From NCBI RefSeq assembly GCF_964204645.1, contig NC_134035.1:6200501-6264500 (forward strand): DNA of 64,000 nucleotides, in the 5' to 3' direction. This stretch comes from Tubulanus polymorphus (taxonomy: Eukaryota > Nemertea > Palaeonemertea > Tubulaniformes > Tubulanidae). The notes under the pieces were generated by a model. The model was not told where the DNA came from and made no database searches. It saw only the letters and a program-made list of their open reading frames with translations. This document shows positions 1 to 64,000 of the stretch, one piece after another. Numbering within the stretch: the first letter of the stretch is position 1; every line of letters begins with the position of its first letter. A program made the position numbers and the translations under genes.

Positions 1-292
1 TAATTGAGCTTGAATTCCTGATGACGTCACGGTAAAAACAATTCAATTTATTTATCATAGTTTGTTATGTTATTATTTGTAAAATATTCGTAAATAGTTT
101 TTACATTCTTATTTCAATCACAACAATTACATCTTTCATTTCTGCTAACTTTTTTCTCACATTCAATAAAGTAAAATTCAATTGTAATTTAAGGCACTTT
201 GAATTGAATTGAAAATTTATTATCGGACTATCCATCAATAAAAAAACGACTTTTGCGCTAAATTTCGGTTCGACAGAGGGACAGTGGATGAA
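1..292. other. AT-rich left edge, no gene seen
   Basis: AT-rich sequence. It may hold promoter or 5' untranslated sequence for the orphan exon that starts at 293. I see no coding signal, RNA gene or clear repeat in it. Confidence 0.4.
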
Positions 293-376
293 ATGGAGGA
301 ATTGAATCTCTCAGAAATGGAATCATTAACTGAAACTGAAAAACAACAGTTAATTGCTGTAATGAAACGAGCCAGG
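293..376 (+). CDS. orphan first coding exon, Rab-binding-helix-like (RIM/rabphilin/Slp type)
   Basis: An ATG opens 28 codons that end exactly at a plausible splice donor (AGG followed by GTTAGT). The peptide contains LSEMESLTETEKQQLIAV followed by a basic MKRAR segment. Rab-effector N-terminal helices (RIM, rabphilin, melanophilin, Slp/exophilin) have the same layout: a short acidic-hydrophobic lead, then an LTEEE-like turn, then a helix ending in VxxR. In those proteins a FYVE-like zinc finger follows, but I find no C-x2-C pairs on this strand before the next gene. Either the downstream exons lie elsewhere, or this is an orphan exon or a chance match. The family assignment rests on one short motif. 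Confidence 0.4.
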
Positions 377-859
377 GTTAGTTTACTCTGCCTGTCAAAT
401 CAGACCAGTGACACAGTGTCACTTTGTTGACTGACGACAGTCACTTTTTTACAATCCAGCCTTATAAAGAGTAAAGTGTATTTTGTTTAACTTCCGTTAC
501 GTGTTTTGGATCTTGATTTCTCAGGACTATTAAATCATTCATTTGACCTTGCATTATTAACAAGACCACGTCCACGTACGACGGCCTTATTACCGCACTG
601 ATCGCACTTGTGCTTATCACTCGGCACTGATTAAAGAGTGAATTTACAACCTGCTCTCCACACAGAGAGAGAGAGAGAGCTACTGTTACTCTTAAGTGAG
701 GTGCAGTTTTATTTGCTGCTCAAAACTATGGCCATCTGAAATAAGATCCAAACATTTACCGTACTGACTAAAAATCAACTCAAGCTTATACATTAAGAGT
801 ACGCCGAAATTAAAATAAAGGCATAATTGAAAATAACAATATACAAATACACTACACAG

Positions 860-1045
860 GGTAAATGACTGACAAAATTGATATTTACATGAATAGGAAA
901 CGCAATCCCTGGGAAACAATTCATTCCGGCCCATTTATTCAACTTTTAAAAGGCAAAATAATCTAATGAAAAAAAGAAACTTTGAAAAATTTATACAAGG
1001 TAAATGACTGACAAAATTGATATTTACATGAATAGGAAACGCAAT
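860..1045. repeat. 47-bp direct duplication (860-906 and 999-1045)
   Basis: An identical 47-bp stretch starting ggtaaatgactgacaaaatt occurs twice, 92 bp apart. Both copies are followed by similar ttattcaactttt sequence. This is a local tandem duplication with a diverged spacer. Confidence 0.85.
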
Positions 1046-2047
1046 TTATTCAACTTTTTTCGAACTGTAATGTACATTAAAATCAAGGCAAAGTAATCGA
1101 TCTTATTTTAGAATAATTATACATTGATACAAATATAAGATTTTATACAAAATAAACAAATGAAAAATTAACTAGAAAATTAAATTTATATATACTAGTT
1201 GATACAAATATCCATGAAAATTGATATGACAATAAGAATGTATGTGTCAAGTTATTTTTTTTTTATTGTAATTGATCTCGTCGCTCTTGAACGCTTTAAT
1301 TGCCCTGGTTTATTCGCTACTTTTGCGGTTTTCGGGATATTCAATTTTCTGTCACTGGACTTGATAACTTTTTCGATCGATTTTGTTTTTGATTTTGCAC
1401 TGAAAAATGTATTCATGATCGCATCCTTTTCTTCCTTCGATTTTTTTACACCATACTACGTGCGAAACGACGTGTTTGCTCAAACGAGGCGAAACTTGGT
1501 AGTTTCCTTGACCGTGTAAGGCTCGGCGAATATCTGCATGCTGCAGTGACCCGTGGCAATATGATATGTAGTGTATCTAAAAACTCCAATAATTAAGTAG
1601 GGGGTCTTATAGCTCAAAATAAAAGCATAGTTCATTAGTGCGTTGTGCATCAGGCGTGTCTGTTAGGGGTTAGGGAACATGGAACAGACCCAGTTTGCAA
1701 TTTATTAATCACTTTGCTGTCATTTCGAAGTAATAACAATTTGGCAAAATAAAGTGATTGTTAGATTTAGAAACAAAATCGGAAAAAAGTTTAGCCTAAC
1801 TCAAACTAAGAAACTAAAAACTACGATATATTACGAAAAGATTTACTTCACAAAATTTGCTCAATTTGCAGAGTGTATTGTTGAGTTTACCAAGGAAACC
1901 TCGTGTTATATAAAAAAACTTATTTCCAAATTCAATTTGCACAGTAGGGCTCATTTAGTGTTGATTTTAATATAAAATATTCAATTTTAGAATTCACAAT
2001 CATTGTTTTTTATTTCGTGACTGTGTTTAGTATAACCCGTGAGTTCA

Positions 2048-2108
2048 TGACGGTGTCTGACGGTCTTCCTGACGGTGTCTGACGGTTCCTAGCGGTTCCT
2101 GACGGTGT
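2048..2108. repeat. minisatellite with GACGGT core
   Basis: The core tgacggt recurs about six times with alternating short spacers (tc, tct, tcct) in about 60 bp. One unit carries agcggt instead. Confidence 0.8.
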
Positions 2109-2364
2109 TTAGTATGACCCTTAATTACAGATATAATATGATTTCAAGTGTTAAAATCGATAAGGAATAAATAAATATGTTATATTTCATTTCATCTCGG
2201 TTGATCTCGGTAAAATACGTCATCTCGGTAATAAGGATGACCGCAACTGCCAGTCCTTTCTAGGTCTAATGTCCAAAACAAACTGTCCAGCAGAAAATTC
2301 ATACTACGTTAACCTGTAGGTTTTAGTAGGTCTAAGACATTAAAGTTACTGCCAAGTTTATTCA

Positions 2365-2515
2365 AACCCAGTCAGAGCTCATTTCAGCTGTAAAGCCACT
2401 CAGTCTCAAGACCAGTCTATGCTCATTTAAGTTCTAAAGCCTCTTTTAACCCAGTCTTAAGCTTTTTTCAGTTTTAAAGTCACTGAGACCAGCCTAATCT
2501 CATTTTTAAGGTTCT
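2365..2515. repeat. degenerate tandem repeat, unit about 60 bp
   Basis: Three diverged units share the pattern cagtct...gctcattt...agttctaaagcc. They lie just upstream of non-repetitive sequence. No coding signal is seen. Confidence 0.55.
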
Positions 2516-3387
2516 ATCGTACTGCTATAGATGATTGTACAACTCGGACTTGGTTTTAAGACTAAACAACAATGCATGGGTGGTGGAACCGTGGCATTTG
2601 GGGCGTTATTTGCTGGGCCAATATTTTACTATTTAGTTCTGCACATTTTCCAATCATAGAAAGCTGAGTTGTTCATTTCAGCGATAACATTTCCTGATAA
2701 TCTCAAAACACGAAAGGTCCCTATTACTACACTGAATTCAGTAAGTGAAACGGAGATTACTTTTAAAATCGCTATACGTATCTATACTCTACCTTGTACT
2801 ATTTCATAGGGATTTTCAAAATTGAAAAACTACCATTTTCTTCAACTAGAAATAGCCAAAATTGAAGTTGAACCGATGGCACACCCCCACCCAGCTCCCC
2901 TACTGGGGGTGCGATAAGCTGTTTCTGCCTGCCAAGCTTTCAGCCCCAAAAAATATTTAAGAGTTTCCACTATTTCCTATGGTCGGACCAAATCAAATAA
3001 GCTTCTGCCGCCCTGCAATGGCAAGTTTAATAATAAAGCATGCTCGAAACTGTGTCTGATGTCGGATATCTTACTTATTTCGTTAAAATTTTTAACTGTC
3101 TGATAGAAAAAATAACATAAATAGTTCAGGCAAGTACCATATGTGATCAATACTGAGATCATAATAACAGTCGGCGATTGTTATAATCAGCCACACTGGC
3201 GGCGGCGGTGTGCGATGTGTTTTGGCACAAGCTGATCATATTGTTATCTATATATACAGCCTATATATGTGTCTATAGTACCGTTCCTATTGTATTTGTC
3301 CTCAATTGATAATGCAGTTGAGTCTTTACTGATTATATGTTGTCAGTAAAGAATCGACGTCGATACTTACTGCAGTGATCGTTGCGT

Positions 3388-6300
3388 ATGTTTTCGATTG
3401 AACGTCGTTCATTGTCAGGATTAAAACGATTGAGACTCGTGGATACCGAGATGAGTAGTAGGCCTACCACAGCCGTAGCAGCGGCAGCGGCTAGCAAGCG
3501 GTACACGGTCGGTCACGATAAACGACCAGCGCTGAAAAAGATTGAAGAAATTCATCCGGTTTTAGTCGTGCCCGAAGCACTCGTAAGTTCACTCAGTAAG
3601 GCTGAGCCTGTCTAGTTATACAGTTACTACTTGTGGTCAGAATTGGACAGAAATATGAGCTTAGTCCGGTCTTATCTTAAGTCTCCTGTATAGAACTGGA
3701 TCAAAATCTGCTTAGCATAGTTTTATTTTAAGTCTCGTTGATCAGGTTCATAGCGTCTTGAATGCACCATAATTAAGTGTAGGGCTACTGTTCGTTATAA
3801 GGAAACCTGACAAATTTTCAACTTTTGTTCCATTTTAGGAATTCGAGCAACAGGAAGAAAAATTGAATTTGAGGTAGGCCAAAGTTCAATTGAATTCTGC
3901 TCGATAAAAAGAAAACAACTGTGTTTCCGTGAGTAGAACGTGTTTTTAAACTATTTTCCTTCTTAGGCAACCGTTGGAAGGTCAACTGTATAAGTACACG
4001 AATGTAATGAAAGGCTGGCAGTATCGTTGGTTTACTCTGGATCCAGATACCGGATACTTTGAATACTATGAGGTACGTGTGTACTATGCGTCCAGCCTGC
4101 CAGGAGTGAATGCAGACTGTCGCACATGCAGCACGTGCGACAGTCGCCGTTTTCATTGTGCCCTCAAAAATAAGTTTGAAAAAAAGGCAATCTGAGGCAC
4201 TCTCCTTTGCTGAAAAGGGTGCTATTCTAAAAAAGACATTAATGTTGCATTATTACTTTTAATTGAAAAAGGATAAATTCTGTCAAAAATCTCTAATTAA
4301 GGCACAAGCGAATAGAATGCAACTCGGGTTCCTTCCCCAAAAAGGCACAAAATATAGTGGTGTAATTATTCACATAAGGCCAGTTGTATTCTCAAATTAA
4401 TGATTGACAATTTCAGTGTATAGTTCTATGATTGTGAAAAAGATGGCATGATTGTAAAAACTGTCATTTGGTTTTTCGTGTAAATAAATTTCTATTCGAT
4501 TTGATCAGTTTTCACTTGGAATCTGCATTGTTGAAATTTCTACATTGCTCGAGTGCTTTGCAAATGCATTAGGATAACATGAAATTTCAAAATTTTCAGA
4601 CCCACCTTTATCTGCTTAGCAGCTACGTCACTCACTGGTTGGGCATGTATACTGGCCCTTTTTGAAGTTGATGCCCTTTTTATTTCACTACGCTGTAGTC
4701 ATGGAATGGCCCTAGATCCATTCCTGCCTGTTGTCTTAAGATCTGAAACTGTTTTTACTTATTTTTCAGAAAGAAGAATATAAGAAAAATCGGCCTCGTG
4801 GTTCAGTGCACCTCGCTGTAAGTGTTCTTCTCTATATGAGCCGTTGTTCTGAGGGTTCCTCATTCGCTCCTCAATTACTCCCTCCAATCACTCCCTTATT
4901 CATCAACTAAACTGTTGATATTTTGCTTTTCAATCAATATTATCTGTTGCTGATGTTTTGTTGCTGTTGTTGATAATGAGCTCTATAGTTGCGCGCGTCA
5001 CGAATTATCATTACATTAATTCGAAATAAAGCTTTATCCGCGTGAGCTGAATTAGAGAATAGAATACATTAATACTGCTGCACCAACTGATTTCACAAAC
5101 TCTTTATGTATATATAGTACAGTTAAATGTTGCTGCATTTAGAGCCACTGGGACACTGAGTATCATTATTGCTGCTGTTATTTATAAATTTTGTGGCTTC
5201 ACAGATGGAAAAAATACATGACAATAATGCGCGTTTTGAATGTGCACCGATTTATACGAGGCTAGCATTTAGATTCCACCCTCAAGTTTGATAGGTCAGT
5301 AAAACACAAATGCAGTTCTTCGCTTATTGCAAAATAACAATTCGTTTCAACTTGAAAACGATCTATTTGCTCTGGAAATAACTGATAGTGACTAAACTGA
5401 AGCAGAGACTTTTTTTCATGAAATTTGGATATAACAGAAAGGTTGCGCCCCGTGGAATGCTATGGAATATCGTGGATAACAGTGTTATATTGTATGTCTA
5501 TTGTCGGACTCGAATTAGATATGATTTAGGTATTTAACCGGTGTATGAGTAATTTCTAGGATGTTGTTTTGGTTTTGAGTTGGATCAGGTGATGCCTCAT
5601 ATTTGAATAATAACTGCATCGAAAAATCTGTCACCGCAGTTTTTAAACGTCGAAGTAGGCCTAGCTGATATTGTGAACATATGATATTTTCATCCTCAGT
5701 GGCAGAAGGATAGATAGGTCTGTAGATGTAGATTTTGTGAATGAAATTCTGGTCGATGATTTTATAGCTATTAATATCGACTGATCACTGTTATAATTGG
5801 TAACTATAGGTTTTTGTTGTCATGTGCACTCTTACCAACAATTCACACTGTTATATTTCAATCGTTGTAAGGCTATGCTGTTTCTGATCTCTGTATAGTG
5901 TGATATATTATGGATATCCTTGTCAGGAAACACTTTATTCGTTAGTTTGTTTTAGTTGTAATGAATGAATCCTCTGGGACGAGTGGCTGATGTTATTTTA
6001 AGTGTGATATGATGTACATTGGCGATATTAAGTTGGTTTATTTCTAAATGACCCCTCTGGGAGATAACTGGAAAATAGACCGGCCGATCTAGAAGAGTTT
6101 TTGTGAACTACATCAACTATCTCCCAGTGTATTTTCACTTTGTTTTAATTTTTTTGACGGTCATCTTTTAGTTTCATTCATCATTCCATTTTACTAAATA
6201 TCTTGAGTATCGAATTCAAGCGTTAAAACATTTGTGATGCAGCATTTCATTTTAGGAGGTCGAATGAAATATTTTCTCATCTCTCACTCTTACTCACTCT

Positions 6301-9300
6301 CAGTTTTTCTCTTTGTAGGGAGCTGTTATAAGTCCTTCAGATGAAGATTCACAAACGTTCACATTACACGCTGCTAACACCGAAGTTTATCGTTTAAAAG
6401 GTTCGTTTGTACATTTCTGTCCATTTTCATTACCCGAGTATTATTTCTTGCGGTAACCAGTTTTTATCGACCAACACCTGGCTACTGAGATTATATTTAC
6501 GGTAGACTCCTCAGGGCCAGTCTATTCGAAACTGTGGGTTTATGCAACCAATCACCAAGGCCTAGTTTATTATTGAAGAGAAAATGTAACAAATAGTTTT
6601 TGACCATCATTTTTTGATGCTATGTAGGCCTAGGCCTTTGGCGAGTATATAGATGAAACTGTTCTGGGGCTAAAAGCTGTTTTGCTGTACTGTTTGTCAC
6701 CATCAGTGGAGCATTGCTATATCAACAGATGACTGTAGGCCTATGCCACCAGCTGTTACTGTCATTATATCATTGAAATCAATGTCGAATATCAGCGTGC
6801 CTAAAACATATCAGTTGATGAAACACTGTTTCAACCTTGAAAGGTGAACAATTAATACTCAACACTTTGTGTCAATTTGGGAATATTCCCCGGCTGAGGA
6901 GGCACCGAATGCTATGACGATTACAGTTACAATTTGTTGAGAAATAATAGATGTTATTGTTCGTTGAATTTTGCAGCATTTGACACACGAGAGCGTCAAC
7001 ACTGGGTGAACAGATTACGAGCCGTCGCTGAGTATCATACTGAGAACCTAGCGCAGAAATATCCGAGACGCGAGAGTAATAAATCAACGATATCTCCTTC
7101 ATCGGACGATTCGTACAACAGTAATACAGGTGGCGCTCATAACAGACATATCAATTCACGACCAATTACGCCACCTTCATCGTCATCGTCATCTATAGCT
7201 AGGTATGCCTCTCAATCTCAACTCTGATTAGGCTAAAAAATTGAACCTTGTTTCTGCGCTCAGCTGAGCTTAAAAGTTGACCCGGCCTATCTACCCTTTG
7301 AATTTTTTTACAAAAATCATGATGAATTTTACCACAACAGACCTGGCAGCTATAGATATGTACTGGTTACAAATTTTATTATGTTTTATAAAAATGACCC
7401 AGCCGCTGCGGAGAAACAAGGTATCATAAGTTTTAAAATCAGGAAACTAAGATATCTCTTAGTTAAAGTTCTGCCATCATTGCCACTACGAGTTGACTCA
7501 TAGCTGATCCTCTTTATACACTGTAAATGCTCAATGTAGAATGCTCAATGTACTTGGTCCGTCTCATCTATGGACCAAGTTGGAATGGACTTACTCTAGC
7601 AATAGTGAGAAAACTAACGAAAAAGTAGAATAAGCTCACAACTCTAGAAGACACTAATGACCCCTATTAACAAATCTAAACATTTCAGATCTCAATTGAA
7701 AGGACTATCAGTGAGCAATACATCACTAACAGAACCGTTTCGTCCAGTTAAAGAAGTCATCAAAGAAACAAACGAATGCGCATCGGAATTATCGCGTTGT
7801 ATCGATGACTTACCCACATCTGGTTCGTTATCTTACCCGACTGATAAGGATATATTATTATTGAAAGCGACGTCGTTAGCCGGTATTCATTGTTTAGAAC
7901 AGTGTTTATCTATTTTACAGTCTCAATACCAGGTGAGTAGAACCTCGAAAAACTTAGTAGCTACAAATGTTCCATGTGTGACACGTTTGTGAAATTTATT
8001 TCTCATTTTAGTATCATCAAGTGCAGAAAGCTAGTTTACCCAATGCTGTTGAATGGATTGAGCCTAATTTTACTTCAAAGTGGGTTGAGCCGATTTCATC
8101 GTTTTATAGTTCATTTTCAATTAGTTAAGACACATTGGAGTAAAACTGATCCCTAACCGCTGAACTCAATCCTGCCACCGGATATAATCAGTGCGTGATA
8201 TTGATTTGATTATTTTTGCAGACGTTCTCCAGTCATGGGTCGTCATCGGCGACAATTGAGTCAACACAGTCAGTCGTCTTACGGCACGGGAAGCAGTGTT
8301 GAAAGTGTACCAGAACCCGGTTAGTAGGAATAGCCCATTAGAGAACACGGTCCAGTTTAAAAGTTGTGGTCTATTTTGATACAGAATCGTGTCAATTTAA
8401 GGCCACTCCAAAAATTGTCTGTTTGGTGTTTGTTACCTGAATGTTAACTCTTTGCCTGCCACGCCTATTTTGTCAGGAAATGCTGCACGTTACCGGGATT
8501 TGTTAGATATCTTAAGAGATATCTTCATCAAATTTGTTTTATTGTGTTCATCTGGGTCCAGTTCCACAGTTCTGAGTTAAGATTTGACCCTGGGTTAAAA
8601 CATTGAAAATGAACTAACTTTAACTCAGAGTTAACTCTAACTCACAACTGTGGAACTGGGTCCTGGTCTTGCTTTTTCATGTAAAATAAGCAGCATTTAT
8701 TCTAGGAGTGATACAATCTGTAGCAATCACCAGTGCAGAGGGGGTATTGTGCAGAAAATAAGCCCATTCATGCGTGTTCAGCCCCCATTTCAATAGATGA
8801 TGTCACTAACACACTTCATAGAATGACTGCTGATAATCTGTTTTAGTAGTAAAACGCATTAAATCTATCGTTAAAGTTAAGAAACAGTACGGTTTTGGCA
8901 GGAAAGTGATGGGAGATATCGAACGTACCAGTACGTTTTTGGCAGGCGATGAGTTAAAAGCGTTTCTCATGTTTTTATGTTTTATCATTTTAGTAATAGT
9001 GAATCACGATGAAGATGTAGAAGATGCGCAGGAATACACCGATACAGAACTAGGTGCCGTCGAAGAGCACAAAAGTGTCATTTTGCATCTACTATCACAG
9101 CTAAAATTAGGCATGGATCTGACGAGGGTGAGTTATTCATAATCTCAATGCGTCCATTTATTAATCAGTAATCATACGCACAGGTCAGGTTTGATTGTCA
9201 GGAGTTGAAATCTGATGCCCGTTAGATGAGTGGTAGTGGAACTGTGTTTGCCTTGTATCAAATTAAACAGTACTGTGTAGGTTTTATTAGAAATCTTCCG

Positions 9301-11992
9301 CTACTAATGCATAATAGCTTCATCAGGTCAATGAGACTCATTATCAGGAATTAAGCTACCAAAAAAAATCTTTAATCGTTTTCTTGTAGGAATGTACTCA
9401 AGACAAAGCGGGTGGACAGTACCACATAATCGGGACAATATCATCATATGTTTGGCCAAACAATATGCCGTATAGGCCCCCTATCATTAGAGATTTTAGT
9501 CAGCAGTTTAACATTAACATTTCTTATGAACTCCTCCTGGAAAAAATCCTGGATCTGCGCCTGGTATGCATGTTTGAAGCTTAATATCAAAAACCTCTCA
9601 TATACTGCATTTTATCGATAGGTGGTGCTTCCTACTTTTATACTAGAGAAACGTTCATTGTTAGAGATGTTTGCTGATTATATGGCTCATCCCGATATAT
9701 TTCTGAGGTAAGCATTAAATAGAGACCTTTTTCACGAAGGCATTACTCGTGTCACTTGGTATATAACTGGTGTCCATCTATGCACTGCAGGCCCGTAGCC
9801 AGGGTCCTCCAAGGGGGTGCGATATAAACTATGAGTGGACCTAAACCACGTCAGTAAAGCCAAGCGGCGAAGAATTTGATAACTGTGCTTTATTTCTGGA
9901 GTATTTGAACATTTCATACATTATGGGGTTTATTGAAAATGTACGTACACTGGTCTTTAGATTACCAGGAGAGTGAACATGGAGGAGAGAGTAGAAAATC
10001 AGCATTTTTGAGCGCAGCACCTTGATTTAATTTCTACTTTTTTTATCCGGAAATACATACATATAATAGATATATATGTATAAGAAACATTTGAATGAAA
10101 TGTCTTTCAAGAGAAATAGGGACAATTTTTTTTCATCAGTTAAATAGCAGACCTTCGCACCCGACGCACCCCCCTCTGGCTACAGGCTTGCTATTTAATT
10201 TACAGTCTCGTCCGTCATAAATAAAACCCACATTACCTTTCAATCATTTTGTAACTTGAAATTTTATAAAAATTATTCTTGTTTTCTGTTCATGCGTGAA
10301 GTAATGATTAATGAACACAATTGATAATGATTATTTTAAGGATACCAGACGGACCAGATGCAGAAACCAGAATGATGTCTGTTTTAGAATGGTATTTAAC
10401 ATCTTTACATGCAGGAAGGAAGGTAACTACGGTATTCACTAAACCTAAGCTATCATTTCAAACTGGACTGCATGAATATAAAGAGTCTATATTATTATCA
10501 AATCTGTATTTCTACTTTTTGATTGCGACTCAAACTTTTTCTGAAGAGTTACAAATATCTTATAGAGGATTTACCATATGGTGAAATTCAGAGTCCCTAT
10601 TTATTTATCATTCATTATTGCTATGCTATTTTAGTTAATTTAATTTATGCCAATTTTGAACGGTTAATTTCAGGGTTCAGTTGCTAAGAAACCGTACAAT
10701 CCAATAATCGGTGAGACGTTTCATTGTTCGTGGGACGTCGAGGATCGAGGGGTCGCTACACAGCAACAGCAGACGGATTCATTAGCGACGTCTGCTCAGA
10801 AACCGACTCGAATGACTTACACTGCTGAACAAGTCTCCCATCATCCACCGAGTAAGTCATTATTACTAGCTAGCACCTTTTCACTGTGCTCGGACAAATA
10901 TTTTGAATGAGTTCAATTGAAAATCCACAACTGCCAATTGTCTAAGTAGGAAATCATGCGCCTAGGACTAAATCAGGGTTTCTGAGAAATCTGCTCTGTC
11001 AGGACCACCTGATTTACTCCTAAATTTGGCATTAGAAAAGATTCTGGTAGAAAATTTATAAGGAATTCTCTTTTAATTTACTGTTAAGATATTTTCACAT
11101 GACTTTGTTTTAGTTTCTGCGTTCTATTTCGAATGTCCTGATAAGAGAATTTACATGAATTCGTCAATATGGACGAAATCGAAATTCATGGGCATGTCAA
11201 TAGGAGTTTGTATGATCGGAAAAAGTAAGTGTTTTACATTCTCTCTGTGATATCCAAGCCTATAATAAATTTCAGGGTCAAGACAGATGAAATCTGTGAA
11301 TTTGACACCTATGACATTTCTGCCTCACAAGAATTCATCAAATTCTTTGATTTTAATCTTTAAAGAATTGTAAATTTATTCAGTGGGTTATTCTGTCAAT
11401 CATGTCTTGGTTTTAACCATGTTGTGGCATGCACTTAAAATTTCATGTCTTGCAGCTTTGTAGCGAGACAAATCTCGCGAAGAGCTTTCAGTGTAGTTTG
11501 TTTTCAATCGGCTCTTCTGTTTGTTCTAGTGTCGTTGAATCTATTGGATCACGATGAAGAATATGTGTTTACATTACCTAGTGCGTATGCGCGTTCGATA
11601 CTGACAATACCCTGGGTTGAACTCGGTGATAAAATCAATATAACCTGCACAAAAAGCGGCTACTCATCGTCTATTACATTTCACACGAAGGTTAGACATC
11701 TCTGTAATATCTGTTTATGTAATAACTCACTCACTCAGCGCTCGGTCACTGCAACACTCATATCTATATGAAATATCTCAATCAATATCTTATTGACCAG
11801 AATTAAGTCCTAATATGGAATATTGGTAAAACTTGTGATATGTTTTGGATTTTTTTCCAGCCATTTTACGGAGGGAAGTTACATCGGATCACGGCTGAAG
11901 TTAAAGACGGTAAATCTGGTAATGTAACATGTCGTGTGAATGGTGAATGGAACGGAGCTATTGAATTCCAATATAGCAACGTAAGTTACTGT

Positions 11993-12045
<53 letters not shown>

Positions 12046-14124
12046 ATAGTTAGATGCATGAGCCAATTGGCCCTTTCATCCTCATTGTCCTCTTCGCGTC
12101 TCATTGCCCATTATGCGGTTCGCCTTATAGTCGCAACTTGGTAGAAATTTTATACATATAAATAGTTTGTGAGTGATTGTTAGTATATAAGTACGAAAAG
12201 GATTCCCCCACTCGTGTGACACCCAGCTGTGGATCCGGCAACACCTCTATGACTTAACCAATTACTGACCAAGTCTAGGTGCACGGGGTAGACAACTACC
12301 CCACCGACGTGCACTGTTATCAATGATGAATAATCAATTCATCTATTCGATCACCTACGCTGAGAATGTCGATTTTTAAACACTCCACCCCATGCCGCAA
12401 AAATACTTTTTTCACCCCCAAGTTGGCATGGTGTCGTGATTAATAAAATCCCTCAACAGATTTCATGATGTGGAGGAAAGGAGAGAGTGATAGGGATCAG
12501 GGTTTGAATAATAGACTATTGTCGTGTCACATATTACGGCGTTCATGTATTTAGTTATTCATTGTGTTGTTTTAGGGTGAAAAAAAAGTGATTGACACGG
12601 AAACGCTGCCAATAATGAAAAAGAGGTGTCGACCGATTGAAAAACAAGGCGATTTCGAGTCGCGAAAACTTTGGCAAAAAGTGTCGAAATCGTTGAAGCT
12701 CGGTGATGTAAATACAGCCACAGAACATAAAAAATATGTAAGTTGAATGCAAGCCTGCTGTACTTGACCTACTAACCTATGGAGATTTTCAAATAATGAT
12801 GTATACTAAAAATGAAGCCCATGTCAAGTTGAAGTGGGGCATAAAATTTCAAAGTTCCTACACATTTCCATCAAGTCACACGAAAATGCAAGATATATTG
12901 AAATATCTTGTGAAGTCTAGATTAGATTTAAAGCAGGCCACAGAATTTCAATGTCTTCTTTCTGGGCTATTAGACTGGGTCCAGTTCCACAGTTCCGAGT
13001 TAAAATTTGACTCAGAGTTAACACATTGAAAACGAACTAACTTTAACTCAGAGTTAACTCTAACTCACAACTGTGGAACTGGGCCCTGAGGATTTATATA
13101 GTTAAACATACGCATATATTGATGTGTATTGAGCAGTGAACATTAAATAGCTCCAACCCATAGCACACACTATACAACTAATTCAGAGGCTGGTTGCTGT
13201 AAAGTTGGTTAGAGTTAACCAGTGGATAGTTAACGTAGCGACAATCAAAAGTTAACTGCTGGTTATCATTAACCAACTTTTTGAGCAACTGGCCCCTAAT
13301 CTGCAGACATGACCAGTGACATCACTGGTACTCATTACTAACCCTAACCCTAGGTCAGGTGACCAGTGACATCACAGCTACTCAATCTAACTAGCTAACA
13401 CTACATCAGGTGACCAGTGACATCACAGCCACTCAGTACTTAAAGCTAACCCTGACGCTATGTCAGGTGACCAATGACATCACTGCCACTCAGTACTAGA
13501 AGCTAACCCTGACCCTACGTCAGGTGACCAATGATTTAAGGTGTTTTTATTTAAGCTACTCAGAAACTCGCATGCAAGAGCCGCATATGATCACGTGGTA
13601 CAAATCGAATTGCCTTAAATAAATGACTGACCTGAATTTTCTGCGATTGAAATAGCCGCCATTTCGATCTATTCACGAACACACTTCTCATAGGGGCCAT
13701 CTTGAAATACGAACCAACTGGCCTGTACGGACGAGTTGGCTGCGTATGGTACTCGTATTGGTAACTCGCCTAAATAAACGAGCCGAGATGGGTACTCGAG
13801 TATGGCGAGTTGGTTAGATAAATGAAAAACGCGCTTTTCGTGGGAACGCGCTTTTCTAGTTTGAAAATGATTTATTGTTTTTGTAGCTGGAAGATAAACA
13901 AAGACACGGTGAAAAGTACAGGACAGATAATGGAATTTCTTTCCCAACGAAGGTACGGCTGTTTTTGTACTGTTACAACTGATAAACAGTGTGGTTGGTT
14001 CTGTTGTTTTATGATCGGTTTATATTGTGTATACTTTCAGTTTTTCCACCGAGAAGAAAACTCCGACACGTGGGTTTATAATAACACACTCAAACAAACT
14101 GCTTCATTGTCGTCGTCGACATGA
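3388..14124 (+). CDS. OSBPL11: oxysterol-binding protein-related protein, OSBPL10/11 type (19 exons)
   Basis: Lipid-transfer protein with a PH domain and a sterol/PI4P-type OSBP-related domain, expected in the cytosol and at membrane contacts. Exons: 3388-3582, 3839-3873, 3967-4072, 4770-4817, 6319-6400, 6977-7202, 7689-7932, 8012-8079, 8222-8319, 8994-9127, 9622-9707, 10341-10422, 10674-10851, 11114-11225, 11492-11690, 11861-11980, 12576-12737, 13887-13952, 14041-14124. All phases agree and give about 774 aa; human OSBPL11 is of similar length. The PH domain lies at roughly residues 80-170, with the [12 protein letters not shown] motif. The OSBP signature EQVSHHPP sits near residue 520, preceded by [17 protein letters not shown] conserved [19 protein letters not shown] block precedes the ORD. 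The first ATG is at 3388; a second in-frame ATG at 3451 is an alternative start. No FFAT motif was noticed. The exon 14/15 junction is uncertain. Confidence 0.94.
4818..6318 (+). other. large OSBPL intron 4
   Basis: The largest intron of the OSBPL gene (about 1.5 kb), between the two halves of the PH domain. It is AT-rich. I see no gene, clear transposon or tandem array in it. Confidence 0.6.
8556..8663. mobile_element. MITE-like palindromic repeat, ends CCAGTTCCACAGTT (copy 1)
   Basis: About 108 bp whose two ends are inverted copies of ccagttccacagtt, with taactc/gagtta-rich inner arms. It lies in an OSBPL intron. A close copy is at 12977-13086. There is no coding capacity, and the transposon superfamily is not determined. 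Confidence 0.85.
11992..12046. repeat. (TAG)n microsatellite
   Basis: About 17 uninterrupted gta/tag units just downstream of the exon 16 donor of the OSBPL gene. Confidence 0.98.
12977..13086. mobile_element. MITE-like palindromic repeat, ends CCAGTTCCACAGTT (copy 2)
   Basis: Second copy of the 8556-8663 element, nearly identical along its length including the inner gaactaactttaactcag segment. It lies in the intron between OSBPL exons 17 and 18. A truncated end of the same family is at about 16092-16139. Confidence 0.88.
13188..13296. mobile_element. MITE-like repeat, ends GGCCAGTTGCTC / GTTGGTTA
   Basis: The left end ggctggttgctgtaaagttg pairs with the right end caactttttgagcaactggc. The inner arms are built of gttaacc/ggttaac. 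Related, more diverged copies lie at 59784-59893 and 63563-63706. Confidence 0.8.
13312..13540. repeat. minisatellite, unit about 60 bp, four copies
   Basis: Each unit contains gtcaggtgaccagtgacatc followed by a cactcagtact-like stretch and aagctaaccctgaccc. It lies in the OSBPL intron before exon 18. The ctaaccctaaccctag string inside it is part of this unit, not a telomeric array. Confidence 0.9.
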
Positions 14125-14505
14125 CAACTACAGTAGATTTTTTACCACATTTATTTGTTAAGTAGAGATGTTGGCTGGTTATTTCGTCAGTGGTGCTGCC
14201 TAATGACCATCTTATGAACAATAGCGTAACAATTCTGAATTACACAGCATTCAACTATTTTCACGAAGCTAATTTAGATAAATATCTACAGTTGAAATCA
14301 TTTTTTCAAATGAAATAGTTGACACGTGTTGTGTGACTGATTAGTTTTATAAAACGTCACCAGGGGGCTATATAACTCAATAACGATCATGTTATTAATT
14401 GAATTATATTTTCTTGGACGAGTGTTTAACGTTAAAATCTAGTACAGGTACTGGGTTACACACTGCTAACAAAGTGAACAGTGACAGACAGCGACAGTCG
14501 TAATA
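14125..14505 (+). other. OSBPL 3' flank / probable 3' UTR
   Basis: Non-coding, AT-rich sequence directly after the OSBPL stop codon and before a foldback repeat. No obvious polyadenylation signal was singled out. Confidence 0.4.
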
Positions 14506-15481
14506 GTACGGAAGAGCAATGCGGCCAACAACATTTTATTTTCAGTTTCAAAAGTCGACTTTTCGATGTAATCAACTTTTCGAGTTATTAAGTCGACTTT
14601 TCCGACCTTTTTGGACCCCAAATTCCAGGCTCCACCCCTGTGATTGATGCTAATGATGCATACGGAAGCTTATTTGGGACTCGTGCAAAAGTACAAAACT
14701 ATTGCGACCATATTTAGGGAGCGAGGCAGTAAGTCGGTCGTCCGCCCATCCGTTCATCCGCCGGCAGTGATAGTTGTTCGACCCAATATATTGAGATAGC
14801 TGGAAAATTAAATTGAATATGAAACCATTTGTATTTGCCTATGAAGGGCTGAAAAATTACACTAGCTTGAAATTGGATGTAGGAATGATAAGGGAGAGCA
14901 CCCTCAATGCTTCTAGACCCCCTGTATTTTGTAATTCGATGAGGTATCCCTCAGTGTTTGAGGCCTAGATTTAGTGGAACTGTTCAAGTATTCTATGAAC
15001 AAGGATTGGGTCAGCTATCTCAATATATCGATATGAATAAGTATACTTTATTAACAATGTTGTGATATTTATGTTGACTTTTTGCGATATTGTCTCAATA
15101 AATTGACATACATTTTAGGTAAAGTCGTGATGATAATGTCAACGGTACGGTAATGTCAATATACAGTATATTGACATAAGTAAAAGTCGTGATCCGAATC
15201 ACGATTTATCGTGATAAGTTTTCGCGATACCGCGATATTAATGCGATATATCGATTTAATTATGTCGATAAATCACATTTTTTCGGCATAATTTCGTCGT
15301 GATAAAGGTTCGCGACGGTTTTGTACGGGTCCCAAATAAGCTTCCGGAAAAATGTCCTACACCTAGTTGAATAGAGATGAACAAATCGACTTATCAACTC
15401 TAAAAGTCGACTTTTAGAATTAAAAAAGTCGACTTTTTAAACTGAAAATAAAATGTTGTCGGCCGCATTGCTATACGGTAC
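14506..15481. mobile_element. ~975-bp foldback element with nested inverted repeats
   Basis: The outer arms are inverted copies: gcaatgcggccaacaacatt on the left matches the reverse complement of the right arm (about 15448-15468), and both carry several gtcgactttt motifs. A second inverted pair lies inside: ggaagcttatttgggactcg near 14663 and its reverse complement near 15325-15345. Further inside are ttgacata and tatcgatat palindromes. No ORF suggests a transposase, so I treat it as non-autonomous. Confidence 0.8.
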
Positions 15482-16590
15482 AACAGAGTCTAGAAAACGG
15501 TTGAACCATCAAACATCGTCACTATTACACAACTGTATGCAGCTGAAATGTTTTAGTCTCATGTTGTAGTTTTGCACCGATATCAGCTACAACCAAAACG
15601 TGTATGCGACCATTCATTTGTACGTACGCATGATAGGGTGGGGGTGGGGGGGCCTGTCTGTGAAAATACATACAAATCGGTACAGCATACAGCGTACGGT
15701 ACGCACATAATAATCATTTTTGCACTGTACTGACTGTTCATTCTGCCTTCAAGTAAAAGTTGAAGTGAAATTTAAGGATCTTATGTTCTCTATTGCATTC
15801 TTTATAATTTTGAAATAATGACTGCGACATCGACGATGATTTCATTTGCACTATTTTTTAGAATCAATACCCAGTACCATAGATGCGGCCTATCGGCTGA
15901 AAACAAAACTGAAACGTGTAAATATTTATACAAACATATCGTTCTTGCGTATGTATGGGGGGGGGGGGGGGACGGGGTCTAAAGTGAAAAAATCAGCAGA
16001 TTTTTGCGTACGTACTCAATGGATATGTCAAAAATATTGCTCTATGTCAAAAATATTGCTGTGGAACCGGATCCTGAAAATGAACTTATTCAACTGTTAA
16101 GGGAGTTGAACTTAAACGACAACTGTGGAACTGGGTCCCATTTACTACGGTACCCACTGCCTATTCGTTTTAACTCACACTGGTAGTAGATCGATCAAAA
16201 CCGATTCACTACAAATTGTTAATAACACGCTTATAGAAAAGGTTGAGTTTATTTGGTTATGACTGGGTCTGATATTCATTCCATATATAGCAGTGATTTG
16301 TAAGGAAAATCAAATTGTTGCTCCACGATCCTAATTGTCATAGCATCGATAACTAGTCAATGATTTATACATGTTTCTGGATTTAATGTTGAATTATAAA
16401 TAAATGTATGTATGATATAGTTATTACATGTTCTATGTATTTAAATGGAACTTTTATATAAATATGACATATTAAAATGTAATATATGACCAGATAAATC
16501 ACATGTATCTACTTAGGTTATTTCTTTGTTGTGTGGACTTTTAGCCAACTCGGATTTTCAACTCGCTTTGATGGATTGTCATGTTTTTAA
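15482..16590. other. spacer between OSBPL and SLC22 gene A
   Basis: Contains a G run of about 14 (15957-15970), a directly repeated atgtcaaaaatattgct (16024 and 16044), a truncated CCAGTTCCACAGTT MITE end (16092-16139), and an AT-rich 3' flank. The part from about 16230 to 16590 is paralogous to 41515-42026, downstream of SLC22 gene C. Confidence 0.6.
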
Positions 16591-19500
16591 TTAACTCATT
16601 TGTTCTTGTTGATGTTCATCGACAGTCGGGTTTATCGTGCAGTTTTTAGGTCGGTCGATATCGCTGATAGTTTGAGGCATCGGTACACCTCTAGTTTCCG
16701 GTAAGGGTAGCATCAGCAAAGCGGTAACCAGTCCAATACAACCGAGAATCACGCCTGGCAACCAAGATATAATTTGAGTCTGAAACGATTCGATTGTAAT
16801 ATTGAAATGTTAAACAAGTGACAGGGTTGAAAATGTAAGGAAATAAAAACCTACCAAATAAGCGGCGAATGGTGCTGTCATCGAACCTACTCGGGCAAAC
16901 GCTGAAGCAATACCTATAGCACGGTTCCTGTAAAATAGATAATACGGTGTTGGCATCAGTTGCGGATACAGGGGGTGGGTTTTGTGGGTTCAAACCCACC
17001 CCTTTTTAGCCCTCTTGAGACTTAGGTCCCGAGAGGGCGATTGCATTCACTTTTCGTCCGTTCGGACGACCATAGACAGAATCCAGTTATTTCGTGAAGT
17101 TTTGAAGATGCTTCAAAGTAATGTCTTGATATCTGGTTTAAATACATGTATCTACTACCCAATACACATCTTTAGCCCAAAAACTGGCCCTGTCAAATTC
17201 AAGATGGCCGACTGGCAGCCATTGATGTTCGCCAAATCAGCACTTTTTACACATTGAAGTTTTATAGGGAAATTTTGAAGATGCTTTAATCAATTATCTT
17301 GATCTTTCATGTATATTTCTATCCCACAAGGGCCCACCAGAAATATTGAGTCGATCTGACTCAAGATGGCTGTCCTGTGACCTTTTTTCGTGCCCAAAAA
17401 CGTCAATTTTGACATGAATTCCGAGTCCTGTAGCTTCCTAATGGTTTGGCATTTTTCATTGCAATTTGTGGTGGGTATTCTATAAACAGGGATCTTTAAT
17501 ACATGTGACAGGTATTTTCGATCAGCACAATTAGCACAATTATCACACAATTGGCGGCCATCTTAGTGTCATCAGTACTCATTCATAGGTGGCAAAAGGT
17601 TTTTTGAGGAAAATCACAGCAGGTTTGAACTCATAGCCTTGATATTTGATTGTTAGCAGAGTCATATGATAAATCTCCTCACATGGAATTTGGGATCAAC
17701 CAATTCTTTGTTCATGCCACCAGGGGAGTTAAATATTGAATAATATACAATTTGTATACTTTTATGGCATGTTCTATTATTGTGGTGAGTTTCTAAGGTC
17801 ATTGGTTTTTGTATATTCACCAGGGGGCATTGAATAGTACAATAAATTAGTTTTTCCATATTTGGTACCTATGCATATTTTGTTACCACAATAAATTGCA
17901 AAATTCTAACTCATATGTTCTATGGTTGTGATGAGTTTCAAGGTCATTGGGTTTTGTGTATGGTCACCAGGGAGCATTGAATAGTAGAATAACTTAGTAT
18001 TTCCATATTATATTGGTACCTATGCATATTTTGTAACCACAATCAATTTCAAAGTTGTAGCTCTTGACATATTCTATGATTGTGGTGAGTTTCAAGGTCA
18101 TTGGCTTTGTATATGGTCACCAGGAAGCGTTGAATATTGAAACTATTAGAATGTTGAACATTTGAAACCACTTCCCAAGTGGGCATCCCTGGACCCCTAG
18201 TTTGGTCAAGCAAACCAAAAAGTAGAAAGGGGCACATTCAGTCGTCTCTGTTACAATCCCATAAGTAGAAAAAGGGTAACTAGACGAGGCAAATCATTTC
18301 TAAACAAATGGGCACATTCAGTCAACCGTTAATTTCAAAAGACAAGAAAGGGCGTTTGAAGTCGTCTCTATCAATCCCAAAAGTAGAAAAAAGGCACAAC
18401 TAAAGGAGAAAAGGGCACATCCAGTCGCGGCCATCAATTCAAAAAAGAAAGGGCACTTGTAGACGTAGTCTCTATCAATCCCAAATTAGAACAGGGCACA
18501 TTCTTGCCGGACGTGACAAATAATCTTCAACGAAAAGGAGCACATTCAGCCGTCCATCAATTTAAGAAAAAACAAAAAGGGCACTTGTAAACGTCTCTAT
18601 CTCAAATCTAGAAAAGGGCACATTTTTTCAAGACAAGGTAGATAATTTTCAACAAAAAGACAACACCATTCTTCAGGATTTCATCTCTAATGCCTGGAAA
18701 CTACATCTCAATGCCGTGAATTTTCTGCAAAGCACTTTGCGTCAGGACTCATTCAATACTTTGAATTCAATGGCATTAAAAAGCAGTACATTTTCAAACT
18801 TCGTTTTTCGTGGATCACGTCCTCTTTCATGAATTCTGCTACCCTCAACAATATGTTTCTAGATCCGCCCCTGATGCCACAAAAAAAAGAAATGAACCGG
18901 AAGATCTCGCGGCAGCATCTAAGACGAGAATAATCACATAAGTACGCACCGAAGTAGAACGATAACCACACTCAAACGTGGTAAACGGATAATAAGATAA
19001 AAACCTATTATTTACAGATTAAAAGAATTTAAAAACAAGAATTTATTTTTTCATTCAATCTAAAATATATATATAAGACACGACGTTTCGATCTCACCCT
19101 AGAGATCATCGTCAGGTGTGTAGTGATCACTTGAAAATTGTTGACATTGAAACGAAATTAATAAGATATTCGATGTTGAAAAAGAATTCCTTTTTCAAAG
19201 TTGTAATCGGTAAGAACTTCGCCGATCCGGGATTATTGGTGGTTGCAAATGCAGCTCGAGTTATGAATGCATTACAATTCTTATTAGGGCCATATTATTC
19301 GGGTATATCATTTACTTACTATACACGTAGCGCATTCTCGCTCACGTTGAACGGATGAACATGCATTTGAATAGGAAACATTATATTTTTCTAGTGATTC
19401 ATATCTTATATTTTTAGGCAATATACGTGCCTTTATTTCAATTACAGCACATTAACAATTTTCTTTTCGTTTTACATTCATTGTTGCCCATTTGAAGGAT

Positions 19501-22500
19501 AATTTGTAGAAAAAATGATAATCGCTTTGGTATGGCGCCTATTCGATTCTTTTTCACCGAACTGGCCGAAAAATGTATAAAATTGCTATTGATCAAACGG
19601 GTATTGATTCCTAAATCGCCGTCCAAGATACACAGGGCCGGACCCCTACCTAGAGTGAAGAAGAGGTCCCCGATAAATGTGCCATTATTCTGCAAATGGG
19701 GTAGATAACGAATTTCGGTTATATGCATGAAATCCATTGATCCTGAGAGACAGATTGATGATTGAATAAGGGATTCCCTGGACTTTTTTGCTTGGAGTCA
19801 GGGTACCCAAGCACGTTGGGTCATTCCCTTCGATATTCGGCTCGGATGTACTGGCAAACCTGTACTGGGATATCCCTCCTTTTCTTAAGGTTTGATTATT
19901 TCAAAAGTATGGTTGGGTATGTGCGGGGTAAAACCACTTCGGCGTGTAATTATGATGCTGGCCTAGCTGCCATAAGCAGGATTTCCCCTCGATTTGCGCG
20001 CTTATATATGAACTAAACGCTTTCTTGTTTTTACTATAGGATATAGAACATTTTAGAATAATAGTGGTTGAGCTCTGCTTAAAATGAAAACTATGTACTC
20101 TTATAGTTTTTTAAAGGGAAGAATCTCACCTGAAATTAGTCGGGTAAAGTTCGCTGGTATGGATAAAAATGGTACCATAAGCTGCAGTGCAGCAGAATTT
20201 TCCTGCTGTATTTAACGTCATAATTAACGGAACCAAATTCGTCTCTCCTAGGAACACAAGTATACAAAACAAGATTCAAAAACCTTTTATGATTAGGTTT
20301 CTAGAAACTAACCTGTATGAACGTACACATGTAATATACTTACCGACAGTTTCAGGACAGAACGTCGCAGCTACCAAAACTAGGCCGGTTATCCCGTAAA
20401 GCAACATCATAAATGCTCGTCTTCCAGTACTGAAAAATACATGATGCATGTACATTTGAATATATTTTACGGAGGCGTCCTGGGGACATCTCTATTAAAA
20501 GAACATTTTCTAGGTTAATTCCAAGTTTGTAACTCGGAATAAACTAGTTTTCTCAGTTAAAAGCAAGCGAGATTTTGAGGTTTATTTCGAGTTTGTGATT
20601 CGGAATAAACTAGTTTTCTCAGTTAAATCTGATTTTCCGAGGTTTATTCCGAGTTTGTAAACCTCCTAAATTCCCAGATACAAACTCAGAATTAACTTTG
20701 AAATTATCCAACACGCTTCCGTAATATTTGATTTTATGCAACTCTTATGTGACTTAACCTTACAATTGTAGTACAATGTGCATCACAATGCAACTTGGTA
20801 TCTCAATAGCAGCAGCTAAAAAATAATTAGCAAATCTACCTCCAGCCATAACTGTCGTACTCAATGTCATCCCAAAATAAGTTAGACTTGTAAAAGACCT
20901 GCGAAAAAACAAACTTTTTGAAAATACGACAAACATCCTCTCATTATATGAATGCATTATGCGTACCAGATAATAGCTTCCAGTATCGTGTAAAGACGCA
21001 GTTTTGGATGTTTGAGAATCTGTATAATTCCAATCGTTTCATTATTCGAGTCTCCACTTCCCTTAGAACAGCTGACCATATTTCTAAACACTAGTTTAAC
21101 TCCGTTCACAACCGAACTTTTATCTGAATATAACATATTTTAGTCTATGAAATATTCATTTTCATGAATGAATTGAAATATATCGGGTATTTTTGACAAT
21201 TTACTTTGTTTTTCTGTGTTTTTTCTAATGGCAGAAATGGCGGCTGGTGAAAGCGAGCGTTTGTTAAATTTCGCTGCTTTCCTCAAAATTCTGATCGCTT
21301 CTTCGGGTCTGGAATTAGCGACGAGCCACGCAACAGATTCATCGTAGAACCTAATCACAAAATGATATGAAGTATATCTCCAATTTTGAATGGATATTTC
21401 ATTATCGAAAAATTCTATTTACCAAATTCCTAGAATGGCGAAACAAGGAATAATAACCCCGACGATTTGCAGGTATTTCCAGTGAGTGAAATAGTAGCCG
21501 CAAATTCCAGTTAAAAGCATTCCCATTGTAAATGAAAGCATGTGAAATGCGTTAGCGAATGAACGTTGATCGGTCGGATACCATTCACAAACCAAAACAT
21601 AACCAACTAAGGCAGTGCCCTAAAAGAAAAGACCAAAGCATCTAAAGCGGGGGACGAGAGAAGAAATAATTCTCGTAAAATGATTTTTCTATCTTATTTT
21701 TTTGGATCTTTCTCTGAATTATACATTAATTTCCCATTAGCAATTTTCAAACATTTCTAGGAATTGAATATTTTTTAGGCTTTAGTTCAACATCGATTAT
21801 AGAAATCATTTACTATATTGAAAACTCCGCTAAAGAATCTCGTTGTAATGAAAAGTGTTTCGTTGACAAAAATGATAGGAAGAAACATCGAAACAGCGAA
21901 CAATAAAGAACAAACTATATAGGGAATCTTCCTTCCAAAATAATCCGACCAAGGTGGCGCTACTATACTTCCGGTCAAGACTCCCGCGAAATATAACGAC
22001 ATTGTTAGTGCATTCATGTGATTGGATTCACAAACCCACGAAAACTGAAAATAGATAGAATAATGTCAACATTTTTATAGTGATTGGGTCATAGCGATTT
22101 CTGCAGAATGACTGACTGACCTGTTCGGTAAGAGTGTAATAACCGTGTGACTGGTAATAGTAACCGTTTTGACAGACGACTGTGGTATTATCTGTAATTG
22201 ACTTGAATTGTCGACACTGATCGAGTTTAATTTCTCCATCCTCACTAGTTGTATATGGTATCGATTGGTTCATTGTTTGATTCACCAAAGACAGTTTACA
22301 ATGATGTTCTGGAATCCATCCTGAATTTTGATAATATGAATTTTTTTTCCTATCACGTAATTATGATTAAAAGGGCCTACGTTTTTAAATAATGTACTGT
22401 TTACCTTGAAATATCAAACCGAATGTACTTATAGCCGCCGATAAACGCACTATATCAATAATAAACAATTGAAATATCTGATATCTTCCATATCTCCCTA

Positions 22501-22528
22501 AATCCTTCAAAGCGGTTTCAACTTCCAT
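16591..22528 (-). CDS. SLC22-family organic ion transporter, tandem copy A (11 exons)
   Basis: Predicted 12-TM major-facilitator carrier of the SLC22 (OCT/OCTN-like) family; the substrate cannot be read from sequence. Exons in transcript order: 22405-22528, 22121-22320, 21814-22044, 21423-21619, 21205-21350, 20967-21123, 20764-20898, 20344-20429, 20130-20247, 16855-16927, 16591-16779. Phases are continuous and give 551 aa. Features: N-terminal LKDLGRYGRYQIFQLF; an extracellular loop starting WIPEHHCKL with several N-x-S/T sites; the loop 2-3 signature PPWSDYFGRKIPY; a DxSVAWLVANSRPEEA segment; LTGRR-like loop 8-9; and C-terminal PETRGVPMPQTI, the SLC22 form of PETKG. There are no in-frame stops. 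Its intron 9 (16928-20129) is expanded to 3.2 kb by repeats, whereas the paralogues have about 0.1-0.5 kb there. Confidence 0.9.
16998..17575 (+). repeat. interspersed repeat family R1, forward copy
   Basis: Matches the reverse complement of about 60700-61220. Shared landmarks are gttcggacgaccatagacag-like sequence, ccagttattt, catgtatctac, aaaactggccctg, caagatggccgactggcagc, then cggccatctt and gcaatttgtgg. No ORF is conserved, so it may be a SINE- or MITE-like or unclassified repeat. Confidence 0.8.
17740..18145. repeat. tandem array, unit about 150 bp, three to four copies
   Basis: Each unit contains a ttctatgattgtggtgagtt-like stretch, then aaggtcattgg, tatggtcaccagg and gcattgaatagt. 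Starts of the three clear units are near 17767, 17913 and 18068. A more diverged unit may start near 17640. Confidence 0.85.
18215..18645. repeat. degenerate minisatellite with GGGCACATTCAGTCG motif
   Basis: About eight imperfect units combine gggcacattcagtcg, a ctctatcaatccc stretch and agtagaaaa. Spacing varies between about 50 and 70 bp. Confidence 0.8.
18959..19120 (-). mobile_element. Penelope-like element terminus (copy 1)
   Basis: This segment recurs at 36077-36216. Shared parts are gataaccacactcaaacgtgg (itself a small hairpin), an AT-rich middle, and the end gacgtttcgatctcaccctagagatcatcgtcagg (given here in pieces: acgtttcgatctc, then gagatcatcgtcagg). The GTTTCG...GTCAGG type of terminus is typical of Penelope-like retroelements. 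No RT or GIY-YIG ORF is attached, so only an end is present. Orientation is set by the ribozyme-like motif. Confidence 0.6.
19084..19118 (-). ncRNA. hammerhead-ribozyme-like motif (copy 1)
   Basis: On the minus strand the order is CTGACGA, then a perfect 6-bp stem GATCTC/GAGATC with a 6-nt loop, then GAAAC. These are the conserved core strands and stem II of a hammerhead ribozyme. One extra U lies between the core and stem II. Helix III would be the palindromic ACGT only, so activity would probably need a dimer. Helix I could be GTGT with ACAC. Cleavage is not shown. Confidence 0.5.
20505..20690. repeat. tandem repeat, ttattccgagtttgtaa unit, about three copies
   Basis: Lies in intron 7 of SLC22 copy A. 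Units of about 70 bp share gtttgtaactcggaataaac, tagttttctcagttaaa and gaggtttattccgag, with partial inverted complementarity between cggaataaac and gtttattccg. Confidence 0.75.
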
Positions 22529-22958
22529 CGTGTTTCAAACAACCTGTATAGGTACTGTCATATCGTCAAGTTGAATACTAGGTCAATACCCGCGATAAGT
22601 ACCTGGTTATTGGTAGAAATACACGCAGTCGATCAATAAATGTTAATCATTTTACAATAGACGTAACTGTCAACTCGTAAAGCGCTTAAGTAGGAGTCAT
22701 GTGAATATTACTAAAATCTGTTAACTAGCAAAACCTTCTATTTCCCTGATTCTTAACTCTATAGGCCTACACATTAGATATCACCATTTTCTTTTGAATA
22801 CAAGTATGTTATACCAGTCATAATCAATACAGGCCTGTATACAAAATAATGCCGAAGGTCTAGAGTTGATAAGAGATATGACTGTACAAAGTAAAGGTTA
22901 TGTACATGAAGGCTTGTACATGTATTTTGGCCGGGCAGGCCAGAAATTAACATTGAAC
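22529..22958. other. upstream flank of SLC22 copy A
   Basis: Should contain the promoter of copy A. I see no repeat or ORF with support and no copy of the extra first-exon relics found upstream of copies B to D. Confidence 0.4.
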
Positions 22959-23184
22959 TATGGTGGCTGATAAGGGCCATAGCGTAAAATTCCTGGTATG
23001 TAAATGAGGGCGCCAGAACGCCAGAACGCCAAAACGAAAAAAAACGTCCAATTATCTCTGAAAGTTCGTTTTGGCGCGCCAAAACAAAGAAAATTCCGTT
23101 TTGGCGCCCCCGCCAAAACGAACGTTCTGGCGCCCTCATTTACATACCAGGAATTTTACGCTATGGCCCTTATCAGTCACCATA
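22959..23184. mobile_element. short element with long inverted ends and GGCGCC palindromes
   Basis: The left end tatggtggctgataagggcc and the next 40 bp (to tgagggcgccagaacg) are repeated in inverted form at the right end. The inner part carries ttggcgcgccaaaac and ttggcgcccccgccaaaac palindromes. It is the compact relative of the 0.8-kb element at 34857-35688. TA flanks both ends. No transposase is present. Confidence 0.85.
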
Positions 23185-24009
23185 TTAAACAGACAAACAA
23201 TCTAATTTTATAACGCTAACTTAATCAATACACCTACGACCAATCATCTCAAGAGATGATTGCTCGTAGGTGATCTCGGTTATCTTATATTTTTGTTACA
23301 CAAAGACCGATGTAACTCATTATTTGAGTTTATTTCGCTGGATACAGAAATATCAAACAAATGATAAAGATTGTGTTTTCTCAGGAAAGGGAAAGTCTTC
23401 GCATCTGACGACACCGAGTACGAGAAATTTGGAACATTCCACCTATAGATTCTATGTGCCCCTGAATCCAATAAGTTGAATACTTTTGGTGGCAATGTTG
23501 GTGACATTATGTAATTTTATATATGGTGGCTGATTCTGTACATGCCAATATTTTTTCATCCTCCATGAAAACGTGGAAAAGTTTCTTTTGCGCGACAAAG
23601 ATTGTTTTTGCACGTCAAGTAGCGCGATAACTTAAGATTATTTCGTTCGAACGAAATAAACATATCTATTTTCCACCATTTCACCTCCGGTGCTCCGTAC
23701 AAAATGGCTTTGAGGATTCCGAAGATAAGGTGCTTGCATCGTCCTTGTTGGTAGTTGCGTGAACTAATCATGATCGTTTGCAGATTACATACGTCTATGT
23801 TCTTATACCAGCTTTGAAACGAAACCACGTACGTATACATAATTCATTTCAACAGGCATTTATTTTGGCATTCATTAAACATTTTGATGTTTTCACATCA
23901 CTGTTACATAAATTGATCTTTTCTATCAAGAACTGAATCTCATTCTGGTGAGTTAATGCGCTGAAAAAAGTAACCGAGATACCAATGGGGCTACTAAACT
24001 GTAGGTCAG
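23185..24009. other. spacer with a hairpin, no gene seen
   Basis: Contains a near-perfect hairpin at 23231-23272 and a partial tggtggctgattc element end near 23525. The ORFs here on either strand lack recognisable domains. Confidence 0.45.
23231..23272. repeat. 42-nt near-perfect hairpin
   Basis: cacctacga...caatcatctc is followed by aa and then gagatgattg...tcgtaggtg, giving arms of about 19 bp with small bulges. It may be the footprint of a small foldback element. Confidence 0.75.
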
Positions 24010-25636
24010 TTAGGAATAAAATTGACAATATCTGGCATAGCGTAAATGAAACAACCTCGACATTTTCTGCCTGGCTGACACGTGCTTTACTAATTGTGCT
24101 AAGGATGAATTTTTCGTAAAAGCCATTAACCGACTGAGATGGAATAACTTCCACCATCTACCGCACACTGGGAACAAAGGGTATGGCGGTGTTGGTGTTC
24201 TCAAAGGCACAACCAGTTTGGTCGAAATACTCAAATCGGACTCATTCACAACCTTTGATGTGATGCAGCTGCAGATTTGACTGAAAATCGGCTTAGATGT
24301 ATTGTGATTTATCGACCACCGCCATCTCGTGCTAATTAACTGTCCGTCGATCAATTTTTTTGTCGCGAGTTGACTGAATTCCTACAGTCTTTGTGGCATA
24401 ACTTTCATTTGGACAAACCTGCATTGCCAGATTCAAAGCAGTTCCCGGATATTCTGGACACTTTTGCACTCTCTCAGCATGTGTGTAAACCGACACATTG
24501 CGCCGGTCATATTCTCGACGTGGTTATAACGAGACGTGATGCCAAATTTCTTCAGTCGTTGAGTGTCAGTGAATTAGTATCTGATCACAACCTCGTGATC
24601 TGTGGTCTACTCGAGCCACGTACAAGGTAGCTGCAGAACATTTACACTGATTCTTTTAAAGCACGCCTTTCGGTGATTGATAATGGTATTTCCCAATTCA
24701 CTGACGTTCTGTCTCAATTTTGATCAGGAGTTATAGGCGCTGCTCTTGATCAACATGTACCGGTTAAAATCGAGTGCCTAACCTTACGTCCGTCTCGACC
24801 GTGGTTCACGGACGGAGTCCAGAATGCAAAATGTGCAAAACGTAAGGCTGAGCGTAAAAAGAAGAGGACTAGACTCCCAATTCACAAAGAACTGTTTCTA
24901 GCCGCCCAGGCATTACGATACGAATCTTAAAACGGCTAAGTATTCTCACCATTACAACGAAATCTACAATGCAGCTGGTGACCAAAAACGTCTTCAACAG
25001 AACCAGATACTTTTCAGTGGGAAGTCGTCGACATTATTTGACACGATCGATCACGGTATTCTGCTATCCGTATCAGGCAGTACTTGGGCATCGGTGTCAC
25101 CACACTGAAACGGTTTAATTCTATTTGACCAATAGGTCATTCATAGCAGTTAAGATAGATGTACGGACATCTGAACCGCACAGTTTAAAGTATGGGGTGC
25201 CACAAGGCTCGGTACTGGCCCCTTACTGTTTCTTATATATGTGCTGCCTCTTGGCAACATCATTTGGAAACATCATTAATCATTTGGGCTAGACAGACAC
25301 GTTTTTGCTGACGACAATCAGGTCTTTAAACTACTTAAATCCATCCATGTACTAAACGCTCAGATTAACAACGTTGGACATTGTCTCCTTGCGATCTACG
25401 ATTGGTACGCAGCAAATTCTCTTAAAGCCACATTGCTTTCAAGACTGAAGTGTTTCTATTGGGCACCAAACACCATCTTAAGTCCTTCGATCTTCAATCA
25501 TTAACTGCAGCTTGAGTCGGTCTAAATTTCTCAGACTCCCATCCGAAATATGGGCGTCGTGTTTGATTCTGAACTATCGATGGTACCGTTCATATATTAA
25601 GACACATATTATTATTATCATTATTATTATTATTAA
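24010..25636 (+). mobile_element. decayed CR1/jockey-like LINE (endonuclease and RT remnants)
   Basis: An endonuclease remnant (best part 24370-24630) carries HILDVVITRRD and ends with VSDHNLVICGLL, matching the SDH block of APE-type LINE endonucleases. After frame changes, an RT remnant follows: FDTIDHGILL near 25037, GVPQGSVLAP near 25195, and ADDNQVFKLLKS near 25310. Multiple stops and frameshifts make it non-functional. It ends with an (ATT)n-type tract at 25603-25634, plausible as the 3' tail. Confidence 0.82.
25603..25634. repeat. (ATT)n tract
   Basis: Short imperfect attatt run, including one atc unit, at the 3' boundary of the decayed LINE. Confidence 0.85.
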
Positions 25637-26643
25637 GGCCAGGATCGACATCAAAATCCCCATATTGACTTTTTGATCTTAAAATAGGGATTGTCCCCAT
25701 TATTTATTTATTTGGCTGGTAAATTTTGTTTGATTTTTCGATTGAGTGTCCCTTACAGACCCACCACACCTGCCGGGAGCGAAACAGGGGGTTTGATTTT
25801 GAAATCGGAAATCGAAGTACAGGTATAGATGTGTGATCGGCGGTCGAGTTAACAGAATATTTTTAAATCGAACTACATAATTGGAAATTCGGTTCCGGTT
25901 CATCCAAACAATCTTCCATTCAGTCTGAACCGGCAAGCGACTGATTGGGATGAATTTTTCTGGTTGCCTAATTTAAAACATTGAGATTCTGGAAATAGCT
26001 ATATTACAAGGTTGAAGATCATTTTGTCCATTTTTATATTTTTTTGGTCGTTTTCTACGTGTAAATAGTCCGAAAATTTATTGTGGTTTTTTCTCGGGTA
26101 GACGTTGATGTAGAAGTCCTCTAAGTTGATTGTCCCGCGTGTTGACTAGATAGGAAGAAAGCACATTTCGAAACGCAAATTTTCCAGATGAGAGTATGTC
26201 TCTGTGGTATCCGAAGTGTAGTTGTATGACATCGACGGTGCAGCTCCGATGAGGATAGGTTCTCCGTCAAGGGGTGCGCAGTTGGTACTCCACATCTGGT
26301 GCTGAATTTGCCTAAAAGTAAAAGTTTTACACTGGGAGCAGTTTTGTGTTTCTAATATACAGTGCATTAAAAAACCTTCCCGATTTTCTATTCGGTGATG
26401 AGACATCGGAAAGAGTAGATGAGTACAATTATCTTGGAATTTTGTTTAATTGGGATGGAAAATTTACAAAATCGAAAAAGCAGAGTTCCTGAAATGTTTG
26501 GATTTTTTAGAAAATTATTTCTGAATCTGAACCCTGGATTTTTATGCGCGCGGCAAAAACTGACCACCGATTTTTATTTCGCGCTCATGTCGCATCGTTT
26601 TTCTCCGTCACAGCAAATCTGAGAAAAGATTTTGGCATAAATG
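25637..26643. other. spacer with a LINE fragment
   Basis: Mostly unassigned. A 100-bp forward-strand LINE piece is listed separately. A stretch near 25740-25800 with gcgaaacagggggtttgatt is also unassigned. No gene is seen. Confidence 0.45.
26367..26475 (+). mobile_element. fragment of LINE family L-A (RT region)
   Basis: Translates to KNLPDFLFGDETSERVDEYN followed by YLGILFNWDGKF. The LINE at 27.2-28.7 kb encodes almost the same peptide on the other strand (KNLPDFLFGDETLERVDEYN). It is therefore a short inverted fragment of that family. Confidence 0.88.
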
Positions 26644-27072
26644 AAAACTAGAGATTCATACGGTTTAAATGTTGCTTAAACTGTCAAAATCCATCCAGGA
26701 ACAGATTATACATGATAAAATACGCATCACAAATAGTCTTTAAAAAGGAGAAAAAAAATGACCCAACACAACGCAATGCGGCATTACCGCTGAGCTTTAC
26801 CGGGAAGATCCGTGCTTTCGTTGGTAATAAACCATTTTACGGTTGCAGCCGCCATTTTATTTGTTTGTTTTTTTTTTCACTCATTCATATTTTATTGCTC
26901 ACAAAAAATAATTTGCATAGAGCATAAAGGGTACTTTGGTCCTGTATTGTTGGGTCATTTTTTTCTTCGTTTTAAAGACTATTTGTGATGCGTATTTTAT
27001 CATATTACATCTGCGCCTGGATGGATTTTGACAGTTTAAGCAACATTTAAACCGTATGAATCTCTAGTTTTA
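26644..27072. mobile_element. foldback element with ~120-bp inverted ends
   Basis: aaactagagattcatacggt through ggttgaa-type sequence to aatgacccaacac at the left (26645-26767) is inverted at 26949-27072. The two arms are nearly identical. About 180 bp of unique sequence lies between. No transposase is encoded. Confidence 0.88.
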
Positions 27073-27169
27073 TACATTTTTGTATAATTGCCTTAATTTG
27101 GCAAATCCAATCAGATACATATAAATCTTTTTTGTATAAGTCGTACAAAATATTATACATTACTAGCTT

Positions 27170-28670
27170 CAGCTTTGACTTGTTAGCATTCAAAATTCAT
27201 TTGTTCCAATGTTTAATCATTCTAAGTTTAATAGTAGTCGATAAAGGTAATCTGCCAGTCTCGCCATATATCATAGTATTATGGCAAAATTTCGTTACTT
27301 TTAGAACTAATCTACAAAACCTTGTGTGGACTTTTTCTAGGATATCGATATTTTCATGGCCCCATATTTCGCACCCGTATAATAAAATTGGTGCCACACA
27401 ACAGTCAAATAATTTTTAAAGTAAGCCTGGAGGAAGACTATATCTTCTGCCTTTTTGAATAATAGCAAACATTGCTCGAACAGCTTTGTCGTGAATTGCT
27501 TTTTTTCGCATTTGCAAATTTTCCATCCCAATTAAACAAAATTCCAAGATAATTGTACTCATCTACTCTTTCCAATGTCTCATCACCGAATAGAAAATCG
27601 GGAAGGTTTTTTAATCTTTGCTTCGATCTTGCGAAAATCATTATTTTCGTTTTATCAATGTTAACGAATAACTTGTTTACTTGGCAATAATCAAAGAGTA
27701 TATTTGAATTATTTTGTAATTCAGATTCTGATTCTGCAAATAAAATTGTGTCGTCTGCATATAATAATACAAATAATTTCAGTAATATCTCAATTTCTTC
27801 TTCATAAGTTCTTTTGTATACTTTACTAATAAAGCCGAGTGAGTTACAGTTGTTATCGTTGAAGGATTAATCAATATCGTAAAGGAAAATAGCGAATAAC
27901 AGGGAGGAAAGACTTTCACTCTGTCTTACTCCGATGTTTGAAGGGAAAAAATTTGAAGTATCACCTTTAAACGATACACCAAGATTTGGAATTCAAATAG
28001 AGGTTGTGCACGGTGTTAAAAAAGAGACCTTTTATACCTAAAGCCATCATCTTTTTCCATAATGAAATTCTCCATACGGAGTCAAGGGCCTTGCGGAAGT
28101 CTTGCGAAACAACAAAAAAGACGTCTACCTTGATTAAGGCATAGCTCAACAATAGACTTAGTGTGAATAGATGATCGGTAGTAGAAAACCCCGATCTAAA
28201 ACCTGCTTGATTTTCACTTAAAAGTTTATTTACATTCATAAAACATGTTAATCTATTATCAAGGATATTTGTAAAAAGTTTGCCTAAACAACTTACTAGC
28301 GTTATACGTCTATAATTATCTGTACAATTAATATTGCCTTTATTTTTTAATATTGGTTTAATAGAGGTTATAGTCCAGCTTTCTGTGATAATGCCACTCA
28401 TTAATACAATATTAAAGAGTTGAAGATCGGGAATTTCTTATCATTTCATTACAAATTAGATCCATACCGGTAGCTTTGTTGTTTTTTTAAGGAAGAAATA
28501 GCTTTATTTAATTCTATCATAGTTATTTCAGCATTAAGCATAGAGTCATCTATATCGTCTAAAAGTAGATCTGTTTCCGTATCCAAAACTTGGTCTCATA
28601 GTGAGCGTTTAGGTCAGCAAAGTGATCAAAAAAGTCATTTGATGTAAGACAAAAATTCACCCAAGCGCCA
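27170..28670 (-). mobile_element. decayed LINE family L-A, reverse transcriptase region
   Basis: On the minus strand, from 28670 downward, the reading pieces are: NNKATGMDLICNEM near 28470; then ITSIKPILKNKGNINCTDNY with RRITLVSCLGKLFTNILDNR and SENQAGFRSGFSTTDHLF (28401-27967); then a YADDTILFAESESEL region near 27750; then a region with the shared KNLPDFLFGDETLERVDEYN (27641-27438); and ILLYGCEIWGHENIDILEKV (27397-27197). Stops and frameshifts separate them. The endonuclease part is missing. Pieces of the same family are at 26367-26475 and 40430-41235. Confidence 0.88.
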
Positions 28671-30072
28671 CCTGGTGTACGATGACGGCATACTAAAAGA
28701 AATTCAACGTTGGTTGTAAGATCGCGAGTTGGTTGTATAATATTGCGAGTTGGTTGTAAGATTGCGAGTTTGTTGTATACTATTGCGAGTTGGTTGTAAG
28801 ATTGCGAGTACGTTGTTTAAATGCGATGTAGGAGTTTTTGATAGTATGGCGTTCCATAGAAACGTTCATCCGAGAATGTGCAGCGATGAAAACACACAAT
28901 CAAGTGAATTACTCGTTTAACACCGAGCGTAAAGGCAAAATCCACCGAACTCGCCCTCAAAATATACATGATATGTCACAATTTTTCCAACGAGCAAGTT
29001 CCGCGTGACGCGCATATAAACGACGAATTCAAGAAGCGATTTGTGGAGGTAATTCTTGAGGTGGGATCGGTCACTATGTGTACGCTATTTCCGATAAGTA
29101 AAGCTAGATGGACCACTAGTGATAGGTTCCGACTTTTCAGAAATGAGTACTATCCTCTATGATGAAAATTAATGTGAATGACCTGCGAACAAGAAACAAG
29201 AAAGTTGCACAGGGCAATTTGAAAATGTATTTAGTAAATTGTTTTGCAAATTATATAAATTTTGCGAATTTACAAAAATCGATCGACCTTACCGGTTATC
29301 ATGTCTCACAATCAGTTCTGCATCAGACATGTGTGTAATATCCTTACATACAAAATCAAAAATTTCGGAATGAAATGTAACATTTCGTTCGAACGAAAAG
29401 ATTGTTCCGTTTCCACGAAAAAAAACTTCACCATGTCGATACCGTATACACATTTTATAGAAAATATCTACAGTTCAACCAGTTACCAATTTTCATCGAC
29501 AAATCGACGTGTAGCAAAACGAATTTGAGTAAAAACATATGTACCGGTTAATACAATTGTATATACCAGCTTTCGAATGATACCAAGTTTGCAAATTTTG
29601 GGGGTTACCTTCAGGGTCTGAACCCCAGGTCAGTGACCCCGAAGGTCATCCATAATCAGCGCTATCATCAGATTTATTCTGAGACGAATTATTATCAGAA
29701 TCTTTCGATACTGTGTCCAAAATATCAACCAAACTCACTAGAGAGCGTCTTTAGTGCATTGGCCATTACTACTGACTTACTCATCTCCAGAGATCTGACG
29801 CACGTGACACGTGGTTTCTATACCCCCAACTACGTGCCAAATGTGTGTAATACCAAAAATACATAAATGTATCTTTGTAATATGAATATCACTTTCCTAC
29901 ATTTTAGACATTGTATGCTGTCTGGTGTCGCCATCTGCTAAGAGGAAAATGAGTTAGATGATACGCTGAAATCAATATTTGACTGCGACCGATTGCTGGT
30001 TCAAGGGTTCAAAACACTAAAAAAAGTAATGATTCAAATCATGAATCTATTGTTGTTAACCTAAGGTTAGAA
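28671..30072. other. 3' flank of SLC22 copy B, duplicated near copy D
   Basis: 28850-29010 plus 29205-29280 align with 51613-51810, and the last ~60 bp before the stop of copy B align with the same place beside copy D. An insertion of about 200 bp separates the two parts here. The small ORFs inside lack a recognisable domain. Confidence 0.65.
28705..28815. repeat. ~19-bp minisatellite, gcgagttggttgtaagatt
   Basis: About five units alternate between gcgagttggttgtaagatt and a gcgagttggttgtataatat variant. Confidence 0.9.
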
Positions 30073-33008
30073 TTAACCAATTTCTTCTAGTTGATGTTCA
30101 TCGACAGTCGGGTTTAACAAGTTGTTTTTAGGTCGGTCGATATCGCTGATAGTTTGAGGCATCGGTACACCTCTAGTTTCCGGTAAGGGTAACATCAGTA
30201 AAGCGGTTACCAGTCCAATACATCCGAGAATCACGCCCGGCAACCAAGATATAGATAGAGCCTGAAACAATTCAATCGCAATGTTGAAATGTAAAACAAG
30301 TGACAGGATTGAAAATGCACGAAATAAAAACCTACCAAATAAGCGGCGAATGGTGCTGTCATCGAACCTATTCGGGCAAATGCCGATGCAATACCCACAC
30401 CGCGGTTTCTGAAAAATAGATAATAGTACAGTGTAAAAGGAAACCAATTTTCTCTTTTAAGTTATTTTAAAGGAAGAATCTCACCTGAAGTTAGTCGGAT
30501 AAAGTTCACTGGTATGGATAAAGATTATGCCAAACGCTGCTGTGCAGCAGAATTTTCCTGCAGTATTTAACGTCATAATTAACGGAACCAAATTCGTCTC
30601 TCCTAGGAACACAAGTTTTACACAAGATTCTAAGACATTTTATGATAGAATTGTTTCTAGAAACTATCCTGGACATTATCCCTACCGACACTTTCAGGAC
30701 AGAACGTCGCAGCTACCAAAACTAGACCGGTTATTGCATAAAGCAACATCAAGAATACTCGTCTTCCAATACTGAAAAACATCGTACATATAAATATGTA
30801 CATTTAAATACAGTATTTGATTTTATACAGCTCTTGTACAGCTCTTATACAGCTTACAATTGTAGTACAAAGTGCATCACAATGTAACTTGGTATTTCGA
30901 TGGCAGCAGCCAAAAAATAATTAGCAAATCGACCCCCGGCCATTATCGTCGTACTCAGTGTCAACCCGTAATAAGTGAGACTTGTAAAAGACCTGCAAGA
31001 AGGAAAAAAAGATTTCAGTGAAGAAAACCAAACGCGTGCGTACCCCACTTAGCCTGAATTATTCAGAAAATGAAACACATAATCGGCCGTAAGACATAAA
31101 AGTCTTTACGTAAAAGGTATGTCTATGTTCGTAACACGAATGTGCATTGAACAATACCGATACTTACCAGATAAAAGCTTCTAGTATCGTGTATAGACGC
31201 AGTTTTGGATGTTTGAGTATGTGTAAAATTCCAATCGTTTCATTATCCGAGTCTCCACTACCCTTAGAACAGCCGACCATATTTCTAAACACTAATTTAA
31301 CTCTGTGCACAACCGACCTTTTATCTGAATTTAATGCATAATAAGAATGGTGAATAAATGCAAGGAAACTTATACTATGCAGGGGTAGGAGCAATTTTAG
31401 TTCATCTATTAATCAACTTATTCTCAATTCGTCTGACGTGATCGAGTTTTTGATTTGGAGGATACATATTACCTGTGAGTAAGATCGCCATGCTCGATGG
31501 CAACGTTGCATTTTACTATAGATTATGAAACATTTATCATAGAATTAAGATGAAAATAATTTTTTTCATATCTTATGAATGATTGAACAGTCAATTGTTC
31601 ACCTTGCTTAGCAGTTTCTGTGGTTTTTCTAATAGCAGAAATGGTGGCTGGTGAAAGCGAACGTTTGTTGAATTTCGCTGCTTTTCTCAAAATTCTGATC
31701 GCTTCTTCGGGTCTGGAATTAGCGACGAGCCACGCCACAGATTCATCGTAAAACCTTATTACAAAATAATATGATGAATATCTAAAATTTTGAATGCACA
31801 TTTTGTTATCCAAAAAATGTATTTACCAAATTCCTAGAATGGCGAAACAAGGAATGATACCCCCGACGATTTGCAGGTATTTCCAGTGAGTGAAATAGTA
31901 GCCGCAAACTCCAGTTAAAAGCATTCCAATTGTAAATGAAAGCATGTGATATGCGTTAGCGAATGAACGTTGATCGGTCGGAAACCACTCACAAACCAAA
32001 ACATAAGAGGCTATGCAGGCACCCTAAAGAAACAAGCAAACCATTTAAAGCCGGGGACGGAAAAAATTATTCTATTGTTATTCAGATCTTTTTTGTAATT
32101 TCTTTCTTATGCATGTTATATCAATTTCTTGAGTAATTCTTAACGGTCTAGGAATTGAATAATTTTTAGGCTTTAGTTCATCATCGATCATAGAAATCAT
32201 TTACTATATTGAAAAGTCCGCTAAAGAATTTCATCGTGATTAAAAATGTTTGGTTGACAAAAATGACAGGAAGGAACATCGAAACAGCGAGCATTAGAGA
32301 ACAGACTATATAGGGAATCTTCCTGCCAAAATAATCCGACCAAGGTGGCGCTACTACACTTCCGGTCAAAATACCCCCGAAATATATCGACATTGCTAGA
32401 GCGTTCATGTGACTGGATTCACAAACCCACGAAAACTGAAAATAGATAAAATAATTTTATCATTTTTCTTTTGATTGGATCATTGCGATTTCTGCAGAAT
32501 GACTGACTGACCTGTTCGGTAAGAGTGTAATAACCATGTGACCGGTAATAGTAACCGTTTTGACAGACGACTGTGGTATTATCTGTAATTGACTTGAATT
32601 GTCGACACTGATCGAGTTTAATTTCTCCATCCTCACTAGTTGTATACGGTATCGACTGGTTCACTGTTTGGTTTACCGTAGGCAGTTTACAATGATGTTC
32701 CGGAATCCACCCTAAATTTCAAAATATGAAAGTTTTTATTATGTTATCAGTTGGTTTAATGTTAGAGTAATTTTAGTTGAAATTTATGATACATATCATG
32801 CAATGAGGTTCAGTGCTAAAGATTTCATGAAAGTCTACTTTTAGGGCCTACTTTTCGGAATACATATAATAAGATATTGTTTACCTTGAAATATCAGATC
32901 TAGTGTAGATATTGCCCACGATAAAGCCGTTATTTCGATAATGATTAATTGAAAAATCTGATATTTTCCATATCTCCCTAAATCCTTCAAAGCGGTTTCA
33001 ACTTCCAT
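30073..33008 (-). CDS. SLC22-family organic ion transporter, tandem copy B (11 exons)
   Basis: Complete and compact member of the array, predicted 553 aa with 12 TM segments. Exons in transcript order: 32885-33008, 32512-32711, 32205-32435, 31827-32023, 31603-31754, 31168-31324, 30858-30992, 30686-30771, 30485-30602, 30336-30408, 30073-30261. The start is MEVETALKDLGRYGKYQIFQ. The large first extracellular loop begins GWIPEHHCKLPT and has conserved Cys and several N-glycosylation sites. Loop 2-3 has PPWSDYFGRKIPY. Exon 5 encodes FYDESVAWLVANSRPEEA and carries two extra codons at its 3' end compared with the other copies. The C-terminal signature is PETRGVPMPQTISDIDRPKN. All splice sites are GT/AG. 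Substrate unknown; organic cations or carnitine-type compounds would fit the family. Confidence 0.92.
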
Positions 33009-33959
33009 CGTGTAGCAAAAGACGTGTACTGAAAAACGAAACTATTTTGAACCGATACATTATTATACTATACTTTACTGTCGATAGACTTGTAAACTAC
33101 GTAAATAAAATGTAAAAAAATCTTTTGATTTATACTTCTCTTTATATCTAAGGTTTGATTGACAGCATTTTACTGTTTACGGTAATGGTAACTAAGGATT
33201 TTTTTAAAAGAATTTCTATGGTTAAATGAACTCGCTATTTTGGTTACTCCTTGAGTCCGTAGCGAATGTAGAATACGTCAGCTTTTCATCATTGAAGTAG
33301 CAAGTTCTGCGTCGCTCTTTCCTTCGTTGGGTTTGCTATTCCAAGGTAATAATTACATGCATCGAATATCTTTCCATTAAGACTCCTTCATTTAAATTTC
33401 TTGGATAGCATAATCGTGACATACTTTTCGAGAAAAGTGGTAATTTTCACGCCAATTCTTTGTGACGGAGAAATCTACCGGCAATGATGTTTCGCCGTTG
33501 GCAGCAAATTCTGTTGATTTATTTTGATGATTATCATGGTACAAATATAAAAACATAATTTGTTACATAAATTATACATATAATATATGACAATCATCAG
33601 GACCTCGGAAATCATTTTATGATTGTCAGGCCGAGGCTCTGGAGCAGATCACAAATGCAATTTTACCACCAAATCCAATTATGAAAAAAGAAGATTGAGA
33701 ATGATAGAATAATTGAAATTCAAAAAAATTATGAATTAAACCTATTTTAATCGTGATTATAATCGTAGATCCTATTGTAAAACCTAACATGGTTATTTTC
33801 ACCTTGGAGACAGTGAAAGACAACGATCAACGGGTAAGACAAGGGGAAATGCTCGAGCAAACGCAGCAGGAAACTGACCAGTTATAAAGCAGAACACTGA
33901 CAATTCTATAATCCTAGTGGTCAAAAGGCTCGCATAAAACTATAACAGCGTAGATATTT
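33009..33959. other. upstream region of SLC22 copy B
   Basis: Promoter-proximal sequence for copy B followed by a plus-strand first-exon relic. It is alignable in parts with 44780-45510, upstream of copy C. Confidence 0.55.
33265..33345 (+). pseudogene. SLC22 first-exon relic, inverted relative to the array (near copy B)
   Basis: On the plus strand the peptide CRIRQLFIIEVASSASLF is followed by PSLGLLFQ and then a donor-like GGTAAT. The same block ends the extra minus-strand first exons at 55404 and 46212. The N-terminal half has no usable ATG, so it is a broken, inverted copy of an SLC22 exon 1. Confidence 0.72.
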
Positions 33960-34431
33960 TACTAAATTTAGTCTAGATTTAGATGCACTTGAGGATCCAT
34001 GGCTCCGAGACGTAAGTGTTCAAACTCAACTCGAAGTTTCTGATAAAGATATTCAATGCGACTTAGTGCAATTTGAAAAGACTTTCTGTGATGCCAGTTC
34101 TCAGTGCACGATTGAAAATACAGATTTAAACGTTTTGTCGCCGTTGGAAACTTCAGATTCGCAAACAGCTAAAAAGGAAAATTTTATTCGAAATATGATC
34201 TCAGAAAATAACCGGCTAAAATTCGAAAACCAAGAGCTCGAAAAGAAATATACTGGAATGTGCGTTCGTATTCCTGCGCTCGAACAACAAGTTTATCGGT
34301 CAATGCAGATCATGAGCAGTTTGAATATCTGTCCCAACAGTACAGACTCTGGGACAGCGCGCCTCCCGTCTGATATTGTCAGAAAATCAAAGAAAAGGCA
34401 CTCAAACGGCTATAGAAAAAAATGTATTTAG
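33960..34431 (+). pseudogene. unidentified coiled-coil ORF fragment, possibly transposon-derived
   Basis: An open frame of about 150 codons runs on from upstream of the ATG at 34066 (peptide DLDALEDPWLRDVSVQTQLE, then DIQCDL). The middle part, ENFIRNMISENNRLKFENQE followed by LEKKY, should form a coiled coil. The C-terminus is basic (KSKKRHSNGYRKK). Repeated VQT/SSQC/IQC motifs with a coiled coil occur in some transposon-encoded proteins that pair a THAP or HTH domain with a DDE domain, but I see no catalytic domain. I do not recognise the protein. Confidence 0.35.
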
Positions 34432-34856
34432 TGGGTTTCTTGTGTTTTGCTCACGTCCGCAAGCACGATGAAATCATTTAGTACATATTTGAATTTATTT
34501 GCCAATATCATGATGTATGAAAACTAACTAATTGCTTAGTGCATGTCTGCGAGCATGATTAATGTTAATTGAGATCGAATGGAAATAGAATGACAAAGTA
34601 AGATTAGACTTGATGTATGTCACAGTAGATAAAAAGAATTATATACATATTACAGTATATGGGATTGAATAATATGAACACATGTACGCAACAGTTGCGG
34701 TATAAAATGTAAATACGTAATGATCGAATTAAAAGGATTATTCAGTGTACGTCCGCTGATTCCTTTACTGCATCGCATACGAAGAAAATAATGATTTTTC
34801 TAAAACCTAGAATAGACTATGTGTCATTTATGTAATTTAACTGTTTTTGTATTTTC
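34432..34856. other. spacer, no gene seen
   Basis: AT-rich sequence between the coiled-coil ORF and the satellite-armed foldback element. No supported feature. Confidence 0.4.
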
Positions 34857-35688
34857 TATGGTGGCTGATAAGGGCCAGAGCGTAAAATTTGGCGCGCCAA
34901 AACGGAGAAAATTCCGTTTTGGCGCCCTCGCCAAAACGAAATTTCGTTTTGGCGCCCCCACCAAAACAACGAAAAACGTCGAAATTTCTCTAAAAGTTCG
35001 TTCTGGCGCGCCAAAACGGAGAATATTCCGTTTTGGCACCCCCGCCAAAACGAACTTTAAACCACGTAAAATAATTCTATATATACGTAAAATATTTTCA
35101 TATATGCAAATTTATGCAAATTACACACAAGATCAACGCGCCAAATTGAAAAACAATTTTACTGTGGTTGAATGCTTGTTTTGGCGGGGGCGCCAAAACG
35201 GAAATAACCGCGCCAAAACGAAATTTTCTTAGTTTTGGCGCGCCAAAACCAACTTTTAGAGAAATTTCGACGTTTTTCGTTGTTTTGGCGGGGGCGCCAA
35301 AACGAAAGTTCGTTTTGGCGGGGACGCCAAAACGGAATTTTCTTCGTTTTGGCGCGCCAAAACGAACTTTTAGAGAAATTTCAACGTTTTTCGTTGTTTT
35401 GGCGGGGGCGCCAAAACGAAAGTTCGTTTTGGCGGGGGTGCCAAAATGAAAGTTCTCTCCGGAATTTTCTCCGTTTTGGCGCGCCAAAACGAACTTTTAG
35501 AGAAATTTCGACGTTTTTCGTTGTTTTGGCGGGGGCGCCAAAATGAAAGTTCGTTTTCTTTGTTTTGGCGCGCCAAAACGAACTTTTAGAGAAAATTGGA
35601 CGTTTTTTTTCGTTTTGGCGTTCTGGCGTTCTGGTGCCCTCATTTACATACCATGAATTTTACGCTATGGCCCTTATCAGCCACCATA
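34857..35688. mobile_element. foldback element with satellite arms full of GGCGCGCC palindromes
   Basis: The ends tatggtggctgataagggcc and its inverted copy match those of 22959-23184. Between them the sequence is built almost only of ttttggcgcgccaaaa, ttggcgggggcgccaaaac and aacttttagagaaatttcg, with a higher-order period near 120 bp in the right arm and inverted units in the left arm. The left end has lost the tcctggtatgtaaatgagg segment that the right end keeps. ORFs predicted inside are a by-product of the repeats. Confidence 0.88.
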
Positions 35689-36076
35689 ATTTTCATTTGT
35701 TCTGAACATTTTTCTAGTCTTCATTAAGCATTCGTGCACGATAGCGCACACTAGATGTGCACTCGTGCGCACACTGAAGGCAAATGGCTTAGATTACAAG
35801 GTAGGAGTTTGTTGAAAAGTAGAAGAGCATTTTGTTGCTATTATTAAAACATAAGGATTTATAAGGGATGGTTAGCGTAGTTCAGGAGGGAATAGAATAG
35901 AAGTTGTAGGACTGAACATACCAAATAGGGTAAGGTAAGAAGCGGGTGAGATTATGGTTTAGGAATGTGAGAAATATACGAATTAGTATATAAGTCTAAG
36001 GTTTTTGGATCAGGGAAAGAACTGGAGGGAGTTGAGAAAGAGAGGGAGAAAATGCAGAAATAATGTAACTAATAGT
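35689..36076. other. spacer, no gene seen
   Basis: Purine-rich sequence with small gaggg and gaaag runs before the Penelope-like terminus. No ORF or repeat with support. Confidence 0.4.
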
Positions 36077-36216
36077 ACGATAACCACACTCAAACGTGGT
36101 GAACGGATAATAGGATAAAAACCCACTATATTGAAAGAATTTAAAATCGAGAATTTATTTCTAAAATGTAAAAACACAACGTTTCGATCTCACACTAGAG
36201 ATCATCGTCAGGTGAG
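36077..36216 (-). mobile_element. Penelope-like element terminus (copy 2)
   Basis: Second copy of the 18959-19120 segment. It shares gataaccacactcaaacgtgg and the acgtttcgatctc...gagatcatcgtcagg end. It lies between SLC22 copies B and C and has no attached RT ORF. Confidence 0.6.
36181..36214 (-). ncRNA. hammerhead-ribozyme-like motif (copy 2)
   Basis: Minus strand: CTGACGA, stem GATCTC/GAGATC with loop TAGTGT, then GAAAC followed by GTTGTG. The loop differs from copy 1 while the core and stem are unchanged. Fold and cleavage are inferred, not shown. Confidence 0.5.
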
Positions 36217-36419
36217 CCAATGTAACTAATATAGGAAGGAAATAAAGAAAGACTTGTTATCACTTAATATCCACAGTGGTACAGCATTAGTTAGAACAAC
36301 AATTGAGGACAGTCAGTGGATACAGCACTGGTTGCGAAGAACGTCAAGATATAACAAGTGGGGGAGAATTCAGTGGCATAACAATTGGTAGAAATTGTTA
36401 AGTACCATTACAGCAGCAA

Positions 36420-36915
36420 GATTGAACCACTTTTCTCGCAAGAATCATAACCTACACCGTGTACGTCCTGATATGATCTATTTGCATCACCTAACCTGTA
36501 TTGCGCATGTAAAAATGTGACAAGTTACAGACTGAGTGAGAGTCTCGGGTAAGAGATAATAGGGCTACATGAAGATATTCCATGAAGAATAATTCCTGTG
36601 ATTATTACCTTGGAATAGCAAACCCAACGAAGGAAACGGTAAAGCATATCACACTACCTATATGATGAGAAGTTCCATCGTGAAGCGGACTCGAGGAAGT
36701 AATCTGTCTGAGCTAGGTCCGCACCTGTCTGCGAGCACTGCAGGCTTCGTGATAAAACGTTTGAAACGAATGGGAAAATTGTAGAGATATTTTGTTTTTA
36801 CGCGGAGGTATTAAACACAGTATGTGGTAATACGATGTAAAGAGGAAATTTCAGTATTAGGTCTCAATTCATCATTAGGGCGCCCTAATGGTAATTTGAT
36901 ACTTGATACAGTAAT
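36420..36915 (-). pseudogene. duplicated promoter/first-exon block with a deleted SLC22 exon 1 (upstream of B)
   Basis: The block aligns with 46075-46535 and, from the exon on, with 55380-55800. On the minus strand the exon piece (about 36605-36675) keeps the 3' end encoding PSLGLLF and a donor, but its middle is deleted and contains stops. The 5' part, with gcgccctaatggtaatttga and ccccagctgac, is conserved in all three blocks. Confidence 0.7.
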
Positions 36916-36950
36916 TTCCCCCAGCTGACACAGCGATTACATAGGAATCC

Positions 36951-37706
36951 GGGTCATTATACCTCCGCCCAAAATACCTCCACCCAAATAAACCACACCG
37001 AGAATCCTTCGCCCAGAATACCCTCATATGTTTCCAAATTACCTCCAGGCCCTAGATCTATTGGGTTTATGCCTGAAGGACAAAAATTAGGAACCTTTAG
37101 GAACCCATCCAAGTTTGAATTTACAGGTCATATTCAAATAAACCAAAGTTCTGTACCGGTAGTTTAAAAGTAGTTAACAAAGTATAATGTTAATTTCAGT
37201 ATATTGTTCGAAGATCATTGATACAGTTAAATGGAAATGAACTGAATTCAATGTGTATACCGAAATGTAATACATTGTTTTCTTAGATTATAGGACTAAT
37301 CAATATTCTATAACCTAAATATTGAATTGTTTATAGAGAAATCTAGTATTAGATTAAAGACATGAGAAAAACTAATTAACATTCTATAATCAATATCTCG
37401 TTGTTTATTCAAATTGGGTCGATTTGTAAATTTCCCAGCCATAACTAATTGGAAGTGAACATTGTCATTAATTGTTTTTCAATTATTCATCAGTAAAGGC
37501 TTATATATACCGTAATACATTATATATGATCCTATACATGTATAATAGTCAATATTGGTGGTACTTTATACATCTGAATAATAGAATTTCTTTTAATTCT
37601 TGGTGGAGGTATTTTGGACACATATGAGGGTATTCTGGGTGGAGGAATTCTGTGTGTGGGATTTTGGACGGATGTATTTTGGGCGGAGGTATTATAGGCG
37701 TATCCC
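36951..37706. mobile_element. ~756-bp foldback element with CCTCCGCCCAAAATA-rich ends
   Basis: The left arm (36951-37047) holds tacctccgcccaaaatacct and ccagaataccctcatatg. The right arm (about 37600-37706) is its inverted counterpart. Each arm is itself a short tandem of tacctccnccnaaaata. The interior is AT-rich and non-coding. It was inserted just after the duplicated first-exon block. Confidence 0.87.
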
Positions 37707-37999
37707 TTTACATAGCGAATGGCTGTTATCGCGATGTTGATATCAACGTATAAAGAATAATGAAATTAGGAAAATGAAAGGAAAGTGTTAACGGTGGCAG
37801 GTGTCACCCTGATATAAGTCACACATTTCATAATCATATACATACCAATTTCATATTGAATGGTTCATAATATTTCATATCTCTTTCTATATGAAATGCT
37901 TAATAATAATAATAATAATAATAATAATAGTATTAATAATATAATATAACTTATGAATACAGTACAATATGTGCTTTATCGCAATCAACATGTCAGACT
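37707..37999. other. AT-rich spacer with (AAT)n microsatellite
   Basis: Holds a (AAT)n run at about 37901-37930. No other feature seen. Confidence 0.6.
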
Positions 38000-38358
38000 A
38001 CTCATTATGTATAGGCACTTCGCACCCGGTTCATTAAACCATATTTTAGAATAAGACCAAGTGCCTTCAAACTGATACAATTATTAAACTCTAAGAGCAA
38101 ACAGCTCTGTAACCTGTCTCGCTTTATACAGCAAGGATCAAAGTTTCTCTAACTCATATTAAATATGTACTGTTCAATGCCCGCCTTAAGCTATTGTTGA
38201 TTGATAAGTATTCATGTATTTCTTCTCATTTAAACCGTGTTTGTATGAATTCTGTAAACTGCATGGGTACGTGTACAATGTATGAACCTGTTTTTTGTGC
38301 TCTGTGCTAATGTAAATTTTGTGGAGCAATAAACTAATTGTAATTGTAATTGTATTTA
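38000..38358 (+). mobile_element. probable retroposon 3' end with (TTGTAA)n tail
   Basis: A non-coding segment ends in caataaactaattgtaattg followed by further tgtaat units, a short microsatellite tail typical of CR1/L2-type elements. No RT sequence is attached, so this is a guess from the tail form. Confidence 0.35.
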
Positions 38359-40429
38359 AAGTGATTAGCTCTAGCCTGTGCTCATCATTAATCAATTTGT
38401 GTCTCGCAAACATGTCACTAGGTGTTAGTTTGTGAGTCCTGATGTCTGCAACTTGTCTGACACCTAGTTCTCACTTTATACTAATGATTCTGTATATAAA
38501 GACTATGTTAAGTTATGATAAACACTCTCATTCCGGGATGCAATTAAGATTGTACATATAAGGTTTAAAATGCCTTGTTGTTCCTGATGGATGGAATCCT
38601 GTAGCGCCTGGTTTCAATGCTTGTTCTCCAGCCAGCCTGCCGATACAACAAACCGGCCGGTCACAGAGGAAAGGCATTAATCGCGGTAAGTATAAACAAG
38701 AAAATTAATTTTGATGAATTATTTGACGCCTGCGATAAAAACGTAGAATTTTTGGGATAAGCTAATGTGGAATTGCAAACTTGAAATCGAAGTTTTAAGA
38801 AATTTGGGGAATTATAAGATTTGGCGATTGGGTAGATACAGAGGTCTTCTCGACTCGGTAGTGGTTTTTTTATTGAAAATTGTCAATAATTGATAACTTG
38901 CGACCGACTTCATTCACTTTTTCCTCTAAGCTGGTCTGCGCAACTTCATTGCCTCCATGGTTGAGGAAGAGCTCTTCTGATGTCTGCGATCGACTTAGAA
39001 GCGTGTGGTCTAGCCAGCCGGCCCCGGTCCCGGTTTGGCAGTCACTCCATATCCTCCTTAATGTCATTCAAAATAACTTGTTTATGTTATTCTGTATGAA
39101 TTACGCATGTGTTTTGTATGTTGTATCTTCTTAGTTTAAGATTTGTTACTTTATCAAATTTGGGAATTTTATATGTAATAAGGATCAATAAAGAATTTAA
39201 TTGAATTGTCACCTAATACACATGCCATCAGAGGAAGCGGAGCCGAATATGATAGGTATGCTAAAATTGCTAATCTCATGAAACCTGCATACCCCTTATA
39301 TCGAACATATTTTCTAAAACATTTGAATATTGAAATTTTTTGTTGACACATTTTTATATTGACCGCTTGTAGCCGCCGATGAAATTCACGTCGGCCCTAC
39401 GCAGAGCGTAGATAGCTACGTCATTCCACCAGCATCTCCATGTCAGGGTCTTTCTTTTATGTCAGACTTCCAAATCGTGTATACTTCCGCCATTTTGACC
39501 GAATAATCCAATTTGTTTGGTGAACGGAAAAAATGGCCAAGGAAAATATCATTTATCATTTCATCAAATTATCATTTCGATTTATGTCTGCTTCTGATAT
39601 AATCATACATCCATTACTATTACAATACGTCTTCTAATAATATTCAATGCAATATAACATTTCGACGTTCAAATAGAGCTAATTATATAATCACAGAACG
39701 ACATTCTTTGTCAGTGGTATTTTGCCAAATAGCTTGTATGTGACGTTTTGCACATCGATTTACGGTTGTCGTTTGTAAAATGACGCTGAATGGTTCACAC
39801 TGTTTAGGTTTCATAATGGTAACGTTTTATAAGGCGTCAAAAAATAATTCATTGATATTTACTCGGAGGACCAGAAACTGTCAGAAACTGTCATTCTTGA
39901 ATTGATGTAAGAACTTTGATACACGTATCCGTAACGATAATCCAGGATCACACACGAGAGACGGCGATCGGTATAAATATATACAAGTATGTATGTTAGT
40001 ATCTTATACACATAAAGGTTACTTTTTACGATAAACAAAACGGTTCCGCTCACTGAGGCCTAACATAATGAGTTTATAAATGGCGGAAACGTTGAAACGT
40101 ATGGATGAACCTCTCCTGGATTAATGCTAGTTTCTGAAGCTTTAAGGAACGCTCCCAGACTTAAACGTCTATTGGTTTTCACTTTTGTGTGTGAGATAAA
40201 CTGCTCGCAAGCGCTCTAGAACCAGGGGCCAGTTTCACGAAAAAGTTTAACTCAAATTTTTTGATTAATTGCCATTGGTTACTTCATGTTTTCAATGAGG
40301 ACAACAATTCAAACTTAACTGTTTTAAGCTTACACTTTTTTCGTGAAACTGGGCCCCGGTGATATAACTTAATTCTGCATGTGAAAGTCTGAAGTTAACT
40401 CAAAGTAGGTCCCCGTAAATTATTAACCT
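38359..40429. other. spacer between copies B and C, mostly unassigned
   Basis: Contains a GC-richer stretch at 38880-39060 with a minus-strand ORF of 65 aa that I do not recognise, and a CCAGTTTCAC MITE (40225-40357). No host gene is evident. Confidence 0.4.
40225..40357. mobile_element. MITE-like repeat, ends GGGGCCAGTTTCACGA
   Basis: ggggccagtttcacgaaaaa at the left is inverted as tttttcgtgaaactgggccc at the right. The inner arms contain gtttaa/ttaaac. It is distinct in sequence from the CCAGTTCC and CCAGTTGCTC families but shares the CCAGTT end. Confidence 0.85.
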
Positions 40430-41235
40430 CGCCATACATCACGCGTATACTGGTTATAGTGAACTGGACTCGTCACGCATGAATGCGAGTAACCTAGATC
40501 TACTGATCGTTCTCTCAGAATACGTGTCTTTTTGTGTTTACTAGAGATATGGATCTGTCGATAGAAAGAGTGTCCGATTTCGAAAAATTCGTTAGAGAAG
40601 CACTGTCAAAAATGCAAACAACTGTTATGAAAATAGATGCCAGGCAAGATAAGTACGAAAAATGGTGCAGCAACCTAGACAATACGATCACCAAACATGA
40701 TGCTGCACTGGATGAACTTACAAAATCAGCTGAATTTGGGGAAAATTGGGGAAAGTGCAAATAAAGCTCTATTTTTTGTTTTGAAAAAGGTCCAACAGTA
40801 CTCTTTAGATACAGACATAGGTTTAGAACTTTTTGATGCTATGGTCGAACCAATCCTTACGTATGCATGTGAAATATGGGGTTACGAATCAACTGCTATT
40901 TTAGAGAAATCAAGACCAATTTACTCAAAAATGGAGGGCCGATTGCCGCAACAGCTCAAAAGGACTACTGTATTCTATTATCAAAACCAAACTTAAGTTC
41001 GAACCATATTTGCATGACCTCCCTATTTCATTGCGACGCACATTGTGCCGGTTTAGATGTAGTAATCACAAACTACCGATTGAAACCGGTAGATATAGTA
41101 ATACACCTCAAAACCAGAGATATTGTTTAAAATGCAACCAAAATGTAATTGGAAATGAATATCACTTTATTTGAATGTCCAGAATATACAATTCTAAAAT
41201 CACAGTGCTTACCAAAATTTTGTTTAACAAGACCT
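40430..41235 (+). mobile_element. internally deleted LINE family L-A copy
   Basis: The 5' part encodes a coiled-coil start MDLSIERVSDFEKFVREALS (40549-40764), which could be the ORF1 N-terminus. It runs directly into the C-terminal part of the RT protein: VEPILTYACEIWGYESTAIL near 40850, then LRRTLCRFRCSNHKLPIETG and YCLKCNQNVIGNEYHFI (to about 41165), followed by a stop. Most of the element is therefore deleted. The CEIWG block is shared with 27197-27397. Confidence 0.75.
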
Positions 41236-42026
41236 AATCATTATAAACTGATTATAAAAAGTGACGAGTAAATGACGAGTTGATAAAAGTAGATTTTCAA
41301 TAAAAACATAATATAAGAAAAGTAATTCAGTTTTCAATATCAAGTGTTAGCAAAATTTATTAAGCTTTTAGTATAAAAGAGTTAGCAAAGTGTTAGCACA
41401 TTAGTACAGTTTTTTGATATAAAGTGTTAATTCAGTTTTTCAGATAAAAGTGTTTGTAAAGTGTTAGTGAAAGTGAAGTTTTAATATATTAAGTGTTCAT
41501 AAACACACGCTTACATAAAAGTTTGTGTTTATTTGATTATGACCGGGACTGATATTCTTTAGCATGCAGTGACTTAAAAAATCAAATTGTTGCTAGGAAT
41601 TTGAATTGAAGTTTTATATAACTATAAAATATTAAAATAGAACAGCATATGACCGGATAAATGAGAGTGAAGCGAGGATTCGGCGATGATCCAACAGGAT
41701 CGTTAGTGTCACTGTGTTACCGCGCTTCAATTCCTTCTTCATTTCAATTAAATTCGAGTAAACTTTTCTGATTTTGGTAAATCAATTTGCAGTGAAATCA
41801 ATACCATACACTGAGTTAGAAAGTTAATCTAATATCTATCCGATCACTCGTTTGATAATTTTCTGATTAGGAAGCCTAAAAATCAAGTTCAAATTTCACT
41901 GAAATGAACTGCTTTTCAATACGAATGGCTCGATGTTTTGTTGCACCATCTTGTGTTGCCGGTATCCCGCGCACTTTTAGCCAACTCGGGTTTTCACCTC
42001 ACTTTAATGGATTATCTTGACTTGAA
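41236..42026. other. 3' flank of SLC22 copy C
   Basis: From about 41515 on it aligns with the 3' flank of copy A (16230-16590). Shared landmarks are ctgatattcttt-like sequence, aaatcaaattgttgct, atgaccggataaat, and cttttagccaactcgggttt. 41340-41480 is a degenerate tandem of an agtgttagcaaa-like unit. Confidence 0.7.
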
Positions 42027-44779
42027 TTAACGTATGTGTTCTGGTTCATGATGTCCATCGACAGTAGGGTTTAACAAGTTGTTGTTTTTAGGTCGGTCGA
42101 TGTCACTGATAGTTTGAGGCATCGGTATACCTCTAGTTTCCGGTAAGAGTAACATCAGCAAAGCGGTAACCAGTCCAATACACCCGAGAATTACGCCAGA
42201 CAACCAAGATATATATTGAGCCTGAAACAATTCGATTGTAATGTTGAAATGTTAAACAAGTGACAGGATTGAAAATGTAGGAAATAAAAACCTACCAAAT
42301 AAGCGGCGAATGGTGCTGTCATCGAACCTACTCGGGAAAACGCCGATGTGATTCCGATCGCACGATTTCTGTAAAAGAAAAAGACAAGAAGATTGCGAAA
42401 TACTGAACTCTATCTAAACCTATATGTACAACCACACTTGTATACCTGAAGTTAGTCGGGTAAAGTTCACTGGTATGGATGAAAATAATACCATAAGCTG
42501 CAGTGCAGCAGAATTTTCCAACGGTATTAAACGTCATAATTAACGGAACCAAATTCGTCTCTCCTTGAAATGAAAAAGCATATCAGAGTTTTCTGGTGAA
42601 ATATCTGTAAGTGATCTGCTTATTCATATCATGAATCCAGATATACATTTTGTACGTACCGACACTTTCAGGAGCGAACGCCACAGCTATTAAAACTAGA
42701 CCGGTTATAGCATAAAGCAACATCAACGATACTCGTCTTCCAATACTGAAAAATATCTTCCATATTTAATCTGATTTATTCATGTTATGTCAAGGCGTCT
42801 TTCTATTGATGACTTTAAACTACAACTTACAACAAGAGTAGTAGATGCATCGTAAGGTAACTTGGTATTTCAATAGCAGCACTCAAAAAATAATTAGCAA
42901 ATCGATCCCCGGCCATAACTGTCGTACTCAGTGTCAACCCGTAATAAGTGAGACTTGTAAAAGGCCTACACAAATGAAAAAAAAAACAATATCGGTAGTA
43001 GAGAAAACGAAAGCGTCATCCAAATAGCCTGAATTATTCAGAAAATAAAATAAGTAACCGGTCTGAATATCTGTTTATACATTATAGGTCTTAAATAAGA
43101 CGCGTGTCTATGTTCGTATCATGGATGTGCATTGAACAATACCGATACTTACCAGATGATAGATTCCAGTATCGTGTATCGACGCAGTTTTGGATGTTTG
43201 AGAATCTGTAAAATTCCAATCGTTCCATTATTCGAGTCTTCACTAAACTTAGAACAGCCGACCATATTTCTGAACACTAGTTTAACACTATCCACAACCG
43301 CACTTTTATCTGAATATAACGTATTTAGGTCTGTAATAGATTCATTTTCATGAATGAATTGAAATATATCAGGTGAATTTCATCAATCTACTTTGAGTTT
43401 CTGTGGTTTTTCTAATGGCAGAAATGACGGCTGGTGAAAGCGAGCGTTTGTTAAATTTCGCTGCTTTTCTCAAAATTCTGATCGCTTCTTCGGGTCTGGA
43501 ATTTGCGACGAGCCACGCCACAGATTCATCGTAAAACCTAATTACAAAATGATATGATGAACATCTCCAATTTCGAATGGATATTTCATTATCGAAAAAT
43601 TCTATTTACCAAAGTCCTAGAATGGTGAAACAAGAAATGATACCCCCGACGATTTGCAGGTATTTCCAGTGAGTGAAATAGTAGCCGCAAACTCCAGTTA
43701 AAAGCATTCCCATCGTAAATGAAATCATGTGAAATGCGTTAGCGAATGAACGTTGATCGGTCGGAAACCACTCACAAACCAAAATATAACCAACTAAGGT
43801 AGCGCCCTAAAAGAAACAACCAAAGCATGGCGGAAGAAAAAATAGTTTCTCGTAAAATGACTTTTCTATCTTATAATTCTTCAGCTCTTTGTGTAATTTG
43901 TTTCTCTTGGACATTGGATGAACTTCTTAATAAACTTCAGGGATTTTCTAGGAATTGACTAGGAATTTAAGGCTTTAATTCATCATCGATAATAGAAATT
44001 ATTCACCATACTGAAAAGTCCGCTAAAGAATTTCATTGTAATGAAAAATGTTTGGTTGACAAAAATGACAGAAAGAAACATCGAAACAGCGAACAATAGA
44101 GAACAGACTATATACGGGATTTTCCTTCCAAAATAATCCGACCAAGGCGGCGCAACCACACTTCCGGCCAAGATACCCCCGAAATATATCGACATCGCTA
44201 GAGCGTTCATGTGATTGAATTCACAAACCCACGAAAACTGAAAATAGATAACTCATTTTATCATTTTTCTGGTGATTGGATCATGAGGATTAATCTGCAG
44301 AATGACTGACTGACCTGTTCGGTAAGAGTATGATAACCGTGTGACTGGTAATAGTAACCGTTTTGACAGACGACTGTGGTATTATCTGTAATTGACTTGA
44401 ATTGTCGACACTGATCGAATTTAATTTCTCCATCCTCACTAGTTGCATACGGTATCGACTGGTTCACTGTTTGATTCGCCGTAGGCAGTTTACAATGGTG
44501 TTCTGGAATCCATGCTGAATATTGTGAAAATATGAAAATTTTTCACTATCACGTTATTATGTAATTATGCAGTTCAATGTTAGTTGAAGAAAGTTGAAAT
44601 TTAACGTCAACTCAGGGCCTAATTTTCGGAATACATGTAATAAGATGTTGCTTACCTTGAAATATCAGGCCGAATGTACTTATAGCCGATGATGAAGACG
44701 CTATTTCAATAATAAACAACTGCAATATCTGATATCTTCCATATCTGCCTAACTCCTTCAAAGCGGTTTCTACTTCCAT
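42027..44779 (-). CDS. SLC22-family organic ion transporter, tandem copy C (11 exons)
   Basis: Intact member, predicted 553 aa. Exons in transcript order: 44656-44779, 44315-44514, 44007-44237, 43610-43806, 43392-43537, 43153-43309, 42831-42965, 42660-42745, 42446-42563, 42296-42368, 42027-42221. The start is MEVETALKELGRYGRYQILQ. The extracellular loop begins AWIPEHHCKLPT. Loop 2-3 is PPWSDYFGRKIPY. The C-terminus has PETRGIPMPQTI and is two codons longer than in A, B and D. In exon 7 it reads MAGDRFANYF where the other copies have MAGGRFANYF, which puts a charge in a predicted membrane-proximal segment. Copies A and C share AAYGxIFIHTSELYP in exon 9, and their 3' flanks align. Confidence 0.92.
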
Positions 44780-46074
44780 CGTGCTGTAAAAAACCTCTAC
44801 TGTAAACCGAAAATATTTCGAACCGATATCATGCTTTAACTAGACTATACTTTTAACAAACTTGTAAAACACGTAAATGTATAGTAAAAAACCTTTGATT
44901 TCTGCTTTTCTTTACATGAAGGATACGACGGACAGCATTTACTTTTTACTGGCTAAAGTTATCCTAAACTGTTATGTAGAATTTCTATGATTTCAGTGAT
45001 GCCAGTTGGAAGTTTGTGTTGTCGAAAATCTTTTTACTTGTTTAATCATTTTACTTAAATATTTTCTTATCTCTTTTTTGATTTTATGATCCGAAATCGG
45101 AAGCAAAGATAGTGATTGGTCGGATTTGCATAATTTTGCTTTAATCGAATTATTTGTTTGAAGGTGCAGACCTAGCTGAGAGGTTTTGAATCCGCAGCGC
45201 GATGGAATCAAGAGACTCTTTTAAAGGATTTAGGACGTTACGGGAAATATATATAAAATGTTTTAGGGAGAACTTTTAGGGAGTTTTCGCATCACCCTTT
45301 CCTTCTTTGAGTTTGCTATTCCATCCGATATTCATTGAATAACTTTTCGTTAAAACACCTCCATTTGCTTTTCTTGGGCAGGCGAAAACAGGTCATACTT
45401 TGCGAGGAAAGTGGTTCTTCGTGGTTCCCGCCTATTCTTCCTTCTCTGATGGAAATAGTTTTTCTACTGCCAAGCATATTCTGCCTTGAACAGCAAATTC
45501 AATGGATGTTGAATGTTCAGTGATTTTTTTATTAAGTTTAAGTTTAGTTTATTTGCTCAACAATAAGTACAATTGCACAGAGCACAAAATGTATAAATTC
45601 AATACATATTATACAAATACTAATAATTAATATGATAACAATAATTTCAAGCGAAGGCTGGTAAGCATTTGTTCAAAAATATAGATAACTTGATTAAAGT
45701 TTTTCTGTTTGAAATTATGGCAGCTGTAGGGTAACGTCAGTTGGTGTCGCCAATAGTAACTTGGGAGACATTTACTTCTTTGAACTTGAAAAAGGGGCAA
45801 ACCAAAAGAAAATGAATTCATCTCCTACAGCCGCTAAATTACACTTTCGACATATTCTGTATTTCCGTTCAATTTTGAATTAGAAAAAATCTTTATTATG
45901 ATTAGGGAAACTTAATCACGATTTGGGTCAAAACTGTAATCGAAGTTAATCACGCTCAAAACTTGCAGAATTTTAATGTTTTGTACAAACATTTTGAGCT
46001 GGTTTCGCAGTCAATTTCAGCGCAAATGTTTTATCTCAATTTCTAATTCCAGTATAACTGCAGAACAATTACAA
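44780..46074. other. upstream region of SLC22 copy C
   Basis: Promoter-proximal sequence of copy C. It includes an inverted first-exon relic and aligns in parts with the regions upstream of copies B and D (shared gcagacctagctgagagg). No further gene is seen. Confidence 0.5.
45215..45330 (+). pseudogene. SLC22 first-exon relic, inverted relative to the array (near copy C)
   Basis: On the plus strand aaggatttaggacgttacgg encodes KDLGRYGKY before a stop. After a frame change, VFASPFPSLSLLF follows. This matches the block at 33265-33345 and the exon-1 consensus. It is clearly broken and oriented opposite to the tandem genes. Confidence 0.75.
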
Positions 46075-46535
46075 GATTGAAGCACTTTCTTCGCAAGAAT
46101 CATAACCTACACCGTGTACGTCCTGATATGATAGTGAGAGTCTCGGGTAAGAGATAAGCGCTACATGAAGATATTCTAAGAAGAATAATACATGTAATTA
46201 TTACCTTGGAATAGCAAACCCAACGAAGGAAACGGCGTAGAACAACTCACTACTTCGATGATGAAAAGCCGAACTATTTGATATTTGCCGAATCGTCCTT
46301 AATCCTTAGAAACAGTCTGCACTTTCATCACGCTTCGGAATCTACCTGCGACCGGGAGCGGCTTTAAGCTATTACTAGACCCACGATATGAAGACGCGGA
46401 CGCGGAGGCATTTTGACACTTTGTGGTAATACGATGTACAGAATGAAAATTACTGTATGAGGTATCAAATCATCATTAGGGTGCCCTAATCGTGAATGAT
46501 TAGACACCTGATACCTTAATCTACCCCAGCTGACA
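46075..46535 (-). pseudogene. duplicated promoter/first-exon block with a stop in SLC22 exon 1 (upstream of C)
   Basis: The minus-strand exon (about 46212-46333) starts MKVQTVSKD, then TAA where leucine is expected, then GRFGKYQIVRLFIIEVVSCS and PFPSLGLLFQ up to a GGTAA donor. The exon has the same length and phase as the normal first exons, so one base change explains its loss. Flanking sequence matches 36420-36915. Confidence 0.8.
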
Positions 46536-46784
46536 GCAAAACGTTTTCACAACGTTTTATCAAGGCTGCCTACGAAACGAAACAACGTTTTATAGATGTT
46601 TAATAAACGTTTCAGCCATAAGTCTTCTTAGAGATTCAGGAATGTTTTTAACGGCCATAAAGACTTGTCCTTTTTGTCCTTTTTAAAAGGATTTAAGATG
46701 GCGGACTAGTGCGATCACGCATTCGTATATGTCCTGACAAAAATTATTTATCAAGTGTTTTTCACTGTGGATTTATAACGAGTA

Positions 46785-47934
46785 ATGGGTTCATTGGATA
46801 GGAAGTGTTCTATCAAGTTTCCTCTGAATGAGGTAAACGGAAAAATTCTTCATCAAGATGTAATTAACGCTATAAAGGACAGTGCCGACGGTGACGTGAG
46901 TAAAATCGCAGCGATTCAAATAACGTCAAAATTTTCTGAAACAATCCGGATTAATCTTTCGAGGGAATAAAATCACTCCGGATGATGTAGATTTAACCTT
47001 TTTGTCTGTGAAAATAGTCGATGCTCCGTATGAGATGTCGGATCTGACCATTGTCAACTTTATTAAAAATTATGGTGATTATGTTGAAGGATCGGTAAAA
47101 AAAGGCGTGATAAGGGACACTCAAATATATACTGGGACCAGATATTTGAAATTGAAACAAGTCAATAAAGTTATTCCAAACTTCACATCAATCGATGGAT
47201 TCCGCGTAAGAGTGTACTGTGAGGGTATAGGGTGTCAACATTGCCTTGGCGATCATCGCTCAGCTGACTGTCCGTCACGATTTAAGTGTTTCAAATGTGG
47301 CGCCGCAGAGCATAAAGCTCGTGATTGTACCGTGACTCTGAGCGACACGATATCCAACGAAGCGCGTGACTATTGCGAGAAAACGTCAAGCGAACCGCTG
47401 TCCAATACTATTACAAATAATGTATTAGTAATCGGTGATTCTAACCTCCGTGACTTCGAGTTTCCGAATGGCACGATTATTTGCCAGCCTGGTGCTAGCG
47501 GTGAAAAGATTTCATCGCTTCTGAATAAAGCTGACAATCAGATTCTAGATCGATCGTCGATTACTGACGTTATTCTCCATTTAGGTACAAACGATATAAG
47601 TAACAACAAAAATGACAGTGACACTGTAGTGGTGAATCTGTCCTTAGCCATGGCCAAAACAACGGAACATTTCAATGAAGCCCAGATTCACTTCTCTAGT
47701 ATCATTCCAAGAAAAGGTAACTCCAACAACGTAAAAGAGTACAACAGCCTTGCAATAGCAGTTAACAACCATATCGGGAAACTATGCGCGGAACAGAATA
47801 TCATGTTTATTGATAATGACACTATATTGAAACTTAAACCGTCTGGTAAAGCTTTGGACCACTTTTATTCGCCGACCGATAAAAGAGTGAAACCGGCAAG
47901 CTTGCATTGCTTAAACACTTTTGTGAGGCAATAG
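46785..47934 (+). pseudogene. LINE ORF1: CCHC zinc knuckles plus SGNH-hydrolase-like domain
   Basis: The first part (46785 to about 46960) continues after a one-base frameshift into 47002-47934, reading through ITPDDVDLTFLSVKIVDAPY. The N-terminal half resembles a gag-like nucleic-acid-binding domain and ends in two CCHC-type knuckles, CQHCLGDHRSADC and CFKCGAAEHKARDC. A C-terminal domain follows with VLVIGDSNL, a GASGEKI glycine block and LHLGTNDIS, which match blocks I, II and III of SGNH esterases as known in CR1-type ORF1 proteins. In the last block, PASLHCLN, the His is present but the Asp usually three residues before it is not evident. Its role is probably RNA binding and particle assembly. 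Confidence 0.8.
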
Positions 47935-48078
47935 ATGGCGTCACTAGTGATGCTTTCTGCACACCGACCTCGGCAAAACGAAAGGAGAGATCACTATCCG
48001 GAACACCACCTTCAATAGAAAAAACCAGGAAAAAACAATACGTTGAATATTAGTCATACACCATGACTTGTTATTTGT

Positions 48079-50986
48079 ATGAAAAGCTCAGTAACTGATA
48101 TACCTTGTACAAACAACAGTTGTTTGTACTTTAATGTTGACGAGGATTCTCCTCTTGAATGGGGAAGTCTATCCATCATTTCTCATAACATCAGAAGTGT
48201 CAACAAAAATTTTGACAGTTTAACTGATTTTTTGAATTGTTGTAATGGTCAATTTTCGGTCATTGGTTTGACCGAGACTTGGACTAATTCAAATAATTCT
48301 AACTCCAATTTGTATAGAATTAACGGTTACACGAGTATCTTTAAATCCCGCGCCAATGGTCAACTTGGTGGCGGCGTAGCTCTCTTCCTAAAGGAAAATT
48401 TCAATTTCAAAGTACGGACAGACTTATCAACTAGGAATCATACTTTCGAATCTTTATTCATCGAAATTGTTCTAGATAAAAAATCCAATATTATTATTGG
48501 AGTAATATATAGACCTCCAGGAGGAAAATTACCAACTTTTCAAGATGAATTTGAAGTTTTAACGGCAGAAATTACTCGCGAGAACAAACTTTGCTACCTG
48601 GTGGGGGACTTTAATATAGATCTCATGAAATATGATACGCACAAACATACTGAAATATTTGTCGAATCTTTATTTTCTCATTCTTTTTCACCTTTGATTG
48701 ACAAGCCAATTCGAGTAACTTGTGACTCGACATCCTTAATTGACAATATTTTTTGTAACGATTTGCGACATGTTCACAAATCTGGGATTTTTATGACCGA
48801 CCTTTCGGATCATTACCCAATATTTACTATCTGCAGTGGTGATCAGCCTCTGTCTGACAGACAACCTTTTAAAACTAGAATTTTCTCGCAGCGCAATATT
48901 TCTAATTTCAACAGATTACTAATGAATATTAACTGGAGTGAAGTGTATTCATCTGATAATCCCTCAGTTGCTTACACTACTTTCATTGAAAAAGTTACTT
49001 TAGTTTTCAATCAAGTTTTCCCTCTGGTACCAGTTAATCATATTAATCCCTCATTCCATAAACCATGGATAACTCCTGGTATTATCGCAGCAATTAAAAC
49101 AAAAAACAACCTTTATAGGAAATTTATTAGAACACGTTCAGAAAAAATAAAATCAAAATACAACTCGTACAAAAATCTCATTTCAAAGCTTATTAACAAA
49201 GCCGAATCTAATTATTATTCTGAAAAATTGCTCGCTGCTGGAAATGATATGAAAGAAAAGTGGAAACTGTTGAACACAGTTTTAGGTAGAAACATTTATT
49301 CTAAAATGCCTAATTCTTTTACTTCCGATCAACGTGTTATTTCTGGTAATATAAACATCGCCAACGAGTTTAACAATTTTTTTGCAAATATTGGTGAAAG
49401 GCTTGCTACTCAAATCCCTGATACAGAGCAATCCTTTCATCAATATATGAATAAACGTGTCAATGAAAGTCTATTTCTCTTTCCGACTTCACCTCATGAA
49501 ATAAGTGATGTGGTCTCGGGTTTCCCCTTAAAGAAGAGTGCTGGTGTCGATGGTTTGAGTATTTTTGTTATAAAACAGGTGATTGACATCATTAAGTTCC
49601 CTTTATCCCATATCTTTAACCGCAGTCTTCAGACTGGAATAGTTCCCAATGAACTCAAAATTGCGGAAGTTTGTCCTTTGTTTAAATCCGGAGCCCCTAA
49701 TTCTTTAAATAATTATCGACCCATATCTTTGCTTCCTAGCTTCTCAAAAATTCTGGAAAAACTAGTTTACAACAGATTGGTTTCCTTTTGTAACAAACAG
49801 GATATTGTAATCCCCGACCAGTTTGGCTTTCGTTCAAAACATTCAACAGATTTGGCATTAACCAAGGTTGTTGATAATCTTTCTGAAGCCTTGGAAAATA
49901 AGAATATTACTATTGGATTATTCTTGGACCTGTCTAAGGCATTCGACACCGTTAACCATGACATTTTGCTAATGAAGCTTGATTATTACGGAATCCGAGG
50001 TGTTCCTCATGATTGGTTTAAAAGCTACCTGACTGACAGGAGTCAAGTTTTAAGTTTCAACAATACCTTATCGTCTCCATTAAATGTGTCAATTGGTGTA
50101 CCCCAGGGTTCTATTCTAGGCCCTTTGCTCTTTTTATTATACGTTAACGATTGCGTTAATGCGTCCAAATTACTCCATTTCATCCTCTTTGCCGATGACA
50201 CGAATTGTTTTTATAGTAACTCTTATATCAAAGAATTGGTTTCCATAGTTAATTCTGAACTGGCGAAACTTGGCATCTGGTATCAAGTAAACAAACTTTC
50301 AATAAATATTGCGAAATGCCACTTTATGATTTCTGGTCGTGTAGATCACTTTAATTCTTCCATTTGGTTAAATGGAGAATAAATCAAACGTGTACATAGT
50401 ACGAATTTTCTTGGTCTTTTTATAGATGACAAATTAAATTGGGATGTCCATATCAAATATGTCTGCAGTAAAGTGTCACGCTCCATTGGAATTTTAACCA
50501 GATTAAAAAAGCATTTCCCATCAAATATCCTTATTACCCTTTATTATAGTTTTGTTTATCCTCATTTACAATATTGTAATTTAATCTGGGGAAGTAATTA
50601 TGCAAACAAGCTTAATCCACTAATTTTACTACAAAAAAGCAGTAAGAATAGTTAATAAGTCTCATTTCCTAGAACACACTGACCCTATCTTCAAGAAATT
50701 GAATATCCTAAAATTTAGACATATTACAAAATTTCAATTATGTCTATTTATGTTCAAATTCAATAATTCAAAATTGCCAAATTCCTTTAATCGGTATTTC
50801 AAAAAGAATGTTGATATACACTCGTATTCAACCAGAAATATGAATTCTTTTCGTGTTGCCAGATTTCGGACTAACAAAACACAATTCACAGTAAAAATTT
50901 CTGGTCCTGTTGTCTGGAATTATTTGCGTGTAATTGACCGCCTGAGTGACTACGTGTGTGGGTGCATGTTGGGTGAAGGTGTATGA
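48079..50986 (+). pseudogene. LINE ORF2: APE-type endonuclease and reverse transcriptase
   Basis: The long open part is 48079-50382 (767 codons). Endonuclease blocks: SHNIRS, LTETW, VGDFNIDL and LSDHYPIF (about residues 34-255). RT blocks: LKIAEVCPLFKSGAPNSLNN, YRPISLLPSFSKILEKL, DQFGFRSKHSTDLALTKVVD, LFLDLSKAFDTVNHDILLMK, GVPQGSILGPLLFLLYVND and the catalytic FADD near residue 703. At 50380 a TAA interrupts the frame, which then stays open to an A run near 50632. There one extra base shifts it to the frame of 50699-50986 (the GPVVWNYL region). The C-terminus after that looks altered. Copy not expected to be active as it stands. Confidence 0.93.
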
Positions 50987-51158
50987 CTGCATGTGTGTAT
51001 GAGTTGAGTGAATCGGTGTATGCTAGGGGATTAGAGATGTTATAAGCCTTCATTGGCTTCATCTAATCTCCTCCACATTATATTAAAACATTTCATATTT
51101 GTATATCTCTTTATGACATGTTGTAATTTTATTGTGGAAATAAATTTATTATTATTAA

Positions 51159-51991
51159 ATTTACGTGCGCATGCTATAATTCTCATTTAAGTTTCACATA
51201 ATGCAGGATTTTGATACCACCAAACCTCCTTGTTGAAATATCGAGATTAAAAGTCGAGTTTAAAAGTGATTTCGTTCACGGAAGAAATGTTCAAAGACAA
51301 TGAAATATAAAAAATCCATAAGAACAAACAGTTTCATATTTCATCTATATCAATCATGTTGAATAAGTCGAACGTCTTCGGGTTAACATATATATGCCCC
51401 TTCTCAAGACAAGTTACAAATAATGCAAAACTACAGTACGTTGTGATATAAGTTTATAGAAAGTGGTGCTTAAAATAGCAGAAGATTACATAATAACATT
51501 TTGAATCAACAACCAGAACAGGCCGGATTAACGGAATACATTTAAAGTGAATGAGGATCCATTTCGAAACAATTGTAAGTTTAAGGACGGCTTTTCTAAT
51601 TGGAAATATGTTTAGTCATACGAGAGAATGCGCAGAGATGAAAATACGTGATCAGGTGCATTACTCGTTTAACTCCGAGCGTCAGGGCATAATCCACCGA
51701 ACTCGCCCACGACGCCTAGAACATTTTCATGATTTTTCGGAATTTTTCCAACGGCAATTTGAAAATGTATTTAGTCAATTTATTTCGCAAATGATATCTA
51801 TTCCATTCCATGATTTTGAATCTCGGAAATCACGGAGAGTTGATCATAGTTAGATAATGCTAATACAATTACTTTTATTTGGGAAAACTATTGAATATTC
51901 TATTGTATATGTTGTAGGACTGGCAATAAGCAAAGTAAAGAAAACTAATAATTCTAATTATGAATCTATTGCTGATTACCTCAGGTTAAAA
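51159..51991. other. 3' flank of SLC22 copy D
   Basis: 51613-51810 aligns with 28850-29280 beside copy B, and the last ~60 bp before the stop of D match those of B. An open frame of 100 codons (51551-51853) covers the duplicated part. I do not recognise it, and the copy near B is broken. Confidence 0.6.
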
Positions 51992-54944
51992 TTAACTAAT
52001 TTCTTCTAGTCGATTTTCATCGACAATTGTGTAAATCAAGTTGTGTTTAGGTCGGTCGATGTCACTGATGGTTTGAGGCATCGGTACACCTCTAGTTTCC
52101 GGTAAGGGTAACATCAGTAAAGCGGTAACCAGTCCAATACACCCGAGAATCACGCCTGGCAACCAAGATATAGATAGAGCCTGAAACAATTCGATCGTAA
52201 TGTCAAAATCTTAGACAAGTTACAGGATTGAGAATGTACGAGATAGAAACCTACCAAGTAAGCGGCGAATGGTGCTGTCATCGACCCTACTCGGGCAAAC
52301 GCTGAAGCAATACCTACAGCACGGTTTCTGTAAAATAGATAGTACAGTGATTAGGCCCTTTTTAATAACTTAGAGTACGGATCCGCCTCCCCGAATTCTG
52401 CAGAGAAAATAAAATATCATCAAATAAAAAAATTGAAAAATCAAATTGTTTTCATCACAATTTTTCAATAGAAAATGATTTTAAATCTTGTATCTTGTAA
52501 AAGTTATGTTCATCTTAATTTTCGATATCATTTGCAAAAAAATCACCCATAATTTGAATAATATTCATCACCATTTTCACTCCGTTTTTATTTTTCTCTG
52601 CAGTCCTTCCGAGGTTTTATGTGAAAAAAAAAACATTCGAATAATAAAATATTTTCTATTTTCATTTTTCCTGTTCCCTTCCATCTTAAAACGCCTATTA
52701 TCAAAAATCTTTTTTTCAATAATTATTTTTTCCCATCACCCTCCCACTGTTTTCTTGAAAAATCCGTACTCCACGTTATAAAAAATAGGCCAAGGGAATG
52801 ATTTTCTTGTTTAGCGGAAGAATCTCACCTGAAGTTAGTCGGGTAAAGTTCACTGGTATGGATGTAAATGATACTAAATGCTGCAGTGCAGCAGAATTTT
52901 CCTGCAGTATTAAACGTCATAATTAACGGTACCAAATTCGTCTTTCCTAGAAATACAAGTTGGTCCCTACATTACACAAGATTTAAAGACATTTTGTGTC
53001 TGTAGAAACTTCCCAGTATGTGATAAACATACCGACGTTTTTTGGACAGAACGTCACAGCTATTAGAACTAGACCGGTTATAACATAAAGTAACATCAAC
53101 GATACTCGTCTTCCAATACTGAAAAATGCAAATGCATGTACACTTAAATCCAATTTTCGATTCGCAACTTTTTAAAGATTTCAACTTACTACAGAAGTAC
53201 GAAATGCACCGCTATGTAACTTGGTATTTCAATAGCAGCGCTCAGAAAATAATTAGCAAATCGACCTCCAGCCATTACTGACGTACTTAATGTCAAACCG
53301 TAGTAAGTTAGACTTGTAAAACACCTAGAAGAAAGGGAAATTCATGAAAATATGAAAAGTGGAAGTTCCATCCACATTATTCATTGTATGAATGTATTAG
53401 TGTGTACCAGATAATAGCTTCTAGCATCGTGTATAGACGCAGTTTTGGATGTTTGAGTATCTGTAAAATTCCAATCGTCTCGTTATCCGAGTCTTCACTT
53501 CCCTTAGAACAGCCGACCATATTTCTAAACACTAATTTAACCCTGTCCGAATTCTTATCTGAATAAAACATACTTTGGTAACTTTAAAATTCATTTTCAT
53601 GACTGTCGGGTATTTTTAACAATTCACCTTGTTTTTCTGTGGTTTTTCTAATGGCAGAAATGGTGGCTGGTGAAAGCGAGCGTTTGTTAAATTTTGCTGC
53701 TTTTCTTAAAATTCTGATCGCTTCTTCGGGTCTGGAATTAGCGACGAGCCACGCTACAGATTCATCGTAAAACCTAATTACAAAATATGTGTAATATGAT
53801 GAAGTTTTGAATGTACATGTTGTCATTTAGAAAAATCTATTTACTTTATTCCTAAAATTGCGATACAAGGAATGATACCCCCAATGAGTTGCATATATTT
53901 CCAGTGAGTGAACAAATAGCCGCAAATTCCAATAACAATCATTCCTGTTGACCATGTGAGCATGTGAAATGTGTTAGCGAATGAACGCTGATCGGTGGGG
54001 AACCATTCACAAACCAAAACATAGGAGACTATGGAGGCACCCTAAAAGAAACAACCAAAGCAAGTAAGCAGAACATCTTCCTCGCAAATGATCACCGATT
54101 TTTATATCTATTCTTTGGACTTTTCTGTAATTTCTTCCTTGTCCATATTGTATAAATTTTGTTTTGGGCATAAATTCATCGTCGATCACAGAAATCATTC
54201 ACCATATTGAAAACTCCGCTAAAGAATTTCATTGTGAAGAAAAATGTTTGGTTGACAAAAATGACTGGAAGAAACATCGAAACGGCGAACAATACAGAAC
54301 AGGCTATAAACGGGATCTTCCTTCCAAAATAATCAGACCAAGGTGGCACCACTATGCTTCCGGCAACTACACCTCCGAAATATATCGACATCGCTAGAGC
54401 ATTCATGTGACTGGATTCACAAACCCACGAAAACTGAAAATAGTTAAAAATCATTTTATCATTTTTCTTTTGATTGGATCATTAAGATTTCTGCTGAGTG
54501 ACCTGACTGACCTGTTCGGTAAGAGTATAGTAACCCTGTGACTGGTAATAGTAACCGTTTTGACAGACGACTGTGGTATTATCTGTAATTGACTTGAATT
54601 GTCGACACTGATCGAGTTTAATTTCTCCATCCTCACTAGTTGTATATGGTATCGACTGGTTCACTGTTTGGTTTACAGTAGCAAGTTTACAATGATGTTC
54701 CGGAATCCATGCTGAATTTTTACAATATAACATTATCGTTATTAACCGCCTACGAACCAGATGATTCCTGACTTTTAGGGCTTACTTTTCGGACGATACG
54801 CCACATAAGACATTATTTACCTTGAAATATCATACCGAATGCACACGCAGCCGTTGATGAAGTCGCTATTTCGATAATGAACAACTGAAATATCTGATAT
54901 TTTCCGTATCTCCCTAAATCCGTCAAAGAGGTTTCAACTTCCAT
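51992..54944 (-). CDS. SLC22-family organic ion transporter, tandem copy D (11 exons)
   Basis: Intact member, predicted 549 aa, the most diverged of the four. Exons in transcript order: 54821-54944, 54512-54711, 54203-54433, 53845-54041, 53628-53773, 53408-53558, 53190-53324, 53033-53118, 52829-52946, 52255-52327, 51992-52180. The start is MEVETSLTDLGRYGKYQIFQ. Exon 6 is two codons shorter than in the others. Across the exon 4/5 junction it reads GIKFYDESVAW, where the others have GIWFYDESVAW, a Trp to Lys change at the cytosolic edge of a TM segment. Exon 4 also differs (MLTWSTGMIVIGICGYLF). The signatures PPWSDYFGRKIPF and PETRGVPMPQTI are kept. Intron 9 holds about 0.5 kb of AT-rich sequence. 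Confidence 0.91.
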
Positions 54945-55379
54945 CGAGTTGCAAACGACCTGTATCATCAACCAAAACTATTTCGAACCGATATTATCGA
55001 AGCAGTGTTATACTATAATGTCGTAAAATACGAAAGACAACTTGTTGTAAAATACGAAAATGTAATGTAAAAACCTTTCGAATTCTAGTTTTCTCCATAC
55101 ATTCAAGATTTGACCGCCAGCGTTTTATTATTACTGAGAAGTTACTGTAATTTTCTGTGTCGATTTTCAATGGTTTAATGATCGAGTTTATATTGTAAGC
55201 AGGACAGAAATCTTTTACTTGTAACATGATTACATTTCTTAACTTTGTTTTTCATTTTGAAATTGGAAATCCGTTGCAAGGACATAACGGTTTGGTATTC
55301 GGTCGGATTCTCATTATTTAAAAAAATCTTAATCCAAGTATTTATTTGCAGATGCAGACCATGCAGACCTAGCTGAGAG
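54945..55379. other. upstream region of SLC22 copy D
   Basis: Aligns in parts with 44780-45200 upstream of copy C. The gcagacctagctgagagg landmark is at 55360-55380, with a small internal duplication of atgcagacc. It should hold the promoter of D. Confidence 0.5.
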
Positions 55380-55810
55380 GAAGAATAATTCGTGTAATTG
55401 TTACCTTGGAATAGCAAACCCAACGAAGGAAGCGGTGAAGCAAAACTCACAACTTCGATATCGAAAATCCGAAATATTTGATGTTCGTCGTACCGTCCAA
55501 AATCCTCTAAGATCTGCTCTCCAAAACGTTTCTTTTTCCAGAGGACTCAATGAGTGATCTCTGCGAGCATTCCAGGCTTCGTGGTAAACCTTACAGGATC
55601 CCGATACGAGAAAATTTAACGTGGTCGCAGAGGTTTTTGACACGTGTTTTTTGTGGTAATCCAATGTACAAAATGTAAATAATTGTATCGGGTGTCAAAT
55701 GGTGATCAAATCACCATTAAAGCGCCCTTATGGTGATCAAATCACTGCTACGTCGCCCTAATGATAATTTGATACCTGATACAATAATTTGCCCCAGCTG
55801 ACTCAAATAC
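55380..55810 (-). pseudogene. duplicated promoter/first-exon block, exon 1 without an ATG (upstream of D)
   Basis: The minus-strand exon (about 55404-55525) encodes EQILEDFGRYDEHQIFRIFD, then IEVVSFASPLPSLGLLFQ, and ends at a GGTAAC donor in the same phase as normal exon 1. No in-frame ATG precedes it: the position of the ATG in the related block at 46.3 kb reads TTT, and a TGA lies upstream. The upstream part (gcgccct...ccccagctgac) matches the blocks near B and C. Confidence 0.8.
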
Positions 55811-55900
55811 GTTTACAACGTTTCATAATGGTTGTCTTCGAAACCGACATTTTTGTAAGATATGTTTTAGATACAGTGAACCCCCGATTATAAGTAATTA

Positions 55901-57425
55901 CAGTCAAATCTCGTTATACCGCCTTCTGTAATACCGCCAGCCCCGGCTCTCGCCGTATTTTCGCCAATGCACAGATCAGATGTATTTAATCTAATGTATT
56001 TTTGTCCCGTCATACCGACTTCCGCTAACCGCCAACCGCCAACACTAATCTGCGTACAAATATATTGTTAAGCATTACTTTTTGTCGCGTTATACCGCCA
56101 GCGAAATAATTTAGCGATCAATTCTATATGTAGGCTTATAATACACTGCAGATATAGCGCAACGATCTATTGTCTCCAAAACGACCAATACTGCGCGGTA
56201 ACTTTAGATCGTGTATCTAATCGCTTGTCTCAGCATGGCTGAAAAACGACCCCGGCTGTCTTTATCTGTGAAAGAAAAGCGTGAAATCTGTGAATTTTCA
56301 AAGAAGTGGCCGACAAAATCGCAGCAAGCTGTTGCAGATCACTTTGCTACATTATGGAAAAAGCCGATCAAACGACGAACTATTGGCGATATTCTAGCAC
56401 AGGCTGAAAAAATGGTTAAATTCTGAATTAAACACTGAGGCAGCTCTGTCTTCTAAGAGATTACGGTCAGCTAAACATGAAAATATGGAGAAAGCCCTTT
56501 ATTTGTGGTTTAGCTCTACAAGAGCCAAGAACATTCCTGTCACCCAAGACATTATCAGAGCAAAGGCGATTTATTTTGGTGGGGAGTTAGAAATTGGCGA
56601 GTTTAGTTACTCCAGTGGATGGCTGAACAGATTTAAGCATCGTTACGGAATATCCAGTCACAAAATCAGTGGAGAAAGTGCTGGAGTTGATCAGGAAGTT
56701 GTGAAATCCGGAATAGAAAAGGCCAAAGAGGTTATCAAGAACTTTACTCCGAGGGACGTGTTCAATATGGACGAGACTGGTTTATATTATGCCCTCTTGC
56801 CTGATCGATCCTTAACTACCTCAGGATGATGAGATTTTAGATTTAGTGAGAAGTGACATGAATGATGACAATGGCGATGATGAAGAAGAGGATACCCCTG
56901 AACCGGAGAAACCACCGACATCGTCAGTAGCTCGTTATGCAATCCGTTCGTTACTTGGAATCGAACAAGTACGCAACCGAAGAAGACATCCGTGCTATCA
57001 ATCAAATTGGATCTCGTCTGGACACTCTGACAGGCTTATCTATGAAGCAGTCGCAGATAACTGACTTTTTCACAGAGAGTAAATAAACAATACAAGGACC
57101 TTACGCAAACATTGCACTCGGTAATTAAAAATCGGTGATGGATTTTAATAAACAAACACGTGCACGCTGCATTCTTTCAGTGCCGTTTGCCTCCAGCGGA
57201 TTAATTAGTAATATTGCCTACTGTTCGTAATATTTTGTGTTTGAAGAGTCAATAAAAACAAGTAATTTGTTGGTCTTTATTGTTTTTCTTTATTTATTTT
57301 GACATATTGCTTAAAATTTGATGGAAAAATGGGAAGTTTTAGTGAACTCTCGCTATACCGCCTAACCCGTCATAACGCCTAAATTTCCGTGATCCCGATG
57401 TTGGCGGTATAACGGGATTTGACTG
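55901..57425 (+). mobile_element. internally deleted pogo/Tigger DNA transposon
   Basis: The ends cagtcaaatctcgttatacc and its inverted copy (ggtataacgggatttgactg) are flanked by TA on both sides, as expected for pogo/Tigger target duplication. A second, subterminal ctcgctataccgcc is at 57350-57363, and several taccgcc motifs lie near the left end. Inside are a CENP-B-type DNA-binding region and a C-terminal transposase tail, but the catalytic core is deleted. Confidence 0.93.
56235..57086 (+). pseudogene. Tigger transposase remnant (CENP-B/HTH domains, DDE core missing)
   Basis: From the ATG at 56235, MAEKRPRLSLSVKEKREICE gives the first HTH. A stop and frame change near 56422 precede 56485-56829, the second (CENP-B type) HTH with YLWFSSTRAKNIPVTQ and SYSSGWLNRFKHRYGISSHK. 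The start of the DDE domain, VFNMDETGLYYALLPDRSL, supplies the first catalytic Asp. Then the sequence jumps to the acidic C-terminal region and ends YATEEDIRAINQIGSRLDTL...QITDFFTES before TAA at about 57086. The middle of the DDE domain, with the other two acidic residues, is lost. Confidence 0.88.
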
Positions 57426-57655
57426 TATACAAACACCCCAATTTCCTTTTATTATTGTGGTATACTAGCTGTTAATCATATTCCTGACTAAAATTTGGTC
57501 CAGTAAAGATTATTTACGGCGACCTACCCCATTTTCAAAAGTATACCCAAAATTTTTTCTTCTATAAAAAGAAAAAAATAATTCCCTGCCTACCTACCTA
57601 CCCATTTTGGAGATTGCCCACCCGAGAAAGAATATTTTTTTTTGGTGTGGATTTA

Positions 57656-57713
57656 ACCGCTCTAAGACGCAGTGAAGAGCGGTATAGAAATAAATGTTAT
57701 TATTATTATTATT
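57656..57713 (+). mobile_element. retroposon 3' end with hairpin and (ATT)n tail
   Basis: The hairpin of gctcta/gagcgg-type arms is directly followed by tagaaataaatgttattatt repeats. This layout is common at CR1/L2 and SINE 3' ends. The body upstream is not identified. Confidence 0.5.
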
Positions 57714-58874
57714 AAGTTTCAACAAATCGAGGATTTTAATAAGCCCTCCTCTTTTTGAGACAAGCATTTCTATCAGTGCTGACTGTCTAAAAAACACTGG
57801 TTGGTGCGATTTTCTGATCCCCAATTGTAGATTCCTTCGACAATCTTGGGCGTGATAACGGGGGCGGATCCAGGGTCAGAGCTAGACAGTATTGGAAGGG
57901 AATTTCTGGGCTCCTGTCGGAATGCACATCCAGTATCCAAGCCAAGGCAAGTGCCGAAGAATTTGTAGAAAGTGGTACAAGCGGTTTTGGTGCGCTGAAA
58001 ATCTAGTACCATTTTATGGTATTTAGATAGCTTCTAAAAGAGCAATCCAGAATAAACCAAAACCAGTATAAGAAATCATGAGGTGCAGATAGAAATTGAA
58101 GCTTGCGAACTCATGACCGAATGGTGGTTACCGACCTTCGGGATCTACAATGAATTTAGGGTTAAAGTCATGATAATCCAGTACAACATTTAATCTTTTT
58201 TCAGTACGGTACTGTAGCAGTAAGATCAGTGTGGATGTCTATGACTATTGTTGTTTGTAGTATAATTGTAATTCTTGCCGAGCAAATAAATACACGCTTA
58301 TGCTGAAATCCGAGTTGTTTATACAGTCCTTGGTTGTTCCTGTCGACATTTTGGTTTTCTCTGGTTAACAGAGAATAAAAATCAATTCTCGGAAATCTAA
58401 CACAATTATTAATTTGTGTATGAAAACCATTGACATACACAAATTAATATCAGTTATTAGAATTATTCTATTTTATTTATTAAACTTTATATCTAATATA
58501 CAATAACAAAACTTTGTCAGAGTTGATTGTGTTAGATTTCCAATACGCGTCAGAGTACACTCAAACCTAAACGGTTCGTCGATACCGGCCATCATGGACC
58601 TTATATTACTCAAATGCAAATTGCTCGAAGTAATCATAGTTGTGTTGTTTTACAATTTTACAGGGCATCATAGAGCCACACCTTCCTCGAATGAAGGGCA
58701 ATTTGGGGTCATCTCTTCTTTCATTGATTGTCAGGTCTTTAACAGATCTTTTTATTGTTCCGAAGATATCCGTTTCTTCACATTGCCAAAAAAGATTTTA
58801 GTAAAGAAATGTACTTTTTACAGGTATATGTCCTTTCATCGAGTCATTTTGTGAATTCACCTGCAATTCTATTA

Positions 58875-58990
58875 TGATGATTGATTCGGGCTGGACGTAA
58901 AATTCCTATGCAAATGTGGGCGCCTGAACGGCAAAAACCAAACGGCCAAATTTCCTTTTAAAAATCTATTTTGGTGCACCAGATTGTCGG
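58875..58990. mobile_element. decayed relic of the GGCGCC foldback family
   Basis: ggacgtaaaattcctatgca, aatgtgggcgcctgaacggc and ttttggtgcacca echo the end and inner palindromes of 22959-23184. It is one-sided, with no inverted partner. Confidence 0.5.
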
Positions 58991-59640
58991 AGTTTTCCAC
59001 AAAAGCATAACCATTTCATTAACCAAATACAGGGAGGGGTATGACAGACAGGTATAAACCCTAACCCTCTAAACCCTACAACTATAATTCTACAGATCGA
59101 GACCCTAACCCTCTTAATGTTTATTCCAGAATTCCGATACACCCTGGTCTGTCAACCTGTAATATTTTGTAGAAATTTCCGGAATTCCTGTGAACTTGGT
59201 TCTATAAATTGAAAAATTTTTCTGGATATATCAGAAATGATGGCTGTCGCACCTAAATGCCAAAAACTTAACCGAATCAAAACGATGCTAACAACAATTA
59301 CAAAATATTTACAAATATATTTTTGGCTAGGATATATCAAACTGGTCTATAAAATACCTACAATCGATTTTATCTAAAATAACTTGATTACGAAAGGATG
59401 AGGTGTTACTTTCAATCCTGACTCCCATTCTATATTCAGGTAGATGTGAGACTGTCCGGTCCGTTTGTAGTGCTGAAATGTATGCAGATATAATAGTTAC
59501 CCGGTAATTAGAAATGGGTCCTGTATATGTGTGTGTGTGTGACATCTATCAAACATTGACTTACATAACAATAATACCTCTTCAAATATCTCATGAGTTT
59601 CATCACCAATTCGTTCATCGCTTTGGTACAGAAACTATAA

Positions 59641-61330
59641 TCACGTAACCTTCTTTAGAGCAACTTCTAAACCTCTTTTCATGAATGTTTTATGAGTCAA
59701 AATGGCACGCCTCAGACTGTTGATATCGCTGTCAGTAAACTGTGATTACCGGTAAATAAAAGAAAGTATTATTAGAACTCCTGGGTCCAGTGGCTCTGTA
59801 GTTTAAGTTAAACCAGTGGATAACTAACGGTGACATTCAATATTTGGTTTACTTGATGGTTAATCTTAATTGATCTTTGAGCAACTGACCCCAGGTTTTA
59901 ATTCTGAAAATTTGAAAACAAGCAATTGAGAACTAAGCAATTTCAAAACTCGAATGCAGTTTTCTTCACCTGGGATCCATAGGCATTGATCGTCGAAAGC
60001 ATGAGTTTTCCGAATTTCAGTTTGTTTGCCAATGAAATGGAGCTGTTTTCGATGCAGGTGCACAAGCTCGAAACAGCCACTGCATCAAGAGGCAACTGAA
60101 ATTAAAAAAGTTAGCCCAAATGTTATATTTTCATCTGAGATTGTTCTAGATATTCAAGTTATATTGAACACTCACTCGTGCATCTAAAAGGTTCTGCAGT
60201 AAAATCATAATTGACTCTTGCCATGGTTCTTTCTTCACTAAAATAAGCCTATGGAAGTAAAATGTTGAGTTAATGATAGCGAGAAAAAATTGGGGATTTC
60301 ACTAGGAGATCAACCACATCGTATGGCATGGAAAATTTTCACTTATTTCCTCATTATCAAAATGTCATGAAACTGCCTGAAAATCAAAAACGAATATAGC
60401 TGCTAAGCAGCGATAATGGGTTTTCTTACAGCTGCCACATGAGTATTCAAAATGGTTGGGTTGAAGGATTGCCATATCTCCGTATAGTTTATCTGGATTT
60501 TTTCTACTATGATTAACTGCCTGGATTTTCTCTACTATTTAACTATCTGGATACTATCCGAAATTATATGATTCAAAAAGCCGCCATCTTGTATCGACGA
60601 TCTCGAATGCTGGATAGGTATAAGTGTCGAAAAACCCTGTGTTACAATATATTCAAGCCAATGAGATAAGTTCATTGGCAAAAAAAATTAGACAGTTATT
60701 CTATGGCCGCCAATTGCCTGATTGGCTGGTCGACAATACCTATCTCCGGTATTAAAGATTCCTTTCCAAAGAATACCCATCACAAGTTGCAATGAAAAAT
60801 TGCAAACCAGTAGGAAGCTACAGGACTCAGAATTCCAAAATTGGCATTTTATAGCGCATAAAAGGTCATAGGACGGCCATCTTGAGTCAGATCAACCTAA
60901 TTTTTCTCATGCTGATGGGGGGATTGGGGGATTCAAATATATACGAAAGATCATGGTAATTGATCAAAGCGTCTCCAAGATTTCCCTCAGTGCTGATTTT
61001 GGCGAACAACAATGGCTGCCAGTCGGCCATCTTGATTCTGACGGGGCCAGTTTTTAGGCTAAAGATGTGTCTATGGTAGATACATGTGTAACTCAAACAT
61101 CAAGAAATTCCATTGAAGCATCTTTAAAACTTCCCAAAATAACTGGATTCCGTTTACGGATGGATGAACGAACGAAAAGTGAACGCAATAGCCCGCTGGG
61201 ACTAAAGTCCAAAGTGGGCTAAAAATGTGTAAAAATGTTAACAATGCTGATTTTTGGCAAACCACAATGGCTGCCAGTCAGCTACCGTAATTTTGATCAG
61301 GCCAGTTCCATCGGCTGCCCATCTTTCTAC

Positions 61331-61367
<37 letters not shown>

Positions 61368-62672
61368 AATATCTAGACAATCCATTGAAGCATCTTCAAA
61401 ATCAACAATCGTGGAACTAAGCAATGATTTTGAACTACATTTGTTATGCCCTTACCTAAAGAATTCCAGTTTTTGGTCCACCGTAAATTCGTCTTTCACA
61501 ATTTTTGCGACCAAGTCGATCTGAGGACTTGATGAATGAATGCTTGTTGCTAGAGGGATGAATATACCGGCAACACTCGCGCTGTGGTATTTACGTGTCA
61601 TAACTTGAACAGTCGCCAACAAACTGCGAGACACGTTTTGCTTTAGTCCAATGAGCTGAAAAAGAAAATCATGTCAACCAAATTCACTTAGGTCTATACA
61701 AAAACAGGATCCGGTTTCAAACCCAGGGGTGTCAAGGGTACCCGAGGGATGAATATTCAGCTTGGGTTATAACGAATGTAGTTACAATGAGTATCTATGA
61801 TAATAACAATTAACCTATTATGTTTCCAAAAGTTGATTCGACCTCACTCCTATGAAACTGGGTCCAGAAGTTACACATCAGGGGCCGGTTGCATAGTCAT
61901 GGCTTAGACTTAATACCAGTCTAAGACCAACTTAGTTTTATAGCCAATCCAACAATTTAAGATCAGTCTTAAGATTTAAGACAACTTTTGGACTTTAGTC
62001 GCGACTGTGCAACTGGCCCCAAGGACGAGGGGCAAATGGTGGATTCATCATTCACCTGACTGTAGACGATCATTTTGAGAAATTTCAAACAATTCAAATG
62101 ACTAACAACCGTTTCCATAGATATGAAACAATCAGTTAATATTTGAACGTTCTCTGCATTGACTGTCGACTGAATGCCCGCGTAAAACTCTGCTATTTCA
62201 TCCGCGGATAACGACTGAATATAAGCGAGTGAACAGTGAATCTCTTCGCGTTGAACTGACACGGGTTCGTGCGAAAGTAGATCTCTCATTTTCGCGATTT
62301 GTAACTTCAGAATATCACAAACATCATCGCCACCTTCCCCTCTCTACAGAAATAAACAAAATACTCCAAATGAAATGGGCAACATTTTTTATGTAATTGC
62401 ATTGAAATAAATCGGGAGGGGGGGAGGGGATACCACATGTTTGCAGTGATTAGGGTTCTGCGTGTGTTGTAGTGATAGGGTACCGGGTGTGTATGCATTG
62501 ATAAGGGGAACAACAAGGAGTTTGCCTACTTGTAATTCAGGTGATGATGTCGAAGCGTTTTGTATAAATTCAGGTGTAGACACATCATTCATTACTGGTG
62601 GTGGTATAGTACATGTAATAAACACCTCCTGCTCCTCCTTCACGGCTGAGGAGGATATTTCCATTGGTTCAC
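59641..62672 (-). CDS. FANCE: Fanconi anemia group E protein homologue, 3' six exons (5' end not found)
   Basis: Exons in transcript order: 62530-62672, 62056-62343, 61456-61655, 60176-60248, 59970-60095, 59641-59739 (stop TGA at 59641). All phases join, giving about 309 codons of HEAT-like helical protein. The match to the human FANCE C-terminal domain is seen as PWQESIMILLQNLLDAR (human has PWKEETLL...ALVDR at that place), then LPLDAVAV...KFGKLMLSTINAY, and the end TFMKRGLEVALKKVT against a TFLRKSLKAALKHL-like end. FANCE bridges the Fanconi core complex to FANCD2 in interstrand-crosslink repair in the nucleus. The 62672 exon starts at an AG acceptor, so earlier exons should lie upstream, in 62.7-64 kb or beyond. 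An ATG at 62664 (MEISSSAV) is a less likely start. Confidence 0.78.
59784..59893. mobile_element. MITE-like repeat, diverged GAGCAACTG family
   Basis: Left gtccagtggctctgtagttt and right ttgatctttgagcaactgac. The inner taaaccagtggataactaac resembles the 13188-13296 copy. It lies in the intron between the last two FANCE exons. Confidence 0.7.
60700..61220 (-). repeat. interspersed repeat family R1, reverse copy
   Basis: Reverse-complement copy of 16998-17575, located in a FANCE intron. The matching blocks are the gatggccgactggcagcc region, the aaaactggcc...gtcagaatc region and the cggatggatgaacgaacg end. A shorter third piece (aaccacaatggctgccagtc, 61259-61310) follows directly. Confidence 0.8.
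61329..61363. repeat. (AT)n(AC)n microsatellite
   Basis: About 13 at units followed by acacacac, in a FANCE intron. Confidence 0.97.
61881..62020. mobile_element. MITE-like repeat, ends GGGGCCGGTTGCATAGTC
   Basis: The left ggggccggttgcatagtc pairs imperfectly with the right gcgactgtgcaactggcccc. The inner arms have cttagactta/ttaagattta-like complementarity. It lies in the FANCE intron after the 62056 exon. Confidence 0.82.
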
Positions 62673-63562
62673 CTAGAAATAGATACACATATTACGATAA
62701 ACATAGGCCTATACAGTATGATGACAGGACCATAGACTGTAGTCTAGTAGGTCTTTCTCGCTAAAATGAAATACTTTTATGGTACAAGTGAAGATCGGAT
62801 CCGCACTTCTAATGTTATCTATTGAATAACAAATCACTGTTCAAGACTCAGAATGTCTGTGTAAATCCAATGCAGTGATTTAAACTATTTCTATTATCTC
62901 CGCTAGAAAATAGATTTTGGTCCAGTTTTTATTTCAAGTTAGTTTGTCACGATCTTTCAATCGGATGCCATATTGGATTTGGTTATTCCAATGCAGACTT
63001 GTCATGAATCGTTACTGAAATGATGTGAGGATTATCAGCGCAATTACGTTATTACGACCATGAAACATGGTTTCAGCAATTATTTTTGAGTTGACAGTTC
63101 TCTGCTTAAGATTTACCAATTCAATATGGCCTCGAGTTAAAAAATCATGATGATCTCGAGATAAAAACCGGACCAAAAACCTAATTTCTAGTGAAATTAT
63201 CATAAATTAAATCACTGAATCTGACACAGTGATTGCAATATAATCGATTGGACCATTCACGAGAGGTGCGGATCTGCACTGTTACCTACTAATATTATCA
63301 TCTATTAGCTCAAGGTAACTTTTTGGGCTCAATTTTTCAGATTTCTGATTGGCTTAATATATACTAGACTGGTACCCACTAAACGGCCACCTGTCTGCCA
63401 AAGAAATGGGCGGTGCAATAGACGAAGAAAGGGTCAACAGCTAGACTTTGTGATTGTGCAAGCTTAACTCACTTCAGCAGGAGGCAATCGACGATGCTGA
63501 GTACGCTGACAGCAATTTATTAATATGTAATGTTGGTCGCGCAGTGCATGGTCCAAACGGTC
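62673..63562. other. region upstream of the first FANCE exon found
   Basis: Should contain further 5' exons or the promoter of FANCE. I could not assign one. The minus-strand ORF at 63012-63203 has no supporting splice sites or domain. Confidence 0.35.
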
Positions 63563-63706
63563 TGGGGCCAGTTACTCAAAAGTTGGTTAGAATTAACTAG
63601 TGGAGAGTTAATATAGTGACAATTAAAACTAAGTTTATCTCTACTATGGTATATATCCACCGGTTCTTTTTAACCAACTTTTCATTTTTGGAGCAACTGA
63701 CTGCTG
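63563..63706. mobile_element. MITE-like repeat, GGCCAGTTACTCAAAAGTTGG family
   Basis: ggggccagttactcaaaagt and ggttagaattaactagtgga at the left; ttaaccaacttttc and ggagcaactgactgc at the right. It is related to 13188-13296 but has a longer centre. Confidence 0.78.
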
Positions 63707-63825
63707 GTTTAAATGATTTGGACTAATAAACTTTGCCAATGTGGCATTATTTGTGTAATCGCACACTTAGAAAATTCAAGTGTGGAGAACAGTCTCAGAG
63801 ATAGGGGCCTAGAGAAAATAAAGCA

Positions 63826-63897
63826 GACAAGGCAGTATTCGATCCCGGACAAGCAAATGCTAGGGTAACGCTTTCCACTTGACCACCGAGGCTCTTG
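63826..63897 (-). mobile_element. tRNA-derived SINE head (probable)
   Basis: The minus strand reads gcctcggtggtcaagtggaa, then further tRNA-like sequence, with an A-box-like tggtcaagtgg and a B-box-like gggatcgaatactg spaced as in a tRNA gene. The 3' half does not pair with gcctcgg to close an acceptor stem, so a tRNA-derived SINE is more likely than a working tRNA gene. Confidence 0.5.
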
Positions 63898-64000
63898 GAA
63901 TCAGACTGAATGTTTTAACTACCACAGGGACTCCTATCAGAGTTGTAGTTAGTGCAAAAATGATAATCTGTACTTCATATCTCCGTAGAAACCTATTGGA
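63898..64000. other. right edge, no gene seen
   Basis: Short non-coding end of the window. No feature supported. Confidence 0.4.

Follow-up and report, generated by a model that had tools for sequence, protein, structure and literature searches.

Broken second first exons with a shared promoter-like flank upstream of tandem SLC22-like transporter genes in Tubulanus polymorphus

At the vertebrate Ugt1 and Gcnt2 loci every variable first exon has a promoter of its own, and relic or pseudogene first exons have been reported there (PMC1885805). The arrangement described here resembles such UGT1-type clusters, without being a full member of the class. The likeness lies in alternative first exons with a conserved upstream motif or promoter and shared downstream exons, and in birth-and-death evolution that leaves pseudogene and relic first exons (PMC1885805). 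The differences are that here the whole gene has been duplicated too, there are only two types of first exon, the exon encodes just ∼41 residues, no gene has two intact first exons, some of the relics are inverted, and splicing of 1b is predicted. The gene bodies are like those of SLC22 transporters, of which OCT2, OAT1 (SLC22A6) and the carnitine transporter OCTN2 are solved relatives, whereas an apparently decayed second promoter and first exon is a feature of the genes studied here. A narrow, title-level check of the SLC22 literature turned up no title on a decayed second promoter or first exon, which is not proof of novelty.

We analyzed a window of 64,000 nucleotides from Tubulanus polymorphus (C11:6200501-6264500) and searched the genome to which it belongs (267.8 Mb in 77 contigs). 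Exon-by-exon tblastn placed four tandem transporter genes, A to D, in the window (Table 1). Each begins with an ordinary first exon, 1a, whose peptide is MEVET..LGRYG.. and whose donor phase is G|GT. The joined exons of gene D matched the MFS family profiles MFS_1 (109.7 bits, cut-off 33.4) and Sugar_tr (74.3 bits, cut-off 22.3). Against the PDB, gene D matched 28 distinct sequences, of which the best 26 are SLC22-type (OCTN2, OCT1-3, SLC22A6, A11, A12/URAT1 and A17) and the last two are GlcP and SV2B. The best of its 14 NCBIfam matches was TIGR00898 (2A0119), at 270 bits versus a cut-off of 550.75, with a query that lacked the residues at exon junctions. Judged by sequence, the gene bodies are SLC22-like MFS transporters.

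Table 1. Genes and exon 1b copies in the window (positions are those of the window)
Feature	Position	Strand	Content	Evidence
Gene A	16657-22528	−	exon 1a (22405-22528) to last matched exon	exon-by-exon tblastn
Gene B	30139-33008	−	exon 1a (32885-33008) to last matched exon	exon-by-exon tblastn
Proximal inverted 1b copy of B	33262-33362	+	3' part of exon, donor GT kept; 5' part lost	
B block	36595-36929	−	near-palindrome, promoter-like segment and exon 1b (36609-36678)	
Gene C	42099-44779	−	exon 1a (44656-44779) to last matched exon	exon-by-exon tblastn
Proximal inverted 1b copy of C	45161-45325	+	part of own 5' flank; interior altered, donor destroyed	
C block	46191-46534	−	near-palindrome, promoter-like segment and exon 1b (46205-46328)	
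Gene D, SLC22-like	52058-54944	−	exon 1a (54821-54944) to last matched exon	exon-by-exon tblastn
Remnant in D, 5' flank of lost inverted 1b copy	55362-55380	+	19 letters identical to C	
D block	55391-55802	−	near-palindrome, promoter-like segment and broken exon 1b (55405-55528)	

A genome search with exon 3 returned 45 rows, of which 13 places at 70-100% identity are the close members of the subfamily: A to D, four genes at C11:5.83-5.85 Mb (G1 to G4), b1 (C11:5.70 Mb), one gene on C7, one on C4 and two on C9. The remaining rows were a second exon fragment on C4, at 66%, and 31 others at ≤46%. G1/G2 and G3/G4 form two head-to-head pairs (C11:5827001-5855500). The gene on C4 resembles a truncated pseudogene, since a search of the stretch C4:20870501-20879500 recovered none of exons 7-11 and its exon 3 falls into two pieces, the second of which contains a TGA. 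Synonymous divergence over exons 3-11 among B, C, D and G3 is 0.25-0.42. For exon 2, dS was below that of exons 3-11 in 17 of 17 gene pairs tested, often much lower (0.10 versus 0.32 for G3/G4) and barely so for D and one of the C9 genes, C9i (0.53 versus 0.54). Gene conversion centered on exon 2 is possible in this subfamily.

Genes B, C and D each have, on their upstream side, a block composed of a promoter-like flank and a second first exon, 1b, which is broken in three ways; no such block was detected upstream of A. The first-pass annotation had marked five exon-1-like places in this region, three on the minus strand and two on the plus strand, and all five are borne out by tblastn, DNA self-comparison and a 1b profile. 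With exon 1 of D as the query, tblastn matched 55519-55406 (−), 46328-46206 (−), 33270-33344 (+) and 45212-45250 (+), and a peptide from the C block matched 36678-36583 (−). The blocks align with one another, at 86% identity for B versus C and 83% for C versus D in the DNA self-comparison, where the inverted copy at 33.3 kb also matched the C block at 86%; these matches span 91-138 bp, with E-values from 5e-23 to 8e-40. Four window copies that were also training members of the 1b profile scored 81-96 bits. The copy at 45.2 kb, which lay outside the training set, scored 21 bits (E 8e-6), compared to 3.5 bits for the best reversed-sequence control.

We regard 1b as a second type of exon, distinct from 1a. 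Its 3' end reads ..PFPSLGLLFQ|G, the intron of the better-kept copies begins GTAAYAATTACATG, and its donor phase is G|GT, the same as that of 1a and in line with the splice phase originally noted. Direct copies, which share the orientation of the gene, lie ∼0.5 kb (D), 1.45 kb (C) and 3.6 kb (B) upstream of 1a, and inverted copies lie ∼0.3 kb (B) and ∼0.45 kb (C) upstream of it; B, C and C9i have one of each. The initial description of the blocks as partly inverted can be refined, in that the plus-strand pieces are a second copy of 1b, that of C carrying flank of its own. The remnant in D is a weak match to the profile (E 0.46). When letters of the inverted 5' flank pieces were shuffled, the D-C and C4-C scores were each reached in 0 of 2000 trials and the D-C4 score in 32 of 2000, for stretches picked after the match had been seen. 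Together, the copies in B, C and C9i and the 19-letter piece in D suggest that the inverted copy, too, is old.

Relative to the intact 1b of G3, the B copy keeps its ATG, lacks 54 nt in frame (70 versus 124 nt), and contains a TAG and a TGA. The C copy has TAA at codon 10, where G3 has TTA. In the D copy the frame is open from 55546 to the donor, but no ATG follows its last in-frame stop. The donor GT is kept in all three. The internal deletion in B, the TAA for Leu in C and the missing ATG in D had thus been correctly called from the outset, the TAG and TGA of B being additions to that list. Beyond the window, the C4 copy shows frame damage and extra exon letters and has lost its donor, the direct copy of the second C9 gene (C9ii) has TT in place of the donor GT, and that of C9i has an early stop, as read by eye. 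The donor is also lost in the 45.2 kb copy and in the inverted C9i copy.

The copies were initially described as independently inactivated. That the lesions of B, C and D differ agrees with this view. However, the TAA of C recurs at the corresponding alignment position in the two C9 copies, where the surrounding frame is shifted, and because of this the losses are possibly not independent. The common TAA may be either inherited or recurrent, and it allows that some 1b copies were already dead before the C and C9 genes separated. Codon replacements relative to G3 1b amount to 11 non-synonymous and 3 synonymous in C and 16 and 4 in D; these counts are not clearly unlike those between 1a exons and hence do not date the losses. 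Comparisons of 1b with G3 by codon position and by synonymous versus non-synonymous counts were uninformative.

In G3 (C11:5.848 Mb), 1b is intact and is the sole exon 1 detected. None of its 11 exons contains a stop in the parts that were matched, and 1b, with the same G|GT donor as 1a, joins exon 2 in frame; the splice check covers this 1b/exon 2 junction. G3 stands head-to-head with the 1a-type gene G4, and a partial, inverted copy of its exon 1 (94.5% over 165 bp) lies ∼220 bp upstream of G4 exon 1a, placed like the proximal copy in B. No gene with both 1a and 1b intact was found among the 13, so this is at most a decayed or ancestral case of variable first exons.

An exon-1 tree of 15 sequences, drawn from a set of 21, united G3 1b, the C block and the D block in one clade with 100% bootstrap. 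AU tests, from which the B block was left out, rejected both the grouping of G3 1b with the 1a exons of its own cluster (p 0.0002) and the derivation of the C and D blocks from the 1a exons of their own genes (p 0.0006). The position of the 1b clade relative to 1a is unstable: all 1a exons form a clade in the 21-sequence tree (98%), but with 15 sequences 1b groups beside the 1a of C4 (62%). The body of G3 falls within the clade of genes at 5.70-5.85 Mb (100%), between the 1a-users G4 and G1/G2/b1 (80%), in a tree where 6 of 10 nodes have only 58-68% support. Recombination between G3 and another cluster could also have given G3 its 1b end.

Across the genome, a 1b block lies upstream of 7 of the 13 members, namely B, C, D, the C4 gene, both C9 genes and G3. 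A 25-nt signature of 1b (≤3 mismatches) had nine matches, all beside subfamily genes, versus none for the backward control. Genome DNA searches queried with the copies of C and G3 likewise found 1b copies adjoining the subfamily, and one of these searches also listed three 1a exons. The copies outside the window are those of G3 (C11:5848339-5848462), between G3 and G4 (partial) and on C4, and profiles detected two direct copies and an inverted one at the C9 genes. As with A, no 1b was detected upstream of the C7 gene, G1, G2 or b1, for which the C7 and b1 stretches reach only ∼2.8-2.9 kb upstream; G4 has 1b only as the partial inverted copy. The searches made found no 1b away from the subfamily, with the caveat that diverged copies could be missed. 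A genome DNA search with the promoter of D, which is less sensitive than profiles run on fetched loci, found only itself, and hence diverged copies elsewhere are not proven absent.

Transposon ORFs lie near the blocks, and those of B, C, D and C4 all have a near-palindrome upstream, as might be expected if the blocks were a dispersed repeat or a transposon that carries a fragment of exon 1. We consider this explanation very improbable. Genome-wide DNA and pattern searches place 1b only upstream of the subfamily, and the core of the near-palindrome has just six matches in the genome, all at those four blocks, with none for the control. These searches gave no sign of a dispersed repeat to which the matching peptides might belong, and largely refute such an origin.

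Similarity among the 1b blocks extends beyond the exon itself, through ∼250 bp of 5' flank. When a promoter+exon profile was trained on B, C and D only, it scored 216 bits on G3, 150 on C4, 73 on C9i and 28 on C9ii. Conversely, a profile built from G3 and the two C9 copies scored 116.5 bits on C, 105 on B, 102 on D and 54 on C4. Matches of these cross-trained profiles to reversed sequence reached only 3.9 and 3.4 bits. Because 1a exons score 18-47 bits with the B/C/D profile, mainly via exon similarity, the 28 bits of C9ii are not distinctive by score; this match counts because it extends through the promoter segment. Training on one group and testing on the other thus upholds the promoter-like conservation among blocks that the first-pass annotation had described. 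The flank is a putative promoter of 1b.

The blocks look like a clear but ordinary kind of relic, that of an ancestral two-promoter gene. We think it fairly probable that an ancestral SLC22-type gene had two alternative first exons, of which G3 kept 1b and its relatives 1a, with 1b decaying elsewhere. Such an ancestor is a reconstruction, since no locus has both exons intact. It would have carried a distal 1b, a proximal 1a and then the shared exons 2-11, each first exon with its own promoter. Either exon, supplying an N-terminus of ∼41 residues in the same splice phase, would have given a complete transporter, differing in its N-terminus. The gene would then have been duplicated many times, G3 losing 1a, and the others keeping 1a while 1b vanished or was left as a broken relic (in B, C, D, one C4 gene and two C9 genes). 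A second, inverted copy of 1b would have arisen between 1b and 1a, remaining in B, C and C9i and leaving a scrap in D and perhaps in C4. On this order of events, the ancestral B, C and D genes presumably used 1b and joined it to exon 2.

Of the two origins first put forward, an alternative promoter and first exon is supported by the in-phase, intact 1b of G3, by the recurrence of the block in the subfamily and by the results for the downstream exons. With 11 exon queries, tblastn detected no relics of exons 2-11 at ≥23 bits outside gene bodies in the window and the fetched regions, and five of five matches at ≥23 bits outside gene bodies in the fetched regions were to exon 1; no whole-gene relic was detected between genes. 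These data disfavor the other proposed origin, an additional gene copy. They also bear on a version of it in which the blocks are remnants of separate G3-like genes, left by tandem or head-to-head neighbors or by unequal-exchange hybrids in intron 1, so that 1b never spliced to exon 2 of a 1a-type gene. Such genes do exist, G3 having 1b only and facing the 1a-type G4, and the inverted partial exon upstream of G4 1a mirrors the proximal copy in B. Nevertheless, the body of each lost gene would need to have been removed early and cleanly, and at six of six relic-bearing loci the direct block precedes 1a and shares its orientation. We regard separate genes as an unlikely source, and prefer the ancestor with two first exons.

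Not all of the 1b sequence has diverged equally. When G3 is compared with the three window blocks (B, C and D) and the inverted copy at 33.3 kb, the last 29 nt of the exon and first 14 nt of the intron vary at 6 of 43 columns, compared to 23 of 37 columns just upstream (Fisher p 8.5e-6). Without G3, the four relics give 5/43 versus 22/37 (p 1.1e-5). Third codon positions at the exon end are invariant at 8 of 10 sites in these five copies, compared to 6 of 10 in 1a of A, B, C, D and C7 and 2 of 10 in all 12 1a exons. The 1a exons show no contrast between donor-end and upstream segments (p 0.6 to 1.0 in three sets). One caveat here is that the five copies were selected after donor retention had been seen, a choice that favors contrast. 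For all 10 aligned 1b copies, the exon-end contrast is 13/30 versus 30/37 (p 0.002), and 14 of 14 intron columns vary.

The near invariance of this 43-nt segment in five copies, on both strands, is the odd feature of these relics, and may reflect either gene conversion or a residual function at the DNA or RNA level. The relics might still serve on both strands near the 1a promoter, whether in the role of non-coding first exons or as an element for regulation or splice donation. The donor-end contrast, its absence from 1a exons, the invariant third positions and the fact that the promoter-like segment can be aligned between C9 and window genes would fit such use. Nonetheless, the contrast weakens when the post hoc choice of copies is widened to 10, with every intron column varying; the donor is gone from four copies (45.2 kb, C4, C9ii and inverted C9i); and short-tract gene conversion could yield an identical pattern. 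Continued use is, in our estimation, improbable. It is just as much a long shot that dead exons persist through a working donor end and promoter, with divergent or competing transcription setting the output of the transporter gene.

Decay of 1b from a gene with two first exons, the reading we prefer, would let one follow, within one genome, how a family with two promoters resolves into copies with a single promoter, since one gene with an intact 1b coexists with six decayed direct copies and several inverted ones. The subfamily could serve for tests of how duplicated genes divide alternative first exons among themselves, and of whether selection still acts on the splice donor and promoter of a dead exon once its frame is lost.

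Several other elements lie among the blocks. A LINE-type element occupies window positions 46924-50379 (+), between the C block and gene D; its ORFs encode a zinc knuckle (with a GDSL-like match below cut-off), followed by a 771-aa endonuclease and reverse transcriptase. Just upstream of the D block, at 55940-57440, is a Tc5/pogo-type DNA transposon with ends that look alike by eye and an HTH_Tnp_Tc5 match in the ORF at 56398-56826. A fold-back tandem array with a 114-bp unit, at 34888-35620, separates the inverted from the direct 1b copy of B, and sequence related to this array is present upstream of A, at 22956-23184.
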